Positions 1 through 49,990 of a stretch of 49,990 bases of DNA are shown here, one piece after another (within the stretch, counting starts at the first letter, position 1; every line of letters starts with the position of its first letter). This DNA comes from Patescibacteria group bacterium (GTDB lineage Bacteria > Patescibacteriota > Kazan-3B-28 > UBA10110). Under the pieces are notes generated by a model that did no database searches, was not told the DNA's origin, and worked only from the letters and a program-made list of their open reading frames with translations. The position numbers were made by a program, and so were the translations under genes. Location of the stretch: contig JAFGPN010000001.1 in NCBI GenBank assembly GCA_016936175.1, positions 1 through 49,990 of the forward strand, read 5' to 3'.

Positions 1-246
1 CGCCACCTCCCCCATCGTATCCCAAGTAATATTGTGGCCGGTTCCAATCGTCCACCTCTCCCCACCGTTGGGAGCGGTTACTGTAATAGCTCCCGCCGCC
101 GGGACGATAGTAAAGCTTACCAGGGCTTCTGTGGATGTCCCGGCCTTGGTAAATACCATGGTCAGGCCCACAAAAGAAACTGCCAGCACCACCATTAGCT
201 CGCGCTCTAGTAGTTTCCAGATAAATTTTTGTATTTGTTTTCGCAT
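1..246 (-). CDS. Partial surface protein with KNH/Kre9-like Ig domain (N-terminus only)
   Basis: The reading frame begins at an ATG at 246 and runs off the left edge of the window without a stop, so only the first 82 residues are visible. Residues 17-36 form a hydrophobic segment that is probably a signal anchor. Residues 53-77 carry the pattern TVTAPNGGERWTIG followed by HNITWD, typical of Kre9/KNH-type Ig-like domains found in secreted bacterial and archaeal surface proteins. A near-consensus promoter lies 37 bp upstream, and I see no Shine-Dalgarno. The full length and the function are unknown; a cell-surface or adhesion role is inference from the domain type. Confidence 0.75.
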   Translation of the reverse strand, partial: MRKQIQKFIWKLLERELMVVLAVSFVGLTMVFTKAGTSTEALVSFTIVPAAGAITVTAPNGGERWTIGTGHNITWDTMGEVA

Positions 247-282
247 CTATCAGATATAGTTACCCGATTATGATGTTTTTCT

Positions 283-311
283 ATTATATCATAAAATCAC
301 CTCTAAGTCAA
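283..311 (-). promoter_or_regulatory. Sigma70-type promoter for the partial surface gene
   Basis: On the minus strand TTGACT (311-306) and TATAAT (288-283) are separated by exactly 17 bp, with transcription expected to start near 276. The -35 box forms the end of a GGGGTTGACT string, the same arrangement as at the secretion-operon promoter (36414-36446). Confidence 0.75.
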
Positions 312-412
312 CCCCACGCTAAGTTAAGTCAGGTCAGCACACGACAACTACCAGCCACTCACTGACCGGGTCAACGCTCACATAATCTATGGAAATTAGT
401 GCGGGGTTACTT

Positions 413-1381
413 CTACCGGCGACGGCCGTTAACGGCATAGCGCTCTCGCTCTCCCTCGGGCACGGCAAAGATCATCTTACCCGCAACAGTCTGAAATACT
501 CGGGTGACTGACACCTCCACTTCTTTGCCGATTAGCCGGCTACCACCCTCAACCACTACCATCGTGCCATCGTCGAGATACCCCACGCCCTGAGTTCTGT
601 CCTTCCCCTCTTGGACTAGTTTGATGTGTAGTTTCTCTCCCGGTAATACTACCGGTCGTAGAGCATTATTTAGTTCGTTGATATTCAACACAGCCACATT
701 CTGAATCTGTGCCACTCGATTAAGGTTATAATCCACGGTCATTAAGCGGGCTTTTAGTTTGCGGGCTAACTTAAGGATCTTAGCATCAACATCTACCTCC
801 GAGGGAAAATCCTCGTCAATTATTTTGATAGCAATATTCTTATCTTTTTTGAGTTCGCTCAAGATGTCCAAGCCTCGGCGACCACGACTCCGCCTAAGAT
901 CATCTGCCGAATCAGCAATACCTTGCAATTCTTCTAAAACAAACTTAGGTAGAATTAGGCGGGCGCTTAAAAATCCCGTTCGTACAACTTCTAATATCCT
1001 TCCATCAATAATCACCGACGTATCAATGATTACATCAGTTCCATCATGAGCTGGAGGCGCTTCTCGCCGGATGGTAGCGCTAACTAATGTGTCAAAGAAC
1101 CGGCTAACCGATTTGATTAAAACCGTCCGTTGCTTATAAGCGTAGGTGGTAACTACCGCTACGCTAAACACATTTACCAGCAATGGTAGCCACTGACCAA
1201 ACAGTCCATCAATTCGGTTCAGAGGAACCGAGATTAGCGCTCCGATTGATAGCCCCACTACTACCCCCAAAGTGGCTATCACAAAATCGGCGGCCTTAAT
1301 CTCGAGCGACTTTCTCGCAAACAAGAAGTAGGCCACCACTAATAACAAAACAATAATTCCAAATACCTGTGAAATCAACAT
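413..1381 (-). CDS. PIN/TRAM-domain membrane protein, YacL family
   Basis: This is a 322-aa protein with three hydrophobic segments (about 3-22, 33-53 and 64-84), then a PIN nuclease-type domain and a C-terminal TRAM domain. The PIN domain starts at the DVIIDTSVIIDGRI motif (about 116-129) and holds acidic residues at D120, E150/E151, D199 and D217. The TRAM part (about 246-308) carries the typical GVGYLDDGTMVVVEGG pattern. The order and length match the YacL/PIN-TRAM ATPase-like family of Firmicutes. PIN domains usually cut RNA and TRAM domains bind it, so a membrane-tethered RNA-processing role is plausible but unproven. It lies 48 bp after clpC on the same strand and probably belongs to the nusA-clpC transcript. 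Confidence 0.88.
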   Translation of the reverse strand: MLISQVFGIIVLLLVVAYFLFARKSLEIKAADFVIATLGVVVGLSIGALISVPLNRIDGLFGQWLPLLVNVFSVAVVTTYAYKQRTVLIKSVSRFFDTLVSATIRREAPPAHDGTDVIIDTSVIIDGRILEVVRTGFLSARLILPKFVLEELQGIADSADDLRRSRGRRGLDILSELKKDKNIAIKIIDEDFPSEVDVDAKILKLARKLKARLMTVDYNLNRVAQIQNVAVLNINELNNALRPVVLPGEKLHIKLVQEGKDRTQGVGYLDDGTMVVVEGGSRLIGKEVEVSVTRVFQTVAGKMIFAVPEGERERYAVNGRRR

Positions 1382-1429
1382 TAGATAAAAATAATTAGAT
1401 AAATCCCTTTTACTAAGATTGTCGAGGAA

Positions 1430-3943
1430 CTACTTGCCCGAGCGACCAACGCTCTCCGGCTGGGCAGCTTTACGGACAGTCTTTATTTTACCCCCAGATA
1501 GCACTAATTTGCTACCCCGCTTGTCTACTTGAACCTTAGCTCCCTTGCTAAACTCACCTCTTAGGATTGCTTCTGCTAGTTGGTCCTCAATTAGGTTTTG
1601 GATTACTCGTCGTATCGGCCTAGCCCCGCTCTCTGGCTCAAACCCCTGAGAGGCAATTAGGTCTCGAGCTGGTTTACTCACCTCTAAAGCAATTCGCTGA
1701 TTCTCTAACCGATCGGCTAACTGTTTAATCTGCAGATCGACTATGCGTCGAATATCTTTTTGGTTTAGAGGATGAAATACCACGATTTTGTCGATTCGAT
1801 TTAAAAGCTCCGGTCGAAACGTCTTTTTTAACTCGTCCATCACCTGGTCTCGCAACCTCTCGTAATCACCCTGACTGGCCGCCTCGTTCTCTTCTCTAAA
1901 ACCGATAGCAGCTTGGCGATTTAGCAAGCCGGTACCCACATTGGAGGTCAAAATAATAGATGTGTTTCGAAAAGACACCTTCCGGCCCTTGGCATCCGTT
2001 AAAAATCCATCTTCTAATATCTGTAACAATATATTCATCACATCCGGGTGGGCTTTCTCAATCTCATCCAACAAAACTACAGCGTAAGGTTTGCGCCGAA
2101 TCGCTTCGGTTAACTTACCACCCTCGTCATAGCCAACATAGCCAGCCGGAGCTCCAACCAACCGAGCTACATTATGCTTTTCCATAAATTCGCTCATGTC
2201 GATTCGAACCAGCGCTTCTTTATCCTGAAACACCTCCTCGGCTAACACCTTGGCCAACTCGGTTTTACCAACCCCAGTTGGGCCTAAGAACATAAACGAA
2301 CCCATCGGCCGATTAGGGTTGCCAATCTGAACCCTGGAGCGACGGATGGCCGAAGCCACTGCCGCCACCGCCTCATCCTGACCGATAATGCGACCCTTTA
2401 AAGCGCTCTCTAAATCACTGAGGTTTTTAATCTCTTCGCTGGCCAGCTCCCCAACTGGAATATTGGTCCACAACGAAACCACCTTGGCAATCTCTTCGGC
2501 AGTTACTTTCGGCCAAGTATCTTTATTATCATCTGCTTTCTCTTTTTGGGCCGCGTCGATCTTTTTTTGTAGCCGTAGCTCCTGGGCCCGAAGCTTGGCA
2601 GCCTTTTCGTAATCCTGCTGCTCGACCGCTGTCTCTTTCTCTTTGATTATTTGGTCTAACTCGGCCCGCTCACCAGCTGTTTTAGGGTGAGCTAACCCAG
2701 CCGCGATTCTAACAGCCGAAGCCGCCTCATCAATTAGGTCAATTGCCTTATCCGGCAGATAACGATCGTTGATATAACGGACAGATAATCCTACCGCCGC
2801 CTCGATTCCCTCCGCCGGTATAAGCACCTTATGATGCTCTTCGTATTTTTCTTTGATTCCCATTAAAATACCCACCGTCTCCTGCGGACTGGGCTCTTTA
2901 ACTAAGATGGGTTGGAAACGTCGCTCTAACGCCGGGTCTTTCTCGATATGCTTTCGGTACTCGTCGGTGGTAGTGGCACCAATCATCTGTAGTTCACCGC
3001 GAGCTAAAGCGGGCTTTAAAATATTGGCCGCATCCAAACTACCCTCAGCACTACCGGCCCCGACTAGAGTATGTAGTTCATCCACAAATAAAATTACATC
3101 TTTGGTTTTACGTACCTCATCAACAATCTGGTTAATTCGTTCTTCAAATTCTCCGCGATATTTGGTTCCGGCCACCATAGCGGATGGATTTAGCACCATT
3201 AATCTTTTATTGGCCAAATTCTCGGGAACTTCGTGATTAACTATTTTAATCGCCAATCCTTCAACGATAGCTGTCTTGCCGATGCCTGGATCTCCGATTA
3301 GTACCGGGTTATTTTTAGTCCGACGATTAAGAATTTGAATTACTCGTTGGATTTCATTATCCCGACCAACAATCGGGTCAATCTTGGCCTCTTTCGCCAT
3401 GCTCGTTAAATCAATACTGTAGTTATCTAAAATCGGGGTGTCGGATTGTTTGCCGGTTTTGGCCTTGCCAGCTCGTCCAGCCGCCGTTCCAGCCATCTCG
3501 CTGGCACTGGCTCGGATGGTTTCTAAGGCTAGTTTAGCGAGCTCAACCGGGTCGGCCCCCAGTTCTTTGATCAGACGATAAGCCTCGCTATTTTTGTCCT
3601 GGACCATTGCCATTAACAGATGCTCTGTTCCGATGTAGTAACTGCCATGTTGGGCCGCCATTAAAACTGCCGTCTCTACTAATCGACGAGCGCCGGGGGT
3701 TAAGCCAACCTTGGTCCCCGAGTTTTGCTGGGCTAATCCGATAATCATATTAGCCCGTTCGGCACTTACCCCAAAACTATGCAGAATCTCGTAGGCCGAA
3801 CCTCCCCGTATATTTAACATCGCTAACAATAAATGTTCCGTGCCTAAATGAGCCGCACTCAAATCTCGCGCCACTTTCTGGGCGTTGGTAAGCACCTTTT
3901 TTGCGTTAGTGGTAAATTTGTCTAAATAGTTGTATCCGTCCAT
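1430..3943 (-). CDS. clpC: ATP-dependent Clp protease ATP-binding subunit ClpC
   Basis: An 837-aa class I Hsp100 unfoldase. In order it has a double Clp-N repeat (about 8-150), AAA domain 1 with Walker A GDPGIGKT (217-224) and Walker B ILFVDE (about 284-289), a UVR-type coiled middle region (about 430-460), and AAA domain 2 with GPTGVGKT (554-561). The IGF tripeptide at 680-682 is the loop that docks the ClpP peptidase. Length and the UVR region favour ClpC over ClpA or ClpB. It unfolds substrates for ClpP degradation in the cytoplasm; clpP itself is not in this window. The start codon follows the nusA stop after one base, so the two are probably translationally coupled. Confidence 0.96.
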
Positions 3944-3944
3944 T

Positions 3945-5087
3945 TTATTCTGATTGAGCTGATTCTTCGCTCGCCTCCGGCGGAGAGGCCGCTTCCTCAG
4001 TTGGGGTCACCTCTTCACTCGACGCTTCTTCTGGTGCCGTTCCAGGCAGGGGCATGCCTTCTTTATCAACCTCTATCTGCCAGCCCGTTAATTTACTGGC
4101 CAATCTGACATTTTGACCAGCCTTACCGATAGCCAAAGACAGTTGATCACTAGGCACTTTAATTTTAGCGGTTTTGGCATCTTCGTGTAGCTCTACCTCG
4201 TCGATCTTGGCTGGAGCTAAGGCATTGGTAATAAACTGTTTTACATCGGCATCCCAAAGCACTATATCGATCTTTTCTTCGCCGATCTCTGCCATTACCG
4301 CTTGGACACGCACTCCGCGCCGCCCCACCAAAGACCCAACTGGATCGATTGCCTCCTGGTTGGATAATACTGCCACCTTTGATCTTACCCCGGCCTCGCG
4401 AGCGATGCCCTTAATCTCCACCGTACCCGCAGTAATCTCGGGTACTTCCATCTCAAACAACCGCTTAATCATATCCGGGTGGGCTCGAGATACGATTACT
4501 TGTGGATCGCGACCACCGGACTGAACTTCGACTACGTAAACCTTAAATCGCTGACCAACGTAATAACGATCGGCTCTGGATTGCTCTGATGGAAATAGAA
4601 TCCCAGACGTACGACCAATATCGATCATTACTACATCGCCTTCGATTCGCTGAACCACACCCTGGACCAGTTGACCGACCTTGGACTGATATTCATTAAA
4701 TATGATGTCGCGCTCGGCCTCCCGCAATCGTTGCAAGATAACTTGCTTTGCGGTTTGGGCGGCTACTCGGCCATATTCGGCCGGCGGAAAAACCTCTTCC
4801 TTTATCTCGCCTTCCAGTTTGGCCTTTTTATCGATCTTCTTGGCATCTTTGAGTGAAATTTCTTTTAGCGGGTCCTCGACCGTCTCAACAATTTTGTGAA
4901 CCACAAAGATGCGGGTCTTTTCGGTCTCGGGGTCAATCTTGGCCACAATCGTCTGTTCTTTTTGACCAAAATCCTTCCGATAAGCCGCCGCTAAGGCAGC
5001 CTCGACCGTCTCTAACACCACATCCATTGGGATGCCTTTTTCTTCGGCAATCTGATTGATAGCGGACATAAACTGGGATGATTCCAT
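3945..5087 (-). CDS. nusA: Transcription termination/antitermination factor NusA
   Basis: A 380-aa NusA with an N-terminal RNA-polymerase-binding domain (about 1-125), an S1 domain (about 135-200) and two KH domains. KH1 includes DPVGSLVGRRG and KH2 includes LSLAIGKAGQNVRLA. A Glu/Ser-rich tail follows from about 352. There are no C-terminal acidic repeats of the E. coli kind. NusA binds RNA polymerase and nascent RNA and tunes pausing and termination. The start is preceded by a good AAAGGAG Shine-Dalgarno, and 5' of that lies an intrinsic-terminator-like hairpin, which suggests autoregulated readthrough. Unusually for a nusA neighbourhood, clpC follows rather than infB. Confidence 0.96.
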   Translation of the reverse strand: MESSQFMSAINQIAEEKGIPMDVVLETVEAALAAAYRKDFGQKEQTIVAKIDPETEKTRIFVVHKIVETVEDPLKEISLKDAKKIDKKAKLEGEIKEEVFPPAEYGRVAAQTAKQVILQRLREAERDIIFNEYQSKVGQLVQGVVQRIEGDVVMIDIGRTSGILFPSEQSRADRYYVGQRFKVYVVEVQSGGRDPQVIVSRAHPDMIKRLFEMEVPEITAGTVEIKGIAREAGVRSKVAVLSNQEAIDPVGSLVGRRGVRVQAVMAEIGEEKIDIVLWDADVKQFITNALAPAKIDEVELHEDAKTAKIKVPSDQLSLAIGKAGQNVRLASKLTGWQIEVDKEGMPLPGTAPEEASSEEVTPTEEAASPPEASEESAQSE

Positions 5088-5104
5088 AACACTCCTTTAG
5101 CTCT

Positions 5105-5128
5105 TAAAAAAGTGGGCTGCACCCACTT
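5105..5128 (-). terminator. Intrinsic terminator / possible nusA attenuator
   Basis: A 7-bp stem AAGTGGG/CCCACTT (5122-5128 and 5110-5116 on the plus strand) with a 5-base loop is followed on the minus strand by six T residues (5111-5106). It lies only 18 bp before the nusA start and upstream of its AAAGGAG. It either ends the rplS-rnhB-yraN transcript or acts as an attenuator in the nusA leader. Confidence 0.75.
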
Positions 5129-5142
5129 CATCCAACAAGGTT

Positions 5143-5170
5143 AATTTATCATAGCTCGAGGAAAAGTCAA
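5143..5170 (-). promoter_or_regulatory. Candidate nusA promoter
   Basis: Minus-strand TTGACT (5170-5165) and TAAATT (5148-5143) are 16 bp apart. The -35 box is good and the -10 box is only a 4/6 match. A transcript starting near 5135 would pass straight into the terminator hairpin before nusA. Confidence 0.4.
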
Positions 5171-5178
5171 CCGGTGGG

Positions 5179-5535
5179 CTAAAAAGCATGATCAAGAAGG
5201 GTAGCCCTATAGCATCGGTCAAACGGTCGATAGATTACCTCTACCACCCCAAAATCGACCGGACCTTGATAGTTAGTAGTTACTATATAGTAGTCGGCTA
5301 ACCTTCGCAGACGCTGTTGCTTATTAATGGTAACTGCCTCGCTGGGCTGACCAAAAGATACTCCCGAGCGCGTTTTAACTTCTATAAAATATCGAGCGCT
5401 CGGATGCTGGGCGATGATATCGATCTCGCCCAACGGACAAGTAAAATTGCGCTCCAAAATGCTAAAACCTAATGCTACTAGCAGTTTGCCAGCCACTATC
5501 TCACCGGCTTGTCCTAAGTTGATGTCTTCGCCCAT
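5179..5535 (-). CDS. yraN: YraN/UPF0102 family endonuclease-like protein
   Basis: A 118-aa protein of the UPF0102 family, which has a Holliday-junction-resolvase/restriction-endonuclease-like fold. The fold's metal-binding signature is present: LGEIDIIA (35-42) and FIEVKTR (50-56), with A-E-A-V near 66-69 in the family helix. The start at 5535 is chosen because it follows the family N-terminus (G.LGQAGE..A) and forms a TAATG overlap with the rnhB stop; the longer frame back to 5604 lies entirely within rnhB. The biochemical role of the family is not well defined. The rplS-rnhB-yraN order is common in bacteria and supports the call. Confidence 0.88.
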   Translation of the reverse strand: MGEDINLGQAGEIVAGKLLVALGFSILERNFTCPLGEIDIIAQHPSARYFIEVKTRSGVSFGQPSEAVTINKQQRLRRLADYYIVTTNYQGPVDFGVVEVIYRPFDRCYRATLLDHAF

Positions 5536-6185
5536 TACGATAACTGCAGATTGGCAGTAGCCGAGACATTGGCCTTGACCGGCCGAAAACTTTGACGATG
5601 CCAATCCGATGCCCCCAGCTCTCGCAGTTTTATTTGATGAAAAGCAGTGCCATAGCCCTTATTGGCCGACAACCCGTAGCCAGGATTGACCAGGTCAATC
5701 TCATCCATCATCCGGTCACGAGCAACCTTGGCCACGATCGAAGCCGCCGCAATCGATAACGACTTCTGGTCACCATCAATGACCCCCATCGATGGCACCC
5801 CAGAAAAACCGACTAAAAAACCATCCACCAAAATAAAGTTTGGCTTAACCGATAAATTCGCCACCGCTCGCCGCATGGCCAAATAGCTGGCCTGACCCAC
5901 CCCCATCTCGTCTAATTCGTGGTTTTCTACTATCCCAATCCCTATATCAATCGCCACTCGATAAATCTTTAGCAAAACCTTCTCTCGTTGCAGAGGGGTT
6001 AACAGCTTTGAATCGTTTATTCCATAAGATCGACTTAAAAAAGGCAGCATCACCGCTGCTGCAACCACTGGACCGGCCCACGCTCCTCTCCCCGCCTCAT
6101 CAACCCCAGCCACCAACAAATGACCTCGGGATTTAAGCTCCCGTTCAAACCGAAAATTAGGCCTGGTCTTCTTCTGTCGAATCAT
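5535..6185 (-). CDS. rnhB: Ribonuclease HII
   Basis: A 216-aa RNase HII that removes ribonucleotides and RNA primers from DNA. The DEAGRG signature is at 29-34 (catalytic D29 and E30). A third Asp is in ILVDGF (D121), and a fourth acidic position falls in the ARDRMMDE segment (about 156-162) after the SIAAASIVAKVARD helix. The start at 6185 overlaps the 3' end of rplS by 29 bp, consistent with translational coupling. The stop shares a base with the yraN start (TAATG). Confidence 0.95.
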   Translation of the reverse strand: MIRQKKTRPNFRFERELKSRGHLLVAGVDEAGRGAWAGPVVAAAVMLPFLSRSYGINDSKLLTPLQREKVLLKIYRVAIDIGIGIVENHELDEMGVGQASYLAMRRAVANLSVKPNFILVDGFLVGFSGVPSMGVIDGDQKSLSIAAASIVAKVARDRMMDEIDLVNPGYGLSANKGYGTAFHQIKLRELGASDWHRQSFRPVKANVSATANLQLS

Positions 6186-6696
6186 TACTCGGCACCTCCG
6201 CTACTACTGTATCATCAGTAGCAGGCGGGGTCGAAGGCGTATCGGAAACTGCGGCAGTGTCCTCTGTCTGTTCTTTAGCCGCTTCTACCGCTTCGGCTAA
6301 CTCCTCTTCGGTCGGGACCTGCTCTTCGTCCTTAGTAGCTACCAACTCCCACATCTCCCGATCGACCTTTTTATCTTTCATCTTTAGAGCCTTACCGGAC
6401 AAATCTCGCAGATAGTAAAGCTTGGAACGTCTAACCTGCGAACTTTTCTTAAATTCGATCTTCACGATGTTGGGTGATTGCAATAAGTAGATTCGCTCCA
6501 CACCAACACCAGAGGCTATCTTTCGCACCGTAAAACTGGCGTTTGGACCAACATGTCCGTGCGTCTTGATAACGATGCCCTCAAATACCTGGATTCGTTC
6601 CTTGTCACCTTCTTTAATCTTCTGGTGAACCCGAACGATATCCCCAGGATGAACCTCGGGCAATTTGGATTTAGATTGAACTAAGCTCTTAGCCAT
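6157..6696 (-). CDS. rplS: 50S ribosomal protein L19 with long acidic tail
   Basis: Residues 1-120 are a standard bL19: VHPGDIVRVHQKIKEG, VFEGIVI, FTVRKIASGVGVER and RSKLYYLRDLSGKA are all recognisable. From about 122 to 179 there is an extra Glu/Thr/Ala/Pro-rich acidic tail that ordinary L19 (about 115 aa) lacks; part of it is encoded where rnhB overlaps. The start MAKSLVQSK at 6696 is preferred over the upstream in-frame ATG at 6795 because the family begins near here and because a terminator and promoter lie between the two. L19 sits at the 30S-50S interface. Confidence 0.95.
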   Translation of the reverse strand: MAKSLVQSKSKLPEVHPGDIVRVHQKIKEGDKERIQVFEGIVIKTHGHVGPNASFTVRKIASGVGVERIYLLQSPNIVKIEFKKSSQVRRSKLYYLRDLSGKALKMKDKKVDREMWELVATKDEEQVPTEEELAEAVEAAKEQTEDTAAVSDTPSTPPATDDTVVAEVPSNDSTEEDQA

Positions 6697-6714
6697 AGGT
6701 GTAATTACCTCGCT

Positions 6715-6743
6715 ATGGTAGCAGAAAAAAATCTGGGAAGCAA
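6715..6743 (-). promoter_or_regulatory. Candidate rplS promoter
   Basis: Minus-strand TTGCTT (6743-6738) and TACCAT (6720-6715) are 17 bp apart with a TGC extension before the -10 box. The site lies between the upstream terminator and the rplS start, with GAGG further along in the leader. Confidence 0.45.
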
Positions 6744-6748
6744 GGGGT

Positions 6749-6778
6749 AAAAATAGGGGGCGGCCCAAGGGCCGCCCC
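6749..6778 (-). terminator. Intrinsic terminator after the 148-aa gene
   Basis: A perfect GC-only stem GGGGCGGCCC/GGGCCGCCCC (6757-6766 with 6769-6778) is followed on the minus strand by CTATTTTT. It lies 20 bp after the stop of the gene at 6799-7245 and separates it from rplS. Confidence 0.88.
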
Positions 6779-6798
6779 GATTCATGCCACAACATTTC

Positions 6799-7245
6799 TT
6801 ACTGGGCCGCGGTGGCGGCAGTCAATTGGGCCGCGGAGGCCACCACATCGCAGGGCGAAACCAGCTCATCGGTTTGGGGGGTACTCGATGAGCGGGCAGA
6901 GATCAGCTTGAGAGGGGTTCGATAGCCTGTGGGCAACGATACCCGCACCCGGTACCGGACCGGCTCCTTCGCCTTCTGCTTGCTGGGCTTGGGCGAGATG
7001 GAGAAGCTTAACACCGAGGCCATGCAACCAGGGATTAGCTCCCGCCATTCCGGCAACCACTCATCTTTTTCTGCCACGGCTGTGAGATCGGCCAAGACTT
7101 TTGTCTTGGCCATCTCCATGATTGTGGCCGGGTCCGGCTCGTTGCTGACAACGGTGAATGCCCTGCTCCGGTTGGCCTTAGTCCAGTCATAGAGCTTCAT
7201 CCTGAAACTACGATTATTGCAGCCCTGTTTATCCTTCTTTCCCAT
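6799..7245 (-). CDS. Hypothetical 148-aa protein
   Basis: I do not recognise this family. The start at 7245 is an ATG with a GGAGG 10 bases upstream; an in-frame TTG directly before it is an alternative. The N-terminus is rich in Lys, Arg and Asn (MGKKDKQGCNNRSFRMK), there is no signal peptide or membrane segment, and the C-terminus is Ala/Thr-rich. A middle stretch (about 100-115) with alternating RYRVRVSLPTGY looks like a beta strand or hairpin. It is monocistronic, with its own strong Shine-Dalgarno and a GC-rich terminator, and sits between core gene blocks. Real coding is supported by the Shine-Dalgarno and the terminator; function is unknown. Confidence 0.65.
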   Translation of the reverse strand: MGKKDKQGCNNRSFRMKLYDWTKANRSRAFTVVSNEPDPATIMEMAKTKVLADLTAVAEKDEWLPEWRELIPGCMASVLSFSISPKPSKQKAKEPVRYRVRVSLPTGYRTPLKLISARSSSTPQTDELVSPCDVVASAAQLTAATAAQ

Positions 7246-7358
7246 CAATTTGGTTCCTCCAAAGAATATTGTTGTGGATTTTCAAGCGCGCATTGAGATA
7301 AGTTAAGACTCATCCCACCGCTAACCGGTTTTAAAATATCGTAAATCTGCTCTCCTGT

Positions 7359-7389
7359 AAAGAAAAACCGCCCCGGGCTACCGGGACGG
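7359..7389 (-). terminator. Intrinsic terminator overlapping the lipoprotein stop codon
   Basis: The stem CCGTCCCGG/CCGGGGCGG (7389-7381 with 7376-7368) has its loop formed by the TAG stop codon of the lipoprotein gene (7380-7378) plus one base. It is followed on the minus strand by TTTTTCTTT. The ribosome would finish inside the terminator. Confidence 0.88.
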
Positions 7390-9309
7390 CTTAATCGCTA
7401 ACTGGGAGGCACCCTCACAAATTAGCAAGAAAAACTCACTTAGACCTGGGTTTGGTTTGGCGCAGTCCAGAAACGCCTGAACATCTAACAGATAAATACC
7501 CTGCACATCATTCCACTCACCTACCAGGTACAGGTGATTATATTCCGAATCGTAAGCGGCCTCGACAAAGTTGAAGTGGTGATCTAGTGTCAACACCACT
7601 TCAGTTCCGTCCTGCTGGATACCCCACTGCTCAGGGTCATATCGAATCTCCGCCGACAGATGGGTAGCTAATAATCCTGTCACTACCGTTATCTGCTGGC
7701 TTTGATCAATGCTACCCGGGCTTATAACGACTATCCCGCCAACTACACCTTCTGCGAGAAATGGCTGCGAACAATTAGCTTGCACCAAAGTAGTTGCAAC
7801 CCCTTCTCGCTGACGAGGACTTGTCCAGCGTAGTTCGTTGGCGGTGTTAACAAAGTAGAGTCGACCTCGAAGTCGACTTGCTGTCCAAACAGGAGGAGCA
7901 AGCAACTCCACCCCAGTAACTACCACACAACGTTCATCGCGGGTCAAGTTATGGATTAGCAGGTCCCCCGAGTTTTGGTAGGTTAGCCAACGCTCGTTTG
8001 GTGACCATGCAGGACATCGGCTTCTCCCGTCGAAACTAATCTGTCGAATGACCCCATCCGACAAAACATAGATGTTGCAAGCGCCGTTGTCATCAACATC
8101 AAACACCAGGCTCGTCCCGACGTCGTCAAATTGAGGATGGCCATGAACCCCGAGTATCGGCACAACGTATGATCTGTCCCAGTTATCGTCTGTCAGGGTC
8201 AACCGATCGTCAGCGTCGATGTAGGCAAATCGCACCCAAGTGAGGGCTCCATTTGTCTCGTTGGGAAGCTCGATAATGTCTGGTGTCGCTGGTAGGTCTG
8301 TCTCAACCCATATTTTTCTCAACCCCCAAACCTTGATCAGCCATTCGAGAATGGCACGATGAAGCGCCAGCTCGCCTTTGCCAGAAATCATGTCCCAGTG
8401 ATCGTAGCCCTGCCAAACACAATAATTAGCCACCACTCCATCAAGAGTGGCAGATGGTACCGTCACAAACCCGTCACTAACCAGAGCTAACCTTTCGTTG
8501 CCCTGCCAATCCGAGTTGGCAATAATCAGAGCCCCAAGCTCCGCTAGCTGACGATTATCTCGCATTCCGTTTAGCAGAGTATCGCCACGCCCCGCCAACA
8601 CATCAAGCAGAGTGAGATTTCGTTGCCAGAAAGTGGCCAACGGGGCCTTAATCGCACCCGCAAAAAACATTAACCGACTGTGTGGTTGACCAGTCTCCGG
8701 ATAACTGGTCGTCAACTGCTCGGTACCCAATGCGATCTGATCGAAGATCGGTATTAATCGGGAGTGTGCAACGGGAAACACTTTCGTTACAGCCGCATCC
8801 CGTATCGGCTTGATCGCGACCGGCGTGGATAGGATTGGCGCTCCCAACAAGACGCCCCCGGCTATCACATCGTGTCGTTGGTCTATCAGCCACACCACCA
8901 CTCCTCCTTCACTGTGTCCGACGATTGCTACACAACTATTATCGAAATGTCGATTGTTCGCAATCGCATCAGCAACGTCTCTGGCTATCTTATCGATCGG
9001 CTGATTGGGATAGTAACTGCCCAACCACAGCTCCACTAGGTCAAAGGTAAGCTCGTTCAACAATTCGACCCCCAGTAGGTTAAGATTCTTGATCAGCTGA
9101 TCAAAATAATCTTCTACCTCGCGGGGGTTCATTCCATTGGGGTCAGCGGTATCGACACAACCTGGCAATAGTACCAACTTGTATGGCGAGTCGACCTTCT
9201 GTTCTGACCAGCGAACCAGTCTCCCGGTGCCCGGACTGACTATCGACGGCTGGCCGCCGGTGCAACCAACTAAACCACAGACCAGCACAAACCACAAAGC
9301 GCGCCACAT
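7378..9309 (-). CDS. Lipoprotein: alpha/beta-hydrolase domain plus beta-propeller-like C-terminus
   Basis: A 643-aa protein starting MWRALWFVLVCGLVGC, where LVGC (13-16) is a lipobox. The start at 9309 is chosen because AAAGGAGG sits 8 bases upstream; the GTG nine bases earlier overlaps that site. An N-terminal hydrolase-like region has the nucleophile elbow GHSEGG (Ser about 133) and, later, a candidate acid/His pair around the YDHWDMISG segment, as in lipase/esterase-fold proteins. From about 345 onward the sequence has repeated short beta motifs (for example CPAWSPNERWLTY), resembling a TolB/WD40-type propeller. It is monocistronic with its own terminator. The substrate is unknown, and the C-terminal domain call is tentative. 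Confidence 0.8.
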   Translation of the reverse strand: MWRALWFVLVCGLVGCTGGQPSIVSPGTGRLVRWSEQKVDSPYKLVLLPGCVDTADPNGMNPREVEDYFDQLIKNLNLLGVELLNELTFDLVELWLGSYYPNQPIDKIARDVADAIANNRHFDNSCVAIVGHSEGGVVVWLIDQRHDVIAGGVLLGAPILSTPVAIKPIRDAAVTKVFPVAHSRLIPIFDQIALGTEQLTTSYPETGQPHSRLMFFAGAIKAPLATFWQRNLTLLDVLAGRGDTLLNGMRDNRQLAELGALIIANSDWQGNERLALVSDGFVTVPSATLDGVVANYCVWQGYDHWDMISGKGELALHRAILEWLIKVWGLRKIWVETDLPATPDIIELPNETNGALTWVRFAYIDADDRLTLTDDNWDRSYVVPILGVHGHPQFDDVGTSLVFDVDDNGACNIYVLSDGVIRQISFDGRSRCPAWSPNERWLTYQNSGDLLIHNLTRDERCVVVTGVELLAPPVWTASRLRGRLYFVNTANELRWTSPRQREGVATTLVQANCSQPFLAEGVVGGIVVISPGSIDQSQQITVVTGLLATHLSAEIRYDPEQWGIQQDGTEVVLTLDHHFNFVEAAYDSEYNHLYLVGEWNDVQGIYLLDVQAFLDCAKPNPGLSEFFLLICEGASQLAIKPSR

Positions 9310-9357
9310 GGTTATCACCTCCTTTGACGCACAGCCTAAATTTCAACGTGCCCGACC

Positions 9358-12300
9358 TTAGTTAGTAAGCTCTCTTATCAAATCCCGTTCTAATTCCCGG
9401 GTTTGAGTTATCTTGGTAGTGGTCTTTAGCCGCTGCCAAATATTTTTTGCAAACACCTCGATCTCCACCCCTACCTCACCCGGGTGCTGTTCTAATAATT
9501 GCTTAAGTGATTTCAATTTCTCTGCCCCAAACTCTCTTGGCAGTCTAACTATCAGATTACCAGCCCGATACCGAAAGTATCTATTAGCGTTAACTGGCGC
9601 CGGTGCCGGAATCGCTCCTCCATTGGATTGCCGCTGAGGCAGAGCCTGTTTTAGCTCGGCTAAAGATAGCTCGGTGACCTCTTTAATGGTCTCAGCTATA
9701 ATCTTAGCTTCGCTCCGGATAATAATCTCACCGTCCTCATCGCTCACCCGATCCTTTACATTAACTCTGCCCTCGATTACAACCACCCGATCAGTTGTCA
9801 GCAGATTGCGTACCGCCTGCAACACCTTCGGAAAAACTATTACTTCCAAGCTACCGGTTAAATCCTCTAACCTCATAAACATCATCTCGTCATTGGTGCG
9901 AGTCTTAACTTTTTGGATTGATGCAATAATCCCCCCAACCTTCACTTGCTTGTTGTCACTATCTTCGTGGAGACTGTTTATCGGCGTGACGAATTCGGCC
10001 AACTTTGGCCCCAGCTCTTTGAGCGGATGTTTAGAGACAAACGTTCCCAACAACTCTTTTTCCCAAGCTAATCGCTCTTTCTCAGTAGAAAGCGGCCCCG
10101 GCTTAAGTTGCCAGACAGTGGCTGGCGCTACATCGGCTCCAAAAATGCCCAACTGATCAATATCGCCTGTACGATACAGCCGGTTAACAAATTCAACCAT
10201 GCTTTCGACATTATCAAACAGTTGCCGACGATCTCCAAAATCATCTAACGCTCCCGCCTTAGCCAACGATTCAAGAGTTTTTTTATTTAAGGCGTCTTTG
10301 GGTACCCGCTTGAGAAAATCCTCCAAATTAACATAGATGCCGTTTGTCTTTCGTTCTTCTACAACTAAGTCTGATACCTTCCGCCCAACATTTTTTATTA
10401 CATTAAGACCAAACCTAATGTTACCGGTATCTTTAACTACCGCAAAATCGGTAAAGCTTTCGTTAACCGAGGGGGGCAAAACTTTTATCTTCATGTGCTC
10501 TGCTTCGGCAATATTTTTAGCTACCTTGTCTAAATCACCCTGGTCCGACGTCATTAAGGCAGCCAAAAACTCGTTGGGGTAATGAGTTTTTAGGTAAGCT
10601 GTCTGATAAGCTATCATGCCATAACAACTAGCATGGGCTTTATTAAAACCATACCGAGCAAAAGGTTCCACAAATTCGAACAATTTCTCGGCAACAGACC
10701 TAGTCACACCATTAGCAACCCCGCCTTCGATAAATTTTTTCTTTTGTTCTAAAAGCAAAGACCCTATCTTCTTACCAATAGCTTTTCTCAGCACATCTGC
10801 TTCACCCATGGTAAAGCCGCACAGATCGCGGGCAATCCTTAAGACCTGCTCTTGATAGACAGCAATTCCATAAGTCTCTTTGAGAATCGGTTCCAACTTA
10901 GGGTGAAGATATTCTATTTTATGCTTGCCGTTTTTCCGATCGATAAATTCTGGTATTAGTTCAATCGGGCCAGGACGATATAAAGCCACCATGGCAATAA
11001 TATCCGAGAGCGCCATCGGCTTAAGCAACTGGAGATTGCGCTTCATCCCATCACTTTCTAATTGGAACACCCCCGTGGTTAGCCCCTTGCTTAACAACTG
11101 GTAGGTTGGTTTATCATCTAAGGGAAGTTTGGCAATATCAAGTTCCACCCCCTTAGTTTTTCGGATAATTCGCAAGGCATTTTTAATAATAGTTAAGTTT
11201 TTAAGCCCCAAGAAATCAATTTTGAGCAGACCTAATTTTTCGATTGGGAACATCGAATACTGAGTCACCAGCGAAATATCTCCTTTGCTCGCCGTTTGAA
11301 GTGGCGTGTAGTTAACCAAGTCTTTGTCGGCAATAACCACCCCAGCGGCGTGGACTGAGGTGTGACGCACAACGCCCTCTAATTTTTTGGCCAAATCAAT
11401 TAATTTTTTAACCTTGGCATCCCGCTCATAGAGACCTTTCAATTCGTCAACGCTCTTAATCGCCTCACTTAAAGATGCCCCAAATGGAATTAGCTTAGCG
11501 ATTCGGTCAACCTCAGCGTAGCTAAAACCTAAAGCTCGACCGGTATCACGAACCGATGCCCTGGCGGCCATCGTCCCAAACGTTACGATCTGCGCTACCC
11601 TATTCTTACCGTACTTCCCCACCACATACTCAATCACCTCTCCTCGGCGATCATCGGCAAAATCAATATCAAAATCGGGCATCGAAATACGTTCTGGATT
11701 TAAAAACCGCTCAAAGATTAAATCATATTCGAGAGGATTGAGATCAGTAATATCTAACACATAAGAAACCATACTGGCGGCACCGCTCCCCCTCCCGGGG
11801 CCAACCACTATCCCCTGGTCTTTGGCCCAATGGATAAAATCGGCCACTACCAAAAAATAAGACTCATAGTTCATCTGGCAGATTACTGACAACTCGTAGT
11901 CCAATCTTTGCTTAACCGCCTCGGAGGGGTTATCACCAAACCGCCTCTTAGTTCCGACCTCTACCATAGCCAGCAATCTACCCCGAAGGGTTTCCCCCTC
12001 TGGCAGATCAAATTTTGGCAGAACTATCTTGCCCAAATCTATTTTTACCTCACACTGATCGGCAATTTTTTGGGTATTACTGATGGCTTCCGGCACATCA
12101 TTAAAGGCTTTAATCAACTCCTCGGGGTCGGTTAGGTCAAAGACCTCGTTCCTCATACTAAAACGTGTTTCATCAGTTACTTTAGCACCAGTCTGAACAC
12201 ATAATAAAACATCATGCGCTTCAACATCATCGGCACAGAGATAATGAGAATCACAGGTGGCCACTAACGGCAAACCCCTTTCGCGGGCGATCGATTTTAA

Positions 12301-12870
12301 TCGCTCGTTAACTCTCTGCTGATTGGCAATGTTGGGATGGTGTTGTAGCTCTAAGTAGTAGTTATTGGGAAAGACCTTCTGGTGCCAATCTAACAACTTG
12401 GCAATTTGCCTTTCGTCGTCTGCCAAAATAGCCGCGGGTAGTTCCCCTCTCAGGCACCCGGACATGGCTATCAAACCTTCTGCGTGCTGTTCCAAAAAAT
12501 CATGATCAATCCGCGGCCGATAGTAGTATCCGTCTACATGAGCCTTGGTGCTAATCTTCATTAGATTAAGATACCCCGCATAGTTATAGGCCAGCAATGT
12601 AAGGTGAAAGTAATCCTTTTTCCCGGTGGCAGTAGGGGCTTTGTCAGATAAACTGCCACTAACGACATATACCTCACACCCAACGATTGGCTTTATCCCC
12701 GCTTTGAGACATCCTTCGTAAAACTCAATCACGCCATACATCACGCCATGATCAGTCAGCGCCAATGCGTTACTTCCTTGTTCCTTGGCTTTAGCTATCA
12801 AATCGGGAATCTTGCTTAAACCATCCAGCAGACTGTAGTGGCTATGGACATGCAGATGAACAAATTTCAC
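9358..12870 (-). CDS. dnaE: DNA polymerase III subunit alpha
   Basis: An 1170-aa replicative polymerase of the DnaE1 type. The PHP domain begins at once with HLHVHSHYSLLDG (His at 5, 7, 9 and 11) and TDHGVMYG. The palm carries the catalytic pattern PDFDIDFADDRR near residue 395, followed by the fingers and the beta-clamp region, a helix-hairpin-helix area, and an OB-fold near 985-1040 (VKVGGIIASIQKVKTR...MMFMRLEDLTG). The length matches E. coli DnaE (1160). It follows a small membrane protein gene and leuS on the same strand, 52 bp downstream, probably on one transcript. Confidence 0.97.
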   Translation of the reverse strand: MKFVHLHVHSHYSLLDGLSKIPDLIAKAKEQGSNALALTDHGVMYGVIEFYEGCLKAGIKPIVGCEVYVVSGSLSDKAPTATGKKDYFHLTLLAYNYAGYLNLMKISTKAHVDGYYYRPRIDHDFLEQHAEGLIAMSGCLRGELPAAILADDERQIAKLLDWHQKVFPNNYYLELQHHPNIANQQRVNERLKSIARERGLPLVATCDSHYLCADDVEAHDVLLCVQTGAKVTDETRFSMRNEVFDLTDPEELIKAFNDVPEAISNTQKIADQCEVKIDLGKIVLPKFDLPEGETLRGRLLAMVEVGTKRRFGDNPSEAVKQRLDYELSVICQMNYESYFLVVADFIHWAKDQGIVVGPGRGSGAASMVSYVLDITDLNPLEYDLIFERFLNPERISMPDFDIDFADDRRGEVIEYVVGKYGKNRVAQIVTFGTMAARASVRDTGRALGFSYAEVDRIAKLIPFGASLSEAIKSVDELKGLYERDAKVKKLIDLAKKLEGVVRHTSVHAAGVVIADKDLVNYTPLQTASKGDISLVTQYSMFPIEKLGLLKIDFLGLKNLTIIKNALRIIRKTKGVELDIAKLPLDDKPTYQLLSKGLTTGVFQLESDGMKRNLQLLKPMALSDIIAMVALYRPGPIELIPEFIDRKNGKHKIEYLHPKLEPILKETYGIAVYQEQVLRIARDLCGFTMGEADVLRKAIGKKIGSLLLEQKKKFIEGGVANGVTRSVAEKLFEFVEPFARYGFNKAHASCYGMIAYQTAYLKTHYPNEFLAALMTSDQGDLDKVAKNIAEAEHMKIKVLPPSVNESFTDFAVVKDTGNIRFGLNVIKNVGRKVSDLVVEERKTNGIYVNLEDFLKRVPKDALNKKTLESLAKAGALDDFGDRRQLFDNVESMVEFVNRLYRTGDIDQLGIFGADVAPATVWQLKPGPLSTEKERLAWEKELLGTFVSKHPLKELGPKLAEFVTPINSLHEDSDNKQVKVGGIIASIQKVKTRTNDEMMFMRLEDLTGSLEVIVFPKVLQAVRNLLTTDRVVVIEGRVNVKDRVSDEDGEIIIRSEAKIIAETIKEVTELSLAELKQALPQRQSNGGAIPAPAPVNANRYFRYRAGNLIVRLPREFGAEKLKSLKQLLEQHPGEVGVEIEVFAKNIWQRLKTTTKITQTRELERDLIRELTN

Positions 12871-12922
12871 TTTTTTCTCCTAATTAAAAACCCAGGGGCA
12901 CCCTCTATTGTAGCAGATGCTC

Positions 12923-13555
12923 CTAACGCCTACGCCGCTCAAAGAAAAACCAACTCAGGGCAACGATTCCTAAAACAACTGCCAGCAAAAGAATCAGCCA
13001 CCACACCCAGCTCAAAACAAAATGGGTAAAGCCTACGGCTAAGTTAACTAACCATTGACCCGGGGTGGTATCTGCCAAAAACCAAACTCCGACCAAAAAT
13101 ATCAGAATGCCAACCAGCAACCCCCGCAACAATTGAGGGTGTGATTCGCCGAAATAAACCCACTCATTTATAAATCGTTGCCACCAGCTTCTGTCTTCAA
13201 AATCACGGCCCATTAAATCTAGAATGGCTTGGAGATAAACGGCTGTGGCATGTTCGGCTGTTTTGCGGTCAATCGTAAATCCCGGCACCTCTACAATATC
13301 CTCGTACACTTTGTGTGATTCTAAAACGCCTTTGAGGTTAGATAGCTGTCCAGCCACATTTTGGATAGCCTCATGCATAGTCTCACCAAAGCTAACGATT
13401 CCTAAGACCTCCCTAAACAACTTGTCAGCTTCGATTAGAGCCATACCATAGGCCAGGTGATGCTTCATCGCTAACAGGCGCTCAACTCGCTCCCATTCTT
13501 TTTCGATGATTATTTCTTCTTGATCCATCGCCTTAGTTGGCTCTTGTTCTTCCAT
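12923..13555 (-). CDS. Hypothetical membrane protein with two C-terminal TM segments
   Basis: A 210-aa protein that begins one base after the leuS stop. The first 130 residues are soluble, acidic and helical (MEEQEPTKAMDQEEIIIEKEWERVERLLA). Two hydrophobic segments follow at about 145-163 and 180-204, and the protein ends in an FFERRRR positive stretch, which would keep the C-terminus inside the cell. I do not recognise the family. It lies between leuS and dnaE with no gap for a promoter, so it is co-expressed with them; that gives no functional clue. Confidence 0.8.
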   Translation of the reverse strand: MEEQEPTKAMDQEEIIIEKEWERVERLLAMKHHLAYGMALIEADKLFREVLGIVSFGETMHEAIQNVAGQLSNLKGVLESHKVYEDIVEVPGFTIDRKTAEHATAVYLQAILDLMGRDFEDRSWWQRFINEWVYFGESHPQLLRGLLVGILIFLVGVWFLADTTPGQWLVNLAVGFTHFVLSWVWWLILLLAVVLGIVALSWFFFERRRR

Positions 13556-13556
13556 G

Positions 13557-15926
13557 CTATTTCACTATCAAATTAATAATTCGACCCGGAACGTAGTGGC
13601 GCTTAACAACTTTTTTGCCTTCTATGTGGGTAGCCAAGCTGGGCAAGGCTATCGCTAGCTTCTCCACCTCTGCTTCGTCAGCAGTTGGTGAAACAGATAA
13701 AGTGCCGCGCAATCTGCCGTTAACCTGAACTGCTACGGTTACCGAATCCTCGAGCAGTAGCTTAGGATCAAACTTGGGCCAATCAGAAACAAAGATGCTC
13801 TGCTTATGACCAAGCTTTTGGTAAATCTCCTCTGCGATATGTGGCGTCATTGGCGCCAACAGCATCACTAACCTCTCGAGTGCCGATTTGGTAATTCCCC
13901 GATCAATTGCCAAATTAACAAACTCCATGCAAGAGCTAACGATGGTATTAAATTTCATCTGTTCGATATCGTCGGTAACTTTTTTAATCAGTTTGTGGAT
14001 TGCCCGATCGGTTTCGGGAGCCTTAGCAACCGGTTTTAAACTCCAGACTCGATTTAAGAACCGGCGAACACCTTCTATCCCGGCGGTATTCCACGGCAAA
14101 GGTTGGTCAAAGGGACCCATAAACATCTCATACATCCTTAAGGCGTCGGCTCCAAACACTTCGATTACCTCATCTGGGTTTATTACATTGCCTTTGGATT
14201 TGCTCATCTTCTCTCCATCCGTTCCCAAAATCAGACCCTGATGCCGAAGTTTCAAAAAAGGCTCGTTAAAATTAATGTAACCAAGTTTATGCAAAACTTT
14301 TACGATAAATCGAGCATAGAGTAGATGCCCGTTAGTATGCTCGGACCCGCCAATATATAGGTCCACCGGCATCCAGTGTTTTAATGATTCCGCACCAGCA
14401 AATTCCGTTGCGTTATGTGGGTCGCAATAGCGCAAAAAATACCAGGACGAGCAGACAAAGGTATCCATCGTATCTAATTCCCTGCGCGCGCCCTTGCCGT
14501 ATTTTTTTGCCACCCCAGATTGGAATTTTTTAGATAGTGCCAGCGGTGATTCGCCGGTTGGTTTAAAATCTACATCGGTGGGTAGTTTAATTGGCAACTC
14601 CTCGACATCAACGCTTCTAACCCCACCATCGGCCAGATGGATAATTGGAATCGGCGCTCCCCAGTAGCGCTGACGGGATACCAACCAATCATGTAGCTTA
14701 TACTGCACCGTTATCTTGCCACCAAAGGTCTCAGCCATATCTGCCCCCGCTATCTGTGATGATTGTCCAGTAAATCTACCAGAATTTATTAATTTGCCGT
14801 GGCCAACATATGGCAACTTAGATTGATCTGATTCTACAACTTCCGTTATCGGCAACTTATGCTTCGTTGCAAATTCAAAATCCCTATCATCGTGAGCCGG
14901 TACCGCCATAATTGCACCAGTGCCATAATCGGTTACGACATAGTCGGCTACCCAAATTGGGATCTCAGATTCAGTCGCCGGATTGATCGCACAGGCGCCA
15001 GTAAAAACACCCGTTTTTTCTTTGGCGACCGTCCGATCTAAGACACTCTTTAAACGAGCATCTTTAATATACTTCTCGATTTTATGCTTTTGCTCTTTGG
15101 TTACAATCCGTTTAATCAACGGATGCTCTGGAGCTAAGACCAAATATGTTGCACCAAACAGCGTATCTGGACGCGTGGTAAACACTTTGATTCTTGATTT
15201 TTCACTCTTAATTTTAAATTCAATTTCTGCTCCTTCGCTTTTGCCAACCCAGTTTTTTTGTCCGGTTTTGGTCGATTCGGGCCAATCTAATTTATCCGGA
15301 TGGCAGGCCAATTCATCAGCAAAATCAGTGATCTTAAAAAACCACTGTTTTAGATTTTTCTGCTCTACCACAGCACCACAACGATAGCAACAACCATCAA
15401 CCACCTGTTCGTTGGCTAATACGGTTTTATCTTTGGGGCACCAATTTACACACGCCTCTTTTTGGTAGGCGTAACCATTATCGTAAAGTATCTTAAAAAT
15501 CCATTGGGTCCACTTATAGTAACTGGGGTCGGCGGTATTTAACTCCCTGTTCCAATCGTAAGCAAATCCCAGCGACTTAACCTGTTTGCTAAATCGGACG
15601 ATGTTAGCCTTGGTCAGTTTCGCTGGAGGTTGCCCTATCTTAATGGCATAATTTTCTGCGGGTAAGCCAAAGGCATCCCAGCCCACTGGTCGCATAACAT
15701 TATGGCCCAGCATCCGGTGATATCGAGCTAATATATCAGTGGCGGTATAGCCCCTGGGATGACCAACATGTAGACCATCTCCCGAGGGATAAGCAAACAT
15801 ATCCAAGGCATAGTACTTGGGGTGATGGTTGTCGGCAGTAGCCTTAAAAATCTGCTGCGTAGCCCAAAACTTCTGCCACTTTCGCTCTATTTTCTGATGA
15901 CTATATTTTTTTATTACTACCTTCAT
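13557..15926 (-). CDS. leuS: Leucyl-tRNA synthetase
   Basis: A 789-aa class Ia synthetase that charges tRNA-Leu. The HIGH motif appears as HVGH (53-56, in DGLHVGHPRGYTATD) and the KMSKS motif as GEKMSKSKGN near 595. Zinc-type cysteines occur in CVNWCPKDK and CCYRCG (about 157-182). The CP1 editing domain (about 220-400) shows TRPDTLFGATYLV and the TGAIMAVPAHDDRD signature. An anticodon-binding domain and a short C-terminal domain follow. The length is slightly below the usual 800-860. Confidence 0.97.
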   Translation of the reverse strand: MKVVIKKYSHQKIERKWQKFWATQQIFKATADNHHPKYYALDMFAYPSGDGLHVGHPRGYTATDILARYHRMLGHNVMRPVGWDAFGLPAENYAIKIGQPPAKLTKANIVRFSKQVKSLGFAYDWNRELNTADPSYYKWTQWIFKILYDNGYAYQKEACVNWCPKDKTVLANEQVVDGCCYRCGAVVEQKNLKQWFFKITDFADELACHPDKLDWPESTKTGQKNWVGKSEGAEIEFKIKSEKSRIKVFTTRPDTLFGATYLVLAPEHPLIKRIVTKEQKHKIEKYIKDARLKSVLDRTVAKEKTGVFTGACAINPATESEIPIWVADYVVTDYGTGAIMAVPAHDDRDFEFATKHKLPITEVVESDQSKLPYVGHGKLINSGRFTGQSSQIAGADMAETFGGKITVQYKLHDWLVSRQRYWGAPIPIIHLADGGVRSVDVEELPIKLPTDVDFKPTGESPLALSKKFQSGVAKKYGKGARRELDTMDTFVCSSWYFLRYCDPHNATEFAGAESLKHWMPVDLYIGGSEHTNGHLLYARFIVKVLHKLGYINFNEPFLKLRHQGLILGTDGEKMSKSKGNVINPDEVIEVFGADALRMYEMFMGPFDQPLPWNTAGIEGVRRFLNRVWSLKPVAKAPETDRAIHKLIKKVTDDIEQMKFNTIVSSCMEFVNLAIDRGITKSALERLVMLLAPMTPHIAEEIYQKLGHKQSIFVSDWPKFDPKLLLEDSVTVAVQVNGRLRGTLSVSPTADEAEVEKLAIALPSLATHIEGKKVVKRHYVPGRIINLIVK

Positions 15927-16008
15927 GCCGACGTTTTTTATCTGTCCAGTAGCTTAATTTTAACATGGAGCCCCTAACTCACTAAATGGTCTGCCACGGC
16001 CCAATGGG

Positions 16009-16076
16009 AAAAACATCCCGCGCTAACAGGCCACAAAATAACAAAAGGAGTCCTTTGGCCTGTTTAGTGCTGGGAT
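16009..16076 (-). terminator. Large two-tier hairpin with T-run
   Basis: On the minus strand ATCCC (16076-16072) and the 9-bp stem AACAGGCCA/TGGCCTGTT (16064-16056 with 16033-16025) enclose a second perfect hairpin AAAGGA/TCCTTT (16056-16044). The outer strand ends GGGAT and is followed by GTTTTT (16013-16009). It reads as an intrinsic terminator, but its nested architecture suggests a structured RNA end of the orphan-gene transcript. Nothing else recognisable lies in 15927-16008. Confidence 0.6.
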
Positions 16077-16083
16077 AAGTAAG

Positions 16084-16122
16084 GCCGGGCATATCCTTGA
16101 AATCTCAAGGTAGAGGCCCGGC
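16084..16122 (-). other. Nested hairpin in the 3' trailer of the 112-aa gene
   Basis: GCCGGGC (16084-16090) pairs with GCCCGGC (16116-16122), and inside them CCTTGA (16095-16100) pairs with TCAAGG (16105-16110). It is not followed by T residues, so it is not an ordinary terminator. It adjoins the two-tier hairpin and probably forms one structured RNA with it. Confidence 0.6.
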
Positions 16123-16178
16123 TATGGAAAATGGGGTGCTACCCAGCTATTGATAACGTGTCCGCTTCTTCCTGTCAT
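16122..16178 (-). CDS. Possible 18-aa leader-like peptide
   Basis: An ATG at 16178 preceded by AGGAGG (16188-16183, 4 bases away) opens an 18-codon frame reading MTGRSGHVINSWVAPHFP, ending in TAG at 16122. It lies 14 bp downstream of the 112-aa gene and its codons cover one arm of the 14-bp inverted repeat. The Shine-Dalgarno is as good as that of the main gene, but spacing is short and coding potential cannot be judged at this size. Confidence 0.3.
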   Translation of the reverse strand: MTGRSGHVINSWVAPHFP

Positions 16179-16629
16179 TGTTCCTCCTACGACTACTTTT
16201 TCTTTTGAACAACCGACACTCCGGCAAAAACCTCGTTCATGGCTAATTCAACCACCTCGCGTTGTGATAGTTGATTACCCTCAACTTGGTTTCGCCCCTT
16301 ACGCTTTCGGCTAGACCGAAATCGGCTCTCGAGATCCCTGACTTTGTTGGTCAATCGATTAGCCTCATCGTCGGTCAGACGCACAAACTCCCCGGCCATC
16401 TGTCGAATCTCCGATTGCGTATAACAACCATCCACAAAGATGGCTCCGAGAGTAATCACTCGGCGTTTGCAGTTGGCAGAGGGAAAAATCAGTCGAACAG
16501 GTTTGTCGGGAGTATTAGACAGCCTAGGCATGCTAATCACCTCCTCATCGACTAGACTACACTACAAAAACACCTGTTTATCCCCTTCAGTTCCTTTTGT
16601 CAAAGAACATGGTGGATAGCTGGGTAGCA
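16137..16629. repeat. 14-bp perfect inverted repeat bounding the 112-aa gene
   Basis: TGCTACCCAGCTAT at 16137-16150 recurs as its exact reverse complement at 16616-16629, enclosing 465 bp that hold the 112-aa gene and the small peptide frame. In the minus-strand transcript the two arms lie in the 5' leader and the 3' trailer and could pair. They could equally be terminal repeats of a small cassette. Confidence 0.6.
16193..16531 (-). CDS. Hypothetical basic 112-aa protein
   Basis: The start at 16531 is an ATG with GAGGAGGTGATTAGC directly upstream, the strongest ribosome site in this part of the window. The protein is basic, with an N-terminal half containing two predicted strands (VRLIFPSA, RRVITLGAIFVDG) and a helical C-terminal half (about 48-90, including DDEANRLTNKVRDLESRFRSSRKRKGR). 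It has no signal peptide or TM segment and ends in QKKK. I do not recognise a family. The Lys/Arg-rich helix could bind nucleic acid, which would fit the structured RNA around the gene; that is inference. Confidence 0.65.
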   Translation of the reverse strand: MPRLSNTPDKPVRLIFPSANCKRRVITLGAIFVDGCYTQSEIRQMAGEFVRLTDDEANRLTNKVRDLESRFRSSRKRKGRNQVEGNQLSQREVVELAMNEVFAGVSVVQKKK

Positions 16630-16646
16630 GTTCAACAGGCATTTAC

Positions 16647-16652
16647 ATTATA
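16647..16652 (-). promoter_or_regulatory. -10 box for the 112-aa gene
   Basis: A perfect TATAAT on the minus strand has no clear -35 box. It would give a leader of about 110 bases containing a CCTGTT...AACAGG pairing followed by TGTTTTTG, and one arm of the 14-bp inverted repeat. Upstream (16680-16777) lie palindromes but no gene: GTTCTGCTG/CAGCAGAAC at 16720-16739 and AACCTG/CAGGTT at 16757-16778. Confidence 0.4.
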
Positions 16653-16777
16653 CGCCAAAACCCCCTGTAGCGGGATGATAATTTATGGTGGTGCATTCTG
16701 GATGCGAAGGCCTGTCGTAGTTCTGCTGTCCAGCAGAACGCAGTCGGAAAGTGGGAACCTGGATGAGAGAGAACAGG

Positions 16778-17395
16778 TTAGGGGCGCTGGGCTATCAGAT
16801 ACAGCTTAGTGAAGTTTAGTTCTTGATTAGAGGATGGCTGACGGCTGTATGATTTGACCACCTTGAACCCAGTGCCTTTCAGCAATCTCGTGATCTCCGG
16901 CAAAGATATAACATTGAGAAACAGCTTCTCCCCTGGCTTAAAGGGTTCATCAACAAACATCTCCCGCGACCTCCCAGCTTGGAAACCAATATAGAGTACT
17001 CCGTTGGGTTTTAGAAGTTTATGAAATTGGCGTAACAATGCAGGGACATTTTTCTTTGGGATATGAATTAGAGAGCAAGAAGCCACAATACCATCGGCGC
17101 TTTGAGCAGGCAATTTGATTTTACGCATATCCTCCAGACGAAAATCTATTGCTGGATAGTCACGCTTGGCGACATTGAGCATCTCGCGAGATAGATCGAA
17201 ACCAACTACTTTGAAACCTTTGCTATGGATGAACCCTGTGTCTCTGCCTGTGCCGCAGCCGACATCTAACACCATTCCTCCTTTTGGGAGTTTACGCAAA
17301 AACTCACCCAAGTGTTCTGAGGGACGATTAAATTGCTTGGCATACTGGGTAGCAATTTGGTTATAGACGGCAACTGATGATTTGGATTTATCCAT
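16778..17395 (-). CDS. Class I SAM-dependent methyltransferase
   Basis: A 205-aa Rossmann-type methyltransferase. Motif I is VLDVGCGTGRD (42-52), the acidic end of strand 2 is VVGFDLS (63-69), and motif III and the post-motif region are FRLEDMRKIKLP and DGIVASCSLIHIPKK. A methyltransf_11/25-type single domain fills the chain. The substrate cannot be deduced; neighbours are a GIY-YIG gene and an orphan gene, an accessory setting. Confidence 0.88.
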   Translation of the reverse strand: MDKSKSSVAVYNQIATQYAKQFNRPSEHLGEFLRKLPKGGMVLDVGCGTGRDTGFIHSKGFKVVGFDLSREMLNVAKRDYPAIDFRLEDMRKIKLPAQSADGIVASCSLIHIPKKNVPALLRQFHKLLKPNGVLYIGFQAGRSREMFVDEPFKPGEKLFLNVISLPEITRLLKGTGFKVVKSYSRQPSSNQELNFTKLYLIAQRP

Positions 17396-17464
17396 TACAA
17401 CCTCATCTTAACAGTTCCAACCACACTTTGCTGTCAAATAAAAAGCAGTCCCACAAAGGAGATT

Positions 17465-17704
17465 TTAGAACAAGTGTTTGTTGGCGAAGGCCTTGCCGGA
17501 ATGTGATTTTAGATATTGCTCAAATCCTTTAGCAGTTTTTTGTTTCTCGAAAGCGGAATAAAAGATCAGATCCCAGGGCTTGTGTTTGGCGGTATATTTT
17601 GACTGTCCTGCGTTATGGGCTTTAATTCTCTGCTTTAGCTCATTACTAAACCCAACATAAACTCTGCCATTGACCTGGCTTTTGATGGCATAAACGTAAT
17701 ACAT
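17465..17704 (-). CDS. Standalone GIY-YIG nuclease-domain protein (copy 1, beside tRNA-Ala)
   Basis: A 79-aa single GIY-YIG domain. The two core strands are YYVYAI (2-7) and RVYVGFS (14-20). Catalytic candidates are Arg26 in KQRIKAH and Glu62 in FEQYLKS, with Lys-rich ends. The start at 17704 is chosen because it matches the family N-terminus (M-YYVY) and lies 6 bases after a TATAAT; the 11 upstream in-frame residues are non-family. Small proteins of this type (UPF0213-like) are often called endonucleases, but their role is unproven. It lies about 45 bp downstream of an inverted-repeat module attached to tRNA-Ala, the same layout as copy 2 at 32034-32288. Confidence 0.88.
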   Translation of the reverse strand: MYYVYAIKSQVNGRVYVGFSNELKQRIKAHNAGQSKYTAKHKPWDLIFYSAFEKQKTAKGFEQYLKSHSGKAFANKHLF

Positions 17705-17710
17705 AAATTT

Positions 17711-17716
17711 ATTATA
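17711..17716 (-). promoter_or_regulatory. -10 box giving a leaderless GIY-YIG mRNA
   Basis: TATAAT on the minus strand lies 6 bases before the ATG, so transcription would start at or beside the start codon. A weak TTTGCA lies 16 bp upstream as a possible -35 box. Confidence 0.55.
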
Positions 17717-17748
17717 TGCCCATGCTTCGTTCTGCAAACTACGCAGGG

Positions 17749-17810
17749 CAGTCTTCGCTTTTCATTATATTGGCGAAGCCAGGCGTAGCTACCGCAGGTA
17801 GCGAAGACTG
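17749..17810 (-). repeat. Inverted-repeat module fused to the tRNA-Ala CCA end
   Basis: The 11-bp arms CAGTCTTCGCT (17749-17759) and AGCGAAGACTG (17800-17810) enclose hairpins TGGC-GAA-GCCA (17771-17781) and GCTACC-GCA-GGTAGC (17788-17802). The right arm includes the CA of the encoded tRNA CCA. No T-run follows on the minus strand. Confidence 0.75.
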
Positions 17811-17884
17811 GTGGACCTGAGGGGATTCGAACCCCTGACCTCCTCCATGCCATGGAGGCGCTCTACCAACTGAGCCACAGGCCC
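17809..17884 (-). tRNA. tRNA-Ala (anticodon GGC)
   Basis: A 76-base cloverleaf beginning GGGCCTG, with D arm GCTCAGTTGGTAGAGC, anticodon loop ATGGCAT closed by CCTCC/GGAGG, T arm GGGGTTCGAATCCCC and acceptor CAGGTCC-A-CCA with CCA encoded. The acceptor has the G3-T70 (G3:U70) pair that identifies tRNA-Ala. It starts 5 bp after the stop of the membrane-protein gene at 17890 and is probably co-transcribed with it. Confidence 0.96.
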
Positions 17885-17889
17885 ATAAA

Positions 17890-18276
17890 TTAAAGTTTCA
17901 GATTTTTCGCAAAGAGCCAGATCCCCGGCAGTTGCTTCTCCTGCCCCTTCACTGCAAAATATACTCCCATTACGCTAACCGCTACAAACAATAGCCAGGC
18001 TATCTTACTTAACCATTGGGTAAAAGTGAAGACCCCAAATGAGAAGATAGCGGTTAAAAAATTACCCAGTAGTAACAGAACTACTCCAGCCACCACCTCA
18101 GCCAAAAACAATACGGCACCTTGGCGGACATGAAACATCACAAATTTATCCTCCCGTTTGGCTATCCAGGGCACCACAAACAGAATTGAGAGATAGCTCA
18201 GAGCCGCAAACACTCTGGTGTCCAATTCTAAACCGTTAACTAATTGAGGCCGATTTTGTTCCTCCATGTTTTCCAT
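17890..18276 (-). CDS. Small membrane protein (DUF4870/Tic20-like)
   Basis: A 128-aa protein with three hydrophobic segments (about 24-40, 50-78 and 85-110). The KREDKFVMFHVRQGAVLF stretch resembles the FH.RQ motif of DUF4870/Tic20-like membrane proteins. The start at 18276 overlaps the preceding O-antigen-ligase gene by 41 bp; an ATG at 18267 (MEEQNRPQ) is an equally possible start. Function of the family is unknown. Confidence 0.75.
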   Translation of the reverse strand: MENMEEQNRPQLVNGLELDTRVFAALSYLSILFVVPWIAKREDKFVMFHVRQGAVLFLAEVVAGVVLLLLGNFLTAIFSFGVFTFTQWLSKIAWLLFVAVSVMGVYFAVKGQEKQLPGIWLFAKNLKL

Positions 18277-19633
18277 TATAGCTCGGATTAACCCATAAAA
18301 CAGCTATCAGGCTAAGCACTAACATAAACATTAATCGGCCACCTGGCAAGGTCCACCAGTAATGGTCCGTCAGGCCGATGCCTGCTATTGTAGCTACCCC
18401 CCACAACCCCGCCAACCCCCACACCGAAGCACGCCACCATAACCTGATTGTCAAATAGACTGCCGCCCCAATAATCCAAAGCAGTAAACCCAACCCGATT
18501 GGCCCCAACTCGGCCAAAGCCAACAAATAGACATCATGAACTGGTTGATAATAGTTGAGACTTTTAGCAGAAGAATAACTCCACCCCCCCAAATCCGAGC
18601 GGTACTGCCAATTAGCTGTTGCCTCGGGCTGCCAAACGTTCAAAAAATATTGGCCAACCCCCACGCCGGTTATGGTATGAAGACCGTAGATTTTTTTAAA
18701 CTCCTCCCATTGCACAATTCGTGAGTTAACCGATATCTGTTCAACTAAATCGGGGTCGGAGCTCCAACGCGGTACAATCGCTTGCCACTGGGTCAAAATT
18801 ATAACTATTACCGCTAAAATAACTGGCCAGCCACTCTTTAGTCCGGACCAAAATCTGGCGCAATGTTTCCAGACCAACCAGGCACAAACTGCCACACCCC
18901 CCACAATCAACATCACCCAAGCGCTACGCGAGAGAGACAGGATTAGCCCGATTAGACCAACCCCCGCTATTAGCCACCAAGCCACTTGGCTAATCTTTTT
19001 TCCTGTACCGAATAATAGTGGCCACATTATGGCCAAACTTACAGTCAAATATCCGCCCAAAACATTAGCATGAGGTAACGTCCCATGTGCTCGAAGTTGC
19101 CTCGCCCCATCAATTAACACTACGGGGATACCGGATTTAGCCGGCTCCAACACCGATTCACCCAGCCAAGTAAGTCCTAATGAGTGATTGTTAAAATACT
19201 GCCCCATAGCGAGTAGGCTTTGCCCAATTACCCCAGCCGCTAAGGGATAAACAATGGTAACAATATTCTTAACGCGATTAAGTAAATAAAAATATAATCC
19301 AACATATAACAAAAATCTTAAGGCCGACTGTGCGCCGATTAATAAATTGGGTTGCGCCCAGAGTAACGAGACCCACATCCAGCCCGCCAATAGCAACAAT
19401 GGCAACGTCAACCATTTGGGCCCCCAATTAAATCTACCGATTCGCTTAAAATCGATTAACCAGAGCAGTAGTAAGCCGATAATGAGTAGATCGCTTAAAA
19501 ATAAACTGGTTGAGGCGTAATCAACAAATGCGTTTTGGTAAAAAACCGGAATTAACACCTTCCGGGCAGATAAAGGTATAGCAAAGAGGGTTGCCCACAA
19601 CCACCACTGATTAGCCTTCTGCCAAAATTTCAC
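18236..19633 (-). CDS. O-antigen ligase / Wzy polymerase-like membrane protein
   Basis: A 465-aa polytopic protein with about a dozen hydrophobic segments. The Wzy_C/O-antigen-ligase pattern is visible: a SRSAWVML helix start (about 235), a large extracellular loop with GVGVGQYFLNVW (about 323-334), and PVHDVYLLALAELGPIGLGL (about 370-389), the family's H-N/D-x-x-L...E-x-G signature. Such proteins join or polymerise undecaprenyl-linked glycans on the outside of the membrane. It overlaps the upstream nucleotidyltransferase gene by 23 bp. Whether it is a ligase or a polymerase, or attaches glycan to pilins, cannot be told. Confidence 0.85.
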   Translation of the reverse strand: MKFWQKANQWWLWATLFAIPLSARKVLIPVFYQNAFVDYASTSLFLSDLLIIGLLLLWLIDFKRIGRFNWGPKWLTLPLLLLAGWMWVSLLWAQPNLLIGAQSALRFLLYVGLYFYLLNRVKNIVTIVYPLAAGVIGQSLLAMGQYFNNHSLGLTWLGESVLEPAKSGIPVVLIDGARQLRAHGTLPHANVLGGYLTVSLAIMWPLLFGTGKKISQVAWWLIAGVGLIGLILSLSRSAWVMLIVGGVAVCAWLVWKHCARFWSGLKSGWPVILAVIVIILTQWQAIVPRWSSDPDLVEQISVNSRIVQWEEFKKIYGLHTITGVGVGQYFLNVWQPEATANWQYRSDLGGWSYSSAKSLNYYQPVHDVYLLALAELGPIGLGLLLWIIGAAVYLTIRLWWRASVWGLAGLWGVATIAGIGLTDHYWWTLPGGRLMFMLVLSLIAVLWVNPSYNGKHGGTKSASIS

Positions 19634-20513
19634 TTAGCGCTCCCTCGATCGCATCGCGCACAGCAGACCTGCGATCATTAAAATGTAGCTTAATTACATT
19701 ATCCTCTATCACAACCGACGGATTAACACCAAGGCGAAGTAGATTTTTGTGGATAATTTTCTGCTGAGCCAATTTTAACCTCTGCTCTAATCGATCTCCA
19801 TATCTACCCGACAGCCAACGCTCAATTAACTTACAACCGTAAGATGGTCTAATCGCTGGCCAATCCTTAGCTCGCGGACTGCGCCAAGCGATAGGCAGAT
19901 GTTGTTTAAGCCAGGGATTAGCCTGCCATAGTTTTTTGGGTTCATTACCTGGCCAGATTTGGGTAACATCAGCTAACCAAAACGATAGGTAATAATCATT
20001 ATCTAAGGCTATCGACCTAAGATCTAACGTACTATCCCCCAACCACAACTCGGGCGAAAACTTGCCATGTTTATCAACTCCTCGAACTCTCAGCCTTAAC
20101 AAATTTAAACTCAATAACAAAATCGCCCGGCAGGTCCATAACCTGCCAGATTTACCTATAATCAGCAGATCAATATCACTGCCCTGTTTTACGTTATCGT
20201 AAGCCAAGGTGTTGGTTACAAATACCTCGCGCAAAAATGGCACATTTGCAAACAGCCATCGGTAGCGCCTGGTTTTCTGCCAAAAACTATTAGCCAGCTC
20301 AGCTTTACTTAAGCGCTCATCCGCTATCTCTCCATACCAAATTAGATCTTGCTCATAGTTTATTCCTGGCAGAAGCCGAATAACTTTTTTTAGTTCTTCT
20401 TCCGAAAGTTCGTTCTGCCACAGATATCTGCGTAGCTCCTTTAACTTCAGGGGAAATCTAAACCAGCTAAAGAAAATTATTGGCACCAGAACTGATTTTT
20501 TGAGCTCATCCAT
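19611..20513 (-). CDS. Nucleotidyltransferase-fold protein
   Basis: A 300-aa protein. Residues 96-120 show the minimal nucleotidyltransferase core: FVTNTLAYDNVKQGSDIDLL, with G111-S112-D113-x-D115, followed by hydrophobic and basic segments. A third Asp could lie in LDLRSIALDND (about 172-182). Residues 20-60 look like a winged-helix or helical domain (LKELRRYLWQNELSEEELKKVI). The C-terminal 70 residues are basic and helical. It is the first gene of the three-gene set with the O-antigen-ligase-like protein. The substrate is unknown. Confidence 0.65.
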   Translation of the reverse strand: MDELKKSVLVPIIFFSWFRFPLKLKELRRYLWQNELSEEELKKVIRLLPGINYEQDLIWYGEIADERLSKAELANSFWQKTRRYRWLFANVPFLREVFVTNTLAYDNVKQGSDIDLLIIGKSGRLWTCRAILLLSLNLLRLRVRGVDKHGKFSPELWLGDSTLDLRSIALDNDYYLSFWLADVTQIWPGNEPKKLWQANPWLKQHLPIAWRSPRAKDWPAIRPSYGCKLIERWLSGRYGDRLEQRLKLAQQKIIHKNLLRLGVNPSVVIEDNVIKLHFNDRRSAVRDAIEGALSEILAEG

Positions 20514-20539
20514 CCGTCTTATTTACAGCTACATTATAG

Positions 20540-20676
20540 TATACCCCGTTAAAAGTCCGCCGAACTTACGGTTTGATGCGTCATCCTGGCTTGTCTAGGA
20601 TCGTATAATACGATTCTGGATGCGTCCTGCTGGACTTACCAGAATGACGAGATGGTAAAACTTCCAATGGGGTATA
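20540..20676. mobile_element. MITE-like element A (CCCC...GGGG ends, TATA direct repeats)
   Basis: The 11-base end TATACCCCGTT (20540-20550) faces AATGGGGTATA (20666-20676), pairing with one G:T. Removing the flanking 4-base TATA direct repeats leaves a 129-bp core CCCCGTTAAAAGTC...ACTTCCAATGGGG. Its ends resemble element B at 36304-36417. Inside lie a second long palindrome, GCGTCATCCTGG (20578-20589) against CCAGAATGACG (20639-20649), and ATCGTAT/ATACGAT. There is no reading frame. It fills the gap between divergent genes. Confidence 0.55.
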
Positions 20677-20719
20677 GCGGCCTTATCTAAACTGATAAAC
20701 TATGATAGTTTTAGCTTAT

Positions 20720-21916
20720 ATGGGCAAGACCGTACTATCTGGTATCAAACCATCCGGCATTCCCCAGTTAGGCAACTACGTGGGGGCAATTAGCTATTGG
20801 GCAGAACTACAAAATAAATACGATCACGCCATCTTTCCGGTGGTAGACCTACATGCTATTACCGTGCCACAAGATCCAAAAGTGCTATCCCATCAGACAT
20901 ATCTAACCACCGCGATTATCCTGGCCTCCGGCATCAATCCAAAAAAATCGATTGTGTTTGTCCAATCGGACGTACCCGCCCACAGCGAATTAATGTGGCT
21001 ACTAACCACCGTGGCGACGATGGGCGAACTCGGCCGGATGACTCAATACAAAGATAAATCCGGTACGGCTCAATTAGATAGCGTAGAGAAGGCGTTGTCT
21101 GAAGAGCTCCGGGAGGCCTACAAAATTGCTCACGCCCAGATCGACACAAACACGTCCAATGTGGATGATATGGCGGCTGCACTGGTCAAAATTCAGGCAC
21201 AATTAAAGGCAAAATCTGACCTTCCAAAACTCCAAAGGTATATGCTCTTATTAAAACTGTTAGAGGAGCGGCGCCGAGATAGAATGGGTGCTGGCTTATT
21301 TACTTATCCCGTACTTATGGCGGCGGATATTTTGCTATACCAAGCTAACGTGGTGCCAGTTGGCGAAGACCAAAAACAACACGTCGAACTGGCTCGTGAC
21401 TTAGCTGAGAGATTTAATAAACGCTTTGGCGAAACCTTTGTCGTACCCGAACCCTTGCTACGCAAAGAAGGGGCCAGGATCATGGATCTATTGGACCCGG
21501 CTAAAAAAATGAGCAAGAGCGATAACGACAACGGTTGCATCCTGCTAACCGATTCGCCAGAAATTATTCGCAAAAAGATTATGCGAGCAGAAACTGATTC
21601 TGGCCATGATATTAAATTCAATCCGGTAATCGATCGGGAGGGTGTACACAACCTGCTAACCATCTATAAAGTGCTATCCGGCAAGACCGAAGCGCAGATT
21701 GAAAAACATTTTGCAAAAAGTGGTTACGGCGATTTAAAACGGGAACTATCAGAATTAGTTATAGCTAAACTCTCCCCCATCCAAAAACAGATAGATAAAT
21801 ATATGAAAAATAAAAAACTGCTCGAACGCATCCTCAATGATGGCGCCCAAAGAGCTGACAAGATCGCCCAAAAAACTCTGGCTGAAGCTAAGAAAAAAAT
21901 TGGTCTGATCACCTAA
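20720..21916 (+). CDS. trpS: Tryptophanyl-tRNA synthetase
   Basis: A 398-aa class Ic synthetase. The start at 20720 (MGKTVLSGIKPSG) matches the family N-terminus; an in-frame ATG at 20702 would add six residues. The HIGH-type motif is PQLGNYVGAI (15-24) and the KMSKS motif is KKMSKSDND near 266. Family blocks MTQYKDKS and GLFTYPVLMAADILLY are present, but about 65 residues, charged and helical, are inserted between them, where typical enzymes (330-340 aa) join directly. TATGAT at 20701-20706 could be a -10 box just before the start. Confidence 0.95.
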   Translation: MGKTVLSGIKPSGIPQLGNYVGAISYWAELQNKYDHAIFPVVDLHAITVPQDPKVLSHQTYLTTAIILASGINPKKSIVFVQSDVPAHSELMWLLTTVATMGELGRMTQYKDKSGTAQLDSVEKALSEELREAYKIAHAQIDTNTSNVDDMAAALVKIQAQLKAKSDLPKLQRYMLLLKLLEERRRDRMGAGLFTYPVLMAADILLYQANVVPVGEDQKQHVELARDLAERFNKRFGETFVVPEPLLRKEGARIMDLLDPAKKMSKSDNDNGCILLTDSPEIIRKKIMRAETDSGHDIKFNPVIDREGVHNLLTIYKVLSGKTEAQIEKHFAKSGYGDLKRELSELVIAKLSPIQKQIDKYMKNKKLLERILNDGAQRADKIAQKTLAEAKKKIGLIT

Positions 21917-21918
21917 AT

Positions 21919-21956
21919 AAAAAATGAGCCCCGCATCCGGTTAAGGACTTGGGGCT
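21919..21956 (-). terminator. Intrinsic terminator downstream of prs
   Basis: AGCCCC (21927-21932) pairs with GGGGCT (21951-21956), extended by an internal GTCC/GGAT pairing, and on the minus strand is followed by CATTTTTTATTT. It lies between the convergent trpS and prs stops and ends the prs transcript. Confidence 0.78.
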
Positions 21957-21974
21957 AGTTGGCGTACTTAATCA

Positions 21975-22976
21975 TCAGGCGAAAAGTTCGTGAAGGCTTC
22001 CCCCGTTATAGTTACACCTGATGGCCTCGGCCAGGATTTTGGCGATGCTCGCCACTCGGATCAAACCCGGTCGCTGATAACGCTTGGAGACTCGCTTCAC
22101 ACTAGCGGGTAGCTGGATGGTGTCAGTAGTATACACCTGGTCGATCTCCTGACAGGTGAACAGACGTTCAATCGCTGGGCCGCTAAAGATCGGATGGGTA
22201 GCCGCCACACAAACCTGAGTGGCCCCCCTTTGCTTTAATAGCCCTGCGGCCGCCACGATACTACCACAGGTATCGAACATGTCGTCAAACACCACCGTTC
22301 GCTTGCCATGGACACGTCCGATTAAACGAACAGCTTCAGCCTTACCCGGTTCTGAGCGATGTTTCTCAATGATCGCCACCGCCCTTTTGACCCCCAGTCG
22401 CACCCGAGAACGATCAGCTCGGCCCACCCCGCCAAAGTCAGTGCTGGCAACTACCACATCGTCACCCGACCAGCCATCGATCACCAACTGGTTGCACAGC
22501 GCGATGTCGCCAGTGAGATTGTCGACTGGGATCTTAAAGAATCCCTGGATGGAGGGGTTGTGGAAATCAAACGCCATCAGACGCTGTATCCCCGTCTCCT
22601 CCATTAGCCGCGCCACCAGGCTAGCCGTAATCGGCTCCCTGGGTTTGGTTTTTTTGTCCTGGCGCGCATAGCCATAGTGCGGGGTAACCGCCACTATCCG
22701 ATAGGCCCCTGCCCTAACCAAGGCATCGGTCAGGACCAACAGCTCCATTAGATTATCGTTAACGCTCGTCGGCTTACCCCGAAACTGGCTAGCACTAATG
22801 GACTGGACGATGAAACAATGAGCATCCCGCACGCTCTCCTGAACCTGGACCTGAATCTCCCCATTATTAAACCGGGAGATTAAGGCCGGGGTTAGTTTAA
22901 CGCCGAGATGTTGGCTGACATTTTGACCCAGCGGAACATTGGAATTGCCTGCCAACAACTTAAGTTCGTGATCCAT
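21975..22976 (-). CDS. prs: Ribose-phosphate pyrophosphokinase (PRPP synthetase)
   Basis: A 333-aa enzyme making PRPP from ribose-5-phosphate and ATP for nucleotide synthesis. Recognisable blocks are RFNNGEIQVQVQESVRD (about 34-50), HYGYARQDKKTKPREPITA, the catalytic-His region AFDFHNPSIQGFF, VVASTDFGGVGRA, and the PRPP-binding VVFDDMFDTCGS. Several positions are less usual (DFHN for DLHA, the EKHR loop for DKRR), but the key His and the DD...T pattern are kept. It has its own leader and promoter upstream and a terminator downstream. Confidence 0.93.
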   Translation of the reverse strand: MDHELKLLAGNSNVPLGQNVSQHLGVKLTPALISRFNNGEIQVQVQESVRDAHCFIVQSISASQFRGKPTSVNDNLMELLVLTDALVRAGAYRIVAVTPHYGYARQDKKTKPREPITASLVARLMEETGIQRLMAFDFHNPSIQGFFKIPVDNLTGDIALCNQLVIDGWSGDDVVVASTDFGGVGRADRSRVRLGVKRAVAIIEKHRSEPGKAEAVRLIGRVHGKRTVVFDDMFDTCGSIVAAAGLLKQRGATQVCVAATHPIFSGPAIERLFTCQEIDQVYTTDTIQLPASVKRVSKRYQRPGLIRVASIAKILAEAIRCNYNGGSLHELFA

Positions 22977-23014
22977 CTCTGCCCTCGCTTGAATGTATTC
23001 ATGATTTCAAGGCA

Positions 23015-23077
23015 CGTTTCGGCTAAAGCCGCAAACGTTCGACCCTAAAACATACCACCCGTGGTAGTTAAGGTCAA
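23015..23077 (-). promoter_or_regulatory. prs promoter and structured leader
   Basis: Minus-strand TTGACC (23077-23072) and TATGTT (23054-23049) are 17 bp apart. Transcripts then run into a stable hairpin CGTTT-CGGCT/AGCCG-AAACG (23015-23037). The promoter itself contains the palindrome TACCAC-CC-GTGGTA (23053-23066). Closer to the start a CTTGAA/TTCAAG pairing is possible. No known riboswitch is recognised. Confidence 0.45.
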
Positions 23078-23098
23078 AATCGGATTGGGCAACAATAT

Positions 23099-24463
23099 TT
23101 AGGCCGACTTTCTAATCGAGGCCGACAGTTCGGCGCTTTTGCTTTCCAAAAGCCCTGGCGATACCGCTTCTACATTTAGTCGCAACAATGGCTCGTTAGA
23201 ACTCGGCCGCACATTAAACCACCAATCGGGATAGGTTACGGTTAGCCCATCAAGCCAATCTACCTGGCCATCTGCGTACTGCCCCGACAATTTTCTCATT
23301 ACCACATTGGGATCATTAACTCGCGAATTGGTTTCGGGAATCTGGTAATATCGCCGATGCGGCTTTAGTATCTCGCTAAGCGGCTGACCCTTCTGGGAGA
23401 TAAGCGCCAACACCAATACCGCGGCGATTAACCCAGAATCACCATTGTAGTTACGCTGGAAATAGTAATGACCAGAGTGCTCGCCCGCAAAGTATACCCC
23501 CCGAGCCTTCATGTCTTTTTTAATGTAACCAGTCCCCACCTTAGTTCGATAGGCAGTGGCTTGATGCTTGCTAATCACGTCTCGGATATTCCAGCCAGCG
23601 ATAGCGCCATATAACATAATACGGCTAGGGTCCTCGTCTAGTAGCTGATCCATCACCATAGCGGTCGTCTCATTGCCTGTCACAATCTTACCCTGCTCGT
23701 CGATCAAGAACATCCGGTCAGCATCGCCATCAAACGCCATCCCCAAATCTGCTTTTTCGGCTACTACTCTCTGTCGCAGATCGGCCACATTCTTAGGTTC
23801 GATTGGGCTGGGCAAGTGGTGCGGAAAATTACCATCGGGTTCGAAATACATCTCCACCATCTCCACTGGTAGATGTCGAAACAGTTCCCGGACTATCGGA
23901 CCAGCTACTCCATTGCCTGCATCAACTACTATCTTGAGTGGTTTAATCTGAGCTGGATCGATAAACGACAACACATGCCTAATCCAATCCGGCAAAAGAT
24001 CAACCCGAGTGGTCACCACCTCCGCCGGCACATACTCACCGGCAACCGCCGTCGTTAGCTCACCGATGGCCATTACTTCTCCATCTCCACCGATCTGATT
24101 GCCCCCTCGGCTGTAGATCTTCATCCCAATCCATTCTTTGGGATTATGTGAAGCTGTAACACTAATCGTAACGTCAAAATCTTTGGCCCCGGCCGCCCAA
24201 CTCATCATATCCGTTCCGGCCATCCCACAATCAAATACCTCACATCCCACATCGCTAAATCCATGACAGATCGCTTGATGGATGGCAGGAGCCGACAACC
24301 GAGCATCACGACCGATTGCCACTTTTTTGCAACCCGTGTAACGCTGAATGGCCTTGGCCACTACGTACGCTCCCGCCTCGTTTAGTTCGGCTGGATAAAT
24401 TCCTCGAATGTCGTAAGCCCGAAAAATCGATGAGTCTAAGCCCGGGCGACTACTAATCCCCAT
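23099..24463 (-). CDS. Phosphomannomutase/phosphoglucomutase
   Basis: A 454-aa alpha-D-phosphohexomutase. The active-site phosphoserine loop is TASHNP (103-108, Ser105), the metal-binding loop is DGDADR (245-250), the sugar-binding loop is GEHSGH (327-332), and the C-terminal phosphate loop is RPSSNEPLLR (near 417). This is the AlgC/ManB type that interconverts hexose-1- and -6-phosphates for sugar-nucleotide synthesis, and it would feed GalU encoded nearby. The start at 24463 overlaps comF by 28 bp. Confidence 0.94.
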   Translation of the reverse strand: MGISSRPGLDSSIFRAYDIRGIYPAELNEAGAYVVAKAIQRYTGCKKVAIGRDARLSAPAIHQAICHGFSDVGCEVFDCGMAGTDMMSWAAGAKDFDVTISVTASHNPKEWIGMKIYSRGGNQIGGDGEVMAIGELTTAVAGEYVPAEVVTTRVDLLPDWIRHVLSFIDPAQIKPLKIVVDAGNGVAGPIVRELFRHLPVEMVEMYFEPDGNFPHHLPSPIEPKNVADLRQRVVAEKADLGMAFDGDADRMFLIDEQGKIVTGNETTAMVMDQLLDEDPSRIMLYGAIAGWNIRDVISKHQATAYRTKVGTGYIKKDMKARGVYFAGEHSGHYYFQRNYNGDSGLIAAVLVLALISQKGQPLSEILKPHRRYYQIPETNSRVNDPNVVMRKLSGQYADGQVDWLDGLTVTYPDWWFNVRPSSNEPLLRLNVEAVSPGLLESKSAELSASIRKSA

Positions 24464-25125
24464 ACTTGTTTGGCTCCTTTCTGCCTTAATATTTTAGCGC
24501 ACTCTTCGATAGTTGAACCAGTGGCTACCACATCGTCTACCACCAACACGATCTTACCGCGAACCAGGCCCTGTTGTCGCTCCTTAAATCCAAAGACCCC
24601 CAAAACATTTTTTTGCCTAACCGCTTTAGCTAAACCAAACTGAGGTTGGGTTGGTTTTTTACGAGTCAACGGATTAGCCACGTCTACCCCCAACTGCTTC
24701 GCTACCCCCCGGGCCAATATATCAGCTTGATTAAACCCGCGCTGCCAACCACGCTGCCAATGCAGTGGTACCGGAACAACCAAATCAACTGGCTCCCCCA
24801 CCAATACCACCGAAGACACCATTAATTCAATCAAATAATCTGCCAAAATTCGCAACCGCCGATATTTTAGATTCAAAATTAATCTTCGTAGCGGGTCTTG
24901 CCAATAGCCACAAAAAATCAATCGCGAGAGTCCACCAGTTTGTCGACAACCAGAACAGATTCTAAAACCAGGCGTTAATCGACCGCAACGATAACAAAGC
25001 GGCGTTTTTACTAACGCCAAGATCTGCCAACAGTCTTGGCATAACCACTCGCCCAACTTTTGACAACCGCTACACCGCGGCGGAAAGATTACATCGAGCA
25101 ACTTTTGGCTAAGCCACCCCCACAC
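24436..25125 (-). CDS. ComF family phosphoribosyltransferase-like protein
   Basis: A 229-aa ComF-like protein. Two zinc-ribbon-type cysteine sets are present: C18/C21/C29/C32 and C44/C47/C57/C60. The PRPP-binding loop VVDDVVATGST is at about 195-205. ComF proteins are linked to DNA uptake in naturally competent bacteria, and this genome also carries pilus-type ATPases; that link is inference. It overlaps the SpoIID-like gene upstream by 17 bp and the mutase gene downstream by 28 bp. Confidence 0.92.
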   Translation of the reverse strand: MWGWLSQKLLDVIFPPRCSGCQKLGEWLCQDCWQILALVKTPLCYRCGRLTPGFRICSGCRQTGGLSRLIFCGYWQDPLRRLILNLKYRRLRILADYLIELMVSSVVLVGEPVDLVVPVPLHWQRGWQRGFNQADILARGVAKQLGVDVANPLTRKKPTQPQFGLAKAVRQKNVLGVFGFKERQQGLVRGKIVLVVDDVVATGSTIEECAKILRQKGAKQVWGLVVARA

Positions 25126-27487
25126 TTATGCCCGAATAGAAATATTTAAGAATCTGCTCGGCAGTCTGACCAGCGGCCGCCATATTGTAAGAGCTCCACT
25201 GAGATAATCCTATTCCGTGGCCATTACCCTTACCGCTTAAAACAAAGTCCGGTCCATTGTCTGGTCCAGTCGTAATAATAGTAAGGTTCATGCTCTTAAT
25301 GTAGTTGCTGTCGGTTAAGTAGTCGAAGGTATTCAAATCCATCGTGGCCCGCTTGCCCGTGCTGGTAGTTAAGGTAACGCTTTTTAGTCGACCCGAGGGA
25401 TATCTATCATCGACCATCATCCCCACCACCGTCTCGCCGGCGCCCGCCCCAACTTTTGCCAATTGATCACTAAACCGATTTTGGACATAGCCCTGAGATA
25501 AGGTCGCCTCCCACGTTACCGGCTTAGCGTACGAATCCGCTACGCCCTTTAAATACGGAATGGCTTTGGCAGGGTTGCCACTACTCCAAACATTCTCCAC
25601 GTTTTCCGTTGCTCCGCCACTGTCAGAATGATAGTAGGTCAAGGCTGGCTGACCGTTGTACAGCACTAACAAGCCAAGGGTTGCATCAACTGCCTGAGAG
25701 ATGCCCGGTCGATTAGTTTCATAATTAAAGCCATAGTAAACCTGGTCTCTAGTATCATCATAGATATCAAAGATATCTGCTTTGGGGTCGTTAATCCGGC
25801 GAACTGCAAATGTGCGCGCCGCAATTACCTGCGCCTTGCGTGCCTCCATGGGCCAACTATCCGGCACCTCTGCCAATCCCCTTAGATAGTCCTCTAACTC
25901 CAACTCGTTAACTAACCAAACGTTGCCGCTATAGCTCGAACGGCGGATAGCGATAATCCCCCTAAAACGATTATAGCTGCTGCTTACCCCATCATTACTT
26001 ACTGTAATTACAGAATTTTTCAGTGGAATAAATCTTAAATAATCATCAATCGAGCGGGCCGATCCACCGATATTAATCGAATAACCGCCACTAATTGCAG
26101 TAACCACCACCAGCTGACTATTAGTAATTCTTTCGACCAAACCGCGACCATCTCCCCGCCTAATTACCATCCCATTGCTACTGCTAATGGTCATGCTGTT
26201 GGTAGTAGAATTTAGCCCTACCCGAATTGGTCGTAACAACTTAAGTTCTTCGTTAACCGTAATCTCCCAATAGATACCCATGTCTTCCATCCAAGCAACA
26301 TTCTCTATCACCGGCCTAAAGTACTCCTTGTAGGTGCCAATCTGCTCCGGCGCCCGAACTGTAAAACTAAACCGGCCAGTCTCGCCCGGAGCAACATCTT
26401 TATCTACTGTGGCTACTCGATTATTGCTCAGCCAACTGGAATCATAAAATAAGCTCTCGCGATCTAGCGCTCGGGCTGTACCCAATTTGGTAGCATTATC
26501 TCCGGTGGCCTTCCAAATCGTATTGCCCTTATTAATCAGCTCCACCCAAAGAGTGGCCGTTGTTCCGGGGGTAAGTGATACCGGTTCAGACTGGCGTGCA
26601 AAGCTAGCTGAATAGATTGCTGGCTGAACAGTTACCTCAATCCCAAAGTCAGATTGGGGTAACCAGGCTAGCCCTTCTGCCACCACCGCAAAATTTTCTA
26701 CATATTTACCCGGTTTACTAGGGGCGCTGATTGTAAAATTAAACTCCGCTATACCTCCCGGAGCCGTTGCCATGCTGGCCATCGCCGCTCGATTATCACT
26801 CAGCCAACTACTCGATCTAAACAAACTTCTTCTGTCCAGTGGCTTGGCCGTGCCTATCTTAATCGCGTTGGGGCCACCATTAGCCCAGGTAATGTCACCA
26901 GTATTTTTAAGGTTGAGATTAACTACTTGGGTTTCTCCGGTTTTTAGGATGATTGGAGGTGGTGTAGATACTAATTCACCGGTAATAACAGCGGGCTTGG
27001 CATCAACGTCGATATAAAATTCAAACCCCTCAAACCAAGTTACTCCCTCCGCTACTAAACCAAAATATTCACGATAGTTGCCTTGGGCCAACGTTCCTGA
27101 TGTAATATCAAACACAAACTTACCCACTTCACCAGGAGCAATTTCAGTTTCGGCTGTACTAGCCAGCCTGTTGTCACTTAGCCAATTGGTGGCGCGCAAA
27201 TTGCTATTTCTGTCTCTTTTTCGAACAGTGCCGATCTTAACCGCATTATCGCCAGAGTTTTTCCAGGTGCTTAAACCAGTGTTTTTAAGCTCTATCCAAA
27301 CCTGCTTGGTCTCCCCAGTCTTCAGGCTAACCTTTTCTGCTTGAGCCACCCATTGGGCGGCATACTCGGAGGTAGCCAAAACCGACCGGGTAGCTCCTCC
27401 CCCAACCACTAAGGCCACTAAAAATATCCCCAAAAGTTGCGCGTATCTCATCATTGATGATCTAATTTTTCCTCTGTAATCCATCAT
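25109..27487 (-). CDS. Surface protein: three NBR1-like Ig repeats plus SpoIID/LytB domain
   Basis: A 792-aa exported protein. A signal anchor lies at about 16-38. Three repeats of about 110-115 residues follow (roughly 40-160, 170-290 and 295-410). Each has the pattern SL..G.T...WVEL.N.G...W...GDNA.K.GT....R.S.....WLS.NR.A, typical of Ig-like domains from the NBR1 family. A SpoIID/LytB-type domain (about 420-790) contains ELELEDYLRGLAEVPDSWP, EARKAQVIAARTFA and GHGIGLSQWSS. SpoIID proteins are peptidoglycan lytic enzymes or amidase partners, so a wall-remodelling role with glycan- or protein-binding repeats is likely. An ATG at about 27454 (MMRYAQLL) is an alternative start. Confidence 0.88.
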   Translation of the reverse strand: MMDYRGKIRSSMMRYAQLLGIFLVALVVGGGATRSVLATSEYAAQWVAQAEKVSLKTGETKQVWIELKNTGLSTWKNSGDNAVKIGTVRKRDRNSNLRATNWLSDNRLASTAETEIAPGEVGKFVFDITSGTLAQGNYREYFGLVAEGVTWFEGFEFYIDVDAKPAVITGELVSTPPPIILKTGETQVVNLNLKNTGDITWANGGPNAIKIGTAKPLDRRSLFRSSSWLSDNRAAMASMATAPGGIAEFNFTISAPSKPGKYVENFAVVAEGLAWLPQSDFGIEVTVQPAIYSASFARQSEPVSLTPGTTATLWVELINKGNTIWKATGDNATKLGTARALDRESLFYDSSWLSNNRVATVDKDVAPGETGRFSFTVRAPEQIGTYKEYFRPVIENVAWMEDMGIYWEITVNEELKLLRPIRVGLNSTTNSMTISSSNGMVIRRGDGRGLVERITNSQLVVVTAISGGYSINIGGSARSIDDYLRFIPLKNSVITVSNDGVSSSYNRFRGIIAIRRSSYSGNVWLVNELELEDYLRGLAEVPDSWPMEARKAQVIAARTFAVRRINDPKADIFDIYDDTRDQVYYGFNYETNRPGISQAVDATLGLLVLYNGQPALTYYHSDSGGATENVENVWSSGNPAKAIPYLKGVADSYAKPVTWEATLSQGYVQNRFSDQLAKVGAGAGETVVGMMVDDRYPSGRLKSVTLTTSTGKRATMDLNTFDYLTDSNYIKSMNLTIITTGPDNGPDFVLSGKGNGHGIGLSQWSSYNMAAAGQTAEQILKYFYSGISVGVA

Positions 27488-27504
27488 AGATTAATCCGCT
27501 CAAA

Positions 27505-27533
27505 TTACCAAAATATTACCCCTTATATATAAT
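27505..27533 (+). promoter_or_regulatory. hsp20-galU promoter
   Basis: TTACCA (27505-27510) and TATAAT (27528-27533) are 17 bp apart. Transcription should start near 27540, leaving almost no leader before the hsp20 ATG. Confidence 0.55.
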
Positions 27534-27543
27534 GGTAATGCAG

Positions 27544-27969
27544 ATGAAGATCGGCAATTCCATACAAGTCTTTACCCGCTCAACCAAGCGTCGACTACCG
27601 ACTAGCTTAGACGAACAGAACATCGAACAATCAGAAATAGAAGAAGACCTCGAACTGCCTATCGACCTAGCCCGCCGCGGGCAAAACCTAATTATTGCGA
27701 CACCCATCGTGGGGGCATCTACCGAAGACATCAGTATCACCGTGAATCAGGATATTCTGTTTATTCACAAAAGCGCCACCCCGATCTCCGGTCGAATGGA
27801 CACTCACTATATTAAAGAGTGCCACTGGGGACCGATTGCAAGAGAGGTTCACCTGCCCCTACCAGTCGATGCCGACAACATTCAGGCCACCCTCAAAGAT
27901 GGGATACTAACCATAACTTTGCCTATAATTAAATCAACTAGTCGAACTAAAGTAATCAAGATACGATGA
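27544..27969 (+). CDS. Hsp20/alpha-crystallin family small heat shock protein
   Basis: A 141-aa small chaperone. The alpha-crystallin domain runs from about 46 to 135, with strand patterns LIIATPIVGASTEDISITV and the GP...EVHLPLPVDADNIQATLKDGILTITLP block near its end. The last residues KVIKIR replace the usual C-terminal I-x-I motif. ATGs at 27532 and 27538 are in frame, but the first overlaps the -10 box; 27544 is the first ATG clearly inside the predicted transcript, and 27538 is also possible. Its stop overlaps the galU start (ATGA), so the two are coupled. Confidence 0.85.
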   Translation: MKIGNSIQVFTRSTKRRLPTSLDEQNIEQSEIEEDLELPIDLARRGQNLIIATPIVGASTEDISITVNQDILFIHKSATPISGRMDTHYIKECHWGPIAREVHLPLPVDADNIQATLKDGILTITLPIIKSTSRTKVIKIR

Positions 27970-28829
27970 AAAAAATTACCAAGGGGATTATCGCTATTGC
28001 TGGATTTGGAACCCGATTTTTGCCGGCCACTAAAACTATCCCCAAGGAGATGTTGCCGATTATCAACAAGCCGGTCATTCAGTACATTGTTGAGGAAATG
28101 GTAGAGGCCGGAATCACAGATATTATCTTGGTCACCAGCTGGCAGAAACGAGCAGTAGAAGATTACTTTGATCGAGTCTACGCAATCGAAGAGCACCTGG
28201 AGGATAACGGCAAAACCGATTTACTTACCGAACTTCGCCGGATTGATACACTGGCTAACTTTATCTATGTTCGTCAAAAAGGTGGACACGGCAATGGGGC
28301 GGCCATTCTCTCTGCCCAAAGCGCAGTTGGCAATGAGCCCTTTTTAGTTGCCTTCGGAGACGACTTGGTTAAAATCGAGCCCGGCTACCCCTCATTCAGC
28401 AAACAACTGGTCGAGGACTACTACCAGCACGGCACATCTGTTTTAGGAGCCCAGTCCGTTACCCCCGATCAGGCACATAAGTACGGAATTATCGAAACCG
28501 ATTCTAGCGGTGATTTGGTTGCCAGGTTGATCGAAAAACCCACCCCTCAGCAGACCAAATCAACCCTGGCCAGTTTTGGTCGTTATTTATTTACTCCAGA
28601 GATTTTCGATTATCTTAAAAAAACCGTCGCCGGGAAAAATGGAGAAATCTGGTTAGTAGATGGTATCGCAGCCATGTTAAAGAAATATCCAGTGCGAGCA
28701 CGCCAGATCGAAGGTGGTCAATGGTATACTACAGGTGATCCGGTTAATTACTTCCGTGCCCTGCTCACCTACAGTATTGATCAACCAGATCTAAAACGGG
28801 TGTTAAAAGAGTTCACAAAAAAACTATGA
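27966..28829 (+). CDS. galU: UTP-glucose-1-phosphate uridylyltransferase
   Basis: A 287-aa nucleotidyltransferase making UDP-glucose. The nucleotide-binding loop is GFGTRFLPATKTIPKEML (about 13-30), with RQKGGHGNGAAIL, LVAFGDDLV and LIEKPTP as further family blocks. The N-terminus MKKITKGIIAIAG fits the family start. It overlaps hsp20 upstream and the solute-binding protein downstream by ATGA, so three unrelated-looking proteins are translationally coupled. Confidence 0.95.
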   Translation: MKKITKGIIAIAGFGTRFLPATKTIPKEMLPIINKPVIQYIVEEMVEAGITDIILVTSWQKRAVEDYFDRVYAIEEHLEDNGKTDLLTELRRIDTLANFIYVRQKGGHGNGAAILSAQSAVGNEPFLVAFGDDLVKIEPGYPSFSKQLVEDYYQHGTSVLGAQSVTPDQAHKYGIIETDSSGDLVARLIEKPTPQQTKSTLASFGRYLFTPEIFDYLKKTVAGKNGEIWLVDGIAAMLKKYPVRARQIEGGQWYTTGDPVNYFRALLTYSIDQPDLKRVLKEFTKKL

Positions 28830-30163
28830 AAAAGCTGGTTTCGTATCTGTCGCTCTCATTAATTACTGTTTTAATCCTGTCTGCCGCTGGTTGTGGGACC
28901 TCCCCTGGAGGCGGCCGGGTCGATATCGATACTACCACCCCAATCGTATTGCAATATGATCGGCTATTTGATGAGAGTACGGTTTTGGATGAGACCATCA
29001 AGCGATATCAAGAGGATCATCCAAATATTACTATCGTGGTAAGAAAGGTTAATCTTAAACCGGGTGAAACCATCTACGACTATCAAAAGGATTTGATCAA
29101 ACAGATTGCCGACGGCAACGGGCCAGATATGTTTATGATTCACAACGACTGGCTTCCCTATACCAAAAATCTTATCAGCCCAATGGATCCCAGAACAATG
29201 AGTGCTCAGACCTATTCTGAGACTTTTTACCCAGTGGTAACGGGAGATTTTATCGACGCTAACCAAATCTACGCTGTTCCCTACTACATCGATAACCTGA
29301 TGTTGTTTTATAACACCAACATATTAGAAGAGGTCGGCATCAGACGCCCACCCCAAACTTGGAAGGAGCTGGTAGATATGGTGCCAAAATTAACCCAATA
29401 CGGACCGGGCGATACAATTAAGAAATCTGCCATCCCCTTGGGTGTGGCCGAGAGCATCCCCCGCTTTGCCGAGATTCTGGCGGCCCTGATTCTGCAGTAC
29501 GGCGGAGAGATGACCACGACCGACCACACTAAGGCTACCTTCGACCTGCCAGCCCCCAATTCCGAACCCCCGTACTTTTCTGGTCGAGAAGCACTGAAGT
29601 TCTATACCGATTTCGCCAACCCGGCATCGGCGGTGTACACCTATACAGATGCTAAAAATAGCGATGGGTCGTTTAAATTTCCTATCGATGTTCAAGCCTT
29701 TATGGAAGAAAAAGCCGCTATGATGATCGGCTATGCTTATCAGGTAGCTAACATCAAAAAGTTTGCCCCTAACCTAACCTTTGAGACCGCCCCCTTGCCA
29801 CAGCTTCGCCCCGGAGAGCCCTTAACAATAGCCAATTACTGGGGCGAGACCGTCTCCAAAAATTCTGAGCACCCCAATGAGGCTTGGGACTTTATTAACT
29901 TCGTGGCCAAAAATCAGTACAACTACGCTTGGGCCAGTCAGCGTATCCCAGCTACCAAAGACAGCCGCGAATCATACGTCGACCGACAATACTACGGCCC
30001 AGTAGCCGAGCAGGCCAACAGTAGCAAATCTTGGTATCGCCACAACTCCCCAGCCGTGGAAGATATCTTTGCCCGGATGGTCAACAGTGTGTTACATAGC
30101 GGCGTAGCTATCTCCACCGCAATCGATACAGCCGCCCGAGATATTAACCAACTGTCTCCGTAA
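28826..30163 (+). CDS. Extracellular solute-binding lipoprotein (sugar ABC type)
   Basis: A 445-aa lipoprotein with signal peptide and lipobox SAAGC (Cys23), then a family-1 solute-binding protein fold: the PDMFMIHNDWLP segment, YAVPYYIDNLMLFYN and NEAWDFINFVA are typical of maltose/sugar-type binding proteins. No ABC permease or ATPase gene is in the window, so it is an orphan here. The next gene, a VirB2-like pilin, starts two bases after its stop. Confidence 0.9.
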   Translation: MKKLVSYLSLSLITVLILSAAGCGTSPGGGRVDIDTTTPIVLQYDRLFDESTVLDETIKRYQEDHPNITIVVRKVNLKPGETIYDYQKDLIKQIADGNGPDMFMIHNDWLPYTKNLISPMDPRTMSAQTYSETFYPVVTGDFIDANQIYAVPYYIDNLMLFYNTNILEEVGIRRPPQTWKELVDMVPKLTQYGPGDTIKKSAIPLGVAESIPRFAEILAALILQYGGEMTTTDHTKATFDLPAPNSEPPYFSGREALKFYTDFANPASAVYTYTDAKNSDGSFKFPIDVQAFMEEKAAMMIGYAYQVANIKKFAPNLTFETAPLPQLRPGEPLTIANYWGETVSKNSEHPNEAWDFINFVAKNQYNYAWASQRIPATKDSRESYVDRQYYGPVAEQANSSKSWYRHNSPAVEDIFARMVNSVLHSGVAISTAIDTAARDINQLSP

Positions 30164-30164
30164 A

Positions 30165-30422
30165 ATGTCAGTCGTACTAGGATTGGTTAACAGACTTACA
30201 GATACCGCAATCAAAATCGGCAATACTATTTTGTTGCCTGTCGGTGGAGCCATCGTGGTGTTAGCCTTACTCTGGGGAGGTGTTCAATATGCCCAGGGCA
30301 ATGCGGAAGCCGGCAAAAAAACTATCACCGCAGCCATTATCGGTCTGGTAATAATAGCAGTGGCCTCGCTGTTAGTAAGTCTAGCCAATCAAGCCGTATT
30401 ACAACAGCTACCAACCGGTTAG
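30165..30422 (+). CDS. TrbC/VirB2-like small pilin protein (short form)
   Basis: An 85-aa protein with two hydrophobic helices (about 20-40 and 55-77) separated by a short polar loop NAEAGKKT. This GNTILLPVGGAIVVLALLWGGVQYAQG pattern followed by a second helix is the TrbC/VirB2 pilin fold, without an obvious signal peptide. It starts one base after the solute-binding protein stop. It resembles the next gene (30506-30847) in layout, and both may contribute to a type IV secretion pilus. Confidence 0.75.
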   Translation: MSVVLGLVNRLTDTAIKIGNTILLPVGGAIVVLALLWGGVQYAQGNAEAGKKTITAAIIGLVIIAVASLLVSLANQAVLQQLPTG

Positions 30423-30436
30423 AACCACCGCGAGAG

Positions 30437-30465
30437 TTTATACTGTCCGTTCTTTTTGCTATAAT
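30437..30465 (+). promoter_or_regulatory. Promoter for the second pilin gene
   Basis: TTTATA (30437-30442) and TATAAT (30460-30465) are 17 bp apart, with a TGC extended -10. The leader holds AAAGGGG 9 bases before the ATG at 30506, one of the clearer ribosome sites in the window. Confidence 0.65.
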
Positions 30466-30505
30466 GGCTTTGACTTAATTTAACTTATTAAGAAAGGGGT
30501 ACAAT

Positions 30506-30847
30506 ATGAGAATGTTTCAGCAAGTCAGTAGCGTAGTAATCGCTAGTGTGGCCACCGTCGCTCAAGCCGGTTTAGCTCTAGCTCAGATAACTGCGCCCAG
30601 CGTTGGACAAGTTCCAGCCGGCACCAACATTAAAGACATTTTGATAAAGGTTGGTAACTGGCTCTTAACTATCGCTGGCGCTCTGGCGGTTGTTTACCTC
30701 ATCTACGGTGGCATTATGTACATCGTCGGCGGAGAAAAAGGCGCCGAAAAGGCCAAGACGATGATTATCAACGCCATCACCGGTTTGGTAATTATTGCTC
30801 TCGCCTCGTTAATTGCCCGCCTGGTTGTTAAGACCCTGGGCGCTTAA
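30506..30847 (+). CDS. TrbC/VirB2-like pilin with signal peptide
   Basis: A 113-aa protein with an N-terminal signal peptide (about 1-26, ending near ALAQ) and a mature part with two hydrophobic helices (about 50-72 and 86-108) joined by a polar turn GGEKGAEKAKT. That is the TrbC/VirB2 major-pilin plan; the YGGIMYIVGG glycine pattern is typical of CPR homologues. It has its own extended -10 promoter, AAAGGGG ribosome site and a strong terminator, as expected for a highly expressed structural protein. Confidence 0.85.
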   Translation: MRMFQQVSSVVIASVATVAQAGLALAQITAPSVGQVPAGTNIKDILIKVGNWLLTIAGALAVVYLIYGGIMYIVGGEKGAEKAKTMIINAITGLVIIALASLIARLVVKTLGA

Positions 30848-30872
30848 CAGCATCCGATCTCAGTTACAACCT

Positions 30873-30904
30873 AAAAATCCCGTTCTGAGCAGAACGGGAT
30901 TTTT
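30873..30904 (+). terminator. Bidirectional intrinsic terminator
   Basis: A perfect 15-bp stem AAAAATCCCGTTCTG/CAGAACGGGATTTTT (30873-30887 with 30890-30904) has flanking A and T runs, so it can act on both strands. It lies 26 bp after the pilin stop. Confidence 0.92.
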
Positions 30905-30921
30905 AGTTTCTTCCATCAGAC

Positions 30922-30992
30922 AAGGGGGCTCCCGACACCTTGCGGTTTCGATTCTTCCACTGCGGGGAAACTCCCGTTTCCCCGACCCCCTT
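30922..30992. repeat. Stem-loop module between two terminators
   Basis: The outer stem AAGGGGG (30922-30928) / CCCCCTT (30986-30992) encloses the hairpin GGGGAAAC-TCCC-GTTTCCCC (30964-30983). No gene is visible. It lies 28 bp beyond the tRNA-Arg terminator and resembles the other tRNA-side modules in having an outer stem with a hairpin inside. Confidence 0.5.
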
Positions 30993-31019
30993 CACACGGT
31001 TCGAATCCATCAGCCAACT

Positions 31020-31057
31020 AAAAACCACCACCCATTACGTAATGGGTGTTAGTTTTT
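31020..31057 (-). terminator. tRNA-Arg terminator (palindrome starting at the CCA end)
   Basis: The palindrome ACCCATTACGTAATGGGT (31030-31047) is flanked by AAAAAC/GTTTTT arms (31020-31025 and 31052-31057). On the minus strand it follows tRNA-Arg directly, sharing the A of the encoded CCA, and ends in GTTTTTAG. It works as an intrinsic terminator in sequence terms. Confidence 0.75.
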
Positions 31058-31133
31058 GGCGCGCCCGGAGGGATTCGAACCCCCGACCTGTCGGTCCGTA
31101 GCCGACCGCTCTGATCCCCTGAGCTACGGGCGC
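31057..31133 (-). tRNA. tRNA-Arg (anticodon ACG)
   Basis: A 77-base cloverleaf beginning GCGCCCG, with D arm GCTCAGGGGATCAGAGC, anticodon loop CTACGGA closed by GTCGG/CCGAC, T arm GGGGGTTCGAATCCCTC and acceptor CGGGCGC-G-CCA with CCA encoded. Its first 13 bases and flank are partly duplicated 149 bp upstream. Confidence 0.95.
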
Positions 31134-31288
31134 ATATAAAAGTATCCAATATCTATCTGATTCTCTGGCGTAAGGACTGCCGTTAAGTTTACCTCGTCTC
31201 GTCCCTCGTAGTCCAATCTATATTGGAAGAGGATAATTTCCTACTTCCAATGAGACTGGACGAAGTGGGAAGCTACGGGCGCACATAA
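31122..31288 (-). repeat. Direct repeat of the tRNA-Arg 5' end around a 149-bp insert
   Basis: AGCTACGGGCGCA plus a similar ATAA flank occurs at 31122-31139 (tRNA start and flank) and again at 31271-31288. The copies are 149 bp apart. A TATAAT (31296-31291, minus) sits 8 bp before the outer, truncated tRNA start, where a tRNA promoter is expected. The insert holds the inverted repeat ATTGGAAG/CTTCCAAT (31222-31229 with 31244-31251) and outer arms TCGTCC/GGACGA (31198-31203 with 31258-31263), but no reading frame. Confidence 0.65.
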
Positions 31289-31291
31289 GTA

Positions 31292-31783
31292 TTATATTTT
31301 CAGGAATCGATTAATCCTGTCAATCAAATCTTCTTGCTGATTTTTAGATTCAGGCAACCGATTACCCAACGCCCCCCTTATCCTCTCCCCTAATTCATCG
31401 GTAATCCCCAAAGATATCACCGGCATAAATCTTTGAATGGATATTATATTCAATTTAGTCGCTTCCTTGGACTTAGATATCCAAAATGTTTTTAACTGAT
31501 CATAAACGAATGTCCGATTACCGATAGTCATTCCATCATTGTCTATGCGACAACTGACCTTTTCGGGCGACATCCTGCCAGATAGATACAACGCCACCCC
31601 AACCATCACTACCACCCCAACCAATAACCAACGTCCGATATATATGGTATAAATCAATACCAACAGCAGTACTATTGCTACAATTAAATACCAACTCCAA
31701 CCTCGCCGATGAGTTTCAAAATTGGCAGACTCCCATTCAATCGGCTCTATCTGAACTGGCTTCTTAACTTCTTGCTCTTCCAT
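31292..31783 (-). CDS. Membrane protein with PH-like C-terminal domain
   Basis: A 163-aa protein. A soluble N-terminus (1-28) precedes two hydrophobic segments (about 30-48 and 52-68). The C-terminal 90 residues have the strand pattern of small bacterial PH-like domains (DUF5673-type): SCRIDNDGMTIGNRTFVYDQLKTFWI, then an amphipathic helix at the end (EDLIDRINRFLKI). Similar proteins are common in CPR genomes; function is unknown. Confidence 0.75.
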   Translation of the reverse strand: MEEQEVKKPVQIEPIEWESANFETHRRGWSWYLIVAIVLLLVLIYTIYIGRWLLVGVVVMVGVALYLSGRMSPEKVSCRIDNDGMTIGNRTFVYDQLKTFWISKSKEATKLNIISIQRFMPVISLGITDELGERIRGALGNRLPESKNQQEDLIDRINRFLKI

Positions 31784-31841
31784 GGCTATAAATATTTAAT
31801 GATTTAACATTTGCCTCTCGATTCGCTCCGCTCACTCGAGA

Positions 31842-31933
31842 CATTCGACTTCTTCATTGTGGTCGGAGCTTTGCCTCACAGGGCAAAGCGCAGATCATGA
31901 GCGGAGGTCGCCCGAAGCGACCGGAGTCGAATG
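31842..31933 (-). repeat. Inverted-repeat module fused to the tRNA-Ser(TGA) CCA end
   Basis: The arms CATTCGACT (31842-31850) and AGTCGAATG (31925-31933) enclose hairpins GCTTTGCC/GGCAAAGC (31868-31875 with 31882-31889) and GGTCGC-CCGAA-GCGACC (31906-31922). The right arm includes the CA of the tRNA CCA. A further pair CTCCGCTCA (31826-31834) / TGAGCGGAG (31899-31907) crosses the left arm. No T-run follows. The rest of 31784-31931 has no gene. Confidence 0.75.
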
Positions 31934-32023
31934 GCGGTGAGGGTGGGATTCGAACCCACGATACCCCGCAAAGGGTATAACGGTTTTCAAGACCGTCGCC
32001 TTCAGCCGCTCGGCCACCTCACC
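31932..32023 (-). tRNA. tRNA-Ser (anticodon TGA)
   Basis: A 92-base class II tRNA with acceptor GGTGAGG/CCTCACC-G-CCA, anticodon loop CTTGAAA closed by ACGGT/ACCGT, a long variable arm (ATACCC...GGGTAT) and T arm GTGGGTTCGAATCCCAC. CCA is encoded. It begins 10 bp after the stop of the GIY-YIG gene at 32034 and is probably on the same transcript. Confidence 0.95.
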
Positions 32024-32033
32024 CCTATACATA

Positions 32034-32288
32034 TTAAGGTTTCATGCCAATCACTAGACTTTCTTTTTTGGCTCGAGACCACCGCTTAACTTGCGCTTCA
32101 CGTCTCCGAGCCAAAAGATAATCATTGTATGCCTCAGAGTAAACTACCTGGGCTGCCCCATGTTGCTTAACCCAGGCTGCGCCCTGGCCCTTATTATGTC
32201 GGCCTAGTCTCTGACTTAAGTTTTGGGTCACCCCAACATACAGGCTCCCATCGGCACAGCGGAGAATGTAAAAATACCAATTGTTCAT
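32034..32288 (-). CDS. Standalone GIY-YIG nuclease-domain protein (copy 2, between two tRNA-Ser genes)
   Basis: An 84-aa single GIY-YIG domain of the UPF0213 type: core strands WYFYILRC (4-11) and SLYVGVT (15-21), Arg27 in LSQRLGRH and Glu64 in RRREAQVK as catalytic candidates. The start at 32288 (MNNWYFYIL) matches the family; the longer frame to 32327 runs back into an inverted repeat. It lies between tRNA-Ser(GCT) and tRNA-Ser(TGA), 28 bp from the module attached to the former. It is clearly diverged from copy 1, so this is not a recent tandem duplicate. Confidence 0.88.
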   Translation of the reverse strand: MNNWYFYILRCADGSLYVGVTQNLSQRLGRHNKGQGAAWVKQHGAAQVVYSEAYNDYLLARRREAQVKRWSRAKKESLVIGMKP

Positions 32289-32315
32289 TATGTGGCCTCT
32301 CGACCTTGCTCGAGG

Positions 32316-32412
32316 CACTCGACTCATTCAGCTACTCGGTCGGAATTGCAAACCTGGTTTGCAATGGAGACCACGAGCGAATTTCGAACTTTTGTTCGAA
32401 ATGAGTCGAGTG
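32316..32412 (-). repeat. Inverted-repeat module fused to the tRNA-Ser(GCT) CCA end
   Basis: The 13-bp perfect arms CACTCGACTCATT (32316-32328) and AATGAGTCGAGTG (32400-32412) enclose hairpins ATTGCAAACC/GGTTTGCAAT (32345-32365) and ATTTCGAAC-TTTT-GTTCGAAAT (32381-32402). The right arm includes the CA of the encoded CCA. Next to it lies a CTCGA...TCGAG pairing just before the GIY-YIG gene. There is no T-run. Confidence 0.8.
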
Positions 32413-32503
32413 GCGGTGAGGGAGGGATTCGAACCCTCGCAGGGGATTACTCCCCTCTACCGGTTTAGCAAACCAGCCCCTTCAGCCACTTGGGTACCTC
32501 ACC
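32411..32503 (-). tRNA. tRNA-Ser (anticodon GCT)
   Basis: A 93-base class II tRNA with acceptor GGTGAGG/CCTCACC-G-CCA, anticodon loop TTGCTAA closed by CTGGT/ACCGG, a long variable arm (GAGGGGAG...CTCCCC type pairing) and T arm GAGGGTTCGAATCCCTC. CCA is encoded. It shares its acceptor stem sequence with the neighbouring tRNA-Ser(TGA). Confidence 0.95.
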
Positions 32504-32531
32504 ATAGGATTTTTCAATGTAGGACTACCAT

Positions 32532-32560
32532 ATTATATACTGGAGCCCCTAACCCACCAA
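32532..32560 (-). promoter_or_regulatory. Promoter for tRNA-Ser(GCT) and the downstream GIY-YIG/tRNA unit
   Basis: TATAAT (32537-32532, minus) lies 28 bp before the tRNA 5' end, with a weak TTGGTG 17 bp upstream. No other promoter is obvious before the GIY-YIG gene or tRNA-Ser(TGA). Confidence 0.5.
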
Positions 32561-32564
32561 GACT

Positions 32565-34667
32565 CTAAAAAGCTACCTGCAAAAAATCGTGGTAGCTAAC
32601 CTTTCTGCAGGTTTCGTTTGTATTGGCCACGCATCCCCCGACCATCAAATCATGTAGTTTGTCGGTGGCAGACATTAACTGTCCCGGCGTAGTTAGATAA
32701 GTCCAGATAAATGCCCCCGCCTTTTCCCAACCCGAGTCTTCGGGACGAACCTGTTTGTAGACATAGTTGGTACCGAGCTTGCTAAACACGCCGTTATCTA
32801 TTGGGGCATGGCTAAAGTGGCTATCGGCATAATCAACCTCACCATCACCCACCGCATTGTTAGTGTCAGCATCCATAGTTAACGTGTCCATTGCCACTCC
32901 ACCAGTATCTACCGCCACAATTCCGCGCGGGAATACATCCAGATTCTCCAACCCGTTATCCAGATCATCTTCCGGTGAGAAAACGATAATCTGCTTAATC
33001 ACCAAATTATTGTCAAACAAAACCGGTGTACCGTCTAACGAGGTCTCCCGGGGCATCTCCAACAGCTCCTTGATTACCTGGCGTTGCTTATTACGAGATT
33101 CGTCAGCCTTAAGCCAAGTTAAATCGCCATCGTCCCGCTTCTTATCCCAGTTCACACTATTTTTAACCTGGGTGGCTTTGTAAGCAAATCTAGCCCCAGT
33201 TCGAAGCTTATCGATATTTTCTGGTTCGCCTAGTAGTTTTATTTTGGCCGCCAACAGCGTCTCGGATGTCTCGGCATTTACACCTTCAACTATTGCCACC
33301 AACGGTTCGTAGTTTTCTCTGGCTTTTTGCAAGTAGGCTAACGCTCGTGGGTCTATGGCTTGTTCACCTTCAAAATTCTGCCGACCATAGGCCAACGCCC
33401 GATCAATCAGTTGCACAATTCGCGGCAGTTTGCGAAAAGTCTCCTTATACAGATCATAGGCGCCATCAACCGGCTCACTCAGCTTGTATGCCTGTGCCAC
33501 TCGCCTAATTGCCACCTCATCGTTTCGATCCGTAACCCCCTGATAGATAGAGACATTCTTGTCTAAAAATCCGGCGTTATACGTCAGCTCTTCCCAGATG
33601 GGACGAAGGGTTTTTTCGCTAACCGTCCTCTGCCACCTAACCTCAATCGGCGCTGGTACCGGCACGCCGCAGGCGACATCAGCTTGCTGTAATTCTGGGA
33701 TTTTGGTCCGATCAATCTCTGTTATCGCCATCGCCTGGCCAGTTGTGAAGGCCGACAGGGTTTCTTTCTGCTCCGTCTCATCCTGACCAGTTGGGCTATA
33801 CTGCCCCTGTTTCTTTAGAAAACTATCCCGAACGATATCCGGTGCGCCGGTTTTTAATAGGTCAATCCGAATCCGATGCCTATCAGTCAGATAGTCTAAG
33901 GTCTTTAATAATCGAATGTCCAGTAAGTGAGTATGCTCACCGTTTGACCCAACCCGCCAATCTAAATCTTGAGCTCCCCCCTCATAAACTACTAATTTTG
34001 GGTCACAACCCCCCATCTTTTGCTGTAACCGATCAATAATCTGCTGATGAGCCAAATTATTATAGTCTGCCGGAACAAATATTGAGCCACCAGCCAAGCT
34101 ACTAATGCCGTTTACCGACCCCATAAATATCTGAAACAACAGAAATATCAACAAAATTAATATAACGGCGCCCAGCACATACGGATTGGTTAGCAACTTA
34201 ACTGCTGCTTGCACCACCTTGCTCCCGACTTGGGCAGCCTTGGCCGCCACTTTGGCCGCCACCTCCGCCGCAACCCTGGCTGCAATCTGGGATATCCGCG
34301 CCGCAGTCTGCATCGACGCCCGCCGACCAGCCTCAACCGCTGGTCGAGCTGCATCCGCACCTTTCTTAACTGCCTCGACTCCTTTCCCAAGCGCCTTCGC
34401 ACCCTTTTTGACTGCTTCACCCGTTTTCCTAATTGCGTCTTTGGCCTGCTTAACTCGCTTGGGAGCTTTTTTAATTTCGTCTCTGGCCCGCTTTAAGTTC
34501 TTGCGAGTTTTATCAAACTTTTCTTTTGCTTCCTTGGCTCTTTCTCCGGGACTCTTTTTCTCTTCTTGTTTTTTTCGATCATCTCCCGAATCGTCTCCGG
34601 ATTCTCCACCACCCCCCTGGTTACCAGAGGAGCCTCCGACATCCCACTGACGAATATCATCTGCCAT
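32565..34667 (-). CDS. Large membrane-anchored protein, probable secretion-system accessory
   Basis: A 700-aa protein. Residues 1-40 are Gly/Asp-rich and residues 40-160 are a Lys/Ala-rich helical, coiled-coil-like stretch with repeated KK-G-A motifs. One membrane segment follows (about 163-181), then a roughly 500-residue extracellular part with no repeats that I can name. I do not recognise the family. It follows the PEGA protein gene on the same strand, and both diverge from the VirB6-like operon, so a role at the secretion apparatus is plausible but inferred from position only. Apparent plus-strand frames over the Lys/Ala region are shadows. Confidence 0.8.
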   Translation of the reverse strand: MADDIRQWDVGGSSGNQGGGGESGDDSGDDRKKQEEKKSPGERAKEAKEKFDKTRKNLKRARDEIKKAPKRVKQAKDAIRKTGEAVKKGAKALGKGVEAVKKGADAARPAVEAGRRASMQTAARISQIAARVAAEVAAKVAAKAAQVGSKVVQAAVKLLTNPYVLGAVILILLIFLLFQIFMGSVNGISSLAGGSIFVPADYNNLAHQQIIDRLQQKMGGCDPKLVVYEGGAQDLDWRVGSNGEHTHLLDIRLLKTLDYLTDRHRIRIDLLKTGAPDIVRDSFLKKQGQYSPTGQDETEQKETLSAFTTGQAMAITEIDRTKIPELQQADVACGVPVPAPIEVRWQRTVSEKTLRPIWEELTYNAGFLDKNVSIYQGVTDRNDEVAIRRVAQAYKLSEPVDGAYDLYKETFRKLPRIVQLIDRALAYGRQNFEGEQAIDPRALAYLQKARENYEPLVAIVEGVNAETSETLLAAKIKLLGEPENIDKLRTGARFAYKATQVKNSVNWDKKRDDGDLTWLKADESRNKQRQVIKELLEMPRETSLDGTPVLFDNNLVIKQIIVFSPEDDLDNGLENLDVFPRGIVAVDTGGVAMDTLTMDADTNNAVGDGEVDYADSHFSHAPIDNGVFSKLGTNYVYKQVRPEDSGWEKAGAFIWTYLTTPGQLMSATDKLHDLMVGGCVANTNETCRKVSYHDFLQVAF

Positions 34668-34681
34668 AATAAACTGCGATT

Positions 34682-36160
34682 TTAAGCTTTTAGACTAAGG
34701 ATGCGAGTCTGCTCCACCACCAACAACTGATGATTAATAATCGAATAGAACAGTTTAATCGGCTCTAATGGCCCTGCGGCACTAACAAACTGCATCGGTT
34801 TTTCTTTACCGTTAAGATTCCAGTACCACAAACTACCATCATCTTTATTCAAAATAAATTTGTCATCTGTCTGCCAAACAAACTGGGTCTGGCTATCAAT
34901 CGCTTCTTCAAATAATTTTTCGCGCGAGCTACTTAACAAATTCCACACTGCTAATCTATAACCATTCTCTTCAGATACGTACAAAATCCGAGTGCCATCT
35001 GGCGAGCTAGCTACCGTTGTGTTGGCCAAGCGATCCGGCATTGCCTCGCTAAAGTTTTTGCTTACCATATCAAAGATCTGGTCCGTGCCATCGTTCTTAT
35101 CATCCAATAGCAAGATGTAGCGCTCACTGTTTAGCCAAACTAATTCCGGGTCGACAAGCGGAACTTGGGTGGCCAACCGCTCCCACTCGCCCCCGTCTGG
35201 ATGAGCAACCACCAACGATTGCTCGCCATCAGCCGTGTGATAAAAATAAATTATTCGGCTACTGTCGGGCGAAAAATCAAAACTACCGATGCTCTCATTT
35301 AATAACACCGGCTGCCACCCGGCGGCCGTTTGATTTGTATCGTTTAAAAACCAACTGCTCGTCCCGGTGTTTCGAGGCGCTCCCTGCACCGGCCGCTCCC
35401 CTAGTGGCACAAACCTACCTCGCACCGATCGGTTATCGCGCAGGTTACTAAGCTTTGGCATGCCGTCGAGCTTCGCGAGAGCCATCGGTTCGCCTGAAGC
35501 CCAATTAATAAATCTGGCCTGCGCAATAACGTGGTTGCCAAACAATGAAGCTTGTTCGTTGGTGTCTAAATTAATTACCGAGAAACTACCCTCGGCAGAC
35601 ATGTACGCTATCGACCTGCCGTTGCGAATCAACTCTGGAAAAGCAATATTACCCTCAATCAACACCTCGATATTAGGGATGGTATTTAGCTTTAGATTAA
35701 TCTCCTTACTTTCGTTGGCCGATAAGGTAAACTCTTGCTCCCAGTCTAAATACCCCTCCTTGGTTGCTAACAAGGTGTGCTCACCCGGTTTTAATTTAAT
35801 ACTCAAAGAACTAACCGCTTGTCGTTTAAACTTTCCATCAATTACAATGTCTGCCCCAGCTGGCTCTAACGACAAATCTAACGTTCCCCGATTAGTGCCA
35901 ATACCAGCTTTACTAAACAAAAAATAGGCTGTGCCCGCCAACAGCAATATCACAAAAATACTCACTGCAATAATTATCCACTTAGTAGCAAACCCCGGAG
36001 AGCCACCCTGCTCCCCTGCGGCTGATTCGGCGACCACGGGGGTTGGGGCCATTTTTGACCCGCCACCAGCAGACACCGCCACCTTAAGGTCGCTGGGTAA
36101 CTGATCAGACAAACTGCTGTCTGCTTTTGGCTGGTTGGGTTCCAAATTTTGGTCGACCAT
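34682..36160 (-). CDS. PEGA-domain membrane protein with beta-propeller-like C-terminus
   Basis: A 492-aa protein: a Pro/Ser-rich cytoplasmic N-terminus (1-58), a TM segment (about 61-82), and a PEGA domain (about 93-160: LEPAGADIVIDGK...KLKPGEHTLLATKEGYLDWEQEF...INLKL). The C-terminal 320 residues have repeated short beta motifs (FDFSPDSSRIIYFYH, SSPDGTRILYVSE) like a TolB-type propeller. PEGA proteins are usually surface or periplasmic-face binding modules. It starts about 330 bp from the divergent secretion operon. Confidence 0.85.
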   Translation of the reverse strand: MVDQNLEPNQPKADSSLSDQLPSDLKVAVSAGGGSKMAPTPVVAESAAGEQGGSPGFATKWIIIAVSIFVILLLAGTAYFLFSKAGIGTNRGTLDLSLEPAGADIVIDGKFKRQAVSSLSIKLKPGEHTLLATKEGYLDWEQEFTLSANESKEINLKLNTIPNIEVLIEGNIAFPELIRNGRSIAYMSAEGSFSVINLDTNEQASLFGNHVIAQARFINWASGEPMALAKLDGMPKLSNLRDNRSVRGRFVPLGERPVQGAPRNTGTSSWFLNDTNQTAAGWQPVLLNESIGSFDFSPDSSRIIYFYHTADGEQSLVVAHPDGGEWERLATQVPLVDPELVWLNSERYILLLDDKNDGTDQIFDMVSKNFSEAMPDRLANTTVASSPDGTRILYVSEENGYRLAVWNLLSSSREKLFEEAIDSQTQFVWQTDDKFILNKDDGSLWYWNLNGKEKPMQFVSAAGPLEPIKLFYSIINHQLLVVEQTRILSLKA

Positions 36161-36299
36161 CTACCTTGCTTATCTGGAAATATTATATCACTACAGCTTT
36201 ATTATATCACATATTACCCATTTTGTAAAGAATAGCCGTCGTGGTTAGCTCGCCCAAAAACACACTCCCCAACCTAAATACTCCCATTCTGAAAAGGGG

Positions 36300-36421
36300 T
36301 TGACCCCGTTAGAAGTCGCTGATGAGATCTGCTAATGGAGTCCAGAGAAAGTGAAACGACATCCGACTAATCGAAATTTTGGGTTATTCTTAGAGCCTCT
36401 CCGGATTCCTAATGGGGTTGA
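36300..36421. mobile_element. MITE-like element B (CCCC...GGGG ends, TTGA direct repeats)
   Basis: A 114-bp core CCCCGTTAGAAGTC...GATTCCTAATGGGG (36304-36417) is flanked by the direct repeat TTGA (36300-36303 and 36418-36421). CCCCGTTAG pairs with CTAATGGGG with one G:T. Its ends match element A at 20544-20672, but the interior differs. It has no reading frame. The right-hand TTGA is part of the -35 box of the secretion operon. Confidence 0.55.
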
Positions 36422-36446
36422 CTAAAATAAAAATATCTGCTATAAT
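36418..36446 (+). promoter_or_regulatory. Secretion-operon promoter
   Basis: TTGACT (36418-36423) and TATAAT (36441-36446) are 17 bp apart, with a TGC extended -10. This is the best promoter in the window. The -35 box lies on the edge of MITE-like element B. Confidence 0.85.
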
Positions 36447-36491
36447 AAAGTAACGCCTGAACTCGAGATAAAAAACGAACGTCTCCTTATA

Positions 36492-39302
36492 ATGGCAAAA
36501 CAAAAGCTCGCCAAAATCCTTAAGTGGTCTACAGCCGGCCTATTGGCCATCGGCTTAGTTTTAATAACATATGTTGGCATCACTTATGCTCAAGATGCAA
36601 CTGGGGGCACCGGATACGGTGGATATAATTTTTGGGCTGGGTTGGGAGTCGCATTTCTTGGACTATTGGCCAAATTCTTCGGGATTATCGGCGAAACGAT
36701 AGCTGGAGTTATTATGCCGATAGTCATGCAAGTATTAGATGCCCTGCTACGTGAGCCTGACTGGGTTTTTTCTGCTAACTCCCCTCTCGCCGGCATAATT
36801 GACAAATCGCACGAGGCGGCCCTAATCCTGGCAAACAGCTTTTTGTTACTTGGTCTAGTTATAGCCTCGGTGGCCATAATTCTGCGGGTTGGCACAGGGA
36901 CTTACAACATCAAAAAGTTTTTGGGAAGCTTTGTAATAATGGCCATTCTGGCTAACGCCAGCTTGGCGCTATTTAAAGCCTTATTGGAAGTGGGTGACGC
37001 CCTATTCAACAGCGTGGACTTCTTGTTTGTTGGAGGCACCATCGGTATCGACCGAGACATTATCTTAGCCTACTTAAAGGATCTGGCCAGTATGCGCATA
37101 GACATTGGGGGCAACGTGGCTGGGACCATCTTAGTTTTAACTGCCATACTAATCAGTGCGTGGGTTTTAATAAGAGTTGCGTTATTGTTGTTAGAGCGGA
37201 CCATCTTTCTGTTTATTATGTTGGTCATCTCCCCTATCGCTTTTGGTTTAAGCGTGCTACCCACCACTCAAAAGATGGCCTCCCAGTGGATAGAAAACAT
37301 AATCAAGTGGATACTGGCCCTGCCTATAACCTACGCTATCTTAGCCTTAGGCGTGTTTGTGCTTAAACAGATCGGTAGCGGCACGCCCGGCCAGATCAGC
37401 GAGTTCATCACCAACCTAGGCAAATCAATTGACGTAGTTCATGGAGGCGGCCTCCAACTTTCGACCGCGCCACTTCAGATTGCCGCTGGGCCGGCCAATA
37501 CAGTTAAGGATCTGCTGATGTTCATTATTGGATTAACCATTATCTATATGGGGGCCACTATACCGAAGATGCTTAAGATTGGTGGTGCCTTAACTGGTCT
37601 GGTCGAATCCCCCGGCAAACTTACCGGCTTAGGGCAAAAAGCCTACAAAGGCATCGCCGATACACTTACCGGTAAAAACCTACCTGGCAAGGCCCAACAA
37701 CGTGTTCGCGGATCTGTCGGCTCCATGCTTAATCTTGCTACCGGCTGGCTCAAAGGCACTCGAGCGGACAGACTACAAAACCTAGGGACTCAATTTGGAG
37801 CAGTGCCCGAGGCTTGGACTAAAGGATTTGCCGCTATTGGTAGCGCCAGAAAGACTGACCGAGAGACCTCCGCTAGAGAAAAATTGGGTGCGACGGCCGG
37901 ACGTCTGGTAAATTATGGCAAATGGGGAAAGGATATCAGCAAAAGCTTGCTCTCTGGAGAAGTAGGATATATCCACAAAGAAATAGCTGATCGTAGCCGT
38001 TCCATCCCCAGTATAGAAAAATTGAGAGGGGCAATTGAGACTGCTAGCGACCCCTACGCTTTTATGATTGAGATGGGTCGAGCCAACAAACTAATCAGTG
38101 CCCCCGGTGTTCCTCGGGAATATCGTCAACAGGTATTTGACTTTGTCAGAAGTAAACGTGGTAAATTCACCGGCGAACAGAAAAAATGGGACGAAATACG
38201 CTCTCGGATTAAACCATTATCATACTATTATTGGGACTCTGACGAGGTTCAGCCGCCCCGCGGAATGGAAGATGCGGACGTGGAAGAAACTAGTAGTGCT
38301 GGGGGAACAAGGACAGGTGGAGTCCAGTATGACTCAATTGATAATCCGGTTAGCGGCGGACAACCACCGACCACCCTCGATCAAGGTGGATTACCCGAGG
38401 GGACCCAGTTCGACACTTCCAATCCGGTTGGCAAAGCTATCGCCACGGCACACTACAGCAAAGAAGGGTCTTCAATTCAGCAAAAGATACTAAAAACAGC
38501 GGAGCTTGAGGCCATCAGTTCTAAGCCAACCAATCGCGAAACTATATTTGCCGCGGGGGAGCAAATTCAAAATGTTGCTCAAAACAACCTAAACGAGGGG
38601 GCTAATATTAATGACGTCATGAATGTTGTCATGGAGCAAACGGGTGATCTCTCGGGCGGCGCTAACGATGCAATCAGACAGACAGCGCAGAAGAAACTAG
38701 AGACAGCTGGTCTTAAACCAGAAGGGGCTAAACAGATTGTCGAAATAGCCTCGGCGATGCCACCCGATAATGCTCAGGCTCTGTTGCAATTACAAAGAAA
38801 TGGCTCGTCACAAAATCTTACTCTTACTCAACTAATTGCAAAATTACGTGGGATGCAAAAAGATTTAGATGCCTTAGAAGGTGACTTCCAAAAAGGTGTA
38901 GCCGCGCGCATCTCTGGAGACCAGCGTCACTACGGCGAAGCAGTTACTCAATACGTGACGGCCCAGGTTGATAGCGGAAAAGCCGTTTCCCCCGCTACAG
39001 TATTTAGTAACCTATCCAGTGAAGCCAACACCATTTACAACACCGTGTATGGCTCGGTGCGCGAGCAGGTAATTAAAAACCCGGAGAGCCAGCCCAGGGT
39101 CGACCAAGCACTGTCCGATCAGGTGTACACTTTCTTAGAAAAGATGAATATTAGGCCCGAGGGAGCTACTCGAGAAGAGTTCCTAAGCAAGGATGCAGGA
39201 GAAATCTTAAGCCAGATTAGAATCGCTAGAGAAGTAATCGATAACTTAGGGGAGACTAGCTCACCACGAACCTCACCATCAACAGGCCCCACCACTAAAT
39301 AA
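36492..39302 (+). CDS. VirB6/TrbL-like type IV secretion membrane protein with long soluble tail
   Basis: A 936-aa protein. A signal-anchor (about 12-33) and a series of hydrophobic helices (to about residue 370) make a polytopic core with WILALPITYAILALGVFVLK and TIIYMGATIPKMLKIGG, as in VirB6/TrbL channel subunits. Residues 380-936 form a long hydrophilic, mostly helical tail (Gln/Thr/Asn-rich, with a Gly/Ser/Pro-rich linker near 600-650) that classical VirB6 (about 300 aa) lacks; extended VirB6 proteins are known in Rickettsiales and CPR. It heads a six-gene operon with intergenic gaps of 1-16 bases. The tail's position and role are unknown. Confidence 0.85.
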   Translation: MAKQKLAKILKWSTAGLLAIGLVLITYVGITYAQDATGGTGYGGYNFWAGLGVAFLGLLAKFFGIIGETIAGVIMPIVMQVLDALLREPDWVFSANSPLAGIIDKSHEAALILANSFLLLGLVIASVAIILRVGTGTYNIKKFLGSFVIMAILANASLALFKALLEVGDALFNSVDFLFVGGTIGIDRDIILAYLKDLASMRIDIGGNVAGTILVLTAILISAWVLIRVALLLLERTIFLFIMLVISPIAFGLSVLPTTQKMASQWIENIIKWILALPITYAILALGVFVLKQIGSGTPGQISEFITNLGKSIDVVHGGGLQLSTAPLQIAAGPANTVKDLLMFIIGLTIIYMGATIPKMLKIGGALTGLVESPGKLTGLGQKAYKGIADTLTGKNLPGKAQQRVRGSVGSMLNLATGWLKGTRADRLQNLGTQFGAVPEAWTKGFAAIGSARKTDRETSAREKLGATAGRLVNYGKWGKDISKSLLSGEVGYIHKEIADRSRSIPSIEKLRGAIETASDPYAFMIEMGRANKLISAPGVPREYRQQVFDFVRSKRGKFTGEQKKWDEIRSRIKPLSYYYWDSDEVQPPRGMEDADVEETSSAGGTRTGGVQYDSIDNPVSGGQPPTTLDQGGLPEGTQFDTSNPVGKAIATAHYSKEGSSIQQKILKTAELEAISSKPTNRETIFAAGEQIQNVAQNNLNEGANINDVMNVVMEQTGDLSGGANDAIRQTAQKKLETAGLKPEGAKQIVEIASAMPPDNAQALLQLQRNGSSQNLTLTQLIAKLRGMQKDLDALEGDFQKGVAARISGDQRHYGEAVTQYVTAQVDSGKAVSPATVFSNLSSEANTIYNTVYGSVREQVIKNPESQPRVDQALSDQVYTFLEKMNIRPEGATREEFLSKDAGEILSQIRIAREVIDNLGETSSPRTSPSTGPTTK

Positions 39303-39307
39303 AAACT

Positions 39308-39847
39308 ATGACTACTAAAATCCCTCAAAATATCGACAAAGAAGATAAGCTAGTAGGCCCTTTAACCCTCAAGCAGTTTTTGTACTTATTGGGCGGCAGT
39401 GCAGTTACTTTTTTGGTCTATCAGTATTACGTTATCGGTTATCTCTTCTTTACCGAAGTTGTAATAATTAGCTTAGTGGTGATGCTGTTCGCCGCCATGC
39501 TGGCTTTTGGCAAGGTTAATGGCCGTCCGTTCATCACCTTTTTAGCCAACGTCGGTAATTTTATTGTGACGCCCAAACACAGACTTTGGCACAAAGAGAA
39601 CACTGCCGAAACCACCACAACCAAGCTCTCCCGCTCCGCCAAACCACGCTCCACTACTGCTACTAAGGCAGTAAACAAAAGTCAGCTCGAACAGTTGGCC
39701 ACCATCTTAGATACGGGTGGTAAAATGGAAGCGGCAGAGTTAGCGGCTACTCACGAAATTAATAATTTAATTGCTAAACCCGCTACTCCCGAAATTAAAG
39801 AGCACGATTTGGGGGTCGAAGATGTCCTATCGGACACCGAAAGTTAA
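39308..39847 (+). CDS. PrgI family protein (VirB3-like)
   Basis: A 179-aa protein. The N-terminus KIPQNIDKEDKLVGPLTLKQFLYLLGG is the PrgI signature, followed by two hydrophobic helices (about 22-38 and 46-66). That is the VirB3-like inner-membrane subunit of Gram-positive and CPR type IV secretion systems. The last 100 residues are a soluble, charged tail (Thr/Lys/Ala then acidic). It lies between VirB6-like and TraC/VirB4-like genes, the usual order. Confidence 0.92.
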   Translation: MTTKIPQNIDKEDKLVGPLTLKQFLYLLGGSAVTFLVYQYYVIGYLFFTEVVIISLVVMLFAAMLAFGKVNGRPFITFLANVGNFIVTPKHRLWHKENTAETTTTKLSRSAKPRSTTATKAVNKSQLEQLATILDTGGKMEAAELAATHEINNLIAKPATPEIKEHDLGVEDVLSDTES

Positions 39848-39852
39848 AGGTT

Positions 39853-40533
39853 ATGGCTAAAAAACAAAAAATATCATCCAGCACTCAAAAATATCTCCCC
39901 TTCAAGTCCATCAAAGAAGGGGTAATCGTTATGAAGGACGGCGGCTTAAGGGCTGTCTTAATGGTTAATTCGATCAACTTTAATCTTAAATCTCAGGACG
40001 AACAAACCGCCCTACTCAATTCGTACCAAAGCTTTTTAAACTCCCTGGGCTTTCCTATCCAAATTACCATCCAATCTCGCATCTTAGATTTAGACGATTA
40101 TCTAACTCATCTCGAGAATATTACCAAGGCCCAAAATAACGAACTGCTCCAGCTCCAAAGCCAAGAATATATCGCCTTTGTCCGCGAAATGATTGGGGTA
40201 GCCAACATTATGAGCAAGACTTTTTATGTGACTATTCCTTACTCCCCCACATTAGCCGCCACTGGTAATTTTTTAACCCGGCTATTTAGCAAAAAACCAA
40301 TTACTGCCACAGGCAGATTTAAAGAAGATAAAGAAGAACTTCTGCGTCGGGCCGGCTTAGTAGCTAACGGCTTGGCCCCCATGGGATTAAGCAGCGCCCT
40401 GCTTAATACCGAAGAGTTAATCGACCTGCTCTACTCCAGCTACAATCCCGATTCTGCCCGTCGGCAAAAACTATTTAATGTTAGCGCGGTAGATGCTGAT
40501 GTAATTACCAAATTAGCAGAAGATAAAAAATAA
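39853..40533 (+). CDS. TraC-like conjugal-transfer protein
   Basis: A 226-aa cytoplasmic protein without P-loop or TM. The N-terminus STQKYLPFKSIKEGVIVMKDGGLRAVL and the SQDEQTALLNSYQSFLNSLGFPIQI block are typical of the TraC-like proteins that precede VirB4 in Gram-positive-type and CPR secretion clusters. The C-terminus ends just before the VirB4-like gene. It may complete the N-terminal half of the ATPase as a separate subunit; the exact role is unknown. Confidence 0.82.
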   Translation: MAKKQKISSSTQKYLPFKSIKEGVIVMKDGGLRAVLMVNSINFNLKSQDEQTALLNSYQSFLNSLGFPIQITIQSRILDLDDYLTHLENITKAQNNELLQLQSQEYIAFVREMIGVANIMSKTFYVTIPYSPTLAATGNFLTRLFSKKPITATGRFKEDKEELLRRAGLVANGLAPMGLSSALLNTEELIDLLYSSYNPDSARRQKLFNVSAVDADVITKLAEDKK

Positions 40534-40534
40534 A

Positions 40535-42331
40535 ATGGCACTGTTTAAACGCAAAAAAATTGATCCGAAGTTAGCCGCCGAAAAGCGCGCCGCGGAGGTA
40601 TTTGAGCAGGGCTTATTTTCTGTCCGCGACCTAATCGCTCCGGCCGCTCTGGCCCTTAGAACAAACTATCTTCAGCTAAATAGTTTCTACGCTCGAACTC
40701 TGTTTGTACTTACCTACCCCCAATACGTCGAAACTAATTGGCTTAGCCCAATCATCAATTTTGATATCAGCTTTGACGTCTCGATGCATATCTACCCGAT
40801 GGACAGCGCCGGCATTATGCAGATGCTCCGCCGCAAGGTAACCGAGATGGAATCGAGCCTGCGTATTAACGAAGAGAAGGGAGCGATTCGCGATCCAGAG
40901 TTAGAGATTGCCTATCAAGATACCGAAGAGCTCCGCGATAAGTTACAACGCGGGATGGAGCGGTTCTTTCACTATGGCCTTTACTTTACTCTCTACGCCA
41001 AAAATGCGGAAGAGTTAGATCGGGCCGCCGATCGGATCGAAACTGCCTTAGGTGGCCAATTGGTTTACAGCAAGCAAGCCCTAATGCAGATGCAGGATGG
41101 CTTCGTCTCCACCTTGCCGCTGGCCACCGATCGCTTAAAAGTAATGCGAAACATGACTAGCTCCTCGTTAGCCACCACCTTTCCATTTGTGTCTTCCGAT
41201 CTAACCACCAACGAGGGCATTTTATACGGCATTAACCGCCACAACAACAGCCTAATTCTTTTTGATCGATTTAAACTCGAGAACGCCAACATGGTAGTGT
41301 TCTCAAAATCTGGTGGCGGAAAAAGCTACGCGGTTAAGTTAGAGATTATGCGTAGCCTAATGCTGGGTACCGATGTATTTGTAATCGACCCGGAGAACGA
41401 ATACGAAGCCTTATCTCGGGCAGTCGGGGGCAGTTACCTGTCAGTTAGCCTTAACTCCGATAAGCGAATCAACCCGTTCGATCTCCCTGATCTCGGCCCC
41501 AATGCCGACGGCGAAAAGAACCTGCGCGGAGCAATTATCGCTCTATTGGGATTAATGAACTTAATGTTAGGCGAACTCACTCCCGAAGAGGATGCCTTAA
41601 TGGATAGAGCCATTCGCGAAACCTATGCTTCGCGTGACATTACTACCGATGTTACCAGCCAAAAAAATCCAGCCCCAACTATGGAGGATCTATATAATGT
41701 GCTAAAAAATATGGCTGGCGCCGAGAGCTTAGCCCAACGCTTAGACAAATACGTTACCGGTACCTTTGCGGGTGTCTTTAACAAACCCACTAACTTTGAT
41801 CTCGATCGCGGGTTGGTGATATTTAATATTCGCGATCTCGAAGAGTCGCTTCGCCCAATCGGAATGTACATCATCCTAAACTACATCTGGAACCGAATTC
41901 GATTTGAGCCCCGCAAGCGGCTACTGGTTATCGACGAGGCCTGGATTATGATGCAGTACGAAGATTCGGCCAAGTTCTTATACAGCATCGCCAAACGAGC
42001 CCGCAAATACTGGCTGGGGCTGACCACCATCACTCAAGATGTAGAAGATTTCCTAAGTTCCAACTACGGCAAGGCGGTGGTATCTAACTCTTCTCTACAG
42101 TTGCTCTTCCGCCAATCCCCCGCTTCGATTGATGTTATCGCTGATACCTTTAATCTAACCGAGGGCGAAAAATTCTTACTATTAGAATCGGCCGTGGGAG
42201 AGGGGCTCTTCTTTGCGGGTACTAACCACGCCGCCATCAAAGTAGTGGCCAGTTACGTAGAAAACAAACTCGCTACCTCTAACCCCGAGGAGCTTAATCA
42301 GTTGACCCAATTAGGCCCTATTAATAAATAA
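40535..42331 (+). CDS. VirB4-like secretion ATPase (conjugative transfer ATPase)
   Basis: A 598-aa AAA+ ATPase that would power secretion. The N-terminal domain (about 10-230) is the CagE/TrbE/VirB type. Walker A is SKSGGGKS (257-264), the following FVIDPENEYEAL strand is typical of VirB4, and Walker B is LLVIDEAWIMM near 465, with a GLTTITQDVEDFL sensor region. The C-terminus ends soon after the RecA-like core. No coupling ATPase (VirD4) or relaxase is in the window. Confidence 0.95.
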   Translation: MALFKRKKIDPKLAAEKRAAEVFEQGLFSVRDLIAPAALALRTNYLQLNSFYARTLFVLTYPQYVETNWLSPIINFDISFDVSMHIYPMDSAGIMQMLRRKVTEMESSLRINEEKGAIRDPELEIAYQDTEELRDKLQRGMERFFHYGLYFTLYAKNAEELDRAADRIETALGGQLVYSKQALMQMQDGFVSTLPLATDRLKVMRNMTSSSLATTFPFVSSDLTTNEGILYGINRHNNSLILFDRFKLENANMVVFSKSGGGKSYAVKLEIMRSLMLGTDVFVIDPENEYEALSRAVGGSYLSVSLNSDKRINPFDLPDLGPNADGEKNLRGAIIALLGLMNLMLGELTPEEDALMDRAIRETYASRDITTDVTSQKNPAPTMEDLYNVLKNMAGAESLAQRLDKYVTGTFAGVFNKPTNFDLDRGLVIFNIRDLEESLRPIGMYIILNYIWNRIRFEPRKRLLVIDEAWIMMQYEDSAKFLYSIAKRARKYWLGLTTITQDVEDFLSSNYGKAVVSNSSLQLLFRQSPASIDVIADTFNLTEGEKFLLLESAVGEGLFFAGTNHAAIKVVASYVENKLATSNPEELNQLTQLGPINK

Positions 42332-42337
42332 ATCACC

Positions 42338-43219
42338 ATGGGTTCGCCGGTATTCATATTTGCTACGACTGCTATGGTGGCGGTTATCCTGACCGCTGCA
42401 TTGATATCTCAGTATCAGCGTGAGACCACTTCAATCGAAGATAAGTACACTAATCGTTCGGCGGCTGAAATCGATTCTACCTACCACCAATCCTACCTGG
42501 ATGATAATTTAATTATCGAGGATGGCTTTTACGACGACAACATTATCAAAGATAGCGAGGTATATGGCTCTGGCATCGCCACTCAGGCAAGCTCTAACCC
42601 AAGCGATTTCGACGAGGATGGCATCCCCAACGCCACTGATTCCGATCCCAGAAACCCGGATAGCGACGGCGATGGATTAATTGATGGAAGAGACCCTAAC
42701 CCAACTGATCCAACCTTGGGTAAAACCGAGACACCACCACTACCACCCCAGCCAGGACCAGTAGTACAGTCGGGCGAACTAAAGATTGGCACGTTTTACA
42801 CTAATGTCCGCAATCTAAGCCGCGGAGCTACCCGCTGGGCAACTCATACCGAATCTAAACCTGGCGACCAGCTGGCCTTTATCATCCACGCCGAACTAAC
42901 TAATACCAGCAGTATGACAGCGTACGAAGCCAAAATCTTCGACCGGTTGGAATCCAAATATCTCAAACCTGGAGGAACTGCCACGGTCGAGATTAATGGC
43001 GGCTTATCTCAAACTCTTCCTAGCACCAGCTGGATGAGTGGTTATACTATTACAGTGCCGGCCGGACAGACCAAAATAGTAGAGATTCGATTTAATGCCA
43101 CCGCCGAGCTGAGAACCACTAACCAAATAGTAGTGGCAACTAACTATGCCTGGGCGCTTGATGTAATCAGCAAAAACAAAAAATCAGATATTGCGTTTGT
43201 TACGATTAACTCATATTGA
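42338..43219 (+). CDS. Surface protein with TSP3-type calcium repeats
   Basis: A 293-aa protein. An N-terminal TM segment (about 3-22) is followed by a short Asp/Ser-rich stretch. A thrombospondin type-3-like calcium-binding run then appears (about 88-125: DFDEDGIPNATDSDPRNPDSDGDGLIDGRDPN), then a Pro-rich linker and a C-terminal beta-rich domain (about 148-293) of the type seen in secreted bacterial proteins with a DUF11-like pattern. It lies between the VirB4-like and GspE genes and may decorate the envelope or pilus. Confidence 0.8.
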   Translation: MGSPVFIFATTAMVAVILTAALISQYQRETTSIEDKYTNRSAAEIDSTYHQSYLDDNLIIEDGFYDDNIIKDSEVYGSGIATQASSNPSDFDEDGIPNATDSDPRNPDSDGDGLIDGRDPNPTDPTLGKTETPPLPPQPGPVVQSGELKIGTFYTNVRNLSRGATRWATHTESKPGDQLAFIIHAELTNTSSMTAYEAKIFDRLESKYLKPGGTATVEINGGLSQTLPSTSWMSGYTITVPAGQTKIVEIRFNATAELRTTNQIVVATNYAWALDVISKNKKSDIAFVTINSY

Positions 43220-43235
43220 TTAAATAAACTCTCGG

Positions 43236-44978
43236 ATGCTTCCGCCTAAATCCTCATCCAATCAATCGCCTGCCCCCGATTCCGATGCCGCCCCGATCGG
43301 TAAAATTATTGGTAATATCCAGCGTAAGTCGGAAGAGGAGCAGACCAAAAAGCTGGCCGATAGCCTAGGCCTACCTTATCTTAATCTAGTTAATTTTCAG
43401 CCAGAGCCTGGGGTGGTCGAAATTATCCCTAAAGAGTTAGTAGAAAACGGTGGGGTGTTTGCCTTTAAAAAAGAGGGGCAAAAGATTCATTTAGCTATTA
43501 CCGACCCGCGGCGAGACGCCACTCTCGAGACCCTCAAACAACTCGAAGCCATGAGCGAATATGAATTTGCCCCAACCTTAGTCTCGGAATCTAGCTTAAA
43601 ATATTTAAAAGCTCTATACGATACCTTTGCCCCCAATCGGGTTGTTCGCGAGGATATTCACCTAACCTCCGACCAACAGAAGCAAGCCTTGGATACTATA
43701 AAAAACTGGAATTCGTTGGGAGACGAAGCCAAACGGTTAGCCATCAGTAATTTATTCGATACTCTGCTCTCCGGCGCTACTTATACTAATGCTTCGGATA
43801 TTCATATCGAACCAACCAAAACCAATGTCCGTTTACGTTTTAGGGTAGATGGCGTATTAAGCGATATGGTCGACCTGCCCAAAGAACTGCTTCGAAATAT
43901 TATTTCGCGAATCAAGCTTTTGGCCGGGCTAAAATTGAATATTGCCGACTCTGCTCAAGACGGCCGCTTTAGCATTAAAGCCGGCGACGCCGATTACGAT
44001 TTGCGCGTTTCAATTCTGCCAACCGCTTATGGTGAATCAGCAGTTTTAAGGTTACTCCCTCAATCCGGAAGTCGTTTTATTAGCCTTACCGACTTGGGAC
44101 TAACCGGGCACAATGCCGAAATAATTAATAATGTTATTCGCCAACCCAACGGACTTATTCTTAATACCGGCCCAACCGGTTCCGGTAAAACTACCACTCT
44201 CTACGCCATCTTGTCAGAGATCAACCAGCCCGGCAAAAAGATTATCACCATCGAAGACCCAATCGAATACCGACTATCCGGTATCACCCAAAGCCAGGTT
44301 GATCCAGACGAAGGCTATACCTTTGCTAACGGATTAAAATCAATTCTTCGCCAAGATCCAGACGTGGTGCTGGTAGGAGAGATTCGCGACAACGATACAG
44401 CGGCAGTGGCTATCAACGCCTCATTAACCGGCCACTTAGTGTTATCCACTCTACACACCAACGATGCCGCTGGTGCCATCCCCCGTTTGGGCGATCTCGG
44501 CTTAAAACCAGAATACTTTATCGAAGCTATCCTGGGTGTAATCGCCCAGAGATTAGTTCGTCGGGTCTGCCCTCACTGTGCCGAAGACTACACCCCTACT
44601 GCCGCAGAACTAAAAATTATCAACAAAGAGTTGTCCGCCTGGCCCAGTAATATAGAAAAGCCGGTTATCCCAACCACTCTCAAGCGCCCGAATCCCAAAA
44701 AGCTTAAAACTTGTCCTAACTGTAACGGCACTGGTTATAAAGGCCAGCTTGGTATCTTTGAGGTTATGCAACCCAATGAGACCATTGTAAAAGCGGTGAT
44801 AGCTAAAGCTACCGTCAGCGAGATTCAGCGCCTAGCTATCGAATCAGGCATGATTACCCTAAGACAGGATGGAATCACAAAAGTTATCGCCGGAACTACC
44901 AGTCTAAGCGAGATCGAACGGGTCACCGGCGACTTCCAGTCCGGGGAGACTTCCAGTCCGGAAGAAGAAACTGCTTAA
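43236..44978 (+). CDS. GspE/PilB-type secretion ATPase
   Basis: A 580-aa type II secretion/type IV pilus assembly ATPase. An MshEN-like N-terminal domain (about 30-135) precedes the RecA-like core. Walker A GPTGSGKT is at 312-319 and the Asp box IITIEDPIEY at 336-345, with Walker B GEIRD (near 379) and a His box around LSTLHTNDA. Two CxxC pairs (CPHC near 445 and CPNC near 493) and KGQLGIFEV near 502-510 fit the zinc-binding C-terminal part of PilB/GspE. It closes the operon. Other pilus genes (PilC, prepilin peptidase) are not in the window. Confidence 0.95.
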   Translation: MLPPKSSSNQSPAPDSDAAPIGKIIGNIQRKSEEEQTKKLADSLGLPYLNLVNFQPEPGVVEIIPKELVENGGVFAFKKEGQKIHLAITDPRRDATLETLKQLEAMSEYEFAPTLVSESSLKYLKALYDTFAPNRVVREDIHLTSDQQKQALDTIKNWNSLGDEAKRLAISNLFDTLLSGATYTNASDIHIEPTKTNVRLRFRVDGVLSDMVDLPKELLRNIISRIKLLAGLKLNIADSAQDGRFSIKAGDADYDLRVSILPTAYGESAVLRLLPQSGSRFISLTDLGLTGHNAEIINNVIRQPNGLILNTGPTGSGKTTTLYAILSEINQPGKKIITIEDPIEYRLSGITQSQVDPDEGYTFANGLKSILRQDPDVVLVGEIRDNDTAAVAINASLTGHLVLSTLHTNDAAGAIPRLGDLGLKPEYFIEAILGVIAQRLVRRVCPHCAEDYTPTAAELKIINKELSAWPSNIEKPVIPTTLKRPNPKKLKTCPNCNGTGYKGQLGIFEVMQPNETIVKAVIAKATVSEIQRLAIESGMITLRQDGITKVIAGTTSLSEIERVTGDFQSGETSSPEEETA

Positions 44979-44984
44979 TCTTGC

Positions 44985-45052
44985 TATAATATAGGCGTTA
45001 GGAGGTGAAGCTGTTCTGCTGGCTAGCAGAATCAGCTATAACCTTCTTTTTT
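44985..45052 (+). terminator. Operon-end terminator behind an extended -10 promoter
   Basis: TATAAT (44985-44990) with a TGC extension is followed within 10 bases by one long hairpin: AGGAGGT (45000-45006), AGCTG, TTCTGCT, loop GGCT, AGCAGAA, CAGCT, ACCTTCT (45041-45047) and T residues to 45052. It ends the gspE transcript, or gives a short (about 55-base) RNA from the local promoter. The hairpin buries the AGGAGGT. Confidence 0.65.
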
Positions 45053-45054
45053 GT

Positions 45055-45747
45055 ATGCCAAAACCTCTCCATCTTATATTTTTCTTTCTGATTTTGGGCG
45101 TTATCTACGCTGAGTTTTTGCCAACCCTTAGACCAACCCACAATAGCACTGCCTACTCTAAAGACGAGCCCCTGACCCAAAACGAGCTAATTCTGTCTTG
45201 GCTTAAACACAACTCCGAATCCGTAACCACTGCGGTAGTTGCTGGTGATCAAGATTTTATTGGCGATATAATTATCCCCACCAACCTCGGCTCGTTAGCG
45301 CGCGACACTGCTGGTTCACTCTCCTATAACTACATCGCGCCCAATACCACCGTTAACTCCGGTACTGGTTACGCCAGCCCATCAGCCGTACCCACCCAAG
45401 ATCAACCATTTGTTGGCAGTGTTATCCCCCCCGCTGGTACCCCATTATTCGAAGCTTATGCTAAAGGTGGCTACGCTTGGTATGACGAGAATGATAACGT
45501 CATTGTAATGATGCCAGACGGCACTTTGCGAAGTTTTCTAAAATCAGATGGCTCCGAAACCAACTGGCAACAAGATAGATTAACTTACGAGCCGATAAAC
45601 TCTCCTAACGCTTTAGAAAACTACCTCAACAACTACCACGGCAAGGTGGTAGCCGAAACTCAAACCTGGGCCTTTGTTAAATTCCCTTCTGGCGGCTTTC
45701 TAAAAATCGCTAAATCAACTGGCGGGCCATTTCTGAGTCAGCAGTAA
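45055..45747 (+). CDS. Hypothetical exported protein
   Basis: A 230-aa protein starting MPKPLHLIFFFLILGVIYAE, an N-terminal signal or TM segment (about 4-20). The remainder is soluble with Ser/Thr/Pro-rich parts and a beta-rich end (YAWYDENDNVIVMMPDGT). I do not recognise a family. The last 33 bases overlap convergently with the 3' end of valS. No Shine-Dalgarno is visible, and the start lies right after the terminator hairpin. Confidence 0.7.
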   Translation: MPKPLHLIFFFLILGVIYAEFLPTLRPTHNSTAYSKDEPLTQNELILSWLKHNSESVTTAVVAGDQDFIGDIIIPTNLGSLARDTAGSLSYNYIAPNTTVNSGTGYASPSAVPTQDQPFVGSVIPPAGTPLFEAYAKGGYAWYDENDNVIVMMPDGTLRSFLKSDGSETNWQQDRLTYEPINSPNALENYLNNYHGKVVAETQTWAFVKFPSGGFLKIAKSTGGPFLSQQ

Positions 45748-47841
45748 ACCCTCCTCTTGGTAGAGGGTCTGCCAGACCGCTTCCGTTACAAACGGAACAA
45801 ACGGATGCAACAACTTTAGGCTATTTTTGAGTATGTAGTTGAGTGCGGCGCCAGTAGAATCTTTGGTTTTGTCATCTTCTAACCGAAGCTTAGCCTCCTC
45901 AATACATTCGTCGCAGAATCGGTGCCAAAAATATTGATACAGCTTATCCCCCGCCTGCCCAATATCATACTTATCCATCAGTTTGGTGATGTCTTTAGCC
46001 ACACCGCTGAATTCGTCCAGCATCTTCTTATCTTCTGCCCCTAATTTTATATCCGTAACATCCTTGGCATCGGGGCTTTTTATATTTATAAACCTCGCCG
46101 CATTCCAGATCTTATTAGCAAAATTCCGATAAGCCCGAATCTTATCCTCGTCCACATGGGTATCCTGCCCCGCAGCCGTTCCCATCATCATCCCCATCCG
46201 CAGGGCATCGGCACCGTACTTTTCAACCATCTCCATCGGATCAATAATATTACCTTTTGAGCGGGAGATTTTCTGATTTTCCTTATCGCGGACTATGCCG
46301 TTGAAGTAAACCAGCTCAAATGGTGCCTCGCCCGTGCAATACAGCCCCAACATAATCATCCGCGCCACCCAAAAAAAGATTATCTCGTGCCCCGTCTCCA
46401 TTACGGTCGTGGGGTAAAAATACTTAAAGTCCTCTGTTTTCTCCGGCCAACCCAGAGTTGTAAACGGCCAGAGACCGGACGAGAACCAGGTATCTAATGT
46501 GTCTTCATCCTGAACAACTTTGCCACCCAACTCCTTCTCAGCCTCCTGAACATCAAACGCCACTGCAAACTTGCTCCTGTCACTCTCCAAATAGTAAACC
46601 GGGATTCGATGCCCCCACCACAGTTGCCGACTAATATTCCAATCTCGGATGTTTTCCATCCAGTTAAAGTAAACCTTTTCAAACCGCTTCGGAATCATTT
46701 TGATCTTGCCCTTTTTCACCGCTTCTATCGCCGGCTTAGCCAGCGGCTCAATCTTTACAAACCACTGTTCCGACAAAAGCTGTTCTACTGGCTCTCCGGT
46801 TCTTTCGCTATGCGGTACACTATGCACAAATTTTTTACGCCCAGCGATTAGCCCTAGCTTGTCCAAATCCTCAATAATCTTGTCTCTGGCTTCAGCCGCC
46901 TTCATCCCCGCATACTTGCCACCAGCTTTAGTAATTTTAATATTCTTATCGATAACTTCGACCTCTTCTAAATTGTGTCTCTGCCCCATTTCGAAATCAT
47001 TTGGGTCGTGTGCTGGGGTAATTTTAACAGCACCCGTACCAAATTTTATATCCACTGCTTCGTCACCAATTACCGGAATCTCTCTGCCCATCAATGGCAA
47101 AACCACGACCTTACCGATTATGTCTTTGTAGCGTTTATCCCTGGGATGAACCGCCACAGCAGTGTCCCCCAACATTGTTTCGGGACGAGTCGTAGCCACT
47201 ACAATTTCGCCGCCGCCCTTAATCGGATATCTGATAGAAGTTAGCTCACCCTCAACTTCTTTATGAACAACTTCCAAATCCGAAAGCCCCGTCTGGCTCT
47301 TCGGCGACCAGTTAATTACTCGCTTGCCCCGATAAATCAGCCCCTCGTTGTACATCTTCTTAAAAGTGTAGACAACAGCTTGGCTAACATCCTCGTCTAA
47401 AGTAAATTTTTTGCGAGTCCAATCACAACTTGCACCCAATCGGCGCAACTGATCTTCCATCGTGTTGCGTTGTTCCAACATAAATTGCATTAGCTCGTCG
47501 TTAAATCTCTCGCGTCCTAAATCATGGCGCGATTTGCCTTCCTGGCGTAACTTTTTCTCATAAAATATCTGACTAGCGGTGGCGGCGTGATCCGCTCCTG
47601 GCAACCACAAAGTTGGTTCACCCCTTAAGCGATGATAGCGAACCATAATATCCTCCAGTGTTACAAACAAAGCGTGTCCGATGTGCAATTTATCGTAGGC
47701 ATTAGGCGGAGGCATAATAATGGTGTACGGTCGTTTTTTCTTATCGATGGCTGGCTTAAAACCACCCGAACTCTCCCACTGCTGGTAGATCTTTTGCTCC
47801 CATATTTTGGGATCAAAGGTTTTAGGTGTTTCGGCTTTCAT
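45715..47841 (-). CDS. valS: Valyl-tRNA synthetase, compact form
   Basis: A 708-aa class Ia synthetase charging tRNA-Val. HIGH is HIGHALF (53-59) in PPPNAYDKLHIGHALFV, and the KMSKS motif is KISRSKGN near 524. The editing domain (about 190-330) shows VATTRPETMLGDTAVAVHP and FGTGAVKITPAHDPND. The chain ends about 30 residues after the anticodon-binding domain core (KLLHPFVPFVTEAVWQTLYQ). It lacks the C-terminal coiled-coil arm of ordinary 880-950-residue ValRS; truncated forms are known in CPR. It follows tsaD with a 20-bp overlap. Confidence 0.96.
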   Translation of the reverse strand: MKAETPKTFDPKIWEQKIYQQWESSGGFKPAIDKKKRPYTIIMPPPNAYDKLHIGHALFVTLEDIMVRYHRLRGEPTLWLPGADHAATASQIFYEKKLRQEGKSRHDLGRERFNDELMQFMLEQRNTMEDQLRRLGASCDWTRKKFTLDEDVSQAVVYTFKKMYNEGLIYRGKRVINWSPKSQTGLSDLEVVHKEVEGELTSIRYPIKGGGEIVVATTRPETMLGDTAVAVHPRDKRYKDIIGKVVVLPLMGREIPVIGDEAVDIKFGTGAVKITPAHDPNDFEMGQRHNLEEVEVIDKNIKITKAGGKYAGMKAAEARDKIIEDLDKLGLIAGRKKFVHSVPHSERTGEPVEQLLSEQWFVKIEPLAKPAIEAVKKGKIKMIPKRFEKVYFNWMENIRDWNISRQLWWGHRIPVYYLESDRSKFAVAFDVQEAEKELGGKVVQDEDTLDTWFSSGLWPFTTLGWPEKTEDFKYFYPTTVMETGHEIIFFWVARMIMLGLYCTGEAPFELVYFNGIVRDKENQKISRSKGNIIDPMEMVEKYGADALRMGMMMGTAAGQDTHVDEDKIRAYRNFANKIWNAARFINIKSPDAKDVTDIKLGAEDKKMLDEFSGVAKDITKLMDKYDIGQAGDKLYQYFWHRFCDECIEEAKLRLEDDKTKDSTGAALNYILKNSLKLLHPFVPFVTEAVWQTLYQEEGLLLTQKWPAS

Positions 47842-48820
47842 ATTTCAGCTTCCAACTATTGGTTTTAACTTCCACATTATACCACCCGCGTTTATCGGTT
47901 CTACCTAAAAAATAAGCCGCCAGAGCCACCATTGCCGCGTTGTCCATACAGTACTTAAATTCTGGAATGTAGTAGGGCAGATTGTGCTTTTTGGCTATCT
48001 GTTTTAGTTTTTCGCGCAATACTTTGTTGGCCGCCACCCCGCCCGCCAATAGTAGCGCCTTAGGTCGATACCTCCTGATTGCTCGAGTTACTTTAGTGGC
48101 CAACACATCCGTTACCGCTTCCTGAAATTCGTAAGCTAAGGCCGATTTTTTAGCAGACCCTACTGCCCGACCTAAGGCAGTTTTAAGCCCAGAGAAGCTC
48201 ATGTTTAACCCCTGCTCTAACATTGGTCGGGGCAACGGGTCGACCTTTCCCATAACAGCGGCTTTGGCTATAGCGGGTCCACCCGGATAACCTAAGCCTA
48301 ATAATTTAGCGGCCTTATCAAAAGCCTCGCCCGCGGCATCGTCCAAGGTGGCGCCAACTACTACTAAGTTGGTCCGGCTTTTAATCAACACTAATTCGGT
48401 ATGTCCCCCGCTTACAATTAGCGCTAACATCGGGAATTTTAGGGGCAACTTTTTCTCAATAAAATTACTATAGATATGGGCCGCCAAATGGTCTACTTCT
48501 ATTAGTGGCTTCTGCCATATGTATGCTAAGGCCTTGGCGGTATTGACCCCCACCAACAACGAACCCGATAGTCCTGGCCCGCTGGTTACCGCAATTGCAT
48601 CAATTCGGTTGAGGCTCGTTTTAGTCTCTCGTAAAAGCCGCTCAATTATTGGCAGGATGTTCTCCAAGTGCTTGCGCGATGCCACCTCTGGCACCACCCC
48701 ACCAAACCTGCGATGCAGTTTAACTTGTGAAGATACCAAAGAACCCAAAACCTTTCTCCCATTTTGGACGAGAGCCACCGCTGTATCATCACAACTACTT
48801 TCGATGCCTAAAATTATCAT
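47822..48820 (-). CDS. tsaD: tRNA threonylcarbamoyladenosine transferase TsaD
   Basis: A 332-aa Kae1/TsaD family protein that transfers the threonylcarbamoyl group to A37 of ANN-decoding tRNAs. The start at 48820 (MIILGIESSCDDTAVALV) is the family N-terminus; the longer frame to 48898 lies in the divergent promoter region. The metal-binding His pair is H111/H115 in VDHLAAHIY, and SGGHTELV, DDAAGEAFDKAAKLLG and LLLAGGVAANKVLR are family blocks. A TATATT 7 bases before the start suggests a leaderless mRNA. Confidence 0.96.
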   Translation of the reverse strand: MIILGIESSCDDTAVALVQNGRKVLGSLVSSQVKLHRRFGGVVPEVASRKHLENILPIIERLLRETKTSLNRIDAIAVTSGPGLSGSLLVGVNTAKALAYIWQKPLIEVDHLAAHIYSNFIEKKLPLKFPMLALIVSGGHTELVLIKSRTNLVVVGATLDDAAGEAFDKAAKLLGLGYPGGPAIAKAAVMGKVDPLPRPMLEQGLNMSFSGLKTALGRAVGSAKKSALAYEFQEAVTDVLATKVTRAIRRYRPKALLLAGGVAANKVLREKLKQIAKKHNLPYYIPEFKYCMDNAAMVALAAYFLGRTDKRGWYNVEVKTNSWKLKYESRNT

Positions 48821-48827
48821 CAAATAA

Positions 48828-48872
48828 AATATATCACACCTGTAGCGGAAAATTGAGCATCCTTGGTATAAT
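48828..48872. promoter_or_regulatory. Divergent extended -10 promoters of tsaD and the FemAB gene
   Basis: TGA-TATATT on the minus strand (-10 box 48833-48828) lies 7 bases before the tsaD ATG. TGG-TATAAT on the plus strand (48867-48872) lies 9 bases before the FemAB ATG. Both give almost no leader, and the 61-bp gap holds both promoters. Confidence 0.65.
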
Positions 48873-48881
48873 GATGTCAGC

Positions 48882-49901
48882 ATGAAGCTACTGATCAACT
48901 CCGAATTAGAGCGATCGAGCTGGGATCGGTTTACCCTCCGTCACCCCGAGGGTAACCTGCTCCAAAGCTGGGCTTGGGGCGAATTTCAAGAAGCTTTGGG
49001 CAACCCCATCTGGCGATTACAAGTAACCAGCAACAACGAGGTGTTAGCCCAACTCTTGGCGCTCAAGCTTAGCTTGGGCTTTGGTAAGTCTATCATCTAT
49101 ACACCGCGGGAAGTCCTGATCAATAGCTCCGCCCCTATCCAACACCAGCGAGACGCAATGGAGTTGATCGTAAAAAAGATGAAAGAGATCGGTAAGGCGG
49201 AAAAGGCGATCCTCTGGCGGACTGATCCCCCACTCAAAAACGGCGACACCACCGCGCTATCCATCTATAAAGCCTTCGGATTTATCCGCAGCAAAAAATC
49301 TATTCAGCCCCAAACCAACTGGGTGTTAGATATCACCGCTGGCGCCAATAATCTACTAACAGCGATGAAACCCAAGACCCGTTATAATATTCGCTTAGCA
49401 GAAAAGAAGGGCGTTAAGGTGGTTATCTCCAAGAACTTAGAGGATATCCGAATTTTTAATCAGCTGAACAAGGACACGGCTACCCGTGATGGTTTTACCC
49501 CGCATAGTGACGGATATTATAAAAAACAATTGGAGGCGCTAAGCAAAGATGGTGGGCTGGAGCTGTTAGTCGCTTATCTTGGGCAGACGCCGGTCTCCGC
49601 CATCTTGGTATCTTTCTTCGGCAACAAGGCTACCTATCTTCACGGAGCTTCCAGCAATGAACATCGCGAAACAATGGCTAATTACGCCATCCAATGGGCC
49701 GCTATTCAAGCCGCTCAATCCAAGGGTTGCGCTACCTACGATTTTGGCGGTATCGATCTTGGAGGTGAACACCCCAACTGGGCCGGCATCACCCGATTTA
49801 AGCAAGGGTTTGGTGGCTCTGCAGTAGAATATGTAGGAACCTTAGAACTCCCTCTCTCCCCGCTCTGGTATCGTTTTTATAAGATACTGCGAGGCCATTA
49901 A
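48882..49901 (+). CDS. FemAB/FemX-like aminoacyltransferase
   Basis: A 339-aa protein of the FemABX (double GNAT) family that adds amino acids from aminoacyl-tRNA to the peptidoglycan precursor. Blocks typical of the family are NLLQSWAWGEFQEALG (about 24-39), MKPKTRYNIRLAEKKGVKV (about 162-180), YLHGASSN (about 250) and ATYDFGGIDLGG (about 284-295). The double-GNAT arrangement is inferred from the repeated pattern. It would act at the membrane on lipid II or an equivalent; the specific amino acid is unknown. Confidence 0.9.
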   Translation: MKLLINSELERSSWDRFTLRHPEGNLLQSWAWGEFQEALGNPIWRLQVTSNNEVLAQLLALKLSLGFGKSIIYTPREVLINSSAPIQHQRDAMELIVKKMKEIGKAEKAILWRTDPPLKNGDTTALSIYKAFGFIRSKKSIQPQTNWVLDITAGANNLLTAMKPKTRYNIRLAEKKGVKVVISKNLEDIRIFNQLNKDTATRDGFTPHSDGYYKKQLEALSKDGGLELLVAYLGQTPVSAILVSFFGNKATYLHGASSNEHRETMANYAIQWAAIQAAQSKGCATYDFGGIDLGGEHPNWAGITRFKQGFGGSAVEYVGTLELPLSPLWYRFYKILRGH

Positions 49902-49902
49902 C

Positions 49903-49933
49903 TTGTCCCGTTAGAAATCACTTATCGGGACAA
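49903..49933. repeat. Stem-loop after the FemAB gene
   Basis: TTGTCCCG (49903-49910) pairs with CGGGACAA (49926-49933) around a 15-base loop starting TTAGAAATC. No T-run follows. TCCCGTTAGAAATC resembles the left end of elements A and B (CCCCGTTAGAAGTC). Nothing further is recognisable to the window end. Confidence 0.45.
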
Positions 49934-49990
49934 CCAAAGTGAACAAATCGTTGAACATATACGCTAAGTAGACAATAGAGGGACCTGTCC

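Follow-up and report, generated by a model that had tools for sequence, protein, structure and literature searches.

A candidate self-regulating mRNA upstream of leuS in a Kazan-type CPR bacterium, with conserved, pairable ends around a fast-evolving small protein gene

Our study revealed a cassette lying between tRNA-Ala and leuS, directly upstream of this leucyl-tRNA synthetase gene, in an uncultured ultra-small bacterium. In it the usual pattern of conservation is inverted, with conserved untranslated ends around a protein that is not conserved. The ends very probably carry conserved RNA elements, judging from their comparison between two genomes, and a long-range helix predicted to join them is probably functional. 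Such a combination of a fast-changing protein and conserved RNA ends that are able to pair suggests an mRNA that regulates itself. Our preferred reading is that the cassette mRNA is independently transcribed and uses long-range 5'/3' pairing to autoregulate post-transcriptionally, as in hbs of Bacillus subtilis, and we place this reading about midway between doubt and acceptance.

Results

The window, which is the whole stretch of DNA analysed (contig C4, 49,990 bases), belongs to a source genome of 670 kb in 18 contigs (G000). It was compared with a sister genome of the same genus, candidate division Kazan bacterium RIFCSPLOWO2_01_FULL_48_13 (G001), with an order sample of nine genomes and with a phylum sample of ~380 genomes. 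In the sister genome the cassette occupies the same place, on contig METE01000004.1. Nearly all order genomes examined share the gene order of a gene that we take to be DUF4870-like (the window copy had no Pfam match), tRNA-Ala(GGC), a variable interval and leuS. The tRNA-Ala(GGC)–leuS interval (window 15927-17884; L018-L023, L077, L013) was seen to be a hotspot whose gene content differs per order genome and includes GIY-YIG, methyltransferase and nudix-like genes, a possible homing-endonuclease-like protein and a membrane protein. In two genomes (G003 and G005) it is empty, and tRNA-Ala adjoins leuS with nothing between. Directly downstream of the cassette lies a separate promoter block (Table 1), which is also found in G002 and G003, both without the cassette, and this comparison shows leuS to have an independent predicted promoter of its own.

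Table 1. Coordinates in the window of the cassette features and of the adjoining leuS promoter block
Feature	Position	Strand	Remarks
Cassette -10 promoter box, TATAAT	16647..16652	-	Kept in the sister genome; missed by the earlier note
Structured 5' leader, terminator-like shape around the leader arm	16545..16640	-	~80-90% identical between source and sister genomes
Leader arm of the long-range helix	16616..16629	-	TGCTACCCAGCTAT on the minus strand; perfect complement of 16137-16150
Shine-Dalgarno of ORF1	16536..16544	-	Sequence GGAGGTGAT; rare in the source genome
ORF1, fast-evolving basic protein, 112 aa	16193..16531	-	Predicted pI 10.3; start, Shine-Dalgarno and stop kept in the sister genome
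ORF2, mini-ORF, 18 codons	16122..16178	-	MTGRSGHVINSWVAPHFP; own strong Shine-Dalgarno AGGAGG at 16183-16188; missed by the earlier note
Trailer arm of the long-range helix	16137..16150	-	Minus-strand sequence ATAGCTGGGTAGCA; located within ORF2
Trailer hairpin 1	16084..16122	-	CCGGGC-CUCUA-CCUUGA-loop-UCAAGG-AUAU-GCCCGG; starts at the ORF2 stop codon
Trailer hairpin 2	16015..16076	-	One double compensatory change preserves the stem; apical loop varies
leuS promoter block, separate	15936..15975	-	TGTTAAAATTAAGCTA...; 95% identical to the sister genome; missed by the earlier note

An earlier note on this DNA had described a 112-aa ORF, its Shine-Dalgarno (SD) sequence and a 14-bp inverted repeat, all of which were found in place. 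ORF1 runs from an ATG at 16531 to 16193, and an alternative GTG at 16540 would make a product of 115 aa. Besides its SD, the window has only one other GGAGGTGA-plus-start site, and this SD is among the 15 that precede an ORF of at least 50 codons in the 668 kb of the source genome used for this count. At the corresponding position the sister genome has an ORF of 98 aa with an SD. The two products share 19-23% identity, with a BLASTP E value of 0.004 in a single comparison, a local score that beats shuffles (P = 0.003) and an identity at codon position 2 of 65%, and they are considered distant homologues because of these three results. Nothing meaningful was matched in Pfam, NCBIfam, PHROGs, PADLOC or PDB sequences, and a protein-pattern scan of genome and viral contigs, tblastn in phages and a profile search of the ~380 phylum genomes returned only the sister-genome relative; profile matches in G228 and G339 (E near 0.01) were at chance level. 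The AlphaFold2 model of ORF1 (pLDDT 63, pTM 0.43) is weak, and neither the PDB search nor the viral one returned a match below E = 0.1; no DNA-binding family or fold was matched.

Fourfold-degenerate sites of leuS are 36% identical between the source and sister genomes, which is near saturation. Similarity at the DNA level was found in two blocks, the leader and promoter (90% over 97 nt) and the stretch from the trailer up to and including the leuS promoter (82% over 231 nt), and the ORF1 region between them had no DNA match in the sister genome. By segment, identity was 80% for the leader, promoter and ribosome-binding region, 43% for ORF1 nucleotides, 62% for the spacer and ORF2, 85% for the hairpins, 95% for the leuS promoter and 36% for the sequence beyond the cassette promoter. 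As the ends are conserved despite saturated fourfold sites and a divergent ORF1, strong selection at the nucleotide level acts on the untranslated ends and not on the protein. This pattern strongly supports a putative RNA function of the cassette ends. The leader and trailer models matched no third genome among the nine order and ~380 phylum genomes. The leader model R2 hit the source and sister genomes only; a trailer-model match in G067 (24.5 bits) covered hairpin 2 only and was at the level of chance for 380 genomes.

Upstream of the -10 box, sequence is not conserved (33 nt at 36% identity to the sister genome), and no consensus -35 was found for the cassette promoter. The leader stem CCTGTT/AACAGG of the earlier note is present beside five T on the minus strand; its full closing stem, GCCTGTT/AACAGGT, pairs 16634-16640 with 16572-16578, with an inner hairpin GTTCTTTGACAAAAGGAAC and the five T at 16566-16570. 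RNA folding of the leader by itself predicts a terminator-like hairpin. A scan of viral contigs with the leader-arm pattern gave 7 matches, which were taken as chance. Alternative pairing of the AACAGG and CCTGTT strings between leader and trailer had also been envisaged. It is not kept in the sister genome, where the leader copy is unchanged and the trailer hairpin now reads AACAGACC/GGTCTGTT.

ORF1 is followed by ORF2, and a mini-ORF with its own SD after an ORF is an arrangement found for only 3 of the 856 source-genome ORFs, ORF1 included. The sister mini-ORF is MRVFGHAINSWATPNLD, in which SD, frame and stop are kept even though the length has changed at the start (17-18 codons). Coding constraint on ORF2 is not proven, because substitutions within it are mostly amino-acid-changing. 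The peptides, of 17-18 aa, are polar and have no leucine run, with no Leu codon in the source genome and one in the sister. Both trailer hairpins and the T-run of the earlier note were recovered, the second hairpin being slightly longer than described. Hairpin 1 is invariant in sequence in the sister genome, save one loop base and the outermost pair, and is without a T-run in either genome. The T-run after hairpin 2 (16009-16013) is confined to the source genome, having been lost in the sister. Together, the trailer hairpins fold far better than shuffles (z = -3.4). A DNA-pattern scan of genome contigs for hairpin 1 returned 40 stretches; the known sister record was the sole one to score with the trailer model. 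The earlier note would have counted against its reading a protein absent elsewhere together with hairpins that are not conserved; protein and hairpins co-occur in the sister species.

The inverted repeat places one arm in the leader and the other in the trailer, with the conserved -10 box before the leader and the hairpins after the trailer. Across the whole window there are 2 perfect inverted repeats of at least 14 nt within 600 nt, where first-order Markov copies have 0.09 on average, and a leader-trailer helix of at least 14 bp was found for 4 of 955 source-genome ORFs of at least 90 codons. The remaining three we judged from their sequences to be palindromic or dispersed repeats. Complementarity between leader and trailer of this one mRNA therefore exceeds chance, as in mRNAs that pair their 5'UTR with their 3'UTR. 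The helix measures 14 bp in the source genome and 13 bp in the sister, where one terminal pair is lost. The comparison shows a co-varying predicted helix, with two double compensatory changes in the sister genome (C-G to U-A and A-U to G-C). Under equal numbers of random substitutions, so many pairs would be kept with a simulated P of ~0.008. Sliding the partners by 1-3 columns lowered the paired cells from 98% to ~34-41% and the double changes from 3 to 0; a column-shuffle control was by itself weak (53/500). Because the collections searched hold only two orthologous sequences, the covariation of the helix rests on two pairs.

Full-transcript folds of both species gave the helix core a pairing probability of ~0.99, with or without ORF1 masked as ribosome-covered, and the leader closing stem disappeared from them. 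This exclusivity of leader stem and long helix is a prediction and is partly built into the method, because nested folding forbids both together. Cross-species duplexes of the arms had weaker energies than the cognate ones.

Two further genomes of the order, from a second family (G006 and G007), have related ORFs of 92 and 110 aa at the same spot (36% identity, E = 1e-7). TATAAT and a leader lie ahead of each ORF, and behind it come an SD, a mini-ORF (16 and 8 codons), a stop codon and a hairpin, after which there are T-rich stretches. In all four cassettes, comparison shows the same order of a predicted mini-ORF with an SD and a stop codon that abuts or enters a hairpin. Homology of the ORF1 family to the G006/G007 proteins, or to that of G004, was not supported (hhalign probability <1%, shuffle P 0.13-0.62), and we term these ORFs analogous solely in position and layout. 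With proteins that change this fast, common descent of the G006/G007 ORFs with ORF1 is possible. The G006 protein gave an AlphaFold2 model of pLDDT 52, and a match of the G006/G007 profile in G342 fell within what reads, from its sequence, as an MscL-like channel protein and was dismissed as chance. Leader-trailer repeats in G004, G006 and G007 were short or outside the predicted transcript.

As separate observations, the G006 and G007 leaders (L020:1011-1090; L077:1409-1500) share GCACCTTGA and then AAGGAGGTGA, possibly an anti-SD/SD pair able to sequester the ribosome-binding site in these genomes. In G004 (L018:995-1363), the tRNA-Ala/leuS interval holds an unrelated 104-aa ORF with a leader-trailer inverted repeat of 9/10 pairs, which could be chance.

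Discussion

The preferred mechanism is drawn from the source and sister sequences. It involves a small operon of ~630 nt between tRNA-Ala and leuS, the mRNA of which would comprise a structured leader, ORF1, mini-ORF2 and two 3' hairpins, in a single transcript from a start at 16640 to an end at ~16010. The nascent leader would fold first into its terminator-like hairpin. Once the 3' end is made, the leader arm would pair with the ORF2 arm over 13-14 bp and the leader hairpin would open. The resulting helix would join both ends of the mRNA, with the middle of ORF2 in duplex, and may determine how stable the message is or how well it is translated, which would set the dose of ORF1 protein post-transcriptionally. 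We infer the start and end of transcription, the switch and its direction, and the function of ORF1. A self-regulating protein-RNA unit had been among the suggestions of the earlier note; the conserved ends and the co-varying repeat agree with it in outline, with autoregulation and binding by the ORF1 protein as putative components. Control could be exerted in cis by the paired ends, as summarised for hbs (PMC7821165), or in trans, with a stable 3' fragment pairing with the leaders of new transcripts, as for OppZ and CarZ (PMC7398697).

Among known systems, the hbs mRNA is described in PMC7821165, summarising Braun et al. 2017, as having a 14-nt 5'UTR-3'UTR interaction that shields the leader from RNase Y, and its 3'UTR, according to that summary, is not conserved in close relatives. 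The cassette resembles hbs in its 14-nt end-to-end pairing, small basic protein and structured leader, and differs in that its 3' arm lies in a mini-ORF, its protein is unrelated and fast-evolving and its pairing is kept by covariation. In the icaR mRNA of Staphylococcus aureus, a UCCCCUG motif in the 3' region covers the Shine-Dalgarno, creating a substrate for RNase III (PMC3868564). The cassette likewise pairs a 3' region with its own 5' region; however, the leader arm lies ~72 nt upstream of the ORF1 SD, and direct repression as in icaR is not expected, because the arm does not touch the SD. OppZ and CarZ are autoregulatory sRNAs cut from Vibrio cholerae 3'UTRs, which inhibit translation and depend on RNase E (PMC7398697). 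The cassette shares with them a structured 3' end that can base-pair with the transcript it belongs to (a feedback in OppZ/CarZ), whereas its pairing site lies at a distance from the ORF1 SD and a processed 3' fragment is hypothetical. RNAIII of S. aureus, whose 5' and 3' regions pair, codes for delta-hemolysin and acts as a regulator of other mRNAs (PMC7821165); it too is a short structured RNA of similar size with paired ends around a small ORF, but has no relation to the cassette by sequence or family, Rfam giving nothing.

Matched changes in both arms would also be expected from co-evolving DNA operators, one copy just inside the transcription start and the other 480 bp off, bound by the ORF1 protein or another regulator and changing together as protein specificity changes, in transcriptional autoregulation that may involve looping. 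The basic, very fast-evolving ORF1 and a leader arm that starts ~18 bp downstream of the -10 box would fit such operators. The arms, however, are not palindromic, unlike usual dimer operators, the distal copy lies inside ORF2 and far from any promoter, ORF1 matched no DNA-binding family or fold (by a weak structure model), and what is conserved in the leader and hairpins around the arms is RNA structure, hairpin 2 contributing a further compensatory pair. We consider operators unlikely, and we give the same low weight to a reading in which ORF2 is a translation-sensing leader mini-ORF, a ribosome at its stop codon blocking the hairpin and causing read-through into leuS, with ORF1 a passenger. 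Leader-peptide attenuators of the tnaC, trp and leu type have a mini-ORF with a strong SD and a stop codon abutting a hairpin. All four cassettes have the mini-ORF order described above, T-rich stretches follow the G006/G007 hairpins, and leuS is always the next gene. The cassette differs from such attenuators in lacking a codon run for the regulated amino acid, as the Leu codon counts indicate, and a T-run at hairpin 1 in both the source and sister genomes, and leuS has its own promoter downstream, common to genomes without the cassette. Moreover, no T-box was found by Rfam, and attenuation would leave the leader and the long helix unexplained.

The very fast evolution and small size of the protein, together with a variable interval beside tRNA-Ala whose content differs per genome, could instead indicate a toxin-antitoxin or phage-conflict module, in which ORF1 would act on targets in host or phage and be restrained by the RNA ends or by the small peptide. 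A toxin-antitoxin-like module had been raised by the earlier note and is not favoured by our data, as PADLOC, Pfam, NCBIfam and PHROGs gave no match, the second ORF encodes a polar peptide unlike type I toxins, there is no type III-like repeat array and no relative was found in viral contigs or phages; we regard it as somewhat less likely again than operators or attenuation. Least probable, and in our view improbable, is an ordinary conserved terminator with an attenuator and a coincidental inverted repeat. A 14-bp repeat over ~480 bp is possible by chance genome-wide, given the four ORFs noted above, most of them from repeats, and hairpin 2 with its T-run is terminator-like in the source genome. 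Yet the helix persists, with two double changes, at a divergence that is saturating. Hairpin 1 is preserved in its sequence and not just in its shape, which exceeds the requirement of a terminator, and the sister genome has lost the T-run. The small cassette with terminal repeats that the earlier note had also proposed, whether a mobile cassette or a MITE, was rejected, as it is present in a single copy in the source genome, the conserved block extends past both arms (into the promoter and towards leuS) and there is no transposase.

Searches for known RNAs were also negative. No riboswitch, T-box or other Rfam 15 family matched 15900-16700 at E up to 5, and the sister cassette gave three weak, irrelevant Rfam matches. 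There was no RF00023 or ARAGORN match to tmRNA at the locus, the tmRNA of the sister genome lies elsewhere, and RNase P RNA lies elsewhere in the source genome; a reading of the cassette RNA as a missing tmRNA or RNase P RNA was accordingly discarded.

End-to-end pairing in bacterial mRNAs is known from a handful of cases, several of which are not conserved in close relatives (PMC7821165). Our comparative evidence, with compensatory change at saturating divergence, points to an end-to-end helix in a CPR bacterium. The CPR is a huge and almost entirely uncultured group, in which RNA regulation is essentially unexplored. Tentatively, and with more doubt than attaches to the mechanism preferred here, the cassette may represent a regulatory mRNA of a new kind, belonging to Kazan-type CPR, with a conserved two-ended RNA scaffold, a co-varying helix, a mini-ORF stop-hairpin end and a diversifying protein; the plan of gene, SD, mini-ORF and hairpin upstream of leuS would then be order-wide.

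Some minor observations were made alongside. The source genome has no tmRNA above the cut-off, whereas 7 of 8 order relatives have one, and this may reflect an assembly gap (90% complete). At window positions 16716-16743 lies a palindromic intergenic repeat, GTTCTGCTGTCCAGCAGAAC, with a few similar copies elsewhere in the source genome; short matches to it are numerous in G004 and other relatives. Near the end of source-genome contig C16 (L112:9533-9758), Rfam identified a group I intron with 99 bits.

Follow-up and report, generated by a model that had tools for sequence, protein, structure and literature searches.

The window analysed here, a stretch of 49,990 nucleotides from a Kazan-lineage Patescibacteria genome (GCA_016936175.1, contig JAFGPN010000001.1), contains tRNA genes that are followed on their own strand by inverted repeats beginning inside the encoded CCA, and two of these repeats have a small GIY-YIG gene behind them. 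This raises the question of whether such repeats belong to the host tRNA genes or, as the original prediction had it, to a mobile unit that uses tRNA 3' ends as targets.

Results

Four tRNA genes were called in the window by ARAGORN, all on the minus strand. Three of them, namely tRNA-Ala(GGC) (17809..17884), tRNA-Ser(TGA) (31932..32023), and tRNA-Ser(GCT) (32411..32503), also found with Rfam, are followed by arms that begin at the "CA" of CCA and enclose further hairpins, as predicted. The arm lengths of 11 bp at Ala-GGC and 13 bp at Ser-GCT agreed with the prediction, while Ser-TGA, expected to have 9 bp, measured 10 bp with one mismatch allowed. None of the three modules has a T run, as had been stated, and an identity as intrinsic terminators was rejected for them on this ground. 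The inverted repeat had been claimed for all four tRNAs; tRNA-Arg(ACG), however, is followed by an ordinary intrinsic terminator hairpin with a T run (31029..31048, minus strand), which lies outside the element, and its CCA arms reach 7 bp only.

The modules proved longer than originally proposed, with a second stem beyond the outer arm. Module A (17718..17811, minus strand) has the encoded CCA of tRNA-Ala (17809-17811) as its left end; its outer arms CAGTCTTCGCT / AGCGAAGACTG enclose inner hairpins and are followed by the second stem CCCTGCGTAG..GAAGCATGGGC, and it matches R1, the covariance model of the tRNA-Ala module, with 102.8 bits. Module B, likewise including the CCA, lies behind tRNA-Ser(GCT) (32295..32413, minus strand) and reveals outer arms CACTCGACTCAT / ATGAGTCGAGTG, two inner hairpins, and a stem CCTCGAG..TCGAGAGG. 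A gene-less copy of module B follows tRNA-Ser(TGA) (31813..31934, minus strand), at a site that is empty or carries module A in relatives. Rfam showed no known RNA family for the modules, with a weak sX4 match below threshold that overlaps the tRNA.

Arms anchored in the CCA and 9 bp or longer were found at 10/40 tRNAs of the window genome, compared with 0.32 in dinucleotide shuffles, and at 10/44 tRNAs of the same-genus genome G001 (0.49 in shuffles); ordinary terminators, e.g., at Ala-CGC, are among the tRNAs counted. Where an RNA gene has a GIY-YIG gene behind it, CCA-anchored arms were present in 27 of 44 cases against 0.47 expected.

Module A is followed by a gene for a 79 aa GIY-YIG nuclease (17465..17704, minus strand; PF01541, E=1.6e-18), which was placed in the SGxAF group (C-terminal SHSGKAFANKHLF) by tree and motif, and module B behind tRNA-Ser(GCT) by a gene for an 84 aa nuclease of a UPF0213-like group (32034..32288, minus strand; PF01541, E=2.8e-17) that also holds the other module-B nucleases. 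The first of these genes starts at 17704, 45 bp behind the outer arm of its module, and the second at 32288, 28 bp behind its own, each on the strand of the module, just as predicted. Membership in the GIY-YIG superfamily follows from PF01541 matches above the cut-off and from Y5, Y16, G18, R26, and E62, which are invariant in 13 sequences. The nearest solved relatives are the UPF0213 / COG2827 proteins 1zg2 and 1ywl, of the same size and domain, which differ in having no link to mobile palindromes or RNA-gene tails in the papers found. The genes at these loci are standalone ORFs outside introns; group I and II introns were considered and dropped because Rfam gave no intron match. Small standalone GIY-YIG genes reach up to 17 matches in one Patescibacteria genome of ~0.8 Mb. 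At locus L188 the GIY-YIG gene lies within a 23S gene, and at some loci partial tRNA copies span the GIY-YIG gene.

The expected enrichment of such genes behind tRNAs was indeed found: the 200 bp upstream contained the end of a same-strand tRNA for 5/25 GIY-YIG genes, compared with 17/630 genes matched in size (odds ratio 9, p=9e-4), and there were no opposite-strand cases. The GIY-YIG profile used for searching was built from 5 sequences. A protein-only search, covering several phyla, revealed a same-strand tRNA or tmRNA within ~350 bp at 45 of 80 GIY-YIG loci, just one of the 45 having opposite-strand tRNAs as well.

Copies of module A were collected with the covariance model R1; for module B, whose hairpin sequences differ, copies were searched by a pattern derived from the tRNA-Ser module and compared by hand and by pattern. 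Both were found in many Patescibacteria, behind many different tRNAs and also behind tmRNA, and nearly all structured copies begin exactly at the CCA of the tRNA or tmRNA. Since tmRNA 3' ends are also used, the target range is wider than the original prediction proposed. Most copies at non-allelic RNA genes of one genome have no GIY-YIG gene; in one genome, module A follows eight different RNA genes, and only one of these copies has the nuclease gene.

In module A, the dinucleotide after CCA complements the distal arm in 25/30 copies, with nine different pairs (mean 5.6 and maximum 13 in 10,000 shuffles). Its complement was matched in just 14/36 copies by the proximal arm, and we therefore claim covariation for the distal arm only. 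In module B, the hairpins differ in sequence in most copies, yet pairing is kept, and the prediction of covarying arms held up.

A right end, AAATCTCCTTTGTGGGACTGCTTTTTATTTGACA (17432..17465, minus strand), recurs in non-orthologous copies and is present also directly behind one gene-less module copy; it is clear in some Kazan copies only. Most CCA copies show no target-site duplication marking their ends. In family C, some tRNAs have duplicated 3' ends around another element.

Among nine Kazan genomes, the sites at the syntenic tRNA-Ala(GGC) and tRNA-Ser(TGA) genes are empty or occupied by module A, B, or G, which provides the sites with and without a module that a mobile unit would leave in relatives. 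This nine-genome synteny was used, a clean empty site being obscured by other insertions when G000 and G001 alone are compared. Each module family pairs with its own GIY-YIG clade, with 3 changes on the tree against 17 expected and at least 11 in shuffles; for modules B, G, and E a smaller number of copies supports the nuclease link, and several of these come from genomes related to one another. Matches to R1 adjoin genes of the SGxAF group and were absent from every one of the 80 loci whose GIY-YIG gene belongs to the other lineage; a single covariance model for all modules was thus rejected and the families were treated as separate.

Discussion

Enrichment behind tRNAs, covariation, and occupied and empty syntenic sites all support a mobile unit targeting tRNA 3' ends. 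The sequences themselves show that the modules are anchored exactly at CCA, that their structure covaries, that orthologous tRNAs have a module in some genomes and lack it in others, that each module family corresponds to a nuclease clade, and that derivatives without the gene exist. We consider it probable that the modules belong to site-specific mobile elements of very small size, and that a cognate small GIY-YIG nuclease recognises and spreads the module. In this reading, the left end is the structured module, which starts from the encoded CCA of the tRNA or tmRNA gene and has complements of this CCA in its own arms; autonomous copies carry the cognate endonuclease of ~80–90 aa directly behind it, some copies show a conserved right end, and gene-less copies would act like MITEs. 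The nuclease may recognise its own module, possibly through the folded arms, module family and GIY-YIG clade corresponding closely on the tree, and may cut the RNA gene at its CCA end, whereupon repair or strand transfer would copy the element in. Insertion behind CCA keeps the RNA intact and should therefore be nearly neutral.

The GIY-YIG fold and the RNA-gene targets also agree with SegB, a free-standing endonuclease of T-even phages that cuts inside tRNA genes and is often found near tRNAs in phages (PMC13096335). The loci could then hold ordinary SegB-like homing genes, which spread when double-strand breaks are repaired and the flanks are co-converted, the hairpins being passengers or shielding the occupied site from cutting; the partial tRNA copies that span the GIY-YIG gene at some loci would fit. 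We regard this as unlikely, as module families at many non-allelic RNA genes per genome, mostly gene-less, and covarying structures are both unexpected under plain allelic homing and count against it. Less probable still is that the modules are host 3'-trailer structures, i.e., processing signals or terminators, with GIY-YIG genes behind them by chance: they do sit directly behind the mature RNA, on the sense strand only, and many neighbouring tRNAs have true terminators beginning near CCA, but the three modules lack a T run, orthologous tRNAs of sister genomes have no module or one of a different family, and the module family follows the GIY-YIG clade.

The 3' ends of tRNAs are classic targets of integrases, and with the duplicated 3' ends at family C tRNAs one might think of remnants of elements driven by tyrosine recombinases, carrying the GIY-YIG gene as cargo. 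To this we give the least credence of all: an unsystematic look at the surroundings of the modules that were read revealed no integrase gene, the repeated unit consists of module, GIY-YIG gene, and right end, and a duplicated tRNA 3' end is absent at most CCA modules.

The nearest known kinds to the probable GIY-YIG-borne element are REP/RAYT elements and SegB-type homing endonucleases, and it belongs to neither. Like REPs and REPINs with their RAYT (TnpA-REP), it has short imperfect palindromes, non-autonomous copies, and an enzyme lineage that evolves with the palindrome family; unlike them, the genes behind the modules encode GIY-YIG proteins instead of an HUH Y1 transposase, and the few copies are fixed at tRNA/tmRNA CCA ends. 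With SegB it shares a small GIY-YIG enzyme of the homing type outside any intron or intein, RNA-gene targets, and a gene adjoining tRNAs, but it is chromosomal, its enzyme has ~80–90 aa, and one allelic site, unstructured ends, and a lack of gene-less copies are the opposite of what was found. Non-intron GIY-YIG insertion sequences have been described in rRNA genes of CPR bacteria (PMC11270868); these, too, bring a GIY-YIG gene into structural RNA genes of Patescibacteria and lack the features of introns, though they lie inside rRNA genes rather than at tRNA/tmRNA CCA ends with anchored modules. They are possible relatives, and the GIY-YIG gene in the 23S gene of L188 may be seen beside them.

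Folded elements placed exactly at CCA tails, often with a matching GIY-YIG enzyme and gained or lost between species, suggest a mobile element of a kind not described before; in the literature on GIY-YIG with tRNA, tmRNA, REP, or Patescibacteria (few subscription papers and no preprints covered), we found no earlier description. More tentatively, as a serious possibility, it could form a new class of mobile DNA that relies on one GIY-YIG domain of 80–90 aa as its sole mobility enzyme, finds its target by pairing of its hairpin arms with the universal CCA end of tRNA/tmRNA genes, and mobilises gene-less modules in trans, with related GIY-YIG clades doing likewise for other palindromes (GTCAT-type, TCTAACGGG MITEs).

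Should the mobile-element reading hold true, many of the small standalone GIY-YIG genes that are frequent and unexplained in many Patescibacteria would gain a role as the enzymes that mobilise palindromic elements, and some of the unusual sequence that follows tRNA and tmRNA genes in minimal genomes would have an explanation. One more nuclease fold would join the few enzymes that spread hairpin elements, here in an element exploiting the one sequence common to nearly all tRNAs, and the question of how REP-like palindromes are mobilised in cases without a known RAYT would become directly testable.

Modules at tRNA 3' Ends

All four tRNAs of the window, contig C4 of a 670-kb genome (G000) whose relatives are Kazan bacteria, lie on the minus strand. 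The original prediction placed an inverted repeat starting in the CCA behind each of them, which holds for Ala(GGC), Ser(TGA), and Ser(GCT), whose outer arm starts from the CA of CCA, but not for tRNA-Arg, which is followed by an ordinary T-run terminator. The two GIY-YIG nuclease genes it had named, after the modules of tRNA-Ala and tRNA-Ser(GCT), are confirmed; both proteins keep the conserved Tyr, Gly, Arg, and Glu positions, and the closest relatives of solved structure are 1zg2 and 1ywl of UPF0213. Behind the tRNA-Arg terminator (window 30930-31020), the T-arm region of the tRNA recurs as an inverted copy, followed by a conserved GGGGTCGGGGAAACGGGAGTTTCCCCGCAGTGGA block, an arrangement also seen behind Asp-GTC, Ala-CGC, and Arg-TCT, with several cases in the same-genus genome G001.

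Reading the 3' flanks of all 40 tRNAs of G000 revealed eight copies of module A, the type of the window Ala module, at eight RNA 3' ends, including one that is reduced to a degenerate ...ACACCA remnant. The copies begin at the first base after CCA with the layout GTCTTCGCT...AGCGAAGACTG plus a second stem, the one at Lys-TTT being truncated. Module B, the tRNA-Ser type, occurs four times: after two Ser tRNAs, after a Met tRNA, and after a duplicated tRNA-Ser(CGA) 3' end. CCA-anchored arms of at least 9 bp were displayed by 10 of the 40 tRNAs, compared with 0.32 in dinucleotide shuffles. A third type, module E (CCATGAAG...CTTCATGG), stands in G001 behind tRNA-Phe and tRNA-Pro, with a GIY-YIG gene next at both.

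Other elements share this neighborhood. One with TTTATACCCGACTTATA...GGGTAAAT separates the tRNA from a duplicated tRNA 3' end in three cases of G000, Ser-CGA (C10:9825), Ser-GGA (C16:4511), and Gln-CTG (C14:92203); at Ser-CGA, module B stands behind the duplicated end, and the insertions are therefore layered. A further CCA-adjacent family (CGTCAGAA or TGTCGTAG ... CCTTTCCAAAT and a hairpin), with no GIY-YIG gene directly behind any copy seen, occurs at Pro-AGG (C10:6252) and Glu-TTC (C5:36913) of G000, Gly-GCC (C1:40089) and Met (C4:125232) of G001, and, in two other Kazan genomes, Ser-GCT of G003 and Arg-ACG of G005.

Anchoring and Covariation

Anchoring of the modules at the CCA is precise and oriented. 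A covariance model of module A (R1) found the family in six of nine Kazan genomes and in 18 of 287 Patescibacteria genomes; among the 42 loci read, the majority begin precisely at a tRNA or tmRNA CCA, most of the remaining ones begin at a CCA-like remnant, and a few weak matches lie away from any CCA. Of 380 Patescibacteria genomes, 46 contain the module B core (TCGACT, hairpin, CGCTCRTGG); matches to the reversed pattern are rare. Thirty loci read comprised 15 structured copies one base behind a tRNA or tmRNA CCA, about four more at CCA-like remnants, and a remainder of mostly chance-like matches.

The structure is preserved through compensatory change, as the expected covariation of the arms bears out: in 25 of 30 module A copies with a readable arm, the dinucleotide that follows CCA is matched by its complement in the distal arm (shuffles, mean 5.6, maximum 13 in 10,000), and this dinucleotide varies widely, with nine distinct pairs besides GT/AC. 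Among the Kazan copies of module A, 5 of 28 consensus pairs show changes on both sides. In module B, the inner hairpin differs in sequence in most copies and retains its pairing.

GIY-YIG Genes and Their Neighbors

The predicted enrichment of GIY-YIG genes behind tRNAs was found in G000 and G001, where a same-strand tRNA ends within 200 bp upstream of 5/25 GIY-YIG genes vs 17/630 genes of 60-180 aa (p = 9e-4; a rough control of greedy ORF calls); opposite-strand tRNA neighbors numbered 0/25. A protein-only search yielded 80 loci from Patescibacteria, Omnitrophota, Verrucomicrobiota, Bacteroidota, Cloacimonadota, 'Deltaproteobacteria', and others. By our count, a same-strand tRNA or tmRNA lies no more than about 350 bp away at 45 of them (one of which also has opposite-strand ones), a fraction that holds for that lineage and not for all GIY-YIG genes, because the queries were picked from RNA-adjacent members. 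In a larger set, 1/10 of a third group ('EHK') lies near RNA genes.

Each module family has its own nuclease clade. Module A genes fall in a group most of whose members have a C-terminal SGxAF signature in common, module B genes are UPF0213-like, and those of modules G and E form groups of their own. About ten loci from the window-protein search have an adjacent R1 match, and none was present at 80 loci of the other GIY-YIG lineage. On a quick tree of 173 sequences (branch supports 80-99), the families of the 35 module-bearing genes, some of them from the same or related genomes and representing fewer events than rows, require three changes, the minimum for four states (shuffles, mean 17.2, at least 11). 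With all sets combined, CCA-anchored arms of at least 9 bp are present at 27 of the 44 RNA genes that have a GIY-YIG gene behind them vs 0.47 expected, about seven rows repeating a locus and a few being terminators.

Another GIY-YIG group (HK..GF motif) is flanked on both sides by inverted GTCAT-type palindromes such as GTCATTCCCGCGCAGGCGGGAATCCAG, at C1:21440, C7:2676, C13:18711, C2:10207, and C2:13900 of G000, C1:84715 and C1:80833 of G001, G004:204310 in a further Kazan genome, and loci L068, L073, and L077. Such tags stand on both sides of 8/10 strict EHK members; of 51 genes, five more are tagged, and these are close variants. Dozens of copies exist of a dispersed MITE with inverted ends TCTAACGGG and a length of about 68-125 bp (14 outward pairs in G000, 35 in G001), with loci at C1:14017-14284 and C12:34341 of G000 and C4:32289-32563 and C10:48122-48390 of G001; the three long copies (267-274 bp) each have a GIY-YIG gene inside.

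According to Rfam, GIY-YIG genes also lie inside a 23S rRNA gene (L188, 3001-3237, sense strand), directly 5' of RNase P RNA (L221, 3001-3309, sense strand), and behind tmRNA (L209), and one ORF overlaps a tRNA (L196). A second set lies 5' of or inside tRNA genes (L156, L157, L163, L175, L183, L215, L218); at some of these loci the far side bears part of the tRNA as a second copy, and one tRNA is kept intact. At C10:6375 and C13:13651 of G000, G004:331227, L058, L066, and L071, an intact tRNA is preceded by partial tRNA copies that a palindrome splits in the D-arm or the anticodon loop, with the GIY-YIG gene in between; at several such loci the GIY-YIG stop codon falls inside the tRNA 5' end.

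Gain and Loss at Orthologous tRNAs

Modules have been gained or lost at orthologous sites, and both states, sought in close relatives as proposed, were found across the Kazan genomes (G000-G008) at syntenic tRNA-Ala(GGC) and tRNA-Ser(TGA). Behind the CCA of tRNA-Ala(GGC), which has the same upstream gene in all nine, G000 carries module A and a GIY-YIG gene, G006 a fragment of module A, G007 a different module ('G'), G004 a terminator followed by a second RNA 3' end that bears module G plus a GIY-YIG gene, G008 a terminator, and G001, G002, G003, and G005 nothing similar. Behind tRNA-Ser(TGA), G000 has module B and G007 module A; neither was found in G002, G003, G005, G006, and G008. Gene-less derivatives exist: a right end of about 34 bp, located 3' of the GIY-YIG gene at three non-orthologous loci, directly follows module A in one copy without a gene.

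Possible Mechanism and Relation to Known Systems

We infer that the nuclease recognizes the module fold together with the CCA end, and that a break or nick there may be repaired with the element as donor. As the arms hold complements of the target CCA, the tail of nearly any tRNA or tmRNA could serve a single element, and insertion behind the CCA would leave the RNA unharmed. The partial tRNA copies of the 5'/inside set are compatible with a cut-and-repair process of the kind reported for phage SegB (PMC13096335), in which the target is partly duplicated.

Like REP/RAYT systems, the element combines hairpins with a cognate enzyme, but it lacks an HUH transposase. Its enzyme and target resemble those of SegB-type homing endonucleases, but unlike them it reaches many non-allelic sites and has its own ends and gene-less copies. 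GIY-YIG genes are known from rRNA insertions of CPR bacteria that are not introns (PMC11270868), and these may be relatives. No earlier description of the tRNA-tail elements was found in the literature searched, with preprints and many journals outside its scope; a 2006 survey of the GIY-YIG family had raised the question of whether further members are molecular parasites (PMC1564403). We place the tRNA-tail element within the kind 'hairpin element plus cognate nuclease'; proof that the GIY-YIG nuclease is its only mobility enzyme would make it a new class of element.
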